From Pseudisothecium myosuroides (taxonomy: Eukaryota; Streptophyta; Bryopsida; Hypnales; Lembophyllaceae), in NCBI GenBank assembly GCA_951799445.1, contig OX637288.1, forward strand, positions 32,219,288 to 32,283,287: 64,000 bases of DNA, written 5' to 3'. Position 1 is the first letter of the stretch, and every line of letters starts with the position of its first letter. Positions 1-64,000 of this stretch are shown here, in pieces. The notes beneath the pieces were generated by a model. The model did not search any database. It had not been told where the DNA came from and was given only the letters and a program-made list of their open reading frames with translations. The translations under genes and the position numbers were made by a program.

Positions 1-325
1 TTGTGGTTTTTCTGGTGAATGACCATCTTCATAGAATTACTACAAATGGCCAATTTTTTATTTTATTTATGTTTTTTTCTATTATTAACTAATTAAAGCA
101 TCAAAGTGTCTATTTTCTTGAGATTTGGTACTTTTCTAGTTCTCCCACTTAGAGAATTTTTCTATGCTTTTCCTTCCTTGGATATCTTCATCTTAAAGGT
201 ATATACATTGGACATATTTTTTAATTTGAAAAAAAATTAATTTCCTAATTTTAAAGTACTCCAGAAAAAATCATGAGTACTGTTGCAAAACGCAACAAAT
301 AGGACAAGTGTTTCTTGCAATCACC
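1..325. mobile_element. Right end of a TTGCAAGAA-ended DNA element, cut by the window edge
   Basis: The stretch GTGTTTCTTGCAATCACC near 308-325 is the inverted form of the end seen at 2776 and matches the end at 3520. I infer the right terminus of a non-autonomous element whose left part lies outside the window. No coding sequence is visible in it. Confidence 0.4.
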
Positions 326-927
326 TAACTTTTCCCATCTCTTGCGTAAATCTCTTGAGTCTATGGACAACACATAAAATTAACAAAGAGACAAAGAGTT
401 TTGAAAGCTCACATCAAAGGCGATAAATTATATCACAACTAGAATGTGATACATGAAAAAGGCCAAAATTCATGTATGGCATAGATGAAAGGGTGGGTTT
501 TTATCTCATGAATTTTGTCCTTAAATTTTGTCCTCCTAAGAAGAAAATGATCATTTTTCATGTGTGGAATTGGGGTGCACAAAAGCCTTGATGCATTTAT
601 GAATTTTGGGCATTTAATAGGCATGAATGGTGACCAATATGTGTAGTTTGAATTTTATCACATTCTAAGTATGAAAATTAGAAAATTTGTGTACATGATA
701 ATATATAAGTTTCTTTACATCAAATTACATAATTTTGTGGGTGAAATTTGGGCACTTTTATTGCATGAAAAGGGTACACATAAATGTAAGCTAATTCCCT
801 ACATATCTATCTATATAATCTACCTTTGCATCTATCTACCAAAGTCCTTCTCATTCTCATTCCCTTTTGCTATTTTGAATACCTTCTTCAGCTCTTCAAG
901 GTCTTCACCTCTTTAGTTTTGGTTAAA
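326..927. other. AT-rich intergenic DNA
   Basis: Short open frames on both strands (439-624 minus, 671-916 plus) show no recognisable motif and have the composition of the surrounding AT-rich DNA. I see no gene here. Confidence 0.6.
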
Positions 928-1224
928 TTGTTATAACTAATTTGTTGGTGAGAGAGAAGGTCTTTTGATTTTGTTATAACTAACACTACAAGAGAAAGGG
1001 GTGTTTTAAGTATAGTCCTAGAGATAAGATTTTAAGTTTTGACCTTTTAAAGAGATTTTAAGTAAGAAATACGCGTCTTTCTAGTAAAATTTACTAGAAA
1101 GACGCGTATTTCTTACTTAAAATCTCCTAAAAAGGTCATTATTTAAAATCTTATCTCTAGGACTATACTTAAAACACCCCTTTCTCTTGTAGTGTAATTT
1201 GTTGGTGAGAGAGAAGGTCTTTTG
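928..1224. repeat. 43-bp tandem duplication, second copy split by a MITE
   Basis: The 40-odd bases at 928-970 (start TTGTTATAACTAATTTGTTG) recur at 971-983 plus 1198-1224. The second copy is interrupted after TAA by the foldback element at 984-1194. The uninterrupted first copy serves as an internal empty-site reference and shows that TAA is a 3-bp target duplication. Confidence 0.85.
984..1194. mobile_element. CACTA-type foldback MITE (211 bp)
   Basis: The element begins CACTACAAGAGAAAGGGGTG and ends with the exact inverse. The two arms stay complementary almost to the centre (AAAGACGCGTATTTCTTAC and its inverse near 1065-1115), so the whole element folds into one hairpin. It is flanked by TAA at 981-983 and 1195-1197. 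The CACTA terminus and 3-bp duplication are the hallmarks of EnSpm/CACTA non-autonomous elements. Its ends are not those of the 18-kb CACTA element further on, so another element must have moved it. Confidence 0.88.
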
Positions 1225-1449
1225 GAGCTTTGTAATATTAACTGATTGTTCCTGCCAGGAATGTATGTATATGATGCATGATTTTTTATATTAAGGAATG
1301 TATGTATGTGATGCATGATTTTTTTATATTACAAAGCTTGTTTACAAGCTAAGCCACGATTGAAAGAGGTTTGGAGTTTGAAGGTCTAAAAGATTCACAG
1401 AGGATCCGGATAGCATATGATGTATCTACCATTTTTCTATTCTTTAGAT

Positions 1450-1660
1450 TAATTGTATGGTTTAAAATCTAGATTTTAGAGCTAAAAAAGGAATTGAATA
1501 GAAAAATGGCGGATTTGTATGGTTTGAAATCTAGACTTTAGGTCTAAAAAACTTGAATAAAAAATGGTGGATTTTATATGCCATTTTAAAAAAAATCTTA
1601 CTTTAGGACTAAAGAAGGACTTGAATAGAAAATTGGTAGATATATCATATGCTATTTTAA
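1450..1660. repeat. Degenerate tandem repeat of about 65 bp
   Basis: Three to four diverged units share TGTATGGTTTGAAATCTAGA, TTTAGGTCTAAA and TTGAATAGAAAAATGGCGGA. No coding signal. Confidence 0.6.
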
Positions 1661-1866
1661 TGAAATTTTCCTTAAGGTCTCTTTGAAAATGGATAAGGGT
1701 TGAAATTGTAAAGCAAGTTCAAGAAACCATACGTTTACATGCCAGACACTCTCCCATCTTTAATGAAATTTTCCTTAAGGTCTCTTTGAAAATGGATAAG
1801 GGTTGAAATTGTAAAGCAAGTTCAAGAAACCATACGTTTACATGCCAGACACTCTCCCATCTTTTT
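1661..1866. repeat. Near-perfect 103-bp tandem duplication
   Basis: The block starting TGAAATTTTCCTTAAGGTCT at 1661 repeats essentially unchanged from 1764. It ends in GCCAGACACTCTCCCATCTT both times. It adjoins the minisatellite that follows and shares the TCTCCCATCTTT tail with it, so one repeat-prone tract probably gave rise to both. Confidence 0.85.
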
Positions 1867-1868
1867 CA

Positions 1869-2260
1869 TTCTGTCAAAAACTTGTCCCAACAAACTCAAG
1901 CGGGTTCAAGAAATCATATTCATCTTTTTTATTTTGTCAAAAACTTGTCCCAACAAACTCAAGAGGGTTCAAGCTCAAGCGGGTTTAAGAAATCATATTC
2001 ATCTTTTTCATTTGTCAAAAACTTGTCCCAACAAACTCAAGCGGGTTCAAGCTCAAGCGGGTTCAAGAAATCATATTCATCTTTCTTATTTTGTCAAAAA
2101 CTTGTCCCAACAAACTCAAGCGGGTTCAAGCTCAAGCGGGTTCAAGAAATCATACGCTTACATGTTAGATACTCTCCCATCTTTCTTGTTTTGTCAAAAA
2201 CTTGTCCCAATAAGATACTCTTCCATCTTTCTTGTTTGTTAAAAACTTGTCCCAACAAGC
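1869..2260. repeat. Minisatellite, six units of 46-100 bp
   Basis: TGTCAAAAACTTGTCCCAA recurs near 1872, 1935, 2013, 2092, 2192 and, as TGTTAAAAACTTGTCCCAA, near 2237. AACTCAAGCGGGTTCAAG segments lie between and vary in number. Two overlapping frames stay open through it, giving QQTQAGS-type repeats. I take these as a by-product of the repeat, not as genes. Confidence 0.85.
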
Positions 2261-2360
2261 TCATTTGTCTAAACAAGGGTTTTAAGGACTAAGGCTCGAA
2301 TAAAGGAGCTTTGTCTTATAACATTGACAATTAATATGATTAAATTAAAACTAAAGTAAA

Positions 2361-2640
2361 GGATTTGCATTAACCTTGGAAGGACGTTGAGGACTAAAAG
2401 TGTCCTATAAATGACTTTCAAGGAAACCATACTAGAAACAAAGAATGCAATTTATCAACCTAGAAGTTGATTATTTTTGGTTGATTATCTAACCTAAAAG
2501 TAATGGATTTGCATTAACCTTGGAAGGAGGTTGAGGATTAAAAGTGTCCTATAAATGACTTTTGACAAGGAAACCATACTAGAAACAAAGAATGCAATTT
2601 ATCAATCTAGAAGTTGATTATTTTTGGTTGGTTACGTTAT
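2361..2640. repeat. 144-bp tandem duplication
   Basis: GGATTTGCATTAACCTTGGA begins a unit at 2361 and again at 2505. The copies differ at scattered positions and by a short insertion. No coding sequence is apparent. Confidence 0.8.
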
Positions 2641-2775
2641 GCTAGAGCAACAAACTTCTAGGATTAAGAAGATTGGTTATGGATTACAAGATTTCCCCAC
2701 ATTTACAAGAAACCTAGTTCTATTTCTTTCAAATACTCTTTTCTCCTAATTCCAAACACTACAAGATGTCACCAA

Positions 2776-3520
2776 GGGGTAGTTGCAAGAAACACCTGTC
2801 GGTTTTGGCTCAAAACGGCCATTTCACTCCTATTTGTGGATTTTGGAATAAATTTTTTTAAATAAAATAAAATATGGATAATCTGTAAAGCATTAAAAAA
2901 TGATATGTGCAAAAATTCAGACCTAAAAAAATTTATCTCTAAGAGTTTTGCACGGTCAAAGAGGGTTGAAAAATGCAAGAAAATGGATAGTTTGGAATTT
3001 AATTCTTACAAAATAGTAAAAAAATTCAAAAAATTCAAAAAAAAAAGCCATTTTTCCTAACTTATAGGCTCTTTTTCACCAATTTTCACTATTGGAAAAA
3101 TAAAATTGTGTTCTCTACACTTGCGCAAAGATAGTGCACTTTGAGCACATGTGGAAGATGGAAAATTAAGTATTTTTAGAAAATCTTTTGTATGATTGTG
3201 TAACTTTAGTAGAAGTCCTAGTATACCAATTTTGAGCTTCAAATTCGGATTTTTGGGTGAAAAAGAGTACTAAAACCCTTCAAAATGGCTAATTTAAATG
3301 AAGGTAGACATCCAATCGGGGGCAGTTTAAAAATAGTAAAATAATTTTTAAAAAACCCAAAAAATTACTCAACATCTGCAACTACCACATGTACCTTCAT
3401 TTTACCTTCATTTTAAGTTTCATAGAAGATGGACAAAGGATGCAAAAGTTATGAGCAAAAAACCACCTGTCCAAGGTCAAGGGGACAAAAAAATGGTTAA
3501 GTGTTTCTTGCAATCACCCC
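2776..3520. mobile_element. Non-autonomous DNA element, ends GGGGTNRTTGCAAGAAACAC
   Basis: The left end reads GGGGTAGTTGCAAGAAACAC. The inverse of the right end reads GGGGTGATTGCAAGAAACAC. The 745-bp interior has no convincing gene. Outside it, CCTAGTTCTATTTCTTTCAA (near 2708) and CCTAGTTCTATTTCTCTTAA (near 3524) begin imperfect direct repeats of about 50 bp, so the element lies between two halves of a duplicated sequence. Related ends occur near 325 and at 16237-16678. The superfamily is unknown, since no clear target duplication could be set. Confidence 0.65.
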
Positions 3521-3891
3521 AAGCCTAGTTCTATTTCTCTTAAATACTCTTTATTAATTCCAAGACTAGAAATGCCCCACCCAAACCTATGTTCATAACC
3601 AAGTTTGTTTAGCATAGCAAAGTTCCAAAAATATTGTGATGTGAGTTTATGAGGAAGCATCATTAATCTAGCACCAAACATGTTAACATACAAAGTGTTA
3701 ACATGTTAACATGTCATTTGACCTACTAAACAAGATCACATAATATATAAAAAAACATTATGATTAACATCATTCTCTTATATTTAATTACAAATTTAAT
3801 TTAACATCACACACTCAACGTTCACTTTCAGGCCAAATTGTGCCACCACATTTGCCCAAGGAATAGAAATCTTCTGTTGTTGTTGAACATA

Positions 3892-5226
3892 TTATGGAGA
3901 ACAAAGACTAAGAGAGAGATTGCTTCCAAAAAGATCTGAAACAGAGAGTCTGCTTCCAAAAAGATCTGAAAAACGTCTGCCACCTCTACAATCTAGATAT
4001 TTACGCCACCTCTTGGTTGACAAACTGTACGCCACAGATCGGCCTGCAAAGGAGCACAAGAAGATGAAGTTTGCCAACCCGGTGGCAACTGCAGGTGCAG
4101 TATATTTAGAGTCTAAGGTATTCTCATTACTACTTACAAACCAGTTCAGCATTTTGCTTCCCAATATTGATAAATGTATGCACTCCCTTCTTGCAAGGAT
4201 GAACTCAACAATTTTAATAGATCTCACTTGCATCAGAAGGCCCGGACAGTTCGTGTTAATGATCATACAAAATAACCGACCATCGCTTACTACCAACTGG
4301 AGACTAACATGATGATCGTCATCACAAGGGACATCAATCCCAAGGTCAGAAATTGCACCTGTCACCTTATTATAAGAAACTAACCCAGCACGCAGCCGAT
4401 CGCGATGGAAAAAGAGGGCGTAAAATTCATCCTTCAAGACGACAGAAGGAGAGCACTGCTTACGACGTCCACTGAGAGTGTTAGGATGCTCTAGGACCGC
4501 GACAGATGCCCTCCAGCTATCTTCCTTTGACTCGTAAACATAAGCGACACTTGGCTGTAAGGCGTCTTCAGCAAGAGTAATAAAAAAGATCTCATACTCC
4601 GTCGAATCCCGATCTGTGGACATCACGACCCATTCAGGTCTTTCCGACCATCCTGCAAAGTGTGGAAGCTGCTTGACAGTTTTCAATACAGGATTGCACA
4701 CAAGCAGTGCCTCGTGCGTTCCCAGCTCACAAAATGTTATGCTCCCATGGTAGACATAATACGACAAACACAACAGCCCTCCATCAGCTGCCAGAATGGT
4801 CCTCCGTTCAGAGCGCCACAAACGCCCCCGAGGGCAAGGGGCAGGAATTTCCTCCTGCTTTACAAACTCGGCAAGGAAGTCATAGCTTAAAATGAAAGAC
4901 CTCTTGCTTGCGACATCCAGAACCACCCAAGTTCTCGCAGTTGAAAATTCAAGATCAACGTCCCGCTCACTAATAAGAACGTACTCTTCTGGTGATGAGG
5001 CTCGAGCATGACGTTTGGCAAAGTCGGGGTCGCGACTTATGAATTCGTTCCACTCCTTTGAGACCGCCCGAAACCGGCACAGTGAGGCGAGTGGAAGAAA
5101 CATCGCGATCTTCTCATGTAAATCCAAAGGAAGTTTCTCCGCACTAGACTCTCCGCCCTGCATGACGATCCTCTGATGCTGTTCAATCGTACTTGACGGT
5201 GGCCTTGCTTGTGCTTCGGAATACAC
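3892..5226 (-). CDS. F-box protein with beta-propeller-like C-terminal half
   Basis: A single uninterrupted frame of 444 codons. Residues about 30-75 form an F-box: KLPLDLHEKIAMFLPLASL, then CRFRAVSKEWNEFISRDPDF, with the conserved L-P, hydrophobic and R-x-V-x-K-x-W positions. F-box proteins bind SKP1 and act as substrate receptors of SCF ubiquitin ligases. The rest has repeated hydrophobic strands with Trp and Gly (for example CNPVLKTVKQLP, VYESKEDSWRASV, GLVSYNKVTGAISDLGIDVP), as in plant F-box/kelch or F-box-associated proteins, but I cannot count blades reliably. The target is unknown. The C-terminal tail repeats SDLFGS because the DNA carries a short tandem duplication (CTTCCAAAAAGATCTGAAA near 3925 and 3952). 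Base composition is richer in GC than the flanks, which supports a real gene. The start is the first ATG of the frame; a Met at residue 22 is an alternative. Confidence 0.85.
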   Translation of the reverse strand: MYSEAQARPPSSTIEQHQRIVMQGGESSAEKLPLDLHEKIAMFLPLASLCRFRAVSKEWNEFISRDPDFAKRHARASSPEEYVLISERDVDLEFSTARTWVVLDVASKRSFILSYDFLAEFVKQEEIPAPCPRGRLWRSERRTILAADGGLLCLSYYVYHGSITFCELGTHEALLVCNPVLKTVKQLPHFAGWSERPEWVVMSTDRDSTEYEIFFITLAEDALQPSVAYVYESKEDSWRASVAVLEHPNTLSGRRKQCSPSVVLKDEFYALFFHRDRLRAGLVSYNKVTGAISDLGIDVPCDDDHHVSLQLVVSDGRLFCMIINTNCPGLLMQVRSIKIVEFILARRECIHLSILGSKMLNWFVSSNENTLDSKYTAPAVATGLANFIFLCSFAGRSVAYSLSTKRWRKYLDCRGGRRFSDLFGSRLSVSDLFGSNLSLSLCSP

Positions 5227-7115
5227 TCCCTAGGGATTCCTTATGCTGCTACAACATAAGACAACGAGTAAGCTGTGGATCACACATTGGACAGGGACGG
5301 CTGACTTTTGCTAAAGTTTTCCCCGCAAGTACATTTCTGCTATCTCCCAAGACCGGCAAAGAACAGGATTACTGCATCCTCATACACATTCAGATCTCTT
5401 TAGCAATACAATTCAGGATTCGGTTATATTCAAAATACTTGGGAGATTGTTAATATAAGTTAAAGAATGTGATACTGTCGGGCTAACACCTCATACGATA
5501 CAAACCCCCACCCCTTTCAGAAATACACCACAAACATCCAGCAGTGATGCAAATCGATCGAAAACATGGGAAAGAAGAGATACTCGTATATTTCTCAAAT
5601 CGATCCGAAACATGGGAAACATGAGAAATATATACGAGAGTATGTTGACGACAGAAAATCCCGTAGAAGGTACTACAGTATAGTTTGCATCCATTGCACT
5701 GCACAACTTGCAGATTTCAAGTACATACAGCGTCACAGGAACGAAACTCGGTCAGCGTCTCTAGGCAGGAAACCAGGCGGACGAAGAGAATAAGTGTACA
5801 CAGACCTTAAAGCCTCGTTTTCTTCGTCCAATTCTCAACAGAAACCCTGACAAGTGCAGGTTGGTGCGTCTTGTGATATGTACACCCTCATAACCTGGCA
5901 ATGTTAATTAAGCTGCAGCAGGCACCGCTGGAAACTTCAGTCAACACCACTGTGAATTTCAAATTCGTACAGTGAAAGCCCTCATCGAATTGAAACAGCA
6001 AAAGCCATCAATAAGTTCCACAAAGTCGATCGATCTGCTCACCGGTCCAAACGAGCTTCCACAGTCGCACGAAGAAGAGCAATGTCCTCAAATCACCGAG
6101 GACATAGCTGGTACCAGATCCATATATGCAGTTGCAAAATTTATCGACAAATGAAGAAAAGGAATCGCTTTGAATTTCAAAGAAACGAATCGTCGACAGC
6201 TCCAAATTCTTAAGGGTCTTGCTTAAGAATTTGCCTAAACGGGAAACGTGTTCCCTAAGGCATTGGGAACAGCATTGAGAACTCAAACAAGAAAGAGAGA
6301 GTACTCTGTTTTCAACCAACGATTCGGCATCCTGGCATTTTGTCTTCCTGTGCGTCGCAATCGGATGATTACAAGATTCTGAGCAACTGGTAAGCCTGGA
6401 ATCGCGGTTCTCTTTCCATTGGGAACTCTTTGGAGGATTTTGGCCGAGAATTGCAGCCTTCGTTGAGATGAACTTCCTCGGCTTGTCCGTGCACTCTGTT
6501 TCGTTGCGCTCTTTTGATGGTTGCAATTTCTGTAGTGTGTGATAAGAATTTGAATCATTTTTTAAAGGAATCGTTGCTTCTGCTAATTCTAGAGCTGCTA
6601 ATTTTATTGTTATGCCGTGCGATTCAATTTAGGATTTTCCGAGCTGAGATTAGGAGAGGGTCGCCAATTTGCATGTGAATAATGCAAAATTCGGGGTGAA
6701 ATTGCATGAAGCGCTTGTGCTGTGCTCATTTTTCTTCCGAAATTCTCTAATTGTGATTATGGTATTTCTCATTTGGGTTTTGGTGTACACGGTCCTTAGG
6801 ACTTTGGCTCGAGCTGTGCCTCTTCTTGCAAATATTCAGAACATGTTCCAAGTGCTTTCGTTGAAGGGCTTGCAGTATGAGACTGCACGCGTTTTGATTT
6901 CAGGAGGTCCTGTCACTATCTTTAAAGCATCAGATTATGGATGCGGATGCAGTTTGATTTACTAAGAAATTCATTAATATTGAAGGTTTAGAGTAGAGCA
7001 CACCGCGTTAGAGGACCCTCGAAGTAATGTTTAAATTGTGCTTAGTTTTGATGTGGGCTTCTGGCTCATAATGTCTTGGGGGTACTTCGAGGTCTGTGCA
7101 GCGCATCTGGTGAAG
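5227..7115. other. Intergenic region between the F-box gene and the LTN1 remnant
   Basis: This separates two genes reading away from each other, so it should hold both promoters. A 172-codon minus frame (6008-6526) and a 98-codon plus frame (6669-6965) show no motif I know. Near 5570-5645 an imperfect inverted repeat pairs GATACTCGTATATTTCTC with GAGAAATATATACGAGAGTA. No TATA box or other site could be assigned with confidence. Confidence 0.5.
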
Positions 7116-8241
7116 ATGGGTCGGGAAAAAAAGGTGGTCCTGGTCGCAGTAAATCGCGGCCCTCAAGCAGCAGGTTTGCTTGTACGTATTTTGATAGTTG
7201 AACTTTGTATATGATTGCTAAGCGTTATTTTTATGATTTTATCTATCAATTGCTAACATGATGCTAACAATCGTAGTAGTTTTTAACTTATAAGTATCAG
7301 AATCAAATTATAATATCAGTGGTCTTGGATGCAGCTTGGCAGCTGCCCATCCTGGAGCAGCACCTCTTGGATTTGGAGGGTATATGGGGAGCTCTCTAGT
7401 GGAGACAACATTCTCAGCTGAAAGGGAGGTCTCACAGGTTTTATTACTACTACATTTAAAAAAAATCTTGATTCTTTCTGTTTTCAGCTCTCCCTGGAAA
7501 ATTTCGTGCACAGCCTATCTGATCAAATTCCATACCTTGAAGTCTGAAATTGGAGCGTGGTTGGTAGATTTTTTGCCTTTGTATTTTGGAAGAATTCTGC
7601 AATAGTTCTTTGTAACTCGTAGGTTTTGTGTTCTTTGTCTGATTCTAGTTTTTGCTAAGTATAGGACCTTGATGGAGAAGCTGCACTTGAGCTTAAAAGG
7701 CTGTCCAAACGAGACCCAACAACGAAGGTTAGAAGCCCAACCCCTGAAGGTTTGATTGCATCTCGTGTAGAAATAAGCATTTGATAGTTTATGATGCTTG
7801 GACAAAACCAATCTGCTAAATCTCTTCATGATTGAGTGACCCTGCAGCTTTACGCCCTTGCTGCTCTTAGGGGAATATTCAAGGAGCGTTCGGTTGATGA
7901 GCTGTTTGCAATTCTCCTCACTTGGGTGCGTTCTTATCACAAAATGAGTTTGTAAGAGCTTGCATGGTAACTTCTTCAGTTTTTGGTGGTTTCTAGTACG
8001 TCTAATTGAACTGCATCTTTAAGATACCTTATCTGGTTAATGACTGTGATCGTCTGCGACGCTCATTCTTGCAGGAAGACCTGCGATTACATGTGCCTCT
8101 GGTTCTTTTGTGTATTCTAAATTAAAAAGTAGTGATCCATATTGGTATTGAATCTCATTCATTCATTGACAGGTTTTTGAGTATAAAAGACTCGTGCAAG
8201 ACAAGAACCGGCAGGTGTGGGAAAATACCCATGGGCAATAG
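7116..8241 (+). pseudogene. LTN1: 5' fragment of listerin (E3 ligase LTN1), broken in exon 5
   Basis: Five exons reproduce the N-terminus of plant listerin, the RING E3 ligase that tags stalled nascent chains on 60S ribosomes: 7116-7173, 7335-7437, 7665-7727, 7848-7925 and 8173 onward, each with GT-AG borders and matching phases. Diagnostic stretches are MGREKKGGPGRSKSRPSSS, LGFGGYMGSS, ELKRLSKRDPTTK and WVFEYKRLVQDKNRQV. After THG the frame meets TAG at 8239-8241. One frame over, the listerin-like reading continues (ADLTMNAG), so a 1-nt deletion near 8233 explains the stop. Intact listerins have well over 1,500 residues. I find no HEAT-repeat or RING exons downstream before repeats begin near 9.6 kb. 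It is either a truncated pseudogene or a partial duplicate; a sequence error at one base would not restore the missing 3' part. Confidence 0.85.
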
Positions 8242-9640
8242 CTGACCTCACGATGAATGCAGGGTGCGTCCTCTCTTGTATCCTTGGTTTTCTACTATGT
8301 TAACATCTCTTTCACTTATTACTTGAAAAAACAATCTTTCTTCATATGGAAACTGGTCTTAATTGACTCTTAGCTTCATTCGCAAGCTGCAATATAATGG
8401 AGTCCTGTTGTCTACTATGTCCTAGATTTACATGTACCTTGGATGGAAGTTAGACACGACCATTGGATTGGCAACATCTAGACCTTTCTACAAAACGCTG
8501 GAGAGGCTTCCTAGAAGCTCGATCATGGATAATTTGATTCTCTTTGTTTTAAATCATTATTGTTCCAAATTTGGCAGCTGAAGCTTTGATAATCTAAAAT
8601 TCTTGACAAGTAGAACGTATTGATATCTTGAGAGCTCTCCGTTTGGCTTGTGTTCTTAGTTTCTCTTTATTTTGCTATTTTCGTACATACTTTAATTTAC
8701 TATCAAGCATTCTTTCGAAACTTAGATGTCGTCCTTTTCTCTGTATCTCGATAGGAGAGGGTTAGCTCGATGGGGGCATGGTAGGCTTCCCAATTCGATC
8801 CTTCAAAAGAAGTTGCCGAAGCTTTTTAGCGATTTCACCCTTATGAGTGTTGAGCTTGGATATGCGTCATTCAATGTCCTGTGGTCGCGAACTAGCATCT
8901 TGCTTCTTTGTTTTCAGGAATGGTCAATGTTTCGATCATTGTATTGCTATGATGGACTGCACACTACCTATGTTGATCTTGAAGTTCGCAATTTTTGGAT
9001 AGATTTTTTTTTGGTTTAGTAATTAAAAATACATTTGGTGGTGGTTAAGAACATTGTTTTTGTGGTTCATTGAGCAGTCTTCTTTATATTCTTCTGGATT
9101 TCATATATGTAGAATGAGAACTAGTGATACAAGATGGAAGAGTTGGTGAAAAAAGGGGAAATCTTAGAATGAATTTAAGATGACAATTCAGCATACAACT
9201 CCACCATTGTTTGCCCCTTGGTGTATTTGGCTTGTTGGAATTAAATTATGGTGATGACTAAATATAGATTCACTTTAATAGTCTTTTAGTCCTTCATTAA
9301 GCTTTGCTTATATACAAATTATATTTTAGAAAGGTAGATGGGCCCTAAAGTGATGTATCCTTAGTTGTTTTATGTATTGTAGTTCCCTATAGTTTTATGT
9401 ATAATGAGTTCACAACGTTGATAGCTTGTTGACACGTAGATTTTGGAGATTGTAGATTTGTTTGAATAATGGTGAAGAAGATAGTATTTCTTGTTGAATC
9501 GACGTGAAATCCATCGGGGCGCAAGTGATAGGGATCAACCTCAACGTGAACCATTTGTGGTCAACATAGATTAAGGAGACGTTGTTTGTGAAGGCAATCC
9601 CTTTTAGGGTTTAAAAAAAGTACAAGTGAGCACGTGCTAT
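8242..9640. other. Sequence after the LTN1 fragment, no gene identified
   Basis: A 97-codon plus frame at 8726-9019 (start MSSFSLYLDRRG) is unrecognised. Around 8424-8520 a stretch could be a decayed listerin exon, but the match is too weak to call. From about 9060 the sequence is AT-rich and featureless. Confidence 0.45.
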
Positions 9641-10310
9641 TGGATTAAGGAAGTAATGAAGCAATTGGCTTTTATGTTTTTTTTGTTGTATTTTGTTGTA
9701 TTTGTATAGGATTAGAGAGATAACAAGGTAATTGACTTTTATGCTTCTTTTATCCTATTTTGTTGTATTCGTATTAAATTAAAGAAACAATAAGTCAATT
9801 GACCTTTATGTTTTTTTAGTCTTATTTTGTTATATATATATATTGAATTAAGAAAAATAATGTAATTGATATTTATGTACTTTTGTTTTATTTTATTATA
9901 TTTTATTGAATTAGGAAGATAATAAAGCAATTGGCCTTCACACTTTTTTTCTCCTATTTTGAAAGGTTTAAATCAAAATATGGCAAGAAAGTGTAAAAGT
10001 CAATTGCTTTATTGTAATCTTAATCCAATAAATATTAAATAAAACAAAAAAAATTTAAATATAAATTGCATTATTGTCTAAATTCAATACAAATACATCA
10101 AAATAGGATAAGAAATGCATTACCGTCAATTGCTATATTACCTCTTTGATTCAATATAAATATTAAAAAATAAGGCAACGGAAGCGTAAAGGCCAATTGC
10201 CTTACTACCTCCATAATTCAATATAAATATAATAAAATAATCTAAAGAAAGCATAAAAAACAATTGTTTTATTGCCTCCATAATTCAATACAAATACGAC
10301 AAAATAGGAC
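9640..10310. repeat. Two facing tandem arrays forming a long imperfect palindrome
   Basis: Five units of about 66 bp on the left carry AAGCAATTGGCCTTTATG followed by CTATTTTGTTGTATTTGTAT. From about 9965 five units run in the opposite orientation (ATACAAATACNACAAAATAGGA, GGCCAATTGCCTTACTACC). The turning point is near 9950-9965. A transcript could fold into a multi-armed hairpin of more than 300 bp per side. Unit divergence suggests age. Confidence 0.75.
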
Positions 10311-10543
10311 CAAGATGACCAAAGAATTTGAAGGCATGTGATCAAGAATTAGAGGTATTTTTTAAAATTTTAAAATTTTATTTTCTGTAGTTTATTTAAA
10401 TGTTTTTTATTTTTTATTTATTCAGTGGCATTGTATATTATTTGAATTGTATCTTTTCATTCTTTCTTTTTCATTCGTGTTTTTTTAATGTTTTGGTTTT
10501 TTAGATGTTTCTTTCTTTCAATTATTTTTTGTTTTAAAAATAA

Positions 10544-10580
<37 letters not shown>

Positions 10581-11645
10581 ATTTATTTATTTAAAAAAAT
10601 TGAATTTGTATTAATAATGAAATTTATAATATACAAGCTCATTTGATTTTTTTTTTAAAACTATGCCCTTAAAATCTTGATGAAGTTTTATTGCATTTTG
10701 TTTTAGAAGATTATTTTCATATTCATCATGGCATTGTTGAATTTAAGATATGATTTCAAAGAAAGTAGTGCTTGTAGTTAAATAAACCTCTTTTGATCAA
10801 ATGACATGTGATCTATATAGAAAATATCAAAAATTGACAACTACACTTGTAAGCATTACAAGTGGTGCTAGTTTAGTAAAATGTAATTGACCTTAAGGTA
10901 TAGGGGAAATGTATGCACTTAGATAGAGAGTGGGTATATATTTTTTTCCGGATTTAATTTTAACTTCTTTGGATGGTTTTTTATTGTTATTTCTTGTTTC
11001 TATTTATTTTGTATTTTGAAGTTGTTATTTAAATTTAAATATTATTGTCTTGTGAAATGTAAGTATGGATAAAAGTTTGTATCTTAGGCAATATATTTTT
11101 AGTAGGCAGATGCAACGTCATACTTCTAGCCTTGAGAATTGAAAGTTATAGCAAGACTTGATATTAAGTATTTTTTTCATTTATGATAAGAATTTCTATA
11201 CTTTGATTTTCCTTCTTTTCAAGCATATAAAGCAGAAGTAACCCAAATGAAGAAGTAGAAGTAAATAAATAGAAGTAACGCAAATGCCTCAAAGTCCATA
11301 GTTTATTCGAAATGAAGTTTAATATCATACATCAAAAAAGTGTATTTTACAATAATTAAATATATATTATAAAAAAAAATTGCAATAAATTTCATCAAAA
11401 CAAGGATTATAATTTGTATGCATTGGGTATTTGGGCCCCAATTTGTTTAGTAGTGACAAGCTAATAACAAAAAAAAATGGTTTCACATGCAATGGGACTG
11501 CATTTCTTTAAGACAATTATAAAGTATATATTGATTTCAATGCTTGTGATGGTGAATAAATGAAATTATTTGACATGAAAAAATTTATTTTCATTTTACT
11601 ATTCTATCTACTATAATCCTCAAAATATTAGGATAAAAGCATTTA
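10311..11645. other. AT-rich spacer with an (AT)n microsatellite
   Basis: A run of alternating TA lies near 10547-10576, flanked by AAATAAATAAAT. No gene is visible; all frames are short. Confidence 0.65.
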
Positions 11646-11838
11646 TGGGCAATTTCGTTAAAATGGCGGAATTCCAAGTGCCACTTTGACAGTGTGCCAT
11701 TTTCACCATCTAGGACTGGTATAGATTTCAGAACGGCTGTTCTAAACCATCTAGGACCGGTATAGATTTCAGAACGACCGTTCTGAACTGTTTTCATGCC
11801 ATTTTAAAAAAATATCGCCATTTTAAAGAAATTGCCCA
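11646..11838. mobile_element. TA-flanked MITE, ends TGGGCAATTTC
   Basis: The left end TGGGCAATTTCGTTAAAATG and the inverse of the right end TGGGCAATTTCTTTAAAATG match over more than 20 bp. TA stands at 11644-11645 and 11839-11840. Inside, a roughly 41-bp unit (ACCATCTAGGAC, then GGTATAGATTTCAGAACG) occurs twice in tandem. TA duplication suggests a Tc1/mariner-type origin. A related single end occurs near 56334. Confidence 0.75.
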
Positions 11839-11840
11839 TA

Positions 11841-12955
11841 TTTGTACAAGTCAATGAAAACTTGGTTGAGCAAATGAAAATACTAATTATGATGCAAATA
11901 GAAGGCAAAGACATAATAAAAAAGTTTGTGATATTAAAAAGAAAATGGACTTGAAATTAGAAAATGTAAAATATATTACCTTGAAAAGAAGAAAGTAGTT
12001 TAGAGCTTGTCATGGGCATTTTGAAAGAGGCATTTGTTATGTGGGAAGGAACCAAACAAAAAAATCAAAAATGCCTAGGCAACTGTAAAAGTCTCCCTTA
12101 TAATGTATGCTTATTTATTGCAACTCAATTACAATTATATTTGTGGTTTGTTATTTGGACATTTTTTTTCTTTTAATTATCAATTGTACTCATTGGAAAA
12201 GCCTCATGTAGTTTGTAGACGTGATTCTTGTGGATATGTTTGTAAGGTAGAAGTACCAGTAGTTGATCATTTATTAAGCAATTTTGGAGCAAATCGTGAG
12301 CAATATGAGGTGGTAGAAATTTCTGCCATGTAGGAAAATAAGAAATATGGGGATTGCAAATTTTTCAGAATTTTATTCTCAAAATTTGAAATTATTGTGA
12401 ATTTTGGGAACCAAAAAGTGTACTTCACCAATAGCCAATGTCTAGAGTCTTCCAATTCCGATCATTCAAGAACTATTTTCCTGTTCATTACTTTTTACTT
12501 TCTTGCTCACTACTTTGAGACATGTGTCATAATTTTATTAGTTCCAACCTTGAAAAGGACCAAAAAAACACATTCCCAACTTCCCTTGGAAATTTATTCC
12601 AACCTTGGTTGGAAATATTGCACCCTATAGGTTGAGTACTGGGCATGGTTGACTACTAGTGCTTCTACCTTATGGCAAATTCAAGAGTTGATGGAAGTGC
12701 TGGTGGTTTGTATTTTTCTTTGTACAATGAAATTTTGTTTCATTTGTTAAAAAATAAATAAAAAGAGTTGATAGAAACAATTGTACTTTTTGTGACTTAC
12801 AACAAACAATTTAATAGTTCATCTTAAACAACATCTTAAACAACATCTCTAGAAAGAAGGTAGCCGTTAGATTGGTTAACAGAGTTGACTTGTTTGTGAT
12901 CACAATTTTGATAGTAAAATGAATGGAAATTGTGATGGAACTATGCTTGAGCTGT
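11841..12955. other. AT-rich intergenic DNA
   Basis: Frames at 12103-12333, 12267-12455 and 12397-12630 overlap on both strands, have no motifs and look incidental. No gene is supported. Confidence 0.55.
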
Positions 12956-13891
12956 TTAACCTCAAAAGTCCCATTGGGCTTATAGGGGCCAAAATGCGAT
13001 TTTGGGTAGACTTGTACGGTCTCAATATTCACTGTAATTATTTGAAACTTTTTGTGAAGCTAAAAAAACATATAAGCTTCCTAGGAATATAATTTTTATT
13101 TCAATTGGTACCCAAGAGCAAAATTTATGGCACAATAAGCCCAAAATGGAGGTTTGCGGAAGAATAAAAAATTTACCAAAAGTCAATGTAAATTATATTT
13201 ATTTTTTTTCTAAAAAATTATATTTTTGTTTACATCTGAAGCTTTGATTCATTCTAATTGAAATAGTAATGAGAAAGTTATGACTAAACAATCTTTTGGG
13301 CAATCTGAGCATCTTCTTCAAAAAAATAACTTATAGGATTCATTCTTGAATGCAATTTTCATAATTTTTCAAAAAAAAAAATTTGACAAGGCCGTTAAGT
13401 ATACTTGCTAAAAAAATCTCACCATTGGGACTGTTGTGTTTCAATTCCATCTTAGAACTATTAACAATTTAATTTTTCATTCAACCATAGACCTACTTCT
13501 ACTTAACAATTTTTTTTAAATGATTGTCAAGTATGTGTTGTTTTTCAAAAAAAATTCCTAGACTTTCAACTTGATTTTTAGAACAACTTTTTTTAAAATT
13601 TAAAGTCTGTAGTGCAAAAAAATTCTATAAATGATAGTCAAAGTCACATATAAAATTGCAAGATAGCGTTCAAAAAAACTTTTTTTTCAACTTTGAAAAC
13701 CAATATCTTCCAATCTATACATTCAATCTTCATGAAATTTTTACCACATGATTTGAGAGAAGTCTAGTACAAGATCCTACAAATTTGAAAAAAAAAAAAA
13801 AAAAAATTGTTTTTTTGAGGCAAACGTAGCAAAAAAGGCAGTTTTGAGTGTTTTTTGACAAAATAAATGGCCTAAGAACTTTAGGGGTTAA
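12956..13891. mobile_element. TTAA-flanked non-autonomous element, copy A (piggyBac-like)
   Basis: TTAA at 12956-12959 is followed by CCTCAAAAGTCCC. The right end is CCTAAGAACTTTAGGGG followed by TTAA at 13888-13891. TTAA targets with CCC-type ends are the signature of piggyBac. The 928-bp interior lacks a transposase. It shares TTTTTACCAC and ACAAGATCCTA near its right end with copy B. Long A runs near 13780-13806. Confidence 0.65.
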
Positions 13892-14348
13892 TGAATTGGA
13901 AGGTTTTAGTAGTGATGAGCGTATCAAGGTGAGTCGTTAAGGATTAACATACTAATTTTGCATTCTCTAGTGCTTTATCATTTTTAAATGTTCATGTAGT
14001 TGTTGTTTTTTTTCTTTTTTTTTATGGGAAACTGGTTTGCAGCAACAATGATATGATTTTAATGACGTTTAAATGACAAAAATCAAGAGATTGAAAGATG
14101 GGGATCTATTTTATTTTTGTACTGCAATGTACGTGGAAGGCTTGAGGTTGAATACTATTTTTACTTTCAATTTAGTGATTTGGGAAGTATATTGCAATTT
14201 GGAAAAAATTTGATTGTTTTCGGTGTATGCTCACGGTCTGTTGTGTGAATGAAGGTCTATCTTCTACGCTCATGAGTAAATTGTCCATGACTAGGTATTA
14301 GCAACTACAAACAGAGCAGATATTTGGGACATTGCATTGCTGCTTTTA
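13892..14348. other. AT-rich spacer
   Basis: No gene or repeat recognised. Confidence 0.5.
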
Positions 14349-14618
14349 AGGTAGGTACCCTTAAACCGACACTAATTGCTACTGTGCCTAATTACTACTA
14401 TTAGACTGTTCAGATTCTTCTATATTCTTATTGGCAAGGGAAAGGAGGTTCCAACGCACCAAAGAACGCAACATTTGGATACTGTATGCAAAAGTTATGA
14501 AGGAACAAAGTTTGGTTTTAAAAGCGTTTCTTTCACGGAGGTACATAACTGATTTTGGAAATGTATACACACTGAAGATGGTGCTTTAAGGTCAGTGGCG
14601 CATTAAGGATACCTACCT
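14349..14618. mobile_element. TA-flanked MITE, ends AGGTAGGTAYCCTTAA
   Basis: The left end AGGTAGGTACCCTTAA and the inverse of the right end AGGTAGGTATCCTTAA match. TA lies at 14347-14348 and 14619-14620. The 270-bp element has no gene. The first seven bases agree with the element at 62499-62825, so the two are probably one mariner-like family. Confidence 0.7.
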
Positions 14619-14620
14619 TA

Positions 14621-15061
14621 GGACTTCTAATGTGGCAGCATCCAAAACCTTCTCCCAAAACCTTCTTTGTATCTTTAAATGTCTCTTCTAAAATCTTGGA
14701 AAATCTTTGGATGTGAGTAGATGTGATTATAAGGATGCACTACATCTAAATATCAGACTCTAGTTTGGTATTAGGTGCATTTGTAGTTGGTTCTTTTAAA
14801 ATTCACAATTTATACTCACAATGTCCAAATGATACATTTGAAAGTGTGTAGGAATTATTTTTCTCTTGCCAATAGGGTCAAATTATTTGTTGGATGTCAA
14901 TTAATAGCAATCATGTTCAAACCCTTAAATTCATGGATATGGGTGCAGTTATCTTTGATAGAAATCAAATTCCACCATCCAATAGAGGAAGCTCAAGCAC
15001 ATATTTTGCAGGTTAGAACAGAGAATACTAGCATTTTACATACTTAAAGGGCATGCATAAT
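14621..15061. other. AT-rich spacer
   Basis: An 86-codon plus frame (14787-15047) is unrecognised and lies between mobile elements. No gene is claimed. Confidence 0.5.
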
Positions 15062-15985
15062 TTAACCCCTAAAGGACCAACATGCATTTTTTGGCAACAT
15101 AGAAATTTTGGGCAAGTACGTACGTGTGAATGAAGATTTGCATAGTTTTAGGCTAAAATTTAAACAGAAGGTGGGGATGAGGAATATCTTTTATATGCAC
15201 TAAATTTTATGCATTTGGAAATATGAGTCAAATGTTATGGCCTAGTATGTTATTTTTTTTTGTAAATGGGTAGTCTAAAGAGATAAAAAAAAATCACTTC
15301 TATCAAAAATAAAAATTTGAAATTGGTTTTCTAGAGTTATATATGCATGGAAAGCTTTGAATCATTCCATTTCAATCAATGAGTCAACAGTTATGAGGGG
15401 TTTTAGTTTGCGGGTAGTTATGGATTTTCTACTCTAAAATAACTTTGAAGTCCTTTACCTTACTCAATTTTCAATGTTTTTTGAAAAAAATTAAAAATGT
15501 AGGATATAGATTGTTTATTAAAACCATTGGTATTGGCGTTTTTCAATTCCATTACTAAATTTCTTAACAATTTTTTATTTTGAATCATTCACTACTTTGT
15601 TCTACTTACTATTTTTTTCCTATATGTTGTACAACTCCAAATGATGTGAAATTATTCAAGCGTGTAGCCAATTTTTCTAGAAAAAAGAATTCAAGGAAGC
15701 ACCACCATTTTGGACATTTTTTCATAGAAAAGTGAGCTTGTGAAGTGCAGCTTCCTTGTTTTTTGCAGGGCCAAAAAAATGATTTCAGTGAATTTGAATG
15801 TTTATATTTTGCAATCCACGTGGTGGAAAATTCGGAAATTTTTACCACGTGTTCTCAAATCAGCATACTACAAGATCCTATGGTTACATGTGTCAAAAAA
15901 AATTCAAAAATTTGGTACTTGTACAAAAAATGGTAGTTTTTGAGCATTTTCAGTGAAAACCTAGTCATGGAACTTTAGGGGTTAA
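15062..15985. mobile_element. TTAA-flanked non-autonomous element, copy B (piggyBac-like)
   Basis: TTAA at 15062-15065 precedes CCCCTAAAGGACCAACATG. The right end CATGGAACTTTAGGGG precedes TTAA at 15982-15985. The interior (916 bp) shares TTTTTACCAC and TACAAGATCCTA with copy A. Frames near 15609-15943 run antisense to each other and are not convincing genes. Confidence 0.72.
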
Positions 15986-16236
15986 ACTAACCATATTTTG
16001 TCCTCTTGGAAACTTGGCCAATTGTCCAATCATTTATCAATTCTACGACCTGGCAAAAGGTTTTGCATTTGACTTTCTTTGACTCAATTCTTAACTATGC
16101 ATTAACTACTATTAGGATTAAATTTTGGATACGCCTATATAGAACCAATACTTCAAAAATTTATAATTCATTCAAAAAATATATTCAAAATTATATACTT
16201 AGTCCAAAAAATACAAGCTAAGAGAATCAAACATTA

Positions 16237-16678
16237 GATAATTGCAAGAAACATTTGGGCTATTTTTTTCACTTATAGCAAAAAAATTTAAATATAATAT
16301 TTTTCTATCTTGCACATATATTTTAAATGTACTATCTTTATATCAACTTGTAGGGATTGTAGAATTCTTTTCCAATTAGGTGTAACCAATTGATCAAAAG
16401 TTCCTTTCAATTAAATAAACAATCATTTAATATTTGATTTCTTGAATTTTTTTTCTATTTTCTAAAATACAAATGTGAAAATATCTATCATCTCAAAGTT
16501 TTCAATTCCCCTATTTTGTATACAACAACTTTTAGAGAATATTTTTTAGGCTTGAATTTTTTGGAGTACATTATTTTCAATGTTCTGCTAATTAATTAAA
16601 AAATAATACATCCAAAGTTTTTCTTTTCAATACAACCATCAAAAAGCATCAAATAGTTTAGTTATTCTTGCAATTGCC
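16237..16678. mobile_element. Short element with TTGCAAGAA inverted ends
   Basis: ATTGCAAGAAACATTTG at 16241 and the inverse of GTTATTCTTGCAATTGCC ending at 16678 share the TTGCAAGAA core of the family at 2776-3520. The 440-bp AT-rich interior is non-coding. The borders are approximate. Confidence 0.45.
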
Positions 16679-17575
16679 TAATCCTCCTACAACTGCCAAC
16701 AAGACTCAACAAATCTAATGCATCTCAACAAATTCAAAATACACTCAATTGTTTATTGGGGCATTATTAGGTGTAATAACTTTAGATTCCAACCTATTTG
16801 TGGAAAGCATGGAACACCTTTTAGCCCTTAAGTGGGCATGGAAGAAGAAAAAATGCCATTGTTTGTCAAGGCAACATAAATTATGACCTAACAAGATTCC
16901 AAGCAAAAAATCCTCACTCATTTAAGTTTTTTTTTCCTTCCCATCTAGACACACATTCGAAGCAGGTCATTAAGCATTGAATAACCAAGCTAATCACATC
17001 ACTAAGAAATAGACAAAAATTGCATACTTGGATGAACTTTTTCTATTTCATATATCTCAAGTTACAGGAATGGCTTTTAGAAAATAGTAATTTTCCACGC
17101 ATGGGATGCCACCACCCTTGGAAATTAAACATCTATGTGTTTGAATTCACAATACTTAACTAAACCGTGTCAATTAGGTGATGGGAGATTCATTGAAACT
17201 AGCTACCCAGAAAAGCATTATATCAATTACATGGCATAGTGATATCCATTACGGACCCTCTTCCATAGTTGCCCAGGTCATTGCAAAGTCATTCCTTCTG
17301 AACAATTCAACAAACCGAAAAGCCTTACAAAGACTACAATCCATCTCTCCGGCAATTGCAAGTCGTCCACCACCCGAAGCATCCATTTTGTAACAGGGGA
17401 TTCATTTGCGATGTTAGCACAAACAGAAAGCACCGAACTTTGAGTTTCATATTTTCATCCTCGAACCACTTCGAGAGAGATGCTGTAAATATGTAATAAA
17501 CCCGATTGAAGAAACCAAAACAATCTTATTAGTCCTCCAAAAAATTTACCCGACCTGCTAGCTAATTAACCCCTA
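16679..17575. other. Intergenic DNA, no gene seen
   Basis: A 71-codon plus frame (17178-17393) is unrecognised. Nothing else stands out. Confidence 0.5.
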
Positions 17576-18210
17576 AATGCCCAAGGCCTGTTTTGAACCT
17601 TCTGGAATTTGCTCTAAATTGAACAAAAAAACAACCTTTTGATAAGTTGTATCAATTTTTTTGGAAGTGTAACCGTACAAATTCAAACTAGACATGTTAG
17701 AGATCACGTAGGAAAAGAAAACACAAGAATATCACTTATTAATTGAAAGATTATAATGTTTGAACATGAAGGTGTTAAAACTAAGAAATTATTTCAATCC
17801 TTTTTTTACATATCAAATCTAAAAAGTTGGTCACCAAAAATATATGAGGTTAAAGGGCCTAACATGCATAACCATAATCAATTTATGGCTTCTCAAAATC
17901 TACTCTATAATTTTTTTAAATGAATTTCTAGTGTGAATTTTTCTCCAAGATCTAGTGTATTTGAGGCTCATTTCCAAGAGCCCTTAACACTAAGGAAAGT
18001 CAAGATTACAATGGGTACCCTTGCACAAAATCTTGAATAGAAAAATCATAATCCATCATTTTCAAAATCGGATTTTTGATGCTAAAACTAGACTTCAAAG
18101 AGAATTTTACAAAAATATAAACTACTAAAAATAGCAACTTGGTTAAGTTTTATTTAACTTCAAAATATTGTCAACACCAAAATTTGGTGCCTCGGGCATT
18201 TAGGGGTTAA
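17576..18210. mobile_element. TTAA-flanked non-autonomous element, copy C (piggyBac-like)
   Basis: TTAA at 17576-17579 is followed by CCCCTAAATGCCCAAGGC. The right end GCCTCGGGCATTTAGGGG is followed by TTAA at 18207-18210. The ends match over 18 bp with one mismatch, the clearest of the three copies. The 627-bp interior is non-coding. A diverged remnant (AACAGGCCTTGGGCATTTAG near 32608) resembles this left end in reverse. Confidence 0.8.
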
Positions 18211-18890
18211 GAGGCTCGGAAACCATATATCTAGAAAATTTAATGTTCAACACCGATACCAACATCTCAGAAGTCAGGAGCGAGCGAAATTGATAACTAA
18301 AGGAACTTCTTGCACCTTCCTTCACTGACGTACTAAAGAATCACAAGGGACAGTACTGTTGCAACAGGGGTTCATTAATTTAGTCGGTAGCTCAAATAGA
18401 AAACACTCAACATCGGAGGGAGACCATGAATCAAAACTCCAGTACGTCATAACTTCAAAACATCGATACAGCAAGCCAAACCGTTCCTAGCCTGCAAGCC
18501 TACACTTGATCCATCGAAGTGACTCGGAAACCACATAAAAATAATACAATTTTTTTATTGAACACCGACACCCACAATCGAGGAGTTCAAAACAAAAACT
18601 TCTCGTACGTACCTTCCTCTACTAAGTAATATGTATTTTATGTACAAACACACTCCAGGGACCTACATACGGTGCTGCAACAGGTTAGGGGACTCATTAG
18701 TCAAGTAGGTCGCGCAATCAGAAAGCCCAGAACTAGCTTGGAGATTCAAATTTCATCGATCCCCAAAATCAATCGATATAATATCCCTTCGAGAGTGAAA
18801 ACCCAAACATGTATGCAACAAATTAAAACTGATTTCTCAAACAAACAATCCCAACTACTGATCAATCGATTGAGATGCCCAGTCGATCGA
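18211..18890. other. Region 3' of the ubiquitin-like gene
   Basis: This is less AT-rich than the DNA to its left and contains several CGATCGAT-like motifs. It probably includes the 3' untranslated region of the minus-strand gene. No gene was identified. Confidence 0.45.
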
Positions 18891-19211
18891 TCACCATCCA
18901 CCAGGCAACCGCACCACCAAATGTAACGTCGCCATATTCCCCACCTTAGACTCCTTCAACAAACACGCATCTTCCAACACCTTCCCACAATAAATCAGCC
19001 TCTGCAACTCGGGATCAATCTTCTCCCTCTCCTCGATCACCCTCTTCACGTCCAAGACCGAGTGCCTCTCCAAATCCACGTCTATCGCCAGTGTCTTTCC
19101 ACTCAAATTTTTCACGAACACCTGCGCCTCCATGGCCACTGGACCAGGACTGGCAATATTGTTAGCACTCCCTACTGCGCCTCCTCGCATCATGCCGGCC
19201 GAAATCCGCAA
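18891..19211 (-). CDS. Small ubiquitin-like protein ending LHLVVRLPGGW
   Basis: A 106-codon frame. From Met27 (at 19133) it reads as one ubiquitin fold: MEAQVFVKNLSGKTLAIDVD, then VKRVIEEREKIDPELQRLIY, CGKVLEDACLL and TLHLVVRLPGG. It keeps the hydrophobic core pattern and the QRLIYxGKxLED loop of ubiquitin. Ubiquitin ends LRLRGG; here the Arg before the Gly pair is Pro and one Trp follows the Gly pair, so conjugation would need C-terminal trimming and may not happen. The first 26 residues are low-complexity and may be untranslated, so Met27 is a credible start. The lysines differ from those of ubiquitin. The gene sits in a GC-richer patch typical of expressed sequence. It could be a divergent single-copy ubiquitin-like modifier, or one exon of a larger ubiquitin-domain protein. 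Confidence 0.75.
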   Translation of the reverse strand: MRISAGMMRGGAVGSANNIASPGPVAMEAQVFVKNLSGKTLAIDVDLERHSVLDVKRVIEEREKIDPELQRLIYCGKVLEDACLLKESKVGNMATLHLVVRLPGGW

Positions 19212-19733
19212 TCCAATAGGAGATCGATGGTGATGCTACACTAGATTTGCAATTGGGACTAATCGATCGAATTGAAGGCGTTTCGATCGGATGAACGTAC
19301 TGAGTGTGGGAGCTTGATCTGGAAGTGCTATGGTTGCTGCAGCAATTAATAATTCAAGGTTTGGTGTTGCAAGTGTCCCCGCCCGTGCTGTGCTAGCTGG
19401 TTTGAGGGGAGTTTAAATTGGTATGGGATTGCGGTGTGGAGAGCCTGTTATTGGGGTTGGGGGGGGGTTACGTGTTGGAATGTGGACCACGCAATTTGTA
19501 GGTTTGCCGGCAATTACTGTTGCTATCAGCCCCGACTGAAACTAATATGAATTGGTACGAAATTGCTACTTTGAGAACATTCAAGTGGAAACTTCCGTCG
19601 GAACCCCGAGTTTCGGATACCCAATGTTCATCCAGAATTCTAGGCCGTAGATTAGTCCAAGTCAGTGTTGACAATGTTGCTGAATTTCGGAAAGCTAGTA
19701 CCGATTTTTTTAGAGCTGTGAAAATGTGAGCAG
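19212..19733. other. Upstream region of the ubiquitin-like gene up to the transposon edge
   Basis: This should hold the promoter of the minus-strand ubiquitin-like gene. A G run lies at 19454-19467. Frames at 19468-19729 overlap on opposite strands and are not recognised. Confidence 0.45.
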
Positions 19734-20600
19734 TACATCAGAAAAGTTGGGCAAGAATATTTGGATGCCATTTTGACAGCAATCTAACATGGAGTCCACC
19801 TTAGTGTCATTTTGGGATTCACTTTGATAGTGAGGTGGCACCAAATTTCTGTAGTATCATTTTCATGCAAAGTTAGCATTGTCAGCCTCACATCATTGTG
19901 GAGCCATTTTAACATCATTTTGGTGTACATTAATCCAAAGTCAACTTGGCTTTACTTTGAGGGTCAAAATGATGCTAAACTGGACATGCACTATTTATGT
20001 GTTATTTTGATGCCAATTTCACATGAATTATTCTAATATCATTGTTGCAATAACAGAGAAGGAATAATGCAATGTCATGTATATGCCATTTTAGTGCAAT
20101 TTTGTTACCATTTCCATGCCATAGTAATTGAACCATTTGACTATTACTTTCATGTCAATTTACAATGTAGTTTTCCAATGTCAGTTTCATGCTGCTTTAG
20201 TGCAACTCTAGATATGCACTATTCCTTTATCATCTGCACCCCATTTTGTTGTTTTGTTAGAGCATTGTTGACATGCACATTTTCAATGCAATGTTCATGC
20301 CAATTTAGCTAACACTATTTGAATGCCTTTTTGACACTTTTCTAATGTGAACTAATTCTGAATTCATTTTTGGCAAATGTATTGCCATTTTTTCATCATG
20401 ACAATAATATTTTAACTTTATGTGGGCACAATTTTGACATTCCCTTCTTCAATGCCTATTTGGTGCCATTGCACTACAATTATCATATGCACAATTTCAA
20501 TGCCACTTTAAAAGACATGGTAAGTAACAATACTTCAATGTCATTTTCACACTATTTCGACGTTCACATATTTTTTAAGCTATTCTAGAGCCAATTGACT
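19734..20600. repeat. Left subterminal array of degenerate GCCATTTT/ACATCA repeats
   Basis: Words such as GGATGCCATTTTGACAG, GAGCCATTTTAACATCATTT, ATGCCATTTTAGTGCAATTT and AATGCCACTTT recur every 20-80 bp with AATG and CATG between. The same vocabulary fills 55180-55774 and is rare in between. Open frames here (19812-20588) are by-products. Subterminal repeats of this sort bind transposases in CACTA-like elements. Confidence 0.6.
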
Positions 20601-21391
20601 GTCAATTTGGCACCAACATTTTTTTTAAATATTTGAAATAAATGTCATATTGCTGCAAATTATTGTACTTTGATAGATAATTTGCTAATAGTAGCTTACT
20701 GTAGTGCTGTTCTTCATAGGCTTATATCATCTTTTTTGTTGCAGTACATGAAACTCAATGAATAAAGATGGATTTGAATTCACTATAGGAACAACCACAC
20801 AAATTGATATCTAATTATTAAAAGGGCATCTAAAATTAACAATTGCTAGTAAACATAGACTTAGTTAGTAAATAGTTTGTATCACATTGTAATTATATTG
20901 TATGTAGAATTTAGGTGAATGAAGTTTGGATACTAATTAGCATACCTAATGGTAGACAAAGCCACACTACAATACTAATTTCCTTCTGTAACCAAGCACA
21001 AATATAGTGTATATGTAAATTTTCCTTCATTAATGCACCAATGCCAAAGTTGTCATTTGGTACTTGAAATGCATGCACATGACATCTAATAGGATTATAG
21101 AAGTAATACAAACTCTCATGGCACAATTTTTTTGTTCTTCTTCTGCATATACTTTTAAAATTTATGATTGGTATTGCCATCATTATTTACACATGCATAT
21201 TAGTACACATGAATATTCTATGTAAATATTCTATATGAATATAACACATGGTAAAGATGTATCTAGAAAATATCATAAAGAAGCACAACTACAATACAGT
21301 ATAGTTGTTTGACAGGGTTAAAAATATCAATGTTGTACATTGCTTAACACATCTAAATCAATTGTCAATCAAGTCCTTCCAAGAAGACTAC
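20601..21391. other. 3' flank of the Plavaka-like gene
   Basis: An AT-rich stretch between the stop codon and the subterminal array. Frames at 20911-21183 and 21305-21571 are unrecognised; the latter is antisense to the last exon. Confidence 0.5.
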
Positions 21392-24300
21392 CTAGAATTT
21401 CCAACAATTGATGAAGAAGCGTCCTGGTGTAACAAAATGTGGAATGATGTGTACCACTTTCAGAATGGTTTGGATATTTGTTACCACATAACGTGCTCTC
21501 AATTGTGCTTGAGAGTTTCTTCGCATGCTGTTTTGAACATCTCTCAAGGTAGACTGTGTACTCCACCGTAAACATTTGCATTTTGTCAATGCACTCCAAT
21601 CATCATTTTCAATTTCGGTGTATAACTTCAGAAAGCCCATCTGTCTTTGACTTTTTTCACCTCTAGTATTTGATTGGCTACTTGTCTGAAATAGAAGCCG
21701 TATTTGCCCGTAGTAGATTTGTTGAATGCCATCTTCTTCTACTTCAAATGCAACATTGCTAAAGTATGGATTGCTGTGAAAATTAATTGTTGCTCGAGCA
21801 TACATAGGCCAATCTCCATATCTATCTCCAGCTCCAGGAGGAATTGCTAAACATCGAGATAAACCCAAAACTTGTGATAAAGTGACATTCAATTGTACTT
21901 CATAAATTCGTAGAGCTTGAGAAAACTCTTGGGAAATTTCTGGCTGATCCACTAACAATTTTTGGATTGCAACAGAAACTCGAGCTAACTCATGTACTCT
22001 TCCCATACGAAGGTCTCCACTTGTAACCTCTGGTGTTTGGCCAAACTCATCTCTTGTTCTATGCAGCCAAATGCGGTGAAGATTCAAGTAGATGGATGAC
22101 ATAACATTTTGACCTGTCTTCAAAGCCTACATATGCAACATTCACACAAAGTTGTATTAAAAAAATTAGAAACTAATCATTATATTTGTCCACAGTGAAA
22201 TACATGTTTAGCTCTAAATTTCAAAAATCTAAAATAAAATAAAATAAAATAATATATATCACTAGCATCACTATGCTTTTGTTTTAAATTCCTAAACTCA
22301 TACCTTTTTCAATGTTGTGTCATTGACTTCCTTGTGATTTTTTAGTCCTTCTATTTGCTTTGCAACTCTTCTCAAAGACTGCAACCTTTGATTATGTCGC
22401 ACAATTTGAGGCGTTGCATTTCTTCTATTGCTACTCCGATATGCTGTTTTCATAAGAGCAATGTGGAATTGCTCATACATATCTGTTGAATACTCCCATG
22501 GTAATCCAGATCTTTTAATACATTGACTGAAATGGTTCATCATATGAACCTTTGAGGTATTAAATCCAGACCTCTGCCATTGAAACATAGAGCCTTTCAA
22601 AGCTTCGACAGCCCTGAATAAAAAATTACATTCACCTCTTAATACAACACATTACCAAATGAAAATGAACAAAGTTGTATGGATGCTTCAAATGGAGAAT
22701 GCAAAAATAGTTGGAATGTAATAACTAACAATAGTAGACAATGTACCTGCACATTTGTTCATCCATGTGCTTCAGGCTTGTACTTGTGTGAAAAGTGCTT
22801 CGACATGCTACACCATACCAATTCAGAAATAACACTATTGCCGATATAACATTTTCATCAAACAAGCCAACTAGGCATAGAACAATGACCTGCAATATTT
22901 TAACAATGGCATGGCGTTAAGTAGTGATTTCAAAACTTGAACAAAATTCTTAATAAACAATAACAAAGTGTTATTTTGAAAATGCTACCTGCATGACAGC
23001 TCGATGTTCAAATCCAACAAAATTGGCTTGTGAAACAAAATATCCTCCTTGCTCATTGCCAGGAATTCGAAATGATGGAAACCGACAATTTTTCTTGATA
23101 AAGAGGAGTCTTCTATCCAACTCCTTCAATTTGGATTGACGTGGATGAACAGTAGCTAGCTCACGTAGGATGCCAACAATCATTTTAAATATCCCAAGGT
23201 CACTTTGGTGTAAGGTATCAACATGTATTGCAAGATAAGGATTGCCAAGTTTTGTATCACCGCCATTAAATCCCCATAGTGCGCACTTCACACACAAATG
23301 CAAGTACACTTTCAGTTATATATTAAATTCATACATATCCATGTTTTAATTTAAACTAAATCCATGTCCAATAATCCCAATATGAACAAGATCAAAGAAC
23401 TTACTTGAATAGGATTTAGCGACCAAGTTCTTCCAATCTCTGTGGCTAAATTCAGGTGCACTTGTTCCATAACTAGATATATTTCTGCCATCTTTGATTC
23501 TGTGCGGACATGGTGCTGCATGCGCATATTACTAAGATCTTCTTTTCCACACATGCATCTACTATAAGGGGATTGGCAAAGATTGGTGTCATATGTAGCC
23601 GTTACCTTACATGACTCCGGATGATCACATATATACGCAAATAGTAGAGGGTAGACTATTTGTGGCTCTCCTTTGGGATCAAGTAAAGGGAGACCTGTAA
23701 AGCTTGCTTCTTTCAAAGAATGGAAAATAATTTCAAGACCTTGATGTAGATACTCCATCTTCTTGGTGGATGACAAATCTGGATACACCATTAACATTTA
23801 ATAATAAAAATCTTCAAAAATCACAATGATTAGAACTTAGCATTTTGAACTTATAGAAAAAAATTCTTGTAAATAATGAAATACGAAATATAACAATGCA
23901 CTTGAAACAACACATTATCTAAAACATTTTGAGCACATTAACATACTAACTATGCATTACTTACTTGATCCTTGGAAGGTAGGAAGTATAGCAAGCAACT
24001 CATGCCCAGTAGCTTCTCTTTTGTTTTCAAGGGAGATATTTCCAATTGTCATCACCAAAGGATATCCAGAGATTCTTGTATTGTTTGATAAGCAAGTTTG
24101 ATCAGAATAGAAAATCAATGGGGAAATCACAGCTCCCGTGCATTGTAAATCAATGAATTCTTGCATTTGATGCCACCAAGATCCAATATCAGGTGTTGTA
24201 TAAATTCGTTCTCCAATGCCCGATAGGTTAGTGGTTGGCTTCAGTTTGAAATCTCTAGAATTCTCGGCAGCTGAGAATAAAGATGTCAAAACATGAATGG

Positions 24301-25001
24301 GATTTTTAAAGTACAAATTGGCATCACCATTGTCAACCTCTACAAATGTATATTTTGTCCAACCCTGCCACATTGATTGTTAGAAATTCACATTCCACTC
24401 AATCAATCTAAAAAACACAACAATCCCTAAGCAAGAATTAGAAAACTAAAATAATGAAACTGAAAAAACATTTGTTAGGATGCTTGCTTACATCTGCAAT
24501 AGGATATAATTCCTTCTCTTCATACTTTTCAATATCATCCAAACTTCTGATTGTCACAGCTTTGAGATCAAATCGATCATCAAAAAGTAAATCCAGTAAT
24601 GCTTTAATATCTTGTCCAGATAGACCCTGCTTATTTTTACAATTGCGGATAAAGCTTACAAGATGAAAATTAGAATCAAATGGCTGTAAAGGTATATCAT
24701 CGTCCTGCGTAGTTGGCAAGCTTGGAGATCCGGACATATCAGGGTTAAAAGAAGAGCCTCCCATTTGGCACCCTCCATGCAATTGTGTTGGAAGGTCATT
24801 TCTACTGTGTATCTCACTATGACACTCAAGAATCTCAGCTACAAAAGCTTCACCAACCCCACTTGCAATTATAGGGCTAGAAGTAGACAAATTAGCAACT
24901 ATCTGCCTCCCTTGACACCGAGACCTTTGGTGACTAAATAGACCAGCCATCGTTGAAAACCTAAAAAGGCCACATCTTGTGCAGCCCAATGTTTTATCCA
25001 T
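21392..25001 (-). CDS. Plavaka-like transposase, seven exons, 922 aa
   Basis: Exons (minus): 25001-24492, 24364-23965, 23778-23405, 23285-22989, 22889-22747, 22613-22304, 22126-21392. All have GT-AG borders and every phase agrees. The product would cut and re-insert DNA by binding element ends. Exon 1 starts with a C2H2-like finger (CTRCGLFRFSTMAGLFSHQR). Exon 2 has the Plavaka signature: WWHQMQ, PLIFYSDQTCLSNN, YPLVMTIGNIS, ELLAILPTF. Exon 3 has KEASFTGLPLLDP, DHPE and a CMC motif. Exon 4 has HVDTLHQSDLGIFKMIV. Exon 7 ends with YGQIRLLFQ and VVHIIPHF...FINCWKF, like the family C-terminus. Plavaka elements are best known from fungi and are related to CACTA transposons. No internal stop or frameshift is visible. 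The promoter has been moved 18 kb away by the CACTA insertion 32 bp upstream of the ATG. Catalytic residues were not assigned with certainty. Confidence 0.83.
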
Positions 25002-25032
25002 ATTTACCAAAATGAACCAACTCCAACAATTT

Positions 25033-25052
25033 AACTATAAGAAACCTCTGTT
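25033..25052 (+). repeat. Left terminal inverted repeat of the CACTA element
   Basis: AACTATAAGAAACCTCTGTT. The first base and the sixth differ from the right end. The preceding TTT (25030-25032) is the target duplication. Confidence 0.88.
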
Positions 25053-25858
25053 TTAGGTGATGTCAGCAAAGAACAGACCACGTTTTCCAAAACAGATGAA
25101 CGTCAAATGTGAAAGGGCGTTTTGGAATGATATTTTGGAAGATGTTGACGTTGACGTGCTGACACTAGTTGAAAAACATGTCTATGCAGTACATGGCGCT
25201 CTTGTTTTGAGAGACACCCATGGAGATTGAGTTGTGTTTTCTTGGAAATGTCCAACATAGAAACTATTATGTCTCTGATGATGTTCTCAAAGAACATTTT
25301 TCCTAATGTTTTGCACTAAGTCCACTGGTACTTGAAGGTCGCATGTGGTCCAACTACCCAGTCTGTTGTGGTGGGGCAACTATGGAAGCGCGAGTACTGT
25401 CACTGAAAAATCATGGCACTGTCTAGAGAATGATGTTGTACATCATGTTCCATTCAAGCATGCTGTTGTCATGCCATTAAATTTAAAACACCGTTATTTG
25501 TAGTACGCATCATTTTCTCCCAAAACTCTGCAGACTACGAGAAGACTACCTTCACGAGGACAGAATTGGATTTCCTATTCACAGACTCTGTTCGTTCTAC
25601 TAGCGTGCCGTTCGTGTTGGTGCATCTTCAAACTTGTTCTCAACAATGGGATTTCATGTTCATGTTAAATGCGGATTTCAATAGCGTCCATCTAAGACAC
25701 AACATCGTCTTCATTCACATGAAGACAACAGATACACCAAATGCAAGTTCAGAAGCTCATACACGATTTTTGATTGACAGTTAGATTGTACATTACTCTT
25801 TATTCACATGAAAGGTCTACGACAAACAGTTCTGCTCAACGTTTGAGCATCGCGTACT
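25053..25858. other. Left subterminal region of the CACTA element
   Basis: About 0.8 kb of non-coding DNA 3' of the TNP2 stop. GACGTTGACGTGCTGACAC near 25145 recalls ACGTGGC/GACGTGG words near 33050 and 42950. I could not define a regular subterminal repeat. Plus frames at 25566-25956 are unrecognised. Confidence 0.4.
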
Positions 25859-28800
25859 CTACTCACTCTCACTGGATTCGTCTCGAGCTGGTACTTGTTC
25901 AGATGTTCGTATGTGTTTGCCTCCCACGTTGGATGGAGTACGGAGTGGTTCATTGACCACCAGCACTGGTTGCAAACCCACATATTGAGCATCATTTCCA
26001 ACCTGTAGAACATTTGAATGGGTACTTGCATATGATGGTTCTGTCCGCCTGCCTCGAACTTCTGTTTTGCATACCACCTTCCACCCCCGTCGATGTGGAT
26101 CGTCTGAAAAGAAAACTTGTGAACAGTGCAACGGAAATGCAAAGGAATCTGCGTGCACTTTACCATCCATGTGATTGAAATTGGCGACGGTGAAACCATA
26201 TTTATCTTGCACTATGTTTGGGCTCCTAGCATCCCGTGAAGCTTTCACCCAATCACACACCAAGATTGTTGTACAGTGATTTCGGTAGTCCAACTCCAGA
26301 ATCTCTTCGATGTATCCAACATAATCATCGGTTGTCTCAGTTGGTCGTCCATTCAAAACGCCCCACTGCAGCTCTCGTGTGAAAGTGGCCACCACACAGG
26401 AGTCTCTTGTGACTAAGGCAAACTCTGAGCTTCGGACCCGGAAATGCACTCCAAAGCAATACATATGTCTGTGGGATGCGGCTTTACGTTCAGGGGGTTG
26501 ACTGTACTGTACTATATCTGCGTCCAGTTCAACCCCTGCATTCAAAGCGTCGACAACACGAACGCGAAACCAGTCAACGAAGGGTACCAATTCACTCAAA
26601 TGAAGTGGATAACGCATAGGACCTGCTGCATGCTGATGACGGTGTTCCAACCGGAAAGACTCGCGTGCCTCCCATATTCGTGTTTTTTCTGCAATGTATT
26701 CACTGCCACAATGCAAACTTGAACATTAAGAAATGCATTTAGTCATTTCCATGCAAGGTCTGCAGACACCTAACTTTCAATGTTACACTCTAGTTCCTCA
26801 TAGTACTGACGTTGAATCGCTGAACCCTCCTGTTTTCGCTATTCATTCCAAGTTCACTTTGTAGTAACTGCGACATTCTGGGACCCTTTTTTGTTCTCTT
26901 GCAACTTTCTGGCATGATCGCTATGCAGACCTGGTATTGAACTTATACTACCGAGAACACCTGACTCAACTGCAAACTCTCTTCAATCCATTACAATCAT
27001 GACAGGGATGTTGCTCACTCTCGCCATGGCTGCAAACATGCGGCATTGTCCAAAACGAATGCATGCGCGTAGGTACGCATCTGAGATGACATTTTCCGTT
27101 TGCTTGCTTCCGTTCTTGGAAGCACTTCATCATTCATAATCGCATCTTCCATAGCATCCCACACATGATGTGATGTTCCTCTGTACTGCTTCATGTACTC
27201 CGTGCAGAAACCGAGTGTGTCTTCCATTCTATAGCCTTCAGCGATACTCCCTTCCGGATGTGCATATGTGCGTACATAATCTTTTAATGTCTTCATGTAC
27301 CTTTCTATTGGATACATCCATCGACAATGCACTGGACCGCACATGAATAATTGTTGAACTAGATGCACAGGGAGATGTGTCATGACATTAAGAAACGTTG
27401 GTGGGAACTCTTTCTCGAGCATGCACGCCGCAATTACCACATCGTTCATCAGCTCCACTTCGTCTGACATTCGGATTTGTTTTTCACAGAGTTTCTGGAA
27501 AACCCGACACATCTTGATAATGGCTAAGCGCACATTTTCATCCAACACATTCCGAATAGCCACCGGAAGAACCTGTACAGAACGCCAATTACGTTATTCA
27601 ATACTGTATCAGAGAATTAAGACATTCTAATGTAACTCACATATTCGCTGTTTACACTGTCATTCTAATAACGTGAGCTATAAACTGAAAATAGGCACTG
27701 CCACTCCTTCAATGGACGTGTCGCTGTCTTTGTCTTTCTCTATTCTGCTCCATCTGGTCAATCAGACGTACTTATTTAAGCAGTACCGCACTTCAAAATC
27801 ATATTTTCGCACCTGTTGCATCAACACATGGTAGTCGTGTGTCTTCATGTAATGCAATTTGCCGTCCACTAAACGCTTGTGTATAGCGCCCACATAATTA
27901 GTGGGAGTGCGCATACTGCTAACAATGTCCACGAACTCCTTCCGCTCGGCGCTAGTGAAGACATAAGGAGGTTGCGGCATATAGTAATCAGCCTCCTCTA
28001 GTTCCGACGGTTGGAGCCATATTTCTTCACGAATACCAACATCTTCAGCGTCCAATCGACTTCCAGGAGTGTCGTTCATGGCCATTAATGTTTTCACTAT
28101 GTTCTCGCAGATATTCTTCTCACAATGCATAACATCCAGTAAATGCCGAATCAACAAATACTGTCGTCATATTCAATCAATTGAACAAGTTTTGTTAGTC
28201 GTGTGCTGAAAAGGGTTTTCCGACGTCTGCCATACTCAGAATTCTAACTCCAGATACTTGTGCTTTACTTTTGTTCCGTTATAAAAGCTAGGAAAATCCT
28301 TGAACCACCTACTTCGTCCCCTTTTAATAAATATTGACCCTGATCGTACATACAGTGCTACTGAACCTCAAATTATATTACAAGACTCGCAGCAGTACCT
28401 GCCAATATGGAAGTTCGTAGAGGATGCACAGACGTTTCACACCCGTCCAGTGCACAGGTCCGTCCTCCCCGTTCTCCTTTCCTCCTAGATCTAAGTACGA
28501 TTGTCGCCACGCTGCAAAACGTATCACGTCCAACCCTGACACAACTGAGGGACTCGTACCATTTTCCACATTGCCGTCGAACCTCTTGTTCCGGCGATAC
28601 GGATGATGACGTGGCAAATAATGGCGCGCCCCTCCATATATGATCTTCGATCCTCTGGCTCTGCCATTTGGTAGAACATCACCCGTCCTCCCCGAACGCG
28701 CGTGCGTGTCAGGTCCACAAGGCGGACATCCTTTGAAACCTTTGCAACAGACCCCTGATATAAGTCCATATGTGGGGAAATCTGAGATGGTCCAAAGGAC

Positions 28801-30195
28801 CAAACCCCGTAGTGTGAAACCTCGAGAACCCTGAGGACGAGAGAAATCCAACGCACGAACACCAGTCCAGAGCTCTTGTAACTCCCTCATGAGAGGTCTT
28901 AGAAAGACGTCCATGTTCAATGCCGTTGGTGAATGCTTCCCAGAAATCAACAAACACAAAGATATGAAGAACTTCTTCGTGACTAACCACGGTTCAAAAT
29001 TGTAACAAAGCATGAGCACAGGCCACGTGGACCAATTAGTATTGCTCAATTTGAAGGGGTTCACTCCATCAAGTGATAATGCGAAACGCATGTTCCTGGC
29101 GTCAACTCCAAAATTCCCAAACACAGGATGACTGTTGGTGTGCTTCCAAGCTGGACTGTCTACCACCGACCGCATTATACCGTCAGAACTGATGTGTTTT
29201 GTATAGCCAGTCAACATACCCGCTATTTCAGCGGACCTCCACATGCGCTTCAATCGTGGTATCAGTGGAAAGTGACGGAGAACTTTCGCTGGAATTGTAG
29301 AACTGCCTTCAATCCACCGGGACTTTTTGCACTTGGGACACTTATTTAATGCTGCATGTCCTTCTTCGAATAGAACACATCCATCCGGACATGCATGCAC
29401 ACTGTTATAGTTCAATCCTAATTTTCTTATAGTACGTCTCGCACCGTAATGCGTGCCGGGCAGTTTGTTGTCCTTTGGAAGCAAATCCGTCGACAAGTAC
29501 CGCAATAACTCGTCCGTGAATTTGTTGCTCACACGGAATACAGTGCACATATTCATGATGATGATCGTCGCTGACACCACACTACACTTAGACCCGATGT
29601 ACAATGGAGTGGTTGCTTGTTCATACAATTCTTCTAAACCGTCCACGGTGTCCATACCCTCATCTTCATTATCCACCGTCTCTATAGTGTCTCCTACTTC
29701 CACGTGCAATGCATCACCTCTATCGAACGCTTCCATAACTTGCCGATGTACTTCATGAAATTCATCTAGTTCCGGACACGTTTTGGCATTCGCGTCAGCA
29801 TCCATGGCGCCACCGACATTTGCGTCACGGTTGACAGTGCCATCCTCCTGGGCAACTGAACCATCAACAATATCGTTGTCATACGCTACGTCTTCAACCC
29901 ACAAACCGTGACTTGGGTACCCGTCAAGCGGATCACCTCCTATCATGGACTTCACAAGAAACGGATCTCTACCGACTGCGACATGGTGTTTCCGTATGAC
30001 GTCAATTGTCTTTCGTTGTCCTCCACGACAATCTCGACACGGACATCGAAATGCTCGAACATCACGCTCAGTTGCCACACGCAACTCAGTTTGCATGATC
30101 AAATCTCCCACTGGTATATGGCGTAGAGCTCGTCCATCGGTACACATACGTATGTGTGCACGTTGATGTTCAACGTTGGAATTCATGTTTTCCAC
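25859..30195 (-). CDS. CACTA TNP2 transposase (Transposase_21, DUF4218, DUF4216), four exons, 1180 aa
   Basis: Exons (minus): 30195-28399, 28160-27813, 27572-27019, 26702-25859; GT-AG borders and phases (0, 0, 2) fit. TNP2 is the catalytic transposase of EnSpm/CACTA elements and acts in the nucleus on the element ends. Domains in order: a Cys-rich N-terminus (CPCRDCRGG); the Transposase_21 region with CPDGCVLFEEG...CPKC, NFEPWL, FLRPLMRELQELW and GVCCKGFKGCPPCG; LLDVMHCEKNICENI at the start of exon 2; DUF4218 with GPVHCRWMYPIERYMKTLK in exon 3; DUF4216 with ILVCDWVKASRD...YGFTVANFN in exon 4. The length suits the family. No stop or frameshift interrupts the model. The ATG at 30195 opens the frame and is followed by a plausible N-terminus. 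The C-terminal 25 residues are acidic and serine-rich. Confidence 0.92.
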
Positions 30196-33100
30196 TATAG
30201 TCTCTGTTCAGAATAGATTATACCGAGTCAAAGCACCTGTGTACCGGGTGTTGCACATGCTGGACGACGATGACGTCAGTATGTACAGAGAAAACAATTG
30301 ATGACACCTCTATCAAGCTGCTACGTACAAACAGCCGTGTTCGAAATCGAAGCCACACTGTGGAAACTGAGATGTCCAAACTGTTTCATAGGTGTGCTTA
30401 CCTCTTCATCGTCCACGTCATGGCCTCATCGTACTTCTGCAATACCGCCGTTGCTATGCATAGGGATCGACAATGTAGTGGCATGGGGAATATCAGCTCT
30501 TCAGTTTCGAAAATAAAGTCTTCTGCCACGAACTGTGAACTCCTTTATTCGATGATTCTGTAAAATAATAGCATACAATATTGTTTTGAACATACTGCAA
30601 CACTTTCAACACTGTATCGCCACATCACAGTGGAGGACTAAAACAGTGGGATTTGATTTTTTAGGATACTCTCATTCTAATCCAAGGAATTACGCATCAA
30701 GAAGAAAACTGAACAGGAAAACTTCATGATAAGACTAGGTAACCCTTAGTGGTCATGCAGCAGCCTCATTTAACAGGTTTTAGAAGAGATGGTGCACCGG
30801 CTACCGGAAAAAACCATGCTCTTCTAAGAGGAAAAGTATTACTAGCACGCTTTATACAACTGAACAGCCGTCTACTGTCTGTGTAGTACAAAACGGAGAT
30901 CCAGGGAAAACATAGTCCTTCATTTACATGTGTGCACATCCATTGTTTCCAAATGTGCTAAAGCCTGACCGCTAAGCCAATCGTCGTACTCGCTTTCCCA
31001 GCTGTCGAAGGGAAATACGTCATTGTAAAACCACGACATGCAATACAGGTGGTTGTTGTAAACCTCAGTAAGTGTGTCGGGCACAAACTTCTTGGAACTC
31101 ACTAGACCAAGATCATACCAAGAAGCATGCTCCATGTACTGCAGCAACAGTTGCTCCAAGTACTGTTCATGCAGCCTATCGTACTCTTCGAACGGGTACA
31201 TGCATTCGCTTTCTGAAGCACCGCTCTCTACTGGCAGTGGAGCTGTGTCTTCAGATGGTGAGGAAAGAGATTCATACGGTTCGAAAGGGATGAACCCTAA
31301 AGACAGCTCAGACTCATAGCTAGAGGGCAAACTTAGACTCAGTTCAGATGCAGTGGATGGAGAGTTGAAAGGTTCTAACAAGAAAGAGGAACTGCTGACG
31401 GACGACTCCATGTCGGAGATGTGCTCCATACCTTGTGATTCGAACTCCATGCAGAGCAGCAAAGCAGACAACGTGAATTCCGTGCGTACTTCTATTGAAC
31501 CACAATAGTGTCAACATGTGCACTTAAAGAGGAATGCCTTAAACGCGTGCATCAATGCAAAGGTGCTCCAGAGTTGGCTCCTGTTGCACACACATCCAAC
31601 GTCAAATCATATTCCCGTGGGCAGAGAATGCATTCTAAGAGACAGCAGGCACATATTGATGCAAAATGTATGAGTGACTACAGACGTTGATGTGGTATAA
31701 CCTCGGAGTTTGGAAACACTAGGGCGAGAAGACAACGGCTTCGTGAACTTGTCATTTTCTGTTGCACTGGAATATTTAGTTCCAGTGTTCCACAAACACA
31801 AAGTCTTTTGCATGTGGATGTTTGTGTGTTTCAATTCACTGAACTTCAATGCAACCAGTGTGTTGCTATGTAAAAAATTGAGTTCTGAATTACAAAATTC
31901 AAACTGATGTTTCTAAAGAGTTGTCTTTCAAAGTCAATTGCATCATGAAATTCCAGAAAGTTGTACTGCATATTAGTGACGCTCATGCTATACATTCCCC
32001 CCTACATGTCCAATGCACCAAAATAGGTTCATTGCAATATTTTGAAGTCAAATTACACCAAACCAAAGTGCTATTTCAAGTACTTGATATTTTTGAGAAG
32101 TTCGTCTTCAAGTCTAATATGAGTACCAGAAATTCGATCTTAAAAATAAATGACAGTGTTCTTTCTATTCAAGTTCTTGAACCAGAGTACCCATTGCCGT
32201 CTTCGCGACCTGTACTGTTTAGAGCTTCTGGAAATGAGCCTCAAATACAGTACAGTTTGGAGGAAATAACACATTTGCTTTTCCTATAAAATAAAATGTG
32301 GTATTGTTTACATGAAGCCATGAATAGATGTGAATTAAACAAGTGAGGCCCTTGAACCTCATACATATTTGGTCACCAACTTCGAGGAGCCTCACTCATG
32401 TACAGAAGACTGACAATTTCCTGCATTTCTATAAACTTGATGATCCAACTTTTAACTCTGTCACTCCATAAGTGATGTAGATGTGTTTTCTTTTCCTATG
32501 AAATCTCTGACATGTCTACTTAGAATTCGTACGGTTACAATTCCCCAGAAAATGATACAACTTCTCTAAATGTTGGCATTTTGTGAAGTTCAGAGCGAAA
32601 TCCCAGAAGCCCGGAACAGGCCTTGGGCATTTAGGGCTTCACTACAATAACTCGTTATATTTAACCGAAGGTTCAAAACAGTTGATGTCATCTACACTTG
32701 TTCTATTCTTTGTTCGTACCTCGGAAAACATAGCGGTGTCGACATCTCCAAACGGATTTCGTGGATGCTGTTAGACTTTGTCTGGAATTCATAATTCTTT
32801 CAGCAAATGCTATAAGATTGCACAGGTGATGCTCAGCGGTACAGTGCTGAAAGAGGTTGACCCAAATTGATTTCACTAACTCTTTTTTGGGGACTCAATT
32901 CAGTAAGAATTCCCGAGCCACCACATTCTGAGTTTTAATCATATTGCATATTTGAACTGAAAAAGTGAGAATTCGCTGCAGTTATTTACTATGCCTCTGA
33001 CGACGAAAGAAAAAGATCTAGCAGAAGAGAACGACCAAAGCTGCTACGTGTGTCGACGTGGCAGCGTATTCTGGAAGTCACAAAGCCACTAAAGTATTGC

Positions 33101-33511
33101 AGCGCAGTATTTTGCATTTCCTGAATAAGTGAAGTCGTTCAATAAAAAAAAAAATATATATTGAGTTGGATTAGTTTAGTTCTGTACAATTGGAGAGGGT
33201 AGAAGCTGACCTGAGGCGCCGTCAGCACAAGGACTGGAACACGTCGTTGACACCGCCAGTTCCGACACGTGTCGCGTCACGGCGAAGGAACCGGACAGAG
33301 TTCCTTGTTTTGGGAAACGAAAGGTGTTTCCTCTGTGACGGTGGACCCAGTGCACTCTGACGTTTTCTTCCTGTCCTCTCTGCGTTCGACATGTGGAGAT
33401 GTCCTCCGAATCAGGCGACGTCTCAGCAGTTGGGTGCGCTTTGTCCAGTCTTTGCTTGAAACCCTAGCAACGACGCAGTGAGTGGAGAGTGAGTTTTAGC
33501 AGGTGAACGGA
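30196..33511. other. Central divergent promoter region of the CACTA element
   Basis: The 3.3 kb between the two divergent starts must hold both promoters. It contains the acidic minus-strand frame at 30920-31471, an unrecognised 122-codon plus frame at 31921-32289, and near 32608 a remnant resembling the end of the TTAA element at 17576. ACGTGTGTCGACGTGGCAG near 33045 resembles TGGGTCGACGTGGCGCTGAC near 42947. No TATA box was assigned. Confidence 0.45.
30920..31471 (-). CDS. Acidic Ser/Glu/Tyr-rich protein of unknown function inside the CACTA element
   Basis: An intron-free frame of 183 codons between the two transposase genes, on the TNP2 strand and upstream of it. The composition is unusual: a serine-rich N-terminal half (MESSVSSSSFLLEPFNSPS) with repeated ELSLSLPSS/ELSLGFIPFEPYESL segments, then a highly acidic, aromatic part (MYPFEEYDRLHEQYLEQLLL, WESEYDDWLSGQAL). 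There is no signal peptide or membrane segment. Acidic, aromatic, serine-rich stretches can be activation domains, but that is speculation. It may be an accessory protein of the element, a captured host exon, or a chance frame; its length and biased composition argue mildly for real coding. A Met at residue 9 (31447) is an alternative start. Confidence 0.4.
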   Translation of the reverse strand: MSALLLCMEFESQGMEHISDMESSVSSSSFLLEPFNSPSTASELSLSLPSSYESELSLGFIPFEPYESLSSPSEDTAPLPVESGASESECMYPFEEYDRLHEQYLEQLLLQYMEHASWYDLGLVSSKKFVPDTLTEVYNNHLYCMSWFYNDVFPFDSWESEYDDWLSGQALAHLETMDVHTCK

Positions 33512-36500
33512 ATGGAATTGCGTTCAAAGCTTGTGCAAGAGTGCAGGAATGCGGAACTTACTTGCTTTCGTGGATTTCCGAAGGAAGGAGATCTCGAAGT
33601 TACAGAAGCCGCTGTGTCAGTGTTTGAGCATTTCGTGACAGCAATGGCGAACCACAGTGAGGCGACTACTGTTCGCGAAGTAGAGGGCGGCAGCTTTGCG
33701 AGTGGGAAACGACGAAGCCAGCAACTGAGGCATTACAATCTTGTGCGAAGCTCTACATTACTTGCAGACGCTGCACGGCCGAAGGAGTCGCCAACGCCGG
33801 CTTCATCTTCAGGTCGTCCGCAGCTGGTACGTTTCTCGCCTTGATTGTCAAGTTCTGTTTTCCGTAGGCACGTCTTGTGGCTGCTCGTAGCTACCTGCAG
33901 AGGCTGCACACTCAATTGAGCATTAAGGGGAGTGCAGGACGAGTAGAGCAGGTTCAAAACAGTAGCTGAAGGGCTAGTAGCGTCGCGGCCATGGGGGAGG
34001 GCTAAAAAATTTCCCACGGTTTTAGCTTTCGTCGTAGCGCTTGGTAGGGTTCAATGTATCCTATATTATGAGAGTACCACAGTTCTCGAACGCGCGCTTG
34101 CTGATCAATTGTCTGATTTGTTTTCAGTGACATCTCGTGTTTTAGCAGGGAGCGCAGCAGTTGACGAGTTCGAGTTCTAAGTTTCGTTGGTTGGTCTCCC
34201 AATGATAGCTCGTTCTAGAAATCCCTCCGTCATCTCTTGTCTACCTCAGATATCACACAATTCACTGTGGATTTGTGTTTCTGAATTGATCGGTATTCTG
34301 TATTTTCAGTAGTTTTGTGTTAGACGGTCTAAGTGACAGTGCACTCGCATAAGCTTCCATGTAGTGTCCCAGTGTAACTTTTCAGACGTGCAAATTTTTC
34401 TCACGCACTGGGATTGTCATTGTACAGGACGAACCTGAGATCTTCGTGCAGTGGGCGGTACCGAGGCGCAGAATGCCGCATTCAAGTGGAAAGGCTGTCA
34501 AACGGAGGGCGTCGCCGCCCCGAGTCGATGCAGTCGTTGACAGAGAAGGAAGGCGAAATGAGGACACTCGCCAGCGCTTGGAAGCGGAGAGGCGTAGTAA
34601 GCAGCGCCAAGATCGTCCGTCTTCGAGCAATTGGAAAGGTAAGGCGAAAGTGGCGGATCGGACACCAGCACCAAAGAAGAAGAAAGTGGTGGAGCTCGCG
34701 GCGTCACAGTCCTCGGCGGACGATGAAGACGAGGACTGGAGGTATGAAGTGACGACCACTTTGTTATCGGCAGAACGTCGCCATGTTTGCGAGTACGCAG
34801 CGTAGGATGCGGTTGTCTGGCAGGACGTCACGTCCAACGTTTTCTGGGTCGTTGGAGTCGTTGTTCACTCCGTGAAACTCTTCGTTTTCTGGACTCTGGT
34901 AGGCAGCAGTCGCAAAATGGAAATGGAAGTCAGATTCGGCTGTGGAGTCACTGGGACGTCGATTATGTAGACGTTGATCAGCACTGTTCTTTAACTTACT
35001 GTCTACGCTGACCTTGCTAGGAAATACCTGATAACTGCAGCGAGTAGCTTGCATGAGCGCAGTCCTCCTGACAGCCATCTGCTGTCTGTAGTGACTGTGG
35101 ATATCGAAAATTTGTTTCAGGCCATATTCTCTTCGACGTTGCTGCTTGTCAGCACTTTTAGAGCATGACGTTTTTTTGTAGTTCCGTCGTCAGAGCGGTT
35201 AAAAAAAGTTGCTAGTACAGCGTAAGGAGGCTGGCAGAGGAATATGAACTCAATCCGACGAACATGTGGTGCGGGTCGTTTGTCGTAGCAGTCACTGAGA
35301 AGCTGTGCAAGCGCTTCACTGTTGGTCTGTTTCGTGTTTGCACGTAGTGTATTGTTTCGTCGAGGAAACATTAAAGCGACACTACAAAGGTGCATTCCAT
35401 GTCTTCGTAATGTTGAGCATGAGGCTGACAGAAATGTTAGTCGGAAGTGTGTTTCCGCAGCAAACTGAAAGGGCTGTGGGTCATGCGCACTGCCGGATCG
35501 GGGACGGATGGGGACGACGATGGGGAAAAGGACAGCGCCAACAGCGACAGTGACATGGAGGCGGACCGGGGACGGTCTGACCCGCAAGGGAAAGTCATGA
35601 AGAAACCAGTGACTTTAGACGTGAATGGTTTGCCGTGGGGGAACATGAAGGAGTGTCTCTCAGACGACATCAAGAAATACGCTAAAAGTTTGGATCCGAC
35701 TTGCAACTGGGAGTCACAAGCGGGACCGCTGAGATCTCAATTGTTCAAACGGTTGTACAAAGGTACGTTCTCATGTGAGTCATGCTGCATTGTGTTGTAG
35801 TAGTCTGTCTTGAACCTACTGCTCTGTGCAACTCATTGACTGAGTTCCTTGTGCTCAGCTGCCACCGTTGGGCGGACTGCTCTCAGTGTCAGTGACGGTG
35901 TCTTAATTTGTAGAAATTTTGGCACGCAGAGTGGAACATGCTGGGGCAGTCGTATAAATTGAGCGAGAAGTGGGTGGGCCCTATTATCACAAAGGTGCTC
36001 ATCACCATGCGGTGGAGATTGAATGCACTCATAGACGCAGGGCAGCCTAAACCTGCAGACGTCACGCTGGAGCAGTGGAACACGTTGGTCAGGCGGCGCA
36101 ACACGGAGCAGTCGCAGATCACATCCGAGCACATGCGGTCAATCTCCCAAGGAAAGGGTTCGAAAGCTGCCCAGTTAAAAGCTATAGAAAAAGATGCAAT
36201 TGTAAAGCTGGTGAGTGTATTCTGAAACAAGGGACAAGGAAAGGTGTTTTTGTTCTCGCAATGACTGTGGCAACTGGTACGTGAATTCGTGATATTGGAG
36301 CGGCTCTCACAGACCGTCTCAGTTTTCCAGAAAGGATTGGTTCGTCTTGCAGGCACAGTCAGGCCGCTGCTACGGCAGTCGTCAATATCTCACATAGGCT
36401 TCAGCGGAAGAAAAGCTCGTTTCTTCCTACGATCTCTTCCGTGTGTATTGACGTGCTTGACATTGACTGCAGGCATTGCAGCACAGGAGGAGACCGTACC

Positions 36501-39500
36501 AGACCGAAATTATAGACGAAGTGGCGAGAGAGTACACTCATCAGCAGCTGGAGAAGCGTAAGGCTGCTCTTCAGAAAGGAGCCGATCTGGACGATGTTCG
36601 CACTCGTGTCCTTGATATGGAGGGCAGCGTGTCCAGACTTCAGGAAAGCATGGGGGAATCACAAAGACGAATGGAGGAGATGCTCAAGGCGTTTATGGTG
36701 TCGCAGAGTGGTGGCACGTCGGCCGCACCTGAGGCTGCCACTGTCGCACCGCCAGCAGTACCTGTTTCAGGCGTGGCAACTGCAGTGGCGGGTGGAAGTA
36801 ACGCTCCAGCTGGGGATCCGCGTCCGTTTCCCGATCCAGGTGCTCCGGTCTCCGAGACCTTGACGACGACCGTCGACGACAATGTTCCAGGATCTGGCCG
36901 TAAAGGCGAAGACGTCTTCGACGCACAGGAGGAGCAGTTTCTGAAAGGACTGTTCCAAGATCCAGACGTTGCTGCCGTCTCAGCGGACGCTGTACCATCA
37001 GGTGACACTGTGGGAGTACGTATCATCCGGAAAGTCCCAATTAGCAATTTAGTGGAGATAAAAGTAGCAGAACTTTTTCAATTTTTGCATTTAAATACCA
37101 AGTTAGGACTTAGATATTAGAAATAGAAATTAGTTTCTAGGTAGAAAGGATAAAACTCTAAATAGGTTACGCAGGCTGCCGGAAACCGTAGCCAGAAAGT
37201 TCCGGAAAGTTCCGGATCGTAGGGACCTACCGCCTAGGTTCCGGCTAGGGAACTTACGGGAACGTTTTTGGCGGCGGGAACTTAGGGTTCCGACAGGTAC
37301 TTAAACCCCACCGCCAGCCTCATTTAGTCTCTTTTACCCGTGTTCTTCCACGGTGCGTTAGAAGAGAGAAAGAGTGGTGAGTTAGGGCGTGTTAGGGAGA
37401 GAAAGGGAGAAAGGTGCCGATTGCACCGGATTGTCCTAGCAGTCGGTGAGATGGCGGAAGCGAGTCGATCCCGGAGGTCGGTAGTGACAGCCCGGGGCGT
37501 ACGTCCGGTTGTCCCATCGGATCCGGAGCGCCTGAAGGAGTTAGAAGAGGACCTAGAAATCATGGGGTGTTTAGGATTGGTAAAACGTCCATGGAACGTC
37601 CGGAGTGAAGAGATGATTGATGAGCTGGTTTCCGGAGTAGGTAATCAGTTCGATTTGACGATTAGGGGTCGATCTAGGGCCTGGACTCCGGAGTTGTGGG
37701 CGAAGGCATACTTTACGCCGAGCAGGGGTTCCGGAATGGCGTCCCGGACGGATACTTACGCCGTGGAGGTATTCCGGAGTCATGCGGATTCCAAGGAGGG
37801 AAACACCGCGAGTGATTGTAAGAGTCCACGGGATGGGCAGTTGTTAGCATTCCTCATCCCTATCTTGTATCCGGAAAAGCCCACCCGGATTACAATGACC
37901 GTGGCAAACACCATTTTCGGAGCGCTGGGAGATAGAGAGAATCCGGCTCCCAGGCCGGTCAGCTGGGGAGTGATCATTCACTCCGTAGTGGAAAAGTTAG
38001 CGGTCAATATCGCAAACAAGAAGTCAAGTCCGATTAGCCCCTATCTTTTCCATCTGTATCACTCCGAGGATGCACTGGCCGGACCGGAAATGACCATATA
38101 CCGGAAGGGCGAGAATTTGTTGAGGTATGGACTTCCCGCAGAAGATGAACCGGATGAGCTCGAGCCGGAAGAAGAGGAACCAGAACCGGAGCAGGCATCA
38201 CCAAACGTTGGAGGGACGCGCCAGAAATCGACTGATCGGGGTGCGCGGGGGAAGCAAGAAGCCGAGGAGGAAGAGAAGCCCCGAGAACCACTTCCGGAAA
38301 CAGATCAGCTAGAGGCCACCATCAAATGGCTGTTAGCTACCCGGGCACAGAATGAGCGAATGTCGGCGCTGATCCGGCAAATGTGCAAGAAATTGGGTGT
38401 GAAGGAAGAAACCCAAATCCTGGTGGCGTTGGCGGAAAGGCCAGATCCGGAAGCGGTGAAGCAGCTGGAGGACCGGATTCTGACCTTGGAGCAAGAACGG
38501 GACCGGTTTCGAGAACAAGCTGCGTGGTCGGAGAAGGAGAGGATGGCCGCTGAAACAAAAGAGGGAGAAGCCCTCGATCTGGTCCGGAATGTCAGAAGTC
38601 TGTTTGACACTCCGGCGGATATTCTTGCCAGAGCTACACTCTGGAATAATCACATGGTGAAGGATGGTCACGTGGCGGGATCGAAGGTGGTGAGCATCCT
38701 TGTGGATTTTGAAGTCCGGATTGAGGGAATGCTCAAGGAAGTCCGGCAACTTTTGGGAAACTTGGATCCGCTTGAGGGGTTAGACCAAGGCCTTTTTGAC
38801 CTAGGTCAGGATCTCCAAGAAGGAGGGGCACAGAACCAGCCTTCTTCGGCAAAGAGCAAGACAATCGCCGGAACGTCGCAAGCCGGAACAGCATCGGCAC
38901 AGAAGAGGAGGTCGCTGGTGAAGCAGTTTGCGGCCTCCACTCCAGTAAAAGATGTTGTCTTAGGCGTCCCAGTCGGAAGAACTGCGTCCGTAGCAAATCT
39001 GTTCCCCGACAGACCGGTGGGTTCTACTTTCCGGGAACCAGCTTTACCCGGAACGGTGTTGAATCCAGCCCGGACGGATCCGGTGAGTTTCACCCACATG
39101 CTCCAGCCCTTTCTCCAGACACCGCCACCGTCCCAGCTCATCGATCTTATTGTTCCGAAACCAAGGGGACGACGGCTACTGAGCGAGACGGACCCGGAAT
39201 CGGAAGAGGGGGATACGACTCAATCAGAGGAGGAAGAGTTGCAGCCTCCCCGGACCAGGTCGAAGACGAAGAACACCCCACCCCAGAAGACAGGTGGATC
39301 GCCAGCTCAGGGTGGCACGTCTGTAAAGAAGGCTAAGAGAAATAAATGACTATCTAGGGTAGCAGTAGCAGTAATTGTAGTTAGGATTCTTACCAGGATG
39401 GTAGTTCCGGAACCGGATTTTCCGGATGTAGGCCCAGTAGTTCCGGACTTTTAGAAGTTAAACGGTTTTGCAGTTTTCCCGGAACGGTCTTCAAGGCCGT

Positions 39501-41226
39501 TGCCTTTTTGCTTTTTAGTTGGCCGTTGGCCGGTTTTCTGGTGGCCGTTTTGGGCTGCCTTTTTGTGGGTTTTTAAGGGCAGGCCGGTTTGTTGGCCTGT
39601 CATTCCTTTTTCCTTGTTCATTTAATCTAAAGCATTCAGGTAAGCACTCGTTGGATTATTCTCTTGCGTATCGCGTCTATGGTCACTTGTGTGGATGTGT
39701 AAGTGAGAGTGTGCAAGGGGGAGGAGTCCGGATTCGTGGACTGCCGGATTAGGCTAAGTGTGTCTTGCAGATGAGTTTTTAGACTTGCGCAGTGAGAAAG
39801 TGGCGCCTTTAAAACGCTGGTACGGTAATCCGGTGGAGACCAAGGAGTGGTCCGGAAGCTAGTCCGGAATTCGCAGGGGCGGTTCCGTGCGGAGATAGGC
39901 AACCGCCAGAGGAATATTTCCACCCGTCCGGAAGGCTAGTCAACCTCATGAGCGGTCGAGAGCTAGGAAGTCATTCCCTTAGTTCCGGAAGTCCGGTATC
40001 CGTCGTTGTAGTAAGGAGGACCTAACGCTACCCTGTGTGACCAGCTTTCCGGATAGGCCATCCGGAATGTTGTGAGGAGGCCACCCTGTTTACTCAACTA
40101 GATCTATTCTTGGGTTGTGTTTTGTTTTATGTTATTAGAGTTTATGTCAGATACGGAGTGGTGCAGTTCCCTACCCCTCGGAAAGAGCAAGTGAGGAACC
40201 CTCTGAGGGTAAAACAGAGGTATCGAAAACCAACTTGTTAGAAAGACGGAACCGGAATATTGGATAGGGCCGGATCCGGAAGAGAATCCGGAAAGGAAGT
40301 AGTTCCGGAAAAGTGTTTGTGTGTTGAAAGGACCCCTCTCAAGGTGGTCAAAGTCCGGAAACTTAGGGGTCTCGAGAAACTAATTTTGAAGCAACGTCTG
40401 GAATCTCCTGGGACGATAACTTGTGTCATCTTAGCACGTTTTTGTGGTTAAAGATACTTACACCTAGATTACGCGCACGACAGACACCATACTCTTGGAC
40501 ACACGTAGTGAAGGAAGAGTACAGGACGCAGAAACGTCACTTCTGGCTACAGACGGAATGCCAGAGACTGCGACTTCGAAGGGCGGTATGAGCAAGGCGA
40601 TTGTGGAGTCTGACGAGGTGAGTTGACATTCGCTTTTCAGATTGCTTGCTCTCTAGGCATACAGGACAGTATTCTGTTAGAAGAAGCTCTAATTCTGTCA
40701 TACTCCGATTGCAGTAATTTTGAAGCCGAGGCTAGAAGACTATGCACAGGTGGACCAATGTTTGTGTCGGTGCACCTGATGAGCTCAGTGTGGCGACATG
40801 CTGAACACTGTGTGTAAATGCCGTTGGTTTCAAATCTTCGTTGGTGCAGGAGGACGTGGGTGTGGATTCAGCGCAACCGCTAAGGCGGAACGGCGGAAAA
40901 TGCAACCAGACCAAGACCGTGTCCAACCCTACCGCTTCCAGGTTGGTCAAAGCCACTGTATCAAAGGCAGGAGGGTCGTCCAGAGTTCCGGCCATGCCGC
41001 CAAAGGTGAGTGTGCTGCTACAACAAGTCTGCAAGGCAAACCACTTTCTGTTTCCAAGTTACAATTCCATGTTCCAGTCGTTGGCTGAACCTCTTCTGTT
41101 TAGAGTGATCGGATTTTACTAGGAGGCAGAGTCATGGAACCGCAGCTAATCGCCGAAGTGTGTTTACTTGTTTGAGTTCAGCAGGTGGGGAGCGCCAGAA
41201 AAACTGAGACGTCCAAGAAGAAATGA
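33512..41226 (+). CDS. TNPA/Transposase_24-like CACTA accessory protein, eight exons, 700 aa
   Basis: Exons: 33512-33826, 34428-34741, 35461-35762, 35930-36210, 36473-37015, 40468-40617, 40850-41005, 41185-41226. All introns are GT-AG and all phases agree. Exon 2 is basic (KAVKRRASPP, APKKKKVVE), probably a nuclear signal. Exons 3-4 resemble the plant PTTA/En-Spm (Transposase_24) domain: LPWGNMKECLSDDIKKYAKS, LDPTCNWES, LRSQLFKRLYK, then KLSEKWVGPIITKVLITMRW and LEQWNTLVRRRNTE. Exon 5 has a coiled coil (VLDMEGSVSRLQESMGESQR) followed by a Pro/Ala/Gly linker and an acidic stretch. The last exon ends RKTETSKKK. In CACTA elements the partner protein binds subterminal repeats and helps TNP2. Exon 4 has a competing acceptor at 35913 that would hit a stop after 15 codons; the acceptor before 35930 keeps the frame. 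Intron 5 is swollen to 3,452 bp by an insert. Confidence 0.7.
37016..40467 (+). mobile_element. Oversized intron holding a GC-richer, CCGGA-rich insert
   Basis: The donor GGA|GTACGT and acceptor CCTAG|ATTACG keep the partner gene in frame, while other introns of this gene are 179-719 bp. The inner 3 kb (about 37190-40340) is crowded with TCCGGA/TTCCGGAA, in the coding and the non-coding parts alike, a composition absent from the rest of the window. It has one long sense ORF. I found no long terminal repeats, no inverted ends and no clear target duplication. Candidate explanations are a non-autonomous retroelement, a captured gene fragment, or a DNA element with unrecognised ends. Confidence 0.6.
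37451..39349 (+). CDS. 632-aa coiled-coil protein of the intron insert, gag- or plant-transposon-like
   Basis: The ATG at 37451 (MAEASRSRRS) opens an uninterrupted frame; it could extend 37 codons upstream from a GTG. Residues about 1-240 look globular and include GVGNQFDLTIRGRSRAWTPE, LLAFLIPILYPEKPTRITMT and SPISPYLFHLYHSEDAL, resembling the putative plant transposon protein domain found beside retroelement and CACTA ORFs. Then come an acidic linker (DELEPEEEEPEPEQ), a coiled coil (EDRILTLEQERDRFREQAAW) and a charged C-terminus ending in a basic KKAKRNK. There are no protease, reverse transcriptase, integrase or transposase motifs. The architecture suits a nucleic-acid-binding or capsid-like structural protein, but this is inference. 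It is transcribed in the same direction as the host gene. Confidence 0.7.
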   Translation: MAEASRSRRSVVTARGVRPVVPSDPERLKELEEDLEIMGCLGLVKRPWNVRSEEMIDELVSGVGNQFDLTIRGRSRAWTPELWAKAYFTPSRGSGMASRTDTYAVEVFRSHADSKEGNTASDCKSPRDGQLLAFLIPILYPEKPTRITMTVANTIFGALGDRENPAPRPVSWGVIIHSVVEKLAVNIANKKSSPISPYLFHLYHSEDALAGPEMTIYRKGENLLRYGLPAEDEPDELEPEEEEPEPEQASPNVGGTRQKSTDRGARGKQEAEEEEKPREPLPETDQLEATIKWLLATRAQNERMSALIRQMCKKLGVKEETQILVALAERPDPEAVKQLEDRILTLEQERDRFREQAAWSEKERMAAETKEGEALDLVRNVRSLFDTPADILARATLWNNHMVKDGHVAGSKVVSILVDFEVRIEGMLKEVRQLLGNLDPLEGLDQGLFDLGQDLQEGGAQNQPSSAKSKTIAGTSQAGTASAQKRRSLVKQFAASTPVKDVVLGVPVGRTASVANLFPDRPVGSTFREPALPGTVLNPARTDPVSFTHMLQPFLQTPPPSQLIDLIVPKPRGRRLLSETDPESEEGDTTQSEEEELQPPRTRSKTKNTPPQKTGGSPAQGGTSVKKAKRNK

Positions 41227-43162
41227 TCAGTCATGACTTGTATAGTGAGGTGCGTAACAGCGATTTCTCTAATAATGTCAAGTCCGGTAACAGAGTGTGA
41301 GTGTCAATAGCTTCCATTCGGTTCTTTGAAGCGTGAATGCATACCCAACGAAGGAGGTGTACAAATCAAAGGTGAAGTCGGGTTTTTCCCTCTAAGTTCT
41401 CTTTATGGACAGAAGGTGTACTTCAAATCAATTGGAAGAGTGCTATACAGTACACACTAATAATGATTTGTTTGCTCTGTTGTTCTTTGTCGCTCAGGTT
41501 TTCCAGCAGTGCCGACTTCAAGAGGGAAGCGCAAGTTCTAGCTCTGCGTGTGGTGACGGCAGAAGACGATCCGACGACACGTCAGAGCTCGTTATAGCGC
41601 TACTCTTAGCGAACTGCAATTTTCCTGATGACATTAGATGTAGGACTGTACAGTAATGATGCATACAGGCTAAGGACGGAAGCGTAAGTGGACGACTCTC
41701 TCGTAGAAAGTGAGAGCACACTGAGGCGCACCCCCTTCTGCTTTTTTGAAAACTTTTACGTGAAAGGAGTGCTGTATTTGGCAAAATTTTATCACCACAG
41801 TATTGTTGCAGCAAGCTCTCGTGTGTGCTGTTCATAACGCGTATGCCCGTATTGTTACATAATTTCAGTCTGGGCATTTCAGTGCAGCCGTAGTTGAGAG
41901 TCTTTTCTGCGTATGCGGAACGCGTCTTCATGTTTTATTGAGTGCAGTCCGTTACGATGACAGTGGCGACTCTCCACTCGTGGAGGTGTTCGTCACTGCC
42001 CAAAAAACGTTTGAGGTCGTTGCTGTCGTTGCAATTGCGCTACTGATATTGTCGCTTGCTGCGTCTGCCGTTGCTGATGTGACTGTCACCTGTCATGGCC
42101 AGCGCCCATTAGAGATTCCAAGTACGTACACATTTCCCGAAAAAATGAATTGGTAAACAAGGGTGCATGATTTCGTCAGTCGCCATGCGAAGCAAAACAG
42201 TGATGTCAGCGTCCTCAAAGTCACGACATGAATGCTACTCAGAAGGGTTACATCGTCATAGCCTACAGTGAAAGGTGGTTTCGATCATCTTCACCAGCAC
42301 TGGGAATTCGGCGTTCTGGAAAATCCGACGTCCATGGAGTACTTAAACAGTGTGTGCGAACACGTCGCACTCATTCAAGCGCTGGTTGTAAATGCGTGAA
42401 ACCTCCTTTGCTCCGCATGCTATAAGACATCGTCTTCCAGCGCCAGTGAAAAATCATTGTTCGGTACATCTAAGGAATTCTTCTACCGGTACTGTAAGGG
42501 CAGTGGAGGTGACGCTTAGTTGTTCTCATTCCCCGGTCGTCGATCTCCATAAATCACGACAGGAAAACACGGTCCGCCAAGATGCACCATGGAATATGTG
42601 GTCTGAAAGGCTAGGGACGTCGACAAGTTCAACATAAGGACGGCGCATGCTCTGATCCTTAGCAGCCTCACGTTCAAAGCATCGTACTTTCGTGCAGAGG
42701 ACAAGTCTATGCAGAGGGCAGGGAAGTGGTTCGTTCTTTCAATCGTCATGCACAGTTATTCCAGAAAACGTCAATGTCGGAGTTCCTCCGTGTTGCAGGA
42801 CACGGAGTTCATGACCCGCAGCTCCCTGAAGTCTCGGTACAGCAGCCGCGCGAGAAGCCAACGTCACTTTCCATCCACTGCACGTCACTGTATGTGGATG
42901 AACAGAGAAGTCAATTACTATTGACTGTGACTGCCACGTGTCTCCTTGGGTCGACGTGGCGCTGACCTGGCGCCGTAATGCTTACTGTGACGGAGCTACT
43001 AACAGGCCGCAGAAATTGATGTTCCTGCTGAACGTTTCTCGTTGTACCAAATCCTGACACGTTTTTACCTTGTCAATTATAAGGGATTTTGGGTGACGTC
43101 ATTGTACACATGGAAAAATGTTTTTGGGAATGGAAATGCTTGTTTTCAATCTTGTCCCAATT
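41227..43162. other. Right subterminal region of the CACTA element
   Basis: About 1.9 kb of mixed-composition non-coding DNA between the partner gene stop and the right end. Several 60-80-codon frames lie on both strands, none recognised. GGGTCGACGTGGCGCTGACC near 42948 resembles words in the central promoter region. Confidence 0.4.
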
Positions 43163-43182
43163 AACAGAGGTTTCTTCTAGTG
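43163..43182 (-). repeat. Right terminal inverted repeat of the CACTA element
   Basis: AACAGAGGTTTCTTCTAGTG, the inverse of CACTAGAAGAAACCTCTGTT. TTT at 43183-43185 completes the target duplication. Confidence 0.9.
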
Positions 43183-44867
43183 TTTTTTAATGGTTACAAC
43201 ACTTCAAATGACTTTGTACAAGTTCTAATAAGTAAGTAAGTCACCTGCATTCAGAAGGTTGGCAGCAGCTATCTTACATTGAACTTAGCAAAACCCTAAT
43301 TTGTTGGTTCTATCATGCCGCGATAAAACCTATTGAATTTAATGTAGACCCTTAAATTCTCAAATTCTGCAATAGCAACAATACAAATGCAACACTCATG
43401 AAGTAGACCCTTCTTGCTCCCAAGGCATTAGAATGAAGGCCATCCAAAAAAATATACCCTAAAATGTGTAAATTTCACCTTTGGATAAAATAAAAACCTT
43501 TCACAAGCACAGCCGCACAACAACAAAAACAACACAAAATCTCAAAACAATCCTTATTGATGGTGCCATTTCCACTAACTTTGTACAATGACATGACAAT
43601 GCCAAGCACAAATGAGCAAGCTGCCAAACACAAAGAGTTTTAGAGAAATGGAAACTGAACATCCTTCAATTAACAACTCTAAGTTGACAATTGAGCAGGA
43701 CAAAATAATGCGATATACGTATTCATTCCGTCTCTCTTTGAAAATGTTTGAGATAGGCCAGTACACCTATTCCCATCCATTTACCGCATCCTGTCACTAT
43801 GTAGCAAAGGCACACATTTTCTTTTTAGAATGTATTACATTTGTACATGATGACAGAATGGGGTACACGGATGGGAATGGGTGTGCCTACCTTGGTCAAT
43901 ATATGCCATTCAGTTCCCTTCAATGGAGGTAAAAAAGCATGTAAAGTTGTCTATTACTCTCAATTTCAAAAATTAAGAACATTAATAGAAATAAAAAATA
44001 TTTATTGTTTACTAGACCATTTAGTTTCAATTTCACTTTAGAAATTAACAATTTCACATTCTTCCAAAAGGTTGTAGTATACTACTTTTATCTTTCATTG
44101 AGTATCACCTTCTACTTTATAATTTAATAAAATAAGTATGAAGTTTTTTGGTTAAAATTTTTGACATATGTTTTCAAACCATTTTTCAACATATTGACTA
44201 AAATTTATAAGTTATAGGACATGCATGTTTTTTCCTTCAAATGTTAAAAGACAAGAAACTTCACTTTTTGAAAAGGCTACATTTTGAAGTTTAGTGAAGT
44301 TGAATTTACAATTAGTGGAGATATTATTCATTCTAAAATTTTGGGGCAATGCACTTGAATAAGTTAACCAAAGGATCCTATGATTGTGGATTGTTACTAA
44401 ATAAATATTGATGAGAATTTTGACCTCGCTTTGGAGTAAATATTTTGAAGTAGATATGAAGAAATTCAAATATAAATTCAAAAAATTCAAAAAATATTAT
44501 CTAAAAATATTAATTATTTTTTGAAGGTTGTATAGTTGGATGCCTACATAAAAACATTTGAACCATTCAATTCCAAATATTGAGGAAAACGTTACAAGGG
44601 GTTTAATTTTGTAGGTAATGAAGGTAGAAAAAGCACATGAAGTTGTCTTTTACTTTCAATTTCAAAAATTAAGAACAGAAATAAAAATAGAAAATACTTT
44701 TTATTTAACTCAAGTTAACTTATTGACTTTCCTCCCGCATGTGGACTTTCATACCTGGGGTGAATTGACCCCCTTGCTTGGCTGAGCAAGAGATGAATAG
44801 AGGCTGGGCTGAATGAACCGACGGTCTCATTCATCTCTACAACCAGGTCATCCACTGGCAGCACGCA
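43183..44867. other. Right arm of the outer element next to the CACTA insertion
   Basis: If the nesting model is right, the first few hundred bases are the displaced upstream region of the Plavaka-like gene. Further on, an 80-bp segment at about 43928-44010 (GTAAAAAAGCATGTAAAGTT) recurs, diverged, at 44623-44705. A 106-codon plus frame (43612-43932) is unrecognised. No gene is called. Confidence 0.45.
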
Positions 44868-45095
44868 ATGGAACAGAAATCATCCAATCGGATGAACAGA
44901 GAATCAAAAAAGTTCATCCGGTGTCTCTCGCGATACGGGTCCCAACCACCTCCCACCGTCCGATCTCTAATGTGCATTGATTTGGCATTAGGGCGTGAGG
45001 TTGGGAGTGGGATGATCGCAGGAGGGGGCGCAATTGTGGCGCCCGCTTCCGGTCGTCGTCGTCGTCGAGCCATCCTACTCTCGTAAGTGTTTGGG
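44760..45095. other. GC-rich island in AT-rich DNA
   Basis: About 330 bp rich in CG dinucleotides, with a short GTC run at 45051-45066 (GTCGTCGTCGTCGTCG). It carries the tentative first exon of the plus-strand gene. The minus strand is also open here (78 codons, start MARRRRRPEAG). The plus reading is preferred because it ends at a consensus donor. Confidence 0.5.
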
Positions 45096-48000
45096 AGGTG
45101 TATTGTAGGAGGGGAAGTTCAAGAAGGTGCGCTTTGCATTCTTTTCCTTCTTGCTGATCAGAGCTCTTAATCATCTTTACTATAATATTGTGGAATACAT
45201 GTTTAAACGGGCAGGGTTTAGGGTTTAGAGCTTATTGAGGTTATGGGACGGTTTGATGGTAAGATTCAAGGTTTAGTATTTTTAACGAAGGGAAAGGTTT
45301 GGTGATCTTTGTTAGGTACTTGGAGCTTGGTGTTTCCTCCTACTGTAGTTTTGTAATGCTAGAAATCTTCGCATCAAAGCGTCCATCTTCTCTTGTCTCT
45401 CCCTGTAACGTTGTGAAACACCGTATTGGTTCACTTTTTAGATTGTAGAAAACATAAACATTATGTATTAAATTCCAAGTCCGGAAGTGTTAGGACAATG
45501 GATTAAGCCATGATTACAATTTAGAGAGTCTTTCGTGAGATAGGAATAGGAACTCTAGGAATTTAGGTTGAAAATCTAGAAATGCAATTAGAAGAAAGTA
45601 AAGGGAAAAATCTAGGGAAAAAAATGGGAAGTTAAAACTAAAAAGACTTTAAGCAAGATTTGGTAAAATAACCAAATTAGGCAAATGGTAAAACATTTAG
45701 AAAACTAAAGCAAAGTCCTACAAGTTGGAATGAAACTAAAATTAACTTGAAAACCACAAAAAATAATAAATATGAAAAAACACAAAACAAGTTAGTAAAC
45801 TTAAAACTACTACTAGAATACTAAGATAGTGTTAGAAACACTAAAATAGGGTCCAAACAGTAAAATTGGGGAAAAAACAGTAATTTAGGGGGGGTTTGCA
45901 CTAAACTAGCGCAGTTTTCACTAATTTAGTGCATTTTATAGTAATTTAGCGATTTTAACAATAAATTGGAGTGGGATGAATGTGATTAGGGAAATTAGTC
46001 GTTAGGGTGTTGGATATAGGCGAAATTAGGGTTCCAAGCTCTCTCTTTCTCAACTTGTGTGTGTATGTGTGTTTTGAGAGCTTGGTGGAGAAATGGCAAT
46101 GAAAAATGGAGAAAAAGTGTCAGAAACATCATGGCAATGAGTTAGGATCAAAGGTAGGACAATTTGTCGAGTAGGTTTTCACCATTTCATGAAGGGAGAT
46201 GGGTGAAAAAGCTAAATTACCAAGGTCAGATGGAAAGTTGGTTTTGAGGGAAGAAGGAGAAGTTAGGGTTTGGAAGACTTGGAAGAACTACCAGCTTTGG
46301 CGAGCTGCTGCGGACAATTGCCTCAAGATTTGGAGCTGAAAATTGAAGGGGAGCTGCGCCTTCAAGTCAGCTTTTGATGAAGACCAATCTTGCCCAATTT
46401 GGAGCTCGGACATGGTGGTGATGGTGGATTTAGGCGGAAGGTCCACTGCCGCAGGATTTTGAAGCTGCGACTTTGGACAGCAATTGCGGCAAATTGGTGA
46501 AGCGCAGGGAGCTGAATTTTGGAGGAGAACGAGGAAAAGAAGTTAGCTTTCCAAAAAGACCGTTCTTGCGCCATTTGGAGCTCAGATGAATCCACGGCAG
46601 ACATTTTTGCCAGTAGAAGGTCTGCTGCCCTAGGAAGTAGCCCAATTTGAGGTTTTTGATGGAACTTTGCCCAATTCTTATTGAATGCTTGCAGTTTTCA
46701 TTGCATTGAATCATGGAAAGAGTTTGTGAATGTATGTGTTGCTAAATTGGATGTTGAAAGATGCATGGGAGTGAATTTTAGGGTTGGGGCACATGTGGAA
46801 GAGCTGCCCTAATTGAATCAAAATTAGGGTTTGAGGGATCAATTGATTGACATGAAAAGCACATTTTGAAGGTTAGAGAAGAAAATTCCTTAACATTGCA
46901 TGAAAAACAGGGTTTCTAGGGTTTTAGGGTTTCTATGGATTGTGTCAATACTGAGAATCTTGTATACTGATTGTGTTCTTCAATGCTTGAGTTTGTTGAT
47001 TTTTGTTTTATTCTAATCAATGGGTGCATGTTTTAATAGGCTTGGACAGGATTCTCACCAGCAATTTGATTGATCCTACAGGGGGAGTTGTTCTTCCTCA
47101 AGCTGCACTACAGGTTCTCCATCCTTAGGTAACTTCTTTTCCTTAATTTGCAATGTTGTTGTATTGTAGTTTATGGTTTAAAGTATATTTGTTTAGGGTT
47201 TAGGTCATTATTCATGACTGATCAAGTTGTGCGCATCAAGCCAATTGGGCCTAATGATGTCGTCTTGATTCAGTAGTGATTCATGAATCAAGTATTAGAA
47301 AATAATTGAACATTGTATATTTGATTCTATTGTTCAATGCTTGAGTTTGTTGATTTTTGTTTTATTCTAATCAATGGGTGTATGTTTTATTAGGTTTTGG
47401 TAGGATTCTAGCTAGCAATTGATTGATCCCATAGGCAAAGTTGTCCCCCCTAAAGTTGCACTACAGGTTCTCCATCCTTAGGTAACTTCTTTTCCTTAAT
47501 TTGCAATGTTGTTGTATTGTAGTTTATGGTTTAAAGTATATTTGTTTAGGGTTTAGGTCATTATTCATGACTGATCAAGTTGTGCGCATCAGGCCAATTG
47601 GGCCTAATGATGTCGTCTTGATTCAGTAGTGATTCATGAATCAAGTATTAGAAAATAATTGAACATTGTATATTTGATTCTATTGTTCAATGCTTGAGTT
47701 TGTTGATTTTTGTTTTATTCTAATCAATGGGTGTATGTTTTATTAGGTTTTGGTAGGATTCTAGTTAGCAATTGATTGATCCCATCGGCAAAGTTGTCCC
47801 CCTTAAAGTTGCACTATGGGTTTATCATCCTTGGGCAACTTCTCTTCCTTGGACAACTTTTGTGCAAGGTATATATTTTTATTTATTTTTGAATGTATTA
47901 TTATACTGAAAAGAGCTTGATTTTGATTTTTGATTTTTTTATGATATCAATAAAGATGGTTTCTTTGTAATTTTACAGGATCTTTCAAATGCCTAGAAGG

Positions 48001-51000
48001 GCAGACTTTCAAGGGGGAAAGGTTCGGAATCCAGGAAGGAGGGAAAGATTAGCAAGGCTAAGAAAGATGAGGAAATCAAGAGAGTGTTAGAGAGTTTGGG
48101 ACCTGAGAACTTTGAGTTCATTTTTGCAAAAAAATGTGTAGATGATGATTTGCAAGAAGAATTCATGAAATCATTTCCAAATGATTATACTCCGATCTCT
48201 TACGGTCAAGTTGCAGTGAAGGATGTAGACACATGGGAAATAGTAGCTCTGATTAGATTTTCTCCTTTCACTGACATAAAACCTAAGGAGATGAGTGAGT
48301 TTCAGAATTTGACATCCGCTTTTGTTGGGCTATCCAAAAGGGGCAACAAAATTACGGAAAACGCAAGCCACAAGGAAGGGAGTGGAAACATGTATGCATT
48401 TGGTTGGAGAGGGGGTTCAGATGCTAATTTAACCATGGGGAGGTACATGCCTAATGGTCCAACCAAGAAATCACCAACAAACTTGGAGAAGTGGAGACAG
48501 GATCAAGAACAAACCATTGCTTGGATTGGTGGTATTTTTCATTATAGTATATGCTTACAAAACTTTTATTTGTAAATTTGGTTTTGTGATTTTGTATGTA
48601 AATTTTTTTTTAGTGTTTAGCATATTACATGTTGTAAACATATATTTGTTTACAATATTATCATTCATAATTTTGGTTTTGTGCTTTTGTATGTTAATTT
48701 TTTGTAAGTATTTCAAATATTACACATTGTACAGGTTGTATTGTAAAGAAAGTTTATGATTTGTTAATGAAACTTTAATGTTATTTTGTATTTAGAAACA
48801 TTCATACTACTAAAATCACAACAACCTCTATATTATCACAATTCAATTTTGAATAATATTATAAAAATTCAATTGCTTTTATAATAGCCATAGGATACTT
48901 TCTATTACATATTATGTATTCTTTTTGTGAAATATTTGAAAATCAAATAAAAACTTTTAAAAAAATTTCAAAGAAACTTTTTAGACAACAAAACTATAGA
49001 TAAATTCCATGTTTTTTTAAAATGTGATATTAAAGAATAAGGAAGCACCAACCACTAGCATTGTTCTACATATTCAAATGTGAAGATTCTACTTGCATTG
49101 TTTATTTGATTAATTTATTCTTATTGCAATGTTTTCATCTTTGTAAAAGTTATTTTATAAAAATTATGATACAAAGATTTTTTTTAATTACTTTATATTA
49201 CACTATATAAATTTTTTCAAAGAATATTGCATGAGGATGTCAATATTTTCATTTAAAAATTAGTATACGTACTTTGTTTATTTACATTCTATCACATGAA
49301 AAATGGATGAAAGTAATATATTTAATTCTTAGCAAAGCAAGCGCCAATCGCTAGTATTTAGAAAATATAACATCAAGGTTTATAAATATGTTGATTTTAA
49401 GGAATTTCATAGAATATTCAAAGGAAAAATAAATAAACACAAAAAAAAATTTATTCACTTTTATCTATAAAAAGTTTATTATTTGGAATGTTAAATTAAA
49501 AAATTTATATTGGAAAGTTTAAGGTATTATGGTATTATAAAATTCATAATTATCTTTTGTTTTAAATTCCATATCGAAAATTATTAAACAATTATAATGT
49601 TTAGAATGTCGGTATGTTAATTATATAAATAGAATATAAAAGATAAATTTCATATCAAAGATTCTTAAATGACACTTGAATTATGGATTTTACAATTTCC
49701 TACTTTATAATTTAAAAGTAAGGATTTAAATTTTTTAATTTATACATCAATCTAAAAAAACTTTATAAATTTCACTATAATTTTAAATGATATATTTAGG
49801 TAATCATACCCATTAATCAACAAAAATTACATAATCAATAATTATTTTTTATCTATGTACTCAAAAGCTATAAAAAATAATTAGTTTGTTTAGTTTTAAT
49901 TCTAGACAAATTGAAATCTGAATTTTAAAAATCCTGAATGAATATTCCATTTGTAATAATTGTAGGTAAAACAAGATTCTCCAAAACTTTCACATCCCTT
50001 ATCCAAATGAGATGAATCAAAGATTTCTATGTAGACAAAAATATAATCAATGGCAAAAGTAATCCATTGTAAAAAAATTTAATTTTTGTGAAATTATTTT
50101 CCTACTTGGGCTCCCTTATTTTAAGCTTATTTGGACTAAACTTTTCTTTGAGATACCAATTGAAAGAAAAGTCATATTCCCACAACTCTAAATAATTATA
50201 TTTTCAAAAAAAGTTTCAAAAAATAACAACCAAAGTTGAGACTAAAGGTACCTGCCTGAATCCAATTGGTGATATTTTAGTTGTTATTTACAATTGCAAC
50301 TTTTAGTTTAATTTGTATATTCAAATGAAAATTACATTCATTGTAAAAACATATATTGTATTATTTATTATAAAGATCCTACAATTTACACATTTAGAGG
50401 ATTGTAGTTGGCTCTTCAATCTTTGTTTTGTAATTTTTTTACAATAATAAGCTAGTAAGAAAGGTTGTATGCATTATTTTGAATGTAATTTTTTTTCCAA
50501 ACTATAAATAATTGCTACAATATGAAGGCTGTAAACAAATAATAAAAATAAGTGCTATGCATTAAAATGTAATATATTACTGTGATGTGGAGTTTTATTA
50601 TTATTTTTAGAATCTGAAATTACAAGTCCTCTAAAATATATTCTAAATATAATGTCTCTATTAGGTAATCTATAGTGGTAGTCATTCAAACTTCAATACA
50701 ACTACAATACTTCTTGTATATAATACTTCTTGTATACAATACAAGTAGTACTAATGAATTTTTATACGGTAGACGTGTCAAAAGGTTACTTGTGTACGAT
50801 AAGAAGGTTGGCGGCTGTAATAAATACATTGTCACAAAGCTTCAGACTAAAGGTTTTCTGGCTAAGAAGGTCCAACTTCTATCGTTTGTTTGTGGATTTC
50901 TTTGTGCCGGATTGCCGGCATTCTTCTTGCACAATTGTGTAGTTCATTTGCGCGGTAAGTCTAAGTGCCTTGTGTGTAATTCAACACTTGTTTTAGTACA

Positions 51001-53738
51001 TGTTTGTATTGTATAACATCTCAAAATGATTTTATCCAGTAGCTGTATAAGTTGTAGAAAGGATGTTGTTCAATTATTTGTCGTTAGAATCGAAGTATGG
51101 ATTACAAATTTTATTGCCTAGCTATGATAAATATGCAAGAAGACGGACTAGAAGTCCAAAATGGACACATATCTCTTGTACTCTTTGACATTGTGAAACT
51201 TTGAACTATCAAAATTTAGTCGTTTGTTTGTGGATTTTTTTGTGCTGGACTGCCGGCATTCTTCTTGCACAATAGTGCAGTTCATTTGTGCGGTAAGTCT
51301 AAGCACCTTGTATGTAATTCAACACTTATTTTAGCATATGTTTGTATTGTATAGTATCTCAAAATGATTTTATCGAGTAGCTGTACAAGTTGTAGAAAGG
51401 ATGTTGTTTAATTATTTGTATTTAGAATCTAAGTATGGATTACAAATTTTATTGCCTAGCTATGATAGATATGCAAGAAGACTGGAAGTCCAAAATGGAC
51501 ACATATCTCTTGTACTCTTTGACATTGTGAAACTTTGAATTATCAAAATTATAGTAGGACAGAAGGTCATTTGTCAAATATTGTTTGTTCCAAAATTTCT
51601 ATCATTAGTGTAGATACTTGGCATTTACTTCTGTATGAATGAATTTTTTCACATTTAAAACCCTTAATTCATACTAACTACAGGCCACTACAACCCCAAC
51701 AAAGGGTATAGAAGTTGTTCCATCATTATTTAGTAATGTAATGTAGACCTTCATTTATTGTAGTTTCATTTAGTATAAATGAGTTATTGTTGTTCATACT
51801 CCATGCCATATTTGAATTATTTCTTTAGTTCATAGTTGGTAATAGGTTCCTTGCTTATTTTTGGAATTAGACACATTTCATGGCATTATTACTTGCAAAT
51901 CATTGGATCTTCTAGACAATCTACATTTGTATTTGTCAATTACATAGAGTGCCATTGTAGTGGTTTGATTCCTTCTAGTTTTGTTTGCACTACCTAGATT
52001 ATTCAACATGCACAAAATTTTTGGCATCTCAATGATATATGTGATGTACGAATAGAAATGTAGTTTGAAAATGAATTTAAAGAATTGTAGTAAAATTCAA
52101 AACTAACTTAGTGAGTTTGTTGAATTCAGAAGTTGAGATGGCTCAACGGATGTCACAAGAAGCACGGGTTACATTTAAAACAGCTGGCAATGGTAGGAGA
52201 CAACAATTGCCCCACTCAAGGACTGAAAGCCAACGTCTTGCTGTTGAAGAGCATGCATCATTATTGTTGGAGGAAGCTCGGCGCCTAAGAAGTGGTGGAA
52301 TCCAAACAGAAAATCTAATTTTCACATCACCTACTCTACCGGAATGTAAATTTTCATCCCCATTACCTATCCTTGTATAAAATATAGTGATTAGATGTCT
52401 ATTAGTATTCAAATCATTGGAGCATTGTTTGAAAGTGTTGTATATAATATGTATTGATTTTATTGATGCTAGATGATGACCTAAATTTTGCCAACAATGG
52501 TGAGCAAGGTATTCCAAATCCTGGACATACAAGACCTAATAATGAAGCAATCAATGCTCCACAACCAACAAATGCACACGAACATGAAAACATTGGTGGA
52601 ACTCGTGTGGGAAGGGTACCCGAAGCTTCTACAATTGGTGTAGCTCCAACTTCTGTTGATAGAACTGAAGCTTATTACCGGATTCAAAATTTAAAAATTT
52701 TGAAGCAATGCAAAAAATACAAGGATTCCCTTATTGAGTGCCAATCATCTCTAAAAGTGGCAACGGATGCTTTGAAAGCAGCCCTCCAAAAGAATGAGCC
52801 AATCCCTGATTACTTGGACATTATCAAGATCAAGGTAATGTTTCATAGACAGTTTAAAACTTGATTGTTGTACTCAAAAACTTCTCATTTAGAAAATATC
52901 TTTCATTGATTAATTTTATTACAATGACTTTATTGGTTTTGACAATTTAATCCTACATTCATTCTTTATAGGCAAAGCTCCCAGGTATCATCAACAAAGT
53001 TCTTTTTGGTGCTTATGATTTTTCAACAATGTTTCCTTCACTTGATATGATGATGGAAGCAGTTCTTATGTCTTTTGAGATTGATGAAGATGTTGAAGCC
53101 CGTGCTGCATTTACAAAGATATGGAATGAGCCTCGACTTCCAGCAAGGAACATTAGATCCACTGTTATTAGGACATTTTCTAATCGGAGATCAAATTTTG
53201 GAGGCATAGCAAAAACAGAGTTGTTCCGGCTCTTGGGTGTTCCAGTTTTGCTCAGTAATGCTACTCTAGAAGAAATTGCATGTCGTGGAGCTAAGATGGA
53301 AGAACTAAAAGCAGGTATAGTATGTGTATAGTTTTCCTCCCTATTATAATGGTTTGATTGACCATGTTCCATTGTCCAATCTAATGATTTGGAAATAATT
53401 ATACAGGTGATGCTTGGAGGGTGAAGGTCAATTTTGATGGATCTCGAGATCCTTTTGGTAGCAAAGCTATACATGGTGCTATTGCAAAAGCCATTTACGG
53501 TGAGACATACGATATTGAGGCACCGGTTGAGATTACATTAGAACAGGCAGGATGGTTGTTTCATGTTCTTTCATTGGCAATGGCAGGTAGTAACCTTGAG
53601 GCACAAAAAACAATGGACAATCGTAGGATGATGGCTAGTTGGGAATGTGTGGCATTGGAAGAGGTCAACAATATGAAACGAATTCACATAATCAATCCAT
53701 CAGCTGCAGCTATGGCTGATGTGGCTGATCAATCTTGA
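44868..53738 (+). CDS. Unknown gene of the outer element, about 664 aa, six exons
   Basis: Exons: 44868-45082 (tentative), 48005-48531, 52130-52345, 52473-52834, 52972-53314, 53407-53738. The last five join in phase through GT-AG sites. The first lies in a CpG-rich island and ends at a strong donor (CTC|GTAAGT) whose phase fits the acceptor at 48004, but the 2.9-kb intron makes the link uncertain. I do not recognise the protein. It has a basic first exon (ASGRRRRR), a lysine-rich stretch (GKISKAKKDEEIKRVLESLG), YGQVAVKDVDTWEIVALIRF, a predicted coiled coil (KKYKDSLIECQSSLKVATDA), a domain with FGAYDFSTMFPSLDMMMEAV and RSTVIRTFSNRRSNFGGIAK, and a C-terminus with ITLEQAGWLFHVLSLAMAG. Position and direction mirror the TNPA-like gene of the inner element, so it may be the DNA-binding partner of the Plavaka-like transposase (inference). 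Confidence 0.55.
45096..46980. other. Intronic or intergenic stretch with a duplicated segment
   Basis: CCCAATTTGGAGCTCGGACA near 46393 and GCGCCATTTGGAGCTCAGAT near 46568 mark a diverged duplication of about 175 bp. Two minus frames (46362-46714) overlap it and are unrecognised. The rest is AT-rich. Confidence 0.4.
46981..47830. repeat. Three tandem copies of a 353-bp unit
   Basis: CAATGCTTGAGTTTGTTGAT begins at 46981, 47335 and 47688. Copy 1 to copy 2 similarity is high beyond CTGCACTACAGGTTCTCCAT. The third copy fades after about 140 bp. Copy 1 contains an exon-like stretch (reading GVVLPQAALQ before a GT) that is damaged in the others. Confidence 0.8.
48532..52129. other. AT-rich intron of the outer-element gene
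   Basis: Exons on both sides join in phase, so 3.6 kb may be one intron. A GC-richer patch at 50760-50960 is open in two frames and ends at a donor-like GGTAAGTC, so it may be a skipped or decayed exon. The rest is AT-rich with no gene. Confidence 0.45.
50883..51558. repeat. 338-bp tandem duplication
   Basis: CGTTTGTTTGTGGATTT starts at 50883 and 51221. Both copies continue through CTGCCGGCATTCTTCTTGCA (copy 1 has a T in place of the first C) and end in TTGACATTGTGAAACTTTGA. The exon-like GGTAAGTC border is duplicated too. Confidence 0.85.
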
Positions 53739-55007
53739 ACCTTGATAGTTGTATTGTTTGGAACAAGATTGAAATTTTATTTTGCTTTAACTTTACTTTG
53801 TAGTTTGCAAATTTATAAACTAGGCATATTACTGTAAGTTTTATGAAGCCTCTTATGCAGACCTTCTATATTGCACAATTTCTTATAGAAAAGTTCTTTT
53901 CATGAAGGTGTGAGAAGTATTCATGTTGATTATGCATTAGATGTGTCTATATATTTTGTGTATTAGAATAGCCAATATGTATTGTACATTGTTCTATTCC
54001 ACTTCATCACAAATTTATGATTTTTTCATGGGCCCAATTTGCTTTTGCACAAAAAATCAACAACTTGCATATAAATGAGTGTAAGCGGCTTGGAGCAATC
54101 TTTTCTACAAATCAGGTTCTTCAACTGAATGCCACATCTTTTTTGATTTGATTATGTATAGTTAGTATTTCCAAAATGTAAGAACTAAATTATATTGCCA
54201 ATTGGTATGTTTTGTTACTTGCATTGAAGATGTATTCTCTCTAATCCCTTTGCTATGTACTAAATATAATATTAAGCTTGTATATTATTGCATATTAAAA
54301 ATGTTAAATGATCATGCCATATTCCTGACCTTTCATTTTTCTTTGAAGTAAAGTGTTAAATGGCTCTACTATAACTAATGTGTGTATTGTTGAATGGAAC
54401 AGACTTCAACTATTTGAGAGCTTATTTGGGTGTTTTATGTATCCTACATTAGGTCAGGTATGAAATACCTAACCTATTGGGCTTAACTTGATAATTTCTT
54501 TAAAATTCTCTTTACCAGAAATTGAAATCCTTGTTCAGTTGTTTACTCATTTAATATGTTTTTTACTTCTTTCCAAACAATAATAGGGCCATCATTGATT
54601 GGATTGTTGTATGTGTTGTGTATGTTGGTACTATAGACTAATAAATTATCAATTTGTTGCAGGTGATCTCAAAAGCAGACTAGGAAGTGTTAGGAATTGA
54701 TGGTGGTACATACACAAGTAGATGTTCTTCTCTATTTTCAGTGTGACTAGGGATCCAAAGTTGTATCAAATTTAGAAGGAGCTAGTATTTTTAACATGAT
54801 GTTCAACCTTTGAAAAGTGACCTGCCATTCATATGAATTATAGTGTTTTATTGTGACAATGAAGAGAACTGAATAAGTTTAGCTTTATAGGCCCTAAAGT
54901 TATAGTTGTAAATATTTAGGTATTGAATACATATAGGCATCTACTAGGTATTGAACACTATGTAGTGTATATAATATATATACTATACAAACTTGAATAA
55001 ATGATTT
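53739..55007. other. 3' flank of the outer-element gene
   Basis: AT-rich, non-coding, between the stop codon and the right subterminal array. No gene seen. Confidence 0.5.
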
Positions 55008-55774
55008 TTGGCACTCAATATTGAATTTATTTATTTATATATATCAAATTTCCTATTACCATCACTATTAGAAGGTGTATTGATGGTGCATTGTTTACTG
55101 CTCTATTTGTACCACTATAGCATTAGCATTGAATGTTTTCTAGCATTCTTTTGTATAATAATTCAACACCAAAAGTTCAAGATGTTGGTATATCCCATTT
55201 TAATGCAGTTCTGGCATCATTTCAACATCAAAAGCATATGACAATATGGTGTTAGTGCTGCAATTACATGTTGCTATTATATTGCCATTTTATAGCTATT
55301 TTAGCATCAAAAATACATTAATGAATGCCATTTTACTGAAAATATAGTTTGATTTTAGCACAACTGTGCTGCCATTTTAACATCAAAAGCCATCATATTA
55401 GAGTTCTCATCAATCTAAGATTGTTATATTTTAGCACCAACTTAGTATAATTGTGGAGCCATTTTATCATTGAAATATATGGCGTACTGTGGTAGTCAGA
55501 ATTGCATGTTGTCATATCAGAGCACAAGTGGTACAATTTTTACATCAAAGTTACCTAGCATTAGTCTAAACCTATTTTTGCATCAACAGAATGTCTAGTC
55601 ATTTGAGTGCCATTTTTGCATTAGAATGATAATCCCTTTTAGAATCCAGCTTGTATTAACCCAACACCCATTAACATGGCATCAGATTGACATTAATCTC
55701 CACATTAACTTAACAATATGTAGTTTTGATGTCAATATGGCACCCTATTCACATGCCCTGAAGTTCCTGATGTA
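55008..55774. repeat. Right subterminal array of degenerate GCCATTTT/ACATCA repeats
   Basis: TTGCCATTTTATAGC, ATGCCATTTTACTG, CTGCCATTTTAACATCAAAA, GAGCCATTTTATCATTG and GTGCCATTTTTGCATTAG occur along the stretch, and the last copy (GATGTCAATATGGCACC) is inverted. It mirrors the left array at 19734-20600 and ends at the proposed right terminus. Confidence 0.6.
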
Positions 55775-56949
55775 AGTTATCTAACACGTTGTTAAATAAG
55801 ATTTTAGCATAAGTATGAAGCAGACTATGGTTTTAGTCGGGTACCAGATTGGCAGCTTTTTCACTTCACCGGTAATTGTCCATCATTCCTCATCTTCATC
55901 TGTATTTTCGTGTGCCGAATCCGTTACAAGGGGCCAGGGAGGATTGACTGACCCACTTATGGACCCGTATTTTACCCCTGGAGAAAACACTGGAATTTTT
56001 TATTTGCCACCCATGATAAAATTTTCAAATTTTGAATTCATATTTGCGATCAGAGGCCCCAACTTATGTATGAGAGGTGAAAAACTACAAAATTTGAAAT
56101 TTTAACTACCTGGAGCCTGGAGGGCCTCAGTTCTTGAAATTTATAGCCCAGTTCATGCTGTAATTTCAAAATTCAACCATTGTTTCTTTTCCATTTCAGT
56201 CACCGGTTCACAAATCACAACATTTGTTCTTCAGTTACCGCCAGTTCTCCTCCACTGTCATTGATGCCTGGTTTTCAGCGGCAGCTTGAGCTAACCGTGA
56301 AGTTCAAGTTTTGGAATGACTGGATTACAAGTATGGGGAATTTCGTTAAATTGGCGGTATTCCATGTGCCATTTTCACATCAAGGATCCTTCATGTGGGA
56401 AAAAGGTGTGCTTTGTAGTGAGTTCATTTTGATTGTGGCGTGAGCAAATTTGTTGCCAGAAACATGAGTGGATGGATTATTGTGTAGGAATTGAAGGTGG
56501 CAGTGGCCATAGATGTAGTTAGTGAAATTTTTTGGTGAAAACTTGGTACGATGCTGAATATTTCTTGAATCTTTGGTGATTGAGTTGTCCGCACGTGCCC
56601 TCCGAATCGAAAACACTTTCTTTTTAAGGTTGTTGGGCAGAAGTTCGGGACTTTGAATTTGCATCGTTTTGCACCTTGGGGTTGACAAATAAGAAATCCC
56701 AAACAATGATTGGACCTTCGGACTGGACAAGAAATGAAAGGAAGAAAACTTATATTTCTTGTTGAACAAAATGGGTTGTACACATATGCACATGCTTCCA
56801 ACATATGAAGGTAAATAGCCATTGCAAAGCAATGCTCATGAACTAGACATTGAAGTGAAGAAAATTTGTTGTGCCGCATGTAGAAATCCGTTTTCCACAA
56901 GGCATGGTTGCAATGGCAGTAGTTTTCGTAGAGGGCCTCCTAGGAAAAT
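55775..56949. other. Region 3' of the DUF7869-type gene
   Basis: It contains one half of a direct repeat pair (near 55985-56080) and, at 56334-56380, a fragment matching the TGGGGAATTTCGTTAAA end of the MITE at 11646. Frames on both strands (55815-56105 plus, 56380-56900 minus) are unrecognised. Confidence 0.45.
55985..56080 (+). repeat. Left copy of a roughly 90-bp direct repeat flanking the DUF7869 unit
   Basis: Shares TATTTGCCAC, TTTTGAATTCATATTTGCGA and AGGCCCCAA with the copy 6,115 bp downstream, in the same orientation and at about 75% identity. Confidence 0.65.
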
Positions 56950-59900
56950 TCATATTCGCCGGCCTTGTCGTTCTTCCTCTGCTATTCGACGCAGATTATC
57001 CACTGCAAATTTCACTTGTTGTTCAGGGGCAACCAAGCTAGGGCCTTCATTCTTTCTTGGTTTCCACGATGCCATAACGCTATCGGTTGAAACGTAGTCG
57101 GCAATGGTGGCTTTTACATCAATCTCCCATTTGAAATTGGTGTTCGTGTCCCACTCTCTATACAATTCTTGTTTGTCTTCAGACGTTCCGCTTGGTATGT
57201 GCCATCGCACCAGCACGTGGCGAAAGTGCTCTGCCTGGGGATCAAATTGTGGATTACATATCGCCTTACCGAGCCACAAGGGCTCAGGACTACCGTGCGC
57301 TGGTCTCACAAAAACGTAGAAACCTTCATGGAGATCAGTGGCCACATTGTAAGCTGGCGGTGGCCTTCCCTCCAGAGTGCCAATGTATGGATCTTTTGCC
57401 TCGACTTCCTCTTGTGTACGTCCATTTTGCATTAAATCAGTGATGAAATCTCCTGGTTGTCGAGTTTGAGGCCAAAATCCTTCCTTCAATTCTTCGGAGT
57501 CCGGGGTGTCTTCCTCGACTCTATTACGCATGGCATTTCTCACGCCAATCCAATACGTCACCAAGTGTGATATGTGGGCCTTGTATTCCGGAGTTCCATC
57601 TCCGTTTGATATATTTGTCCAATGTTGAATGTACCCGTCGAGTCCACGCAAAATTTGTACTTCGTTTGTCATCGGCTTGGGTGCCACGCGTAGGGGATCA
57701 CCTTCGGGAAGCATTGGTTTGTGGTCGGCGTCTTCCTTCCATAATTTCAATCCCTCTTTGGGCAACCATGGACTGTCGGTACATGCTAGTTTGTATTGCA
57801 TGATCGGCCACCCGTTGTCGTCCATGAAGAACTTGTACTCCCTTCCATTTGAGTGGCCCACCAATTGCTTTTTCTTCATCCCAATAAAAGGTTTGACGAA
57901 AGCCTTGAAATTTGGCACTTCTTCTATTAGGTGTGGAATGAATGGGACTTCTTCCATTTCCATGTATGATTGCATCAACAATGGTAAGGTTGGATGGTCT
58001 TTCTCGCGGAGTGCCATGCTCCACCGTCCAAATGATGCGTCAATGTCATCATGTGTGTGTCCCACGATCATGAACGATACAACCACCTCTTTCACAATCC
58101 TTCTTGCAACCAGAATCGACCAAAAGCAAAATACAAATCTATTTTTGTTTTCTCGCCAAGAATTGTCCATTTGAATGTGTAGCACCGGTGGCAACGGTTG
58201 AGCTTCAATTGCATGCAAAGGAACGGCTTGTAGGGAACTGACACAAATCTCGCTACCCTGGAGCAAAGCCCGATACAACTCTGTGCTGCCGGCCCCTGTG
58301 AATAGTGATTGAGAAGTCCTCGCGGGGGGGGCTTCCAAATCTCGTAACAACTTGGCAATTGACCCCACTGTGAAGTTGCTATTGCTCTTGAATACATCCA
58401 AATTGTAGTGAGCGTATTTGCCATCCCCGTGCCCATGTGCAAACATTCCTGTCACTTTGACGGGCAACTTCATGAATCCGTCTAGTGCTTTCGTCTTCTT
58501 AGCAAGCGCTGGACATGCTGTTTTTGAATGGTCCATATTGTCGTGCATAATGGATAAGAGTTGGGACAGTCGCAATTTTGATAACCATCTGCTTTGGTAG
58601 TACGCATGACGGCACGCTTCTTGAAGAAACAAGTGTTTGTCAAAACGCCTTTGAATTCGTTCATAGTCTTCTGATCCTGGTGCAAATGAGGCACGTAATT
58701 GCTTGAGGTTGTCGCAAATGCTGCATCTTGCAAAGGAATCTCCCCTTCCCTTGATAACATACTTGGAGAAGTATTTCGTCCGAATTTTACTAAAGTTGGA
58801 CTGTGATAGTGGCAACAATCCCAACTCCTCATTTGCCTGCAAATAGTGGAAATCACATGTCCACAACCTTGAAGTTAGAAACGTTTCAAGTGTTATAATT
58901 TGAGATAAGTAAGCACTTCAACCCTCTTTCGCCAGTGATGTGATGCCACAACTATGTCATCATAATATCAAAAAGTGCGTGGCATTGTGACTTGTGTGAT
59001 GCATACCGTGTTCACTGTTGCCAAGAACTTCTTCCATTCGGTACCAGCAGGAAGAACTCTGAGGCACACTTTCTCGCCAGTGGGCAAAGTGCGCGACAGA
59101 TGGGGCATGTGGTCGGCGGCCGCCTCCAGTAAGGAGCGCAAAGTCTTGATGGCCTGAGCAGTTGCAGTCCGAGGCTTCTTTCTCTTGAAGTTGCCGTGTG
59201 GAGCACCCCTGACGTCGGCCTTTCCTTGGGCCTTATATCTCTGGAATGTCCGGAGAGGGACATTATGAATAATTCTCCAAGCATGTAGACAAATGTCGAC
59301 ACGTTCTACGGTGACAACTTTCTGCCCCCTTTGCATTCCTTCATGTGTTGTTCTGTGGATGTCCAAATTCTTGTTGGCCTTCACTTGAAAACTTTGCAAG
59401 TGCATTTCAGTGCGGAGTGAACGAATGGTGGAAGGACGGAATTTTTGAGTGCACTCTTGCTCGCAACATTCCTGTTCAAAGACATCCTGCACGGATTCTG
59501 CTGATAACAGCTTACTTTTTTTGTCCACCAGTGCAGCGGCACGACTTCTCCTATCATAACGATATTGTCGCTTTCCCACTCTCTTTCGACTCCCTTCCAA
59601 TTCTTTATCCATGGCTTGTCGTTTGCGAGCATGATCATAGACACTGACATATCCATTTCGGCCGTGATAAAACAAGTGGCGCATTGACCAATTCAAACAC
59701 GTGTCTCCGACGTTGGGGTCCCCATGGTGAACCTCTAACACGACGATACCAACGTCGTCCATACTTAGCCTACTGTCCCCGTCGATACAAGCAGTTGGGT
59801 TGGCACTGATTATAATGACGTCGGCAAAATCGGACCCATCGGCATGCCGTGCAAGTAGCGCCTTCCCAGACCATCCATCGCGGTGAATGCCCTCGCAATC

Positions 59901-60110
59901 GGGTATGGGACTGGGGTCATCGTCTCGCGCCATGGATTCCTCCAAGTCGATGTGCTCCTCCTCAGATTCTTGAAACCCCTGTGCATTTAACATTCCAGGA
60001 CTGAATCCACGGACAAACCACGAGAACAGAATGCTCAATTGCCCAGATAAATGATAGTGCAGTGATAAATGGAAGACCTCATCGCTATCCGATTCGGTTG
60101 AAGAAGCCAT
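56950..60110 (-). CDS. DUF7869-type transposase-like protein, two exons, 996 aa
   Basis: Exon 1 60110-59007 (ACG|GTATGC), exon 2 58836-56950 (TTTGCAG|GCAAAT); the join is in phase and reads KKFLATVNT then ANEELGLLPLSQ. The start is taken at MASSTESDSDEV; the frame is open to 60209. Exon 1 has an acidic N-terminus, a basic patch (RKRVGKRQYRYDRRSRAAAL), a Cys cluster (CCEQECTQKF), then the conserved upstream module (ERVDICLHAWRIIHNVPLRT). Exon 2 has FARCSICDNLKQLRASF, HDNMDHSKTACP and the DUF7869 core: LHIQMDNSWRENKNRFVFCF, VVVSFMIVGHTHDDIDASFG. D, N, H and D residues in that core recall an RNase H-type nuclease, but the activity is unproven. The family is multicopy in seed-free plants and some animals, so it is probably a mobile element gene. 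No frame damage is visible. A palindrome array lies upstream. Confidence 0.8.
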
Positions 60111-60427
60111 GGGATGACAAGCGAAAGGAAGTACTGATGAAACCCGAAAGCGGGGAACTGGAAAATAATCGACGGTTGTTGAAGAACGAATGACGGGGCA
60201 CGGGCGCATAAACGGAAAAATGACTCAGAACTTCAACCTGATGGTATCAGAGAAGACGAATAAGAGTTAGACGCCGTGCTCGAATCAGACCAGACAAAAA
60301 AGAATTTCATCAGCCGTGTCGTCGAAAGTTGTTCCAAGAAAGCGTCAAAGTCAAGAGAAACAGAATACGGGGAAAATCAGACGTCGAGGTCCCGTCTATG
60401 TTTTTTTTATGCTATAGCGTACATCAC
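60111..60427. other. Immediate upstream region of the DUF7869-type gene
   Basis: About 300 bp between the start codon and the first palindrome, the presumed 5' untranslated region and core promoter. TTTTTTTATGC lies near 60403. No consensus box was assigned. Confidence 0.4.
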
Positions 60428-60955
60428 ACCGTGCGGTCCAAAGTGGGCCAGACAGAGGAACCGGCGAGGACTGAAAGCCCGGACCGCGCAGTCCGAATGC
60501 CAAAGATAGCAAGGATGATAAGGGCGATCAGACAGGGAAGTTTGAAGTTGGCCTCAGTAGCGATGATATAGAAAAGTGGACTTCGGACCGCGCGGTCCGA
60601 AGTTTCTCAGTAGGAAGGAGTCAGAGATGACACGAAGGGGTTCGGACCGTGCGGTCTGAAGTAGGCCACAGCTCCGGCAGGACCGCGCGGTCTGAACTGA
60701 TAGAGGGAAGCACACGTACGAGTATTTATCCGTCAACAATTTCAGACCGTGCGGTCTGAAGGACGACAACGCTGTCTATTTGGACATGTGGACTCGGATG
60801 TGACGCCTCCTGACTGCGCGGTCTGAACACGAACGCCGGTGTCCACTTTCAATTGTGAAACCAAATCTAATTCTTTCAGACCGTGCGGTCCGAAGAGACG
60901 ATATCGTTGTCCGTTTCAACATGTGCATCGGGTTGTAATGTGATCAGACTGCGGT
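60428..60955. promoter_or_regulatory. Array of nine palindromes, core ACCGYGCGGT
   Basis: Cores at 60428, 60483, 60587, 60646, 60682, 60746, 60813, 60880 and a shortened one at 60948. The fullest copies are 20-bp palindromes: TTCGGACCGCGCGGTCCGAA (60582-60601) and TTCAGACCGTGCGGTCTGAA (60741-60760). The last four are 67-68 bp apart. Repeated dyad sites upstream of a transposase-like gene are typical of binding sites for a dimeric DNA-binding protein, either for autoregulation or as subterminal sites of an element. Confidence 0.7.
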
Positions 60956-61007
60956 TTGAGCAAAGATGGGAGTGTCTGGTTTTAAATCAAGGACCGGATT
61001 CAGTTCT
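60741..61007. repeat. Diverged 133-bp tandem duplication carrying two palindromes per unit
   Basis: Unit 1 (60741-60873) and unit 2 (about 60875-61007) align through the palindrome, a CGTTGTC/CTGTCT segment, ACATGTG, TGTGA, the second palindrome and TCTAATTC/TTCAGTTC. Part of the palindrome array therefore grew by duplication. Confidence 0.65.
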
Positions 61008-62114
61008 TTCATGACGAATGGTGTGCGTCAAATCAGAAAGGTGAACAACGACGTGAACGCAGTATTCAATAGATAAGTAACACTATTTCACTCTAAGGTA
61101 ACACTAATTATCATAAAATCGCTCTGCCGTAACAACATTGACAAGTATTTCAAAGAATTTGGGTAGCGAAATCGTGGTAGCCTTCACGGCCGCGAGTAAC
61201 TAGAAAGAATATGGAGAACAAAGACTATTGTAGCAGCGAAGGTGTTCTAAGAAAACAGCGAGCACAGACAGTAGTTAAGCAATTCGAACTTCAGCAATTC
61301 ACAATGCAGCATTGCAGCGTTTCTAAGACTGCTATCCTCCATGTCGGCGACCCATAGTTCGAATGTACTGAATTGAATAAATAATCCTCCCAGGTATGCA
61401 AGAAATGACCTTCAAGCAAATCAGCGGATCACCCATTCACCAAGTCGTAATTCAGAAATTCAGAAATTCAGGAACATGAAATGCTGCGACTGCAGCTTTT
61501 TAGCCATTGAGGTACTCACCCTTGTAGAAAGTGAACAACGCAGCGACTCCAAAATTCACCTTTTCCTGAATTTGCAATCGATTGCTCCATCGTTCCAGCG
61601 ATTCCGACTTCAGGAATTCCTTTACGCACAGCAAAATCTGAACAATCCGCATTTCAAAGCACGAAAGCCTCAGTTTCCCACAAAAACAAAGAACCCTGGT
61701 TCTACTAAAGCAAGCAAACGTCACGAAAGCGCGCATCATGATAATCAAAATGCCAGTAATCGAACCTGAAGTGCAGGCGCTGTAGCGGAAGGCGTTTGCA
61801 AGTACTATAGCGTCCGATTTCTGCAGCATCAAGAAGCACAATGGTGTAGCGACAGGAACAGGAAGAGAGCAAGAACAGCGCCGAGAAAGACGGAACTTCA
61901 AAGCTCCTGCCGTCTTCGACTGTGACTTTCAATGCTGAGGCAAAATGCGCCCGCCGTATCTAGGCTCACTTCCCAATGCAATCAGACGGGCCCACGTGTA
62001 CTGTCCGGACTTGGCTGCCAAGCTGTTGGCAGTATTTTCTGGAGGGCATTAAATCCTCCATTCGAAGTGGGCCTTGTGGGCTGAATTCAGCCCTACAAAA
62101 AATGCAACAATTTA
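61008..62114. other. Region beyond the palindrome array
   Basis: Mixed-composition DNA with overlapping frames on both strands (61476-61769 plus, 61500-61932 minus), none recognised. The start of the right direct repeat lies at its end. Confidence 0.4.
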
Positions 62115-62190
62115 TTATTTGCCACATATGAAAATATTTGCAAATTCTGAATTCAGATTTACGATCGCAGGCCCCAAATTAGGTAGGGGA
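62095..62190 (+). repeat. Right copy of the direct repeat flanking the DUF7869 unit
   Basis: TTATTTGCCACATATGAAAA, TCTGAATTCAGATTTACGAT and GCAGGCCCCAAAT correspond to the copy at 55985-56080. Confidence 0.65.
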
Positions 62191-62496
62191 AGTTTACAAC
62201 ATGTCCTAGATACGGCTAAAAATAGGAGGGTTTTATTTCCTTGTACCCCCACAAATTAGTAGCGTGGTCCACAAGGGGTTCATGTCTTTCTAAACTCTCA
62301 GAGTAATTGAGAGCAATACTGTGCAGTTTAGAATTTGCGGAAATTCAATTTTCCTCCATTATCAATCATTGCAGTATGGATGGCCATTTCATAGCAAGTA
62401 TTGGGCCCCTCGGCCTTTGACACAGTCAAAATGAAAGGTAATTTTATTTACAAAATAGAATATATACATAAAAACAAAGCGTCCCCAGCATAGGTC
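62191..62496. other. Intergenic DNA
   Basis: No gene or repeat recognised between the direct repeat and the next MITE. Confidence 0.45.
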
Positions 62497-62498
62497 TA

Positions 62499-62825
62499 AG
62501 GTAGGAGGTCCTATAATGGAGCATTTAAGGGCTGGAACTGAATTTTGAAGAGGTGAAATATCTTGAAATTTTTTTCAGTCAATTTTCCTTGAAAAACAGA
62601 TTGAACTGACATCTAACCCAAGTCGTTTCATATTTTTTCATGCTTTTTTGAATTAGTTAAAAAATTTTGAAGTTGACATGGCATAGGGCTTTAAAAAGGT
62701 GCCCTAGCTAAAATGTACACAGTCTATACATTGATGGAGGCTATACAAAAATAACATGTACAAACAGTTTACATTTCAGTTAGGGCTCCATTTTAATGCC
62801 CGCTCCATTTAAGGACCTCCTACCT
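62499..62825. mobile_element. TA-flanked MITE, ends AGGTAGGAGGTCCT
   Basis: The left end AGGTAGGAGGTCCTATAATG and the inverse of the right end AGGTAGGAGGTCCTTAAATG match over 18 of 20 bases. TA lies at 62497-62498 and 62826-62827. The 327-bp interior is non-coding. It shares the AGGTAGG start with the element at 14349-14618. Confidence 0.78.
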
Positions 62826-62827
62826 TA

Positions 62828-63440
62828 ACCCTGGAGTGTCTGGATTCATCTCCAAAATTGACGATTTGAGAAAAAACATTATAAACTACAATTTGGAAGA
62901 ATATTTTGGAATTGGTATACAAACAAAAGCTGTAGATTTTGATTTTTAAATTCTATCCGTACGGTTAGATCTACTAATGGTATCACCAATCTTTTTCTAT
63001 AAATTTTCAAAAGAAAATTTAAGAATTCCTTCTAAATTCAATTACAAGTAAAATATTATCATTTTTTGAGTAAAACTTGTTGGAATGGATTTGAAATAAG
63101 GTTCTCTTCATATGGTGATTTTTTGAAAATTTTGTGACCTTTACATCTTTGACCTCATTTTTGCACATCTAGTTTTGAACTGAAGTCAATGCAAATTGAC
63201 CACTTGACATACTTTCACATTTGTAATTTTAGAAATGTATATGTTCTAGTAACACCCAATCCAACCGATGGATAGGACAACAACTTCATCAAGTATCACC
63301 AAAAATTAGGATGACTAGCTTTCATCCAAGCAGGAATGAGACAGAAACAAGGATTTGAATCTGTTCATTGTCTAGAAAATGGACTTCGGCGCGCTCCAAG
63401 GCTAAATGCCACAAAACCAAGCCCGTGCAGACCTCCTTGC
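62828..63440. other. AT-rich intergenic DNA
   Basis: No gene seen; an 85-codon frame begins at 63368 and runs into the duplicated segment. Confidence 0.5.
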
Positions 63441-63932
63441 GATTTGTGGAAGCATTGGACACTTTTTGGATTTTTCACAAATTTTTGATTGTTGTACTTC
63501 TATATTCAAAAGTAAATAGGAATTGGCATTCAATTGTGCAATTTTGTTTGTTAGGTAGCTTCTCTAGGGTTTTAGGCAACTTTTGGGAAGTTTTTGGACC
63601 ATTTCAAAGTAGACAAGGCAAGTAGTTTGAGAGATTGGTTCCATTGTGACTAATGTGACTAATGCCCTCAAGGGCCATTAGTCACATTAGTCACAATGTG
63701 GTGAATTGGCCACAATTTTTGCTTGGTTGGGTCAAACTTCCCAAAACTTTCTGTACTTGCTCTCTATTGTATTGGGCACCTACTTGACGATTTGTGGAAG
63801 CATTGGACACTTTTTGGATTTTTCACAAATTTTTGATTGTTGTACTTCTATATTCAAAAGTAAATAGGAATTGGCATTCAATTGTGCAATTTTGTTTGTT
63901 AAGTAGCTTCTCTAGGATTTTAGGCAACTCTA
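63441..63932. repeat. Recent direct duplication, about 140-bp copies 348 bp apart
   Basis: GATTTGTGGAAGCATTGGAC begins at 63441 and at 63789. The copies are nearly identical through TAGCTTCTCTAGG. The hairpin at 63642-63698 lies between them. Confidence 0.9.
63642..63698. repeat. Near-perfect 57-bp hairpin
   Basis: CATTGTGACTAATGTGACTA, then ATGCCC, a TCAA loop and the inverse GGGCCATTAGTCACATTAGT, then CACAATG. The arms are about 26 bp with one unpaired base. Each arm repeats TGTGACTAA. It may be a tiny foldback element or a small-RNA precursor. Confidence 0.8.
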
Positions 63933-64000
63933 GAGAAGTTGTGTCTAATGTTTTATGTCTAGCTTCACGAATCTCCTATCATTTATGTAGGCAACCTTTA

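Follow-up and report, generated by a model that had tools for sequence, protein, structure and literature searches.

Known systems and the present element

Plavaka transposons that carry a TET gene were found described in fungi only, and the papers listed for Plavaka or TET/JBP in plants include no such element from a plant. Plants are thought to remove 5-methylcytosine (5mC) via glycosylases and, to our knowledge, TET enzymes are thought not to serve this removal there. In fungi, TET-positive PlavakaB elements are known in Agaricus bisporus and Gymnopus confluens, PlavakaB being defined by 5'-CATCA..TGATG-3' termini and duplications of 2 or 3 bp (Kojima 2025, PMC12730594). The element analysed here, which lies in a stretch of 64,000 nucleotides (the window), resembles these fungal elements in its Plavaka transposase, its CATCA..TGATG ends, the 2-3 bp duplications and an internal TET/JBP gene. 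On the other hand, it has a plant-like host, an accessory gene without an assigned family and a length of about 18-23 kb, and its sister subfamily has a second TET/JBP-like type in the same place. In addition, both TET genes carry a candidate HxD (HKD in TET-1 and HTD in TET-2), and the HxE that is the hallmark of the PE type in the Plavaka elements of that study (PMC12730594) is absent.

Other systems are similar in part. The fungal Kyakuja, Zisupton and Dileera (KDZ) elements with TET/JBP genes are also TET/JBP-carrying DNA transposons of TET-rich genomes, whereas here the transposase is of the Plavaka type and the duplications have 2 bp, against 7 in Kyakuja and 8 in Zisupton (PMC12730594). 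In plants, the accessible text on VANDAL elements (PMC10398659, PMC5735166) describes a transposon gene, VANC, that counters silencing, as may also be the case here, although VANC is a sequence-specific anti-silencing protein and not a dioxygenase. Plavaka-type transposases outside the fungi are described in the giant repeats of Amoebidium (PMC11244446) and the EnSpm-Plavaka elements of the green alga Auxenochlorella (PMC12633428), neither of which is a land plant, and the accessible portions of these two sources mention no TET gene with them.

The present element is, with good probability, a recently mobile cut-and-paste transposon of the PlavakaB type that spans about 18 kb and holds three genes, and its dioxygenase most likely acts against silencing, the window copy being a derivative. 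With a recently amplified plant-like transposon family whose TET genes are complete, one could test directly whether 5mC oxidation was brought into plants, and is used there, by transposons. The same family would also allow a test of whether Plavaka captured TET genes independently in fungi and plants, or whether these moved between them.

Boundaries and genomic copies

The boundaries of the element, its nesting and its copy family were observed directly (Table 1). The outer element occupies positions 19736-55772 of the window, from CATCAGAAAAGTTGGG at 19736 to ...TGATG at 55772 (CATCAG...CTGATG), with a TA target-site duplication flanking both ends. A first-pass annotation had proposed inverted ends at 19734 and 55774; the ends do coincide with 19736 and 55772 and are inverted in a degenerate form, and the positions originally proposed include the duplicated TA. 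An ungapped comparison of the two 60-base termini gives 37 matching positions, against a mean of 16.9 (sd 3.7, maximum 35) in 20,000 random 60-mer pairs drawn from both 1-kb ends. The subterminal vocabulary that the same annotation had noticed is shared in direct orientation, with 22 common 10-mers against 4.8 +/- 2.9 in 200 shuffles (maximum 13), and the inverted orientation has no excess (1 against 3.6 by chance). An Rfam search of the window gave no match.

Table 1. Features of the outer element and of the CACTA element nested within it (window positions)
Feature	Position	Strand	Basis
Outer target-site duplication TA, left	19734..19735	.	Flank inspection and copy comparison
Left end of the outer element (CATCAG...), a degenerate terminal inverted repeat	19736..19795	+	37/60 match to right terminus
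Plavaka-type transposase	21485..25001	-	PF18759 on spliced model
Inner target-site duplication TTT, left	25030..25032	.	Flanks and empty sites in copies
Nested CACTA element	25033..43182	.	Missing from 10/10 other fetched copies
Inner TNP2 transposase gene (Transposase_21, DUF4218, DUF4216-like)	25859..31450	-	Pfam matches and gene model
Inner partner region	35930..39293	+	Two open frames, at 36467-37120 and at 37328-39349
Inner target-site duplication TTT, right	43183..43185	.	Flanks and empty sites in copies
First half of TET-1, Tet-like 2OG-Fe(II) dioxygenase	47997..48537	+	PF20515, profile positions 2-84 of 211
Junction of lost ~607 bp (rest of TET-1, kept by other copies)	48529..48537	+	Copy comparison
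Accessory gene, 414 aa, not assigned to a family	52138..53738	+	Open in window
Outer right terminus (...CTGATG)	55713..55772	-	Terminus comparison and genomic copies
Outer target-site duplication TA, right	55773..55774	.	Flank inspection and copy comparison

In the genome, at least 41 matches to the left outer end and at least 41 to the right were found, counting the copy in the window, and 39 of the 41 left-end matches listed begin in the first five query bases (19734-19738). Seventeen other left ends have an identity of at least 96%, and 14 of them have a matching right end in the correct orientation, 17.8-23.3 kb away; C9:14756941, C7:23751848 and C7:23850826 have no right partner among the matches listed. 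Ten of these 17 close copies were fetched and the other seven were seen at their ends only, and L047 and L048 alone were fetched from the matches below 96%. Duplications of 2 bp flank seven of the nine distinct insertions (TA, TT, TT, TA, AT, TA and CT) and are absent from two, C2:26684878 and the 23-kb group, the three fetched copies of which represent one amplified locus, given that their flanks are common to all three. At the left end, the non-autonomous relatives L047 and L048 retain around 1.2 kb, and at the right end 1.3-1.5 kb in two pieces; L048 has a TA duplication.

The nested CACTA element

The outer element is interrupted by an 18,150-bp CACTA element with its own ends (AACTATAAGAAACCTCTGTT versus CACTAGAAGAAACCTCTGTT; AACTA on the left and CACTA on the right) and TTT on both sides, just as had been annotated. 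It has the TNP2 transposase, the CACTA ends and the 3-bp duplication of the CACTA/EnSpm elements. Its transposase matches PF02992 (E 1.2e-55) and PF13960 (E 7.2e-34), with PF13952 at 30.1 bits, below its cut-off of 30.6, and no Pfam family exceeded its cut-off in the partner region on the plus strand.

In 10/10 fetched copies, the left arm is joined straight to 43183 with a single TTT, which establishes that the outer element is a single unit of 17,884 bp, as the estimate of about 17.9 kb had anticipated. The arms lie far apart in the window, as would be expected if the left (Plavaka) and right (TET and accessory) arms were two unrelated neighbours, but this is scarcely conceivable when 25032 meets 43183 in all the fetched copies and the two ends lie at the spacing given above in 14 of the 17 close copies; the copies that join the arms in the absence of the inner CACTA rule out two separate elements.

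Transposase and accessory gene

The transposase was modelled in the exons 24492-25001, 23965-24364, 23405-23778, 22989-23285, 22747-22889, 22304-22613 and 21485-22126, whose borders are those of the model, the 3' end being uncertain. The spliced model matches PF18759, the Plavaka family of Pfam, with E 3.3e-35 and 122.3 bits against a cut-off of 26.3, over positions 41-318 of the 325 in the profile, which supports the Plavaka-like assignment made at first. With this predicted domain, the CATCA..TGATG ends and the 2-bp duplications, the outer element fits PlavakaB. The transposase has a dN/dS of 0.28-0.48 between subfamilies. The modelled frame is free of stops only in the window copy and in the three copies fetched from the 23-kb group; each of the seven that were fetched from the 18-kb and C7 types has stops or indels.

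The traits of the PlavakaB lineage also include a C(2)C and an H(3-4)H motif placed between the catalytic residues. The candidate cysteine motif, downstream of which HMMNH lies, reads CSRC in 10/10 other fetched copies and YSRC in the window, where the CACTA insertion is found around 30 bp upstream of the modelled start and the TET gene is halved, so that the description of the element as apparently intact does not hold for this copy. The proposed arrangement of a minus-strand transposase and a plus-strand partner in each layer was right about the strands; in the outer layer, however, not a single partner but two genes lie on the plus strand, one of them a TET-like dioxygenase. The other is the accessory gene, 3' of TET-1, which was modelled in the exons 52138-52345, 52473-52834, 52972-53314 and 53407-53738. 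It is open in the window and in C4:20020087, has stops or indels in the other four of six aligned copies, and has a dN/dS of 0.20-0.33 between subfamilies.

TET-type dioxygenases

The piece of TET-1 in the window matches PF20515 with E 2.2e-7 (31.5 bits, cut-off 27), and a complete gene in the window was rejected after the plus-strand frames of 48576-52138, read through stops, gave nothing further. Sister copies have the complete domain, one of them within a complete open frame (L018:297-1412, copy C8:13927227) that matches PF20515 over 2-211 of 211 with E 2.1e-41. The candidate HxD and distal histidine are found in NAIHKDNNYNSYAYGIW and FHTILPS, and HKD and FH, assigned by eye, are at plausible places in 5/5 long copies. 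PF20515 extends over 2-211 without an in-frame stop in five of the nine family copies that have a match; among these five, C4:20030126 contains an LTR element, together with a stop farther upstream, and a single extra base relative to C8 is seen in both C7 copies. The dN/dS of the full TET-1 between subfamilies is 0.36-0.38, and that of the first-half exon between groups is 0.54-0.67 (10 pairs), which is a weaker constraint than that of the whole frame. Within groups, dN/dS values are around or above 1 in several pairs. Given that the same deletion is found in the window and in C6:26311612, both ends being kept, and that PF20515 gives no match in C2:26684878, a full-length copy, the TET gene is dispensable in cis for the presence of the element.

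No sequence match was found between TET-1 and either CMD1 or any solved relative, and a model of the TET exon structure was rejected as a basis for a fold search (mean pLDDT 36.7). Scans of viral contigs gave no relatives of the TET exon, the Plavaka exon, the accessory exon, the full TET-1 or the TET-2 exon.

In the sister subfamily, a second and different gene, TET-2, takes the place of TET-1, with a full-length model in two of the three fetched copies, both near-identical. TET-2 is called TET/JBP-like only, because its match to Tet_JBP (PF12851) is below the cut-off (E 0.0016, 18.1 bits against 34.9) and that to Chlamydomonas CMD1, a TET homologue of the green lineage, is weak (phmmer E 0.0042) and limited to the part of the domain around HxD.

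Methylation footprint and host

Transitions between copies affect 40/1,644 CG sites, 91/2,975 CHG sites and 65/62,907 A/T positions, the C-to-T decay at CG and CHG sites being 24-31 times the A/T transition rate. As the transitions concentrate on CG and CHG in comparison with the A/T positions, this pattern indicates that the copies were methylated, and decay at CG together with CHG is a plant-type methylation footprint. A plant is the likely host. A fungal or other contaminant in the plant assembly, or a non-plant host, would agree with the description of TET-carrying Plavaka in fungi only, but is very unlikely, given that left ends are found on each of the contigs C1-C10 in an assembly of 388 Mb, with lengths of 26-55 Mb among the contigs sized (C1-C4 and C6-C10), that the decay is focused on CHG, and that a TNP2/DUF4218 CACTA is nested inside the element.

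Proposed role of the dioxygenase

In the proposed mechanism, the transposase would be transcribed leftwards, and the TET-like dioxygenase and the accessory gene rightwards, from a common centre. The ends and duplications are those seen in the copies, and the transposase would be the enzyme that recognises the CATCA..TGATG ends and leaves the 2-bp duplications. The dioxygenase would most likely oxidise 5mC on the element, which may in turn weaken its silencing by host DNA methylation. The pairing of the transposase with a TET gene suggests that the element may bring its own tool against this silencing. The window copy is a derivative, having lost the second half of the dioxygenase and received the CACTA near the transposase. 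That the element is active, and what its enzyme catalyses and on which substrate, are inferences here.

The dioxygenase may instead be passive cargo, i.e., captured fragments of host or foreign genes that are useless for transposition. The TET deletion in the window and C6 copies with both ends retained, the lack of a PF20515 match in C2:26684878, the unrelated interiors of the non-autonomous relatives, the variation of the cargo region by subfamily and the dN/dS of only 0.54-0.67 in the first-half exon would all be consistent with this. It is nevertheless unlikely, considering the dN/dS of the full TET-1 across lineages, the stop-free domain in five of the nine matching family copies and the presence of two distinct TET/JBP-like types in one position, which random capture would hardly produce. 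It is also improbable that the enzyme makes another base modification, such as the 5-glyceryl-methylcytosine of CMD1 or a modified thymine, and thus marks or protects the transposon DNA rather than demethylating it. CMD1 (5mC-modifying enzyme 1) is the closest solved relative of TET-2, and other activities are allowed for diverged types (Kojima 2025), but that match is weak and partial, and sequence comparison gives no solved relative for TET-1.

The anti-silencing reading may have a broader form, which we put forward tentatively, as a possibility rather than an expectation: the transposons of one land-plant lineage may carry interchangeable, working TET/JBP anti-silencing enzymes, and this plant would then have an oxidised methylcytosine chemistry, driven by a transposon arms race like that of fungi, and a genome-wide expansion of TET genes.

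TET genes elsewhere in the genome

The genome has 114 PF20515 matches, pieces included, and 14 control genomes have none. Thirty-two of these matches reach at least 140 bits, 20 of them without an in-frame stop. At the TET loci L049 and L050, relatives of the accessory gene and of the first 305 residues of the transposase are absent within the 2.4-4.5 kb fetched on each side, so the TET genes of this genome are not confined to the element.

Boundaries, nesting and copies of the outer element

The outer element, a PlavakaB-type transposon of 17,884 bp without its insert, starts with CATCAGAAAAGTTGGG and ends with TGATG, with TA flanking both sides. Its 60-base termini present 37 of 60 ungapped identities, against a mean of 16.9 for random pairs (sd 3.7, maximum 35; 20,000 pairs), and the two ends have 22 10-mers in common in the direct orientation, against 4.8 +/- 2.9; in the inverted orientation, the 10-mer comparison found no word sharing above chance.

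Queries with the left 501 and the right 501 bases of this element against the window's genome, an assembly of 388 Mb in 222 contigs, returned at least 41 left-end and at least 41 right-end matches, the window included in each. Among the matches listed, 17 left ends other than that of the window have at least 96% identity, and ten of these copies were compared over 20 kb each, three of which have common flanks, so that not all ten are independent. In all ten, the left arm runs up to 25032 and then continues directly at 43183, with a single TTT, and these empty sites show that the inner CACTA element is nested in the outer one. The paired right end lies 17.8-23.3 kb away in 14 of the 17 close copies, and no matching right end was found for the other three among the matches listed.

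Coordinates of the elements and genes in the window, and of the 23.2-kb copies (contig:position in the same genome)
Feature	Position	Description
Outer element	19736-55772	PlavakaB-type
Inner element	25033-43182	CACTA; 20-base ends with two mismatched positions; TTT on both sides
TET-1 open exon	47997-48537	Right arm; PF20515 positions up to 84 of 211, E 2.2e-7
Accessory gene	52138-53738	Plus strand; four exons, 414 aa; downstream of the TET exon
23.2-kb copies	C7:735591, C7:16418223, C4:25348585, C3:27647971, C3:2308961, C2:21995099, C2:21868423	

The 14 paired copies and the window fall into nine distinct flank sets, seven of which present a 2-bp duplication (TA, TT, TT, TA, AT, TA and CT); no target duplication was found in the other two, the full-length copy C2:26684878 and the 23-kb flank set. 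The 12 bases next to the element on each side are identical across the seven copies of about 23.2 kb, which suggests that a larger unit enclosing the element was amplified and now sits at seven places. A related short element, locus L048, has a TA duplication, and what both it and locus L047 have in common with the window is limited to about 1.2 kb on the left and 1.3-1.5 kb on the right (two pieces). Given these end pieces, and that neither locus gave a long gene model, they look like non-autonomous relatives.

Transposase, TET genes and accessory gene

The spliced transposase of the left arm matches PF18759 Plavaka (E 3.3e-35). Stops or indels occur in its seven modelled exons in seven of the ten compared copies; the exons are free of them in the window and in all three compared 23-kb copies. 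The window has YSRC at a site where all ten other compared copies have CSRC. The dN/dS (here, as throughout, by Nei-Gojobori without a transition-bias model) is 0.28-0.48 between 18-kb-type and C7-type or 23-kb copies (30 pairs) and 0.59-0.70 between the C7-type and 23-kb groups.

TET-1, the Tet-like 2OG-Fe(II) dioxygenase gene of the right arm, is incomplete in the window and in C6:26311612, which lack the approximately 607 bp found after 48537 in C8:13927227 and C3:36652101. In C8:13927227, the gene has 372 open codons covering PF20515 2-211 (E 2.1e-41), with HKD and a distal FH as candidate residues picked by eye. The dN/dS of the full gene is 0.36-0.38 over six pairs, effectively three because the two C7 copies are identical there, and that of the first-half exon alone is 0.54-0.67 (10 pairs, effectively five). 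In C4:20020087, a Ty3/gypsy-like retrotransposon frame, named by eye from the frame, lies inside TET-1. In the window, the TET gene is flanked by direct repeats (46960-47850 and 50871-51550; about 353 and 338 bp).

Of six aligned copies of the accessory gene, which has no Pfam family above the cut-off, two are open (the window and C4:20020087) and four have stops or indels; its dN/dS is 0.20-0.33 (five pairs). Within the 18-kb group, dN/dS values span 0.24-1.77, a spread that fits decay of the copies once inserted. In the 23-kb subfamily, 11.1 kb stand in place of the stretch matching window 44166-49951 and hold a three-exon gene, TET-2, which encodes two Cys/His-rich motifs and ends in a dioxygenase-like part (IHTD, LWH). 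Its full 410-aa model is found in two of three compared copies (99.97% identical to each other), the third being shorter. Because CMD1 (phmmer E 0.0042) is its closest solved relative and the match to PF12851 Tet_JBP (E 0.0016) is below the curated cut-off, the predicted product is called TET/JBP-like.

Throughout the genome, PF20515 has 114 matches, each exceeding the cut-off; in some cases one gene is matched in several pieces. Of the 114, 32 reach at least 140 bits, and 20 of these are stop-free in frame. No match was found in 14 control genomes, a control which says little about other plants. These counts suggest that TET genes have expanded in this plant-like genome. Nine matches are inside copies of the outer element, seven covering 2-211 (five stop-free in frame) and two, in the window and C6:26311612, being incomplete; none was found in C2:26684878 or in the seven 23-kb copies. 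The other 105 of the 114 lie outside the mapped copies, many of them open.

A second TET group is formed by two open genes, L049:2556-3599(-) and L050:4513-5637(-), 38-40% identical to TET-1. Probing their flanks (2.4-4.5 kb on each side) with the accessory gene and with residues 1-305 of the transposase found no relative of either; the flanks hold repeats that recur at other loci. These repeats resemble window 15062-15982 (76-78%), and the 161.3-bit score of the L050 gene is seen again on contigs C34, C40 and C165.

Methylation footprint

Substitutions were scored against the near-unanimous majority in six 18-kb-type copies, including the window. Transitions per copy-site were 40/1,644 at CG, 91/2,975 at CHG, 175/26,189 at CHH and 65/62,907 at A/T, which puts CG, CHG and CHH at 24, 31 and about 6 times the A/T rate, respectively, and transversions differed little between the site classes. 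Plants methylate both CG and CHG, and given this, the excess of transitions at these sites is both a sign of a plant host and an indication that methylation had targeted the copies. For the arms, the observed/expected CpG ratio is 0.34; the flanks have 0.59 and 0.81, and the inner CACTA has 0.90.

Proposed mechanism and known relatives

The transposase would move the outer element by a cut and paste mechanism, while the dioxygenase would oxidise 5mC on new or silenced copies, reopening their promoters, and the product of the accessory gene, which is constrained between the subfamilies, would bind DNA or assist transposition. Help in trans would fit the identical TET deletion seen in two copies at different places.

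According to Kojima 2025 (PMC12730594), PlavakaB elements run from CATCA to TGATG and are flanked by duplications of 2-3 bp, and TET-positive Plavaka were characterised in two Agaricales fungi, with earlier implied associations cited for five fungi. Unlike the Plavaka TET genes described in that paper, where HxE is the hallmark of the PE type, those of the outer-element family have a candidate HxD. Beyond the fungi, Plavaka transposases are mentioned for Amoebidium (PMC11244446) and for Auxenochlorella, a green alga (PMC12633428). The literature searched, which covered only a minority of subscription papers, showed no plant transposon with a TET gene.

Other features in the window

Outside the outer unit, an element-like gene at 56950-60110 (-) has a two-exon, 996-aa model with DUF7869 (PF25273, E 7.7e-44). 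A ubiquitin-family frame (18891-19235 (-); PF00240, E 1.7e-16) is some 500 bp away from the site of the outer insertion. Segment 17563-18206 in the left flank is similar, in inverted orientation, to 31999-32644 in the middle of the inner CACTA (72-75%, 296 and 218 nt). An F-box gene (PF00646, E 1.2e-7) presents an open frame of 445 aa at 3892-5229 (-).
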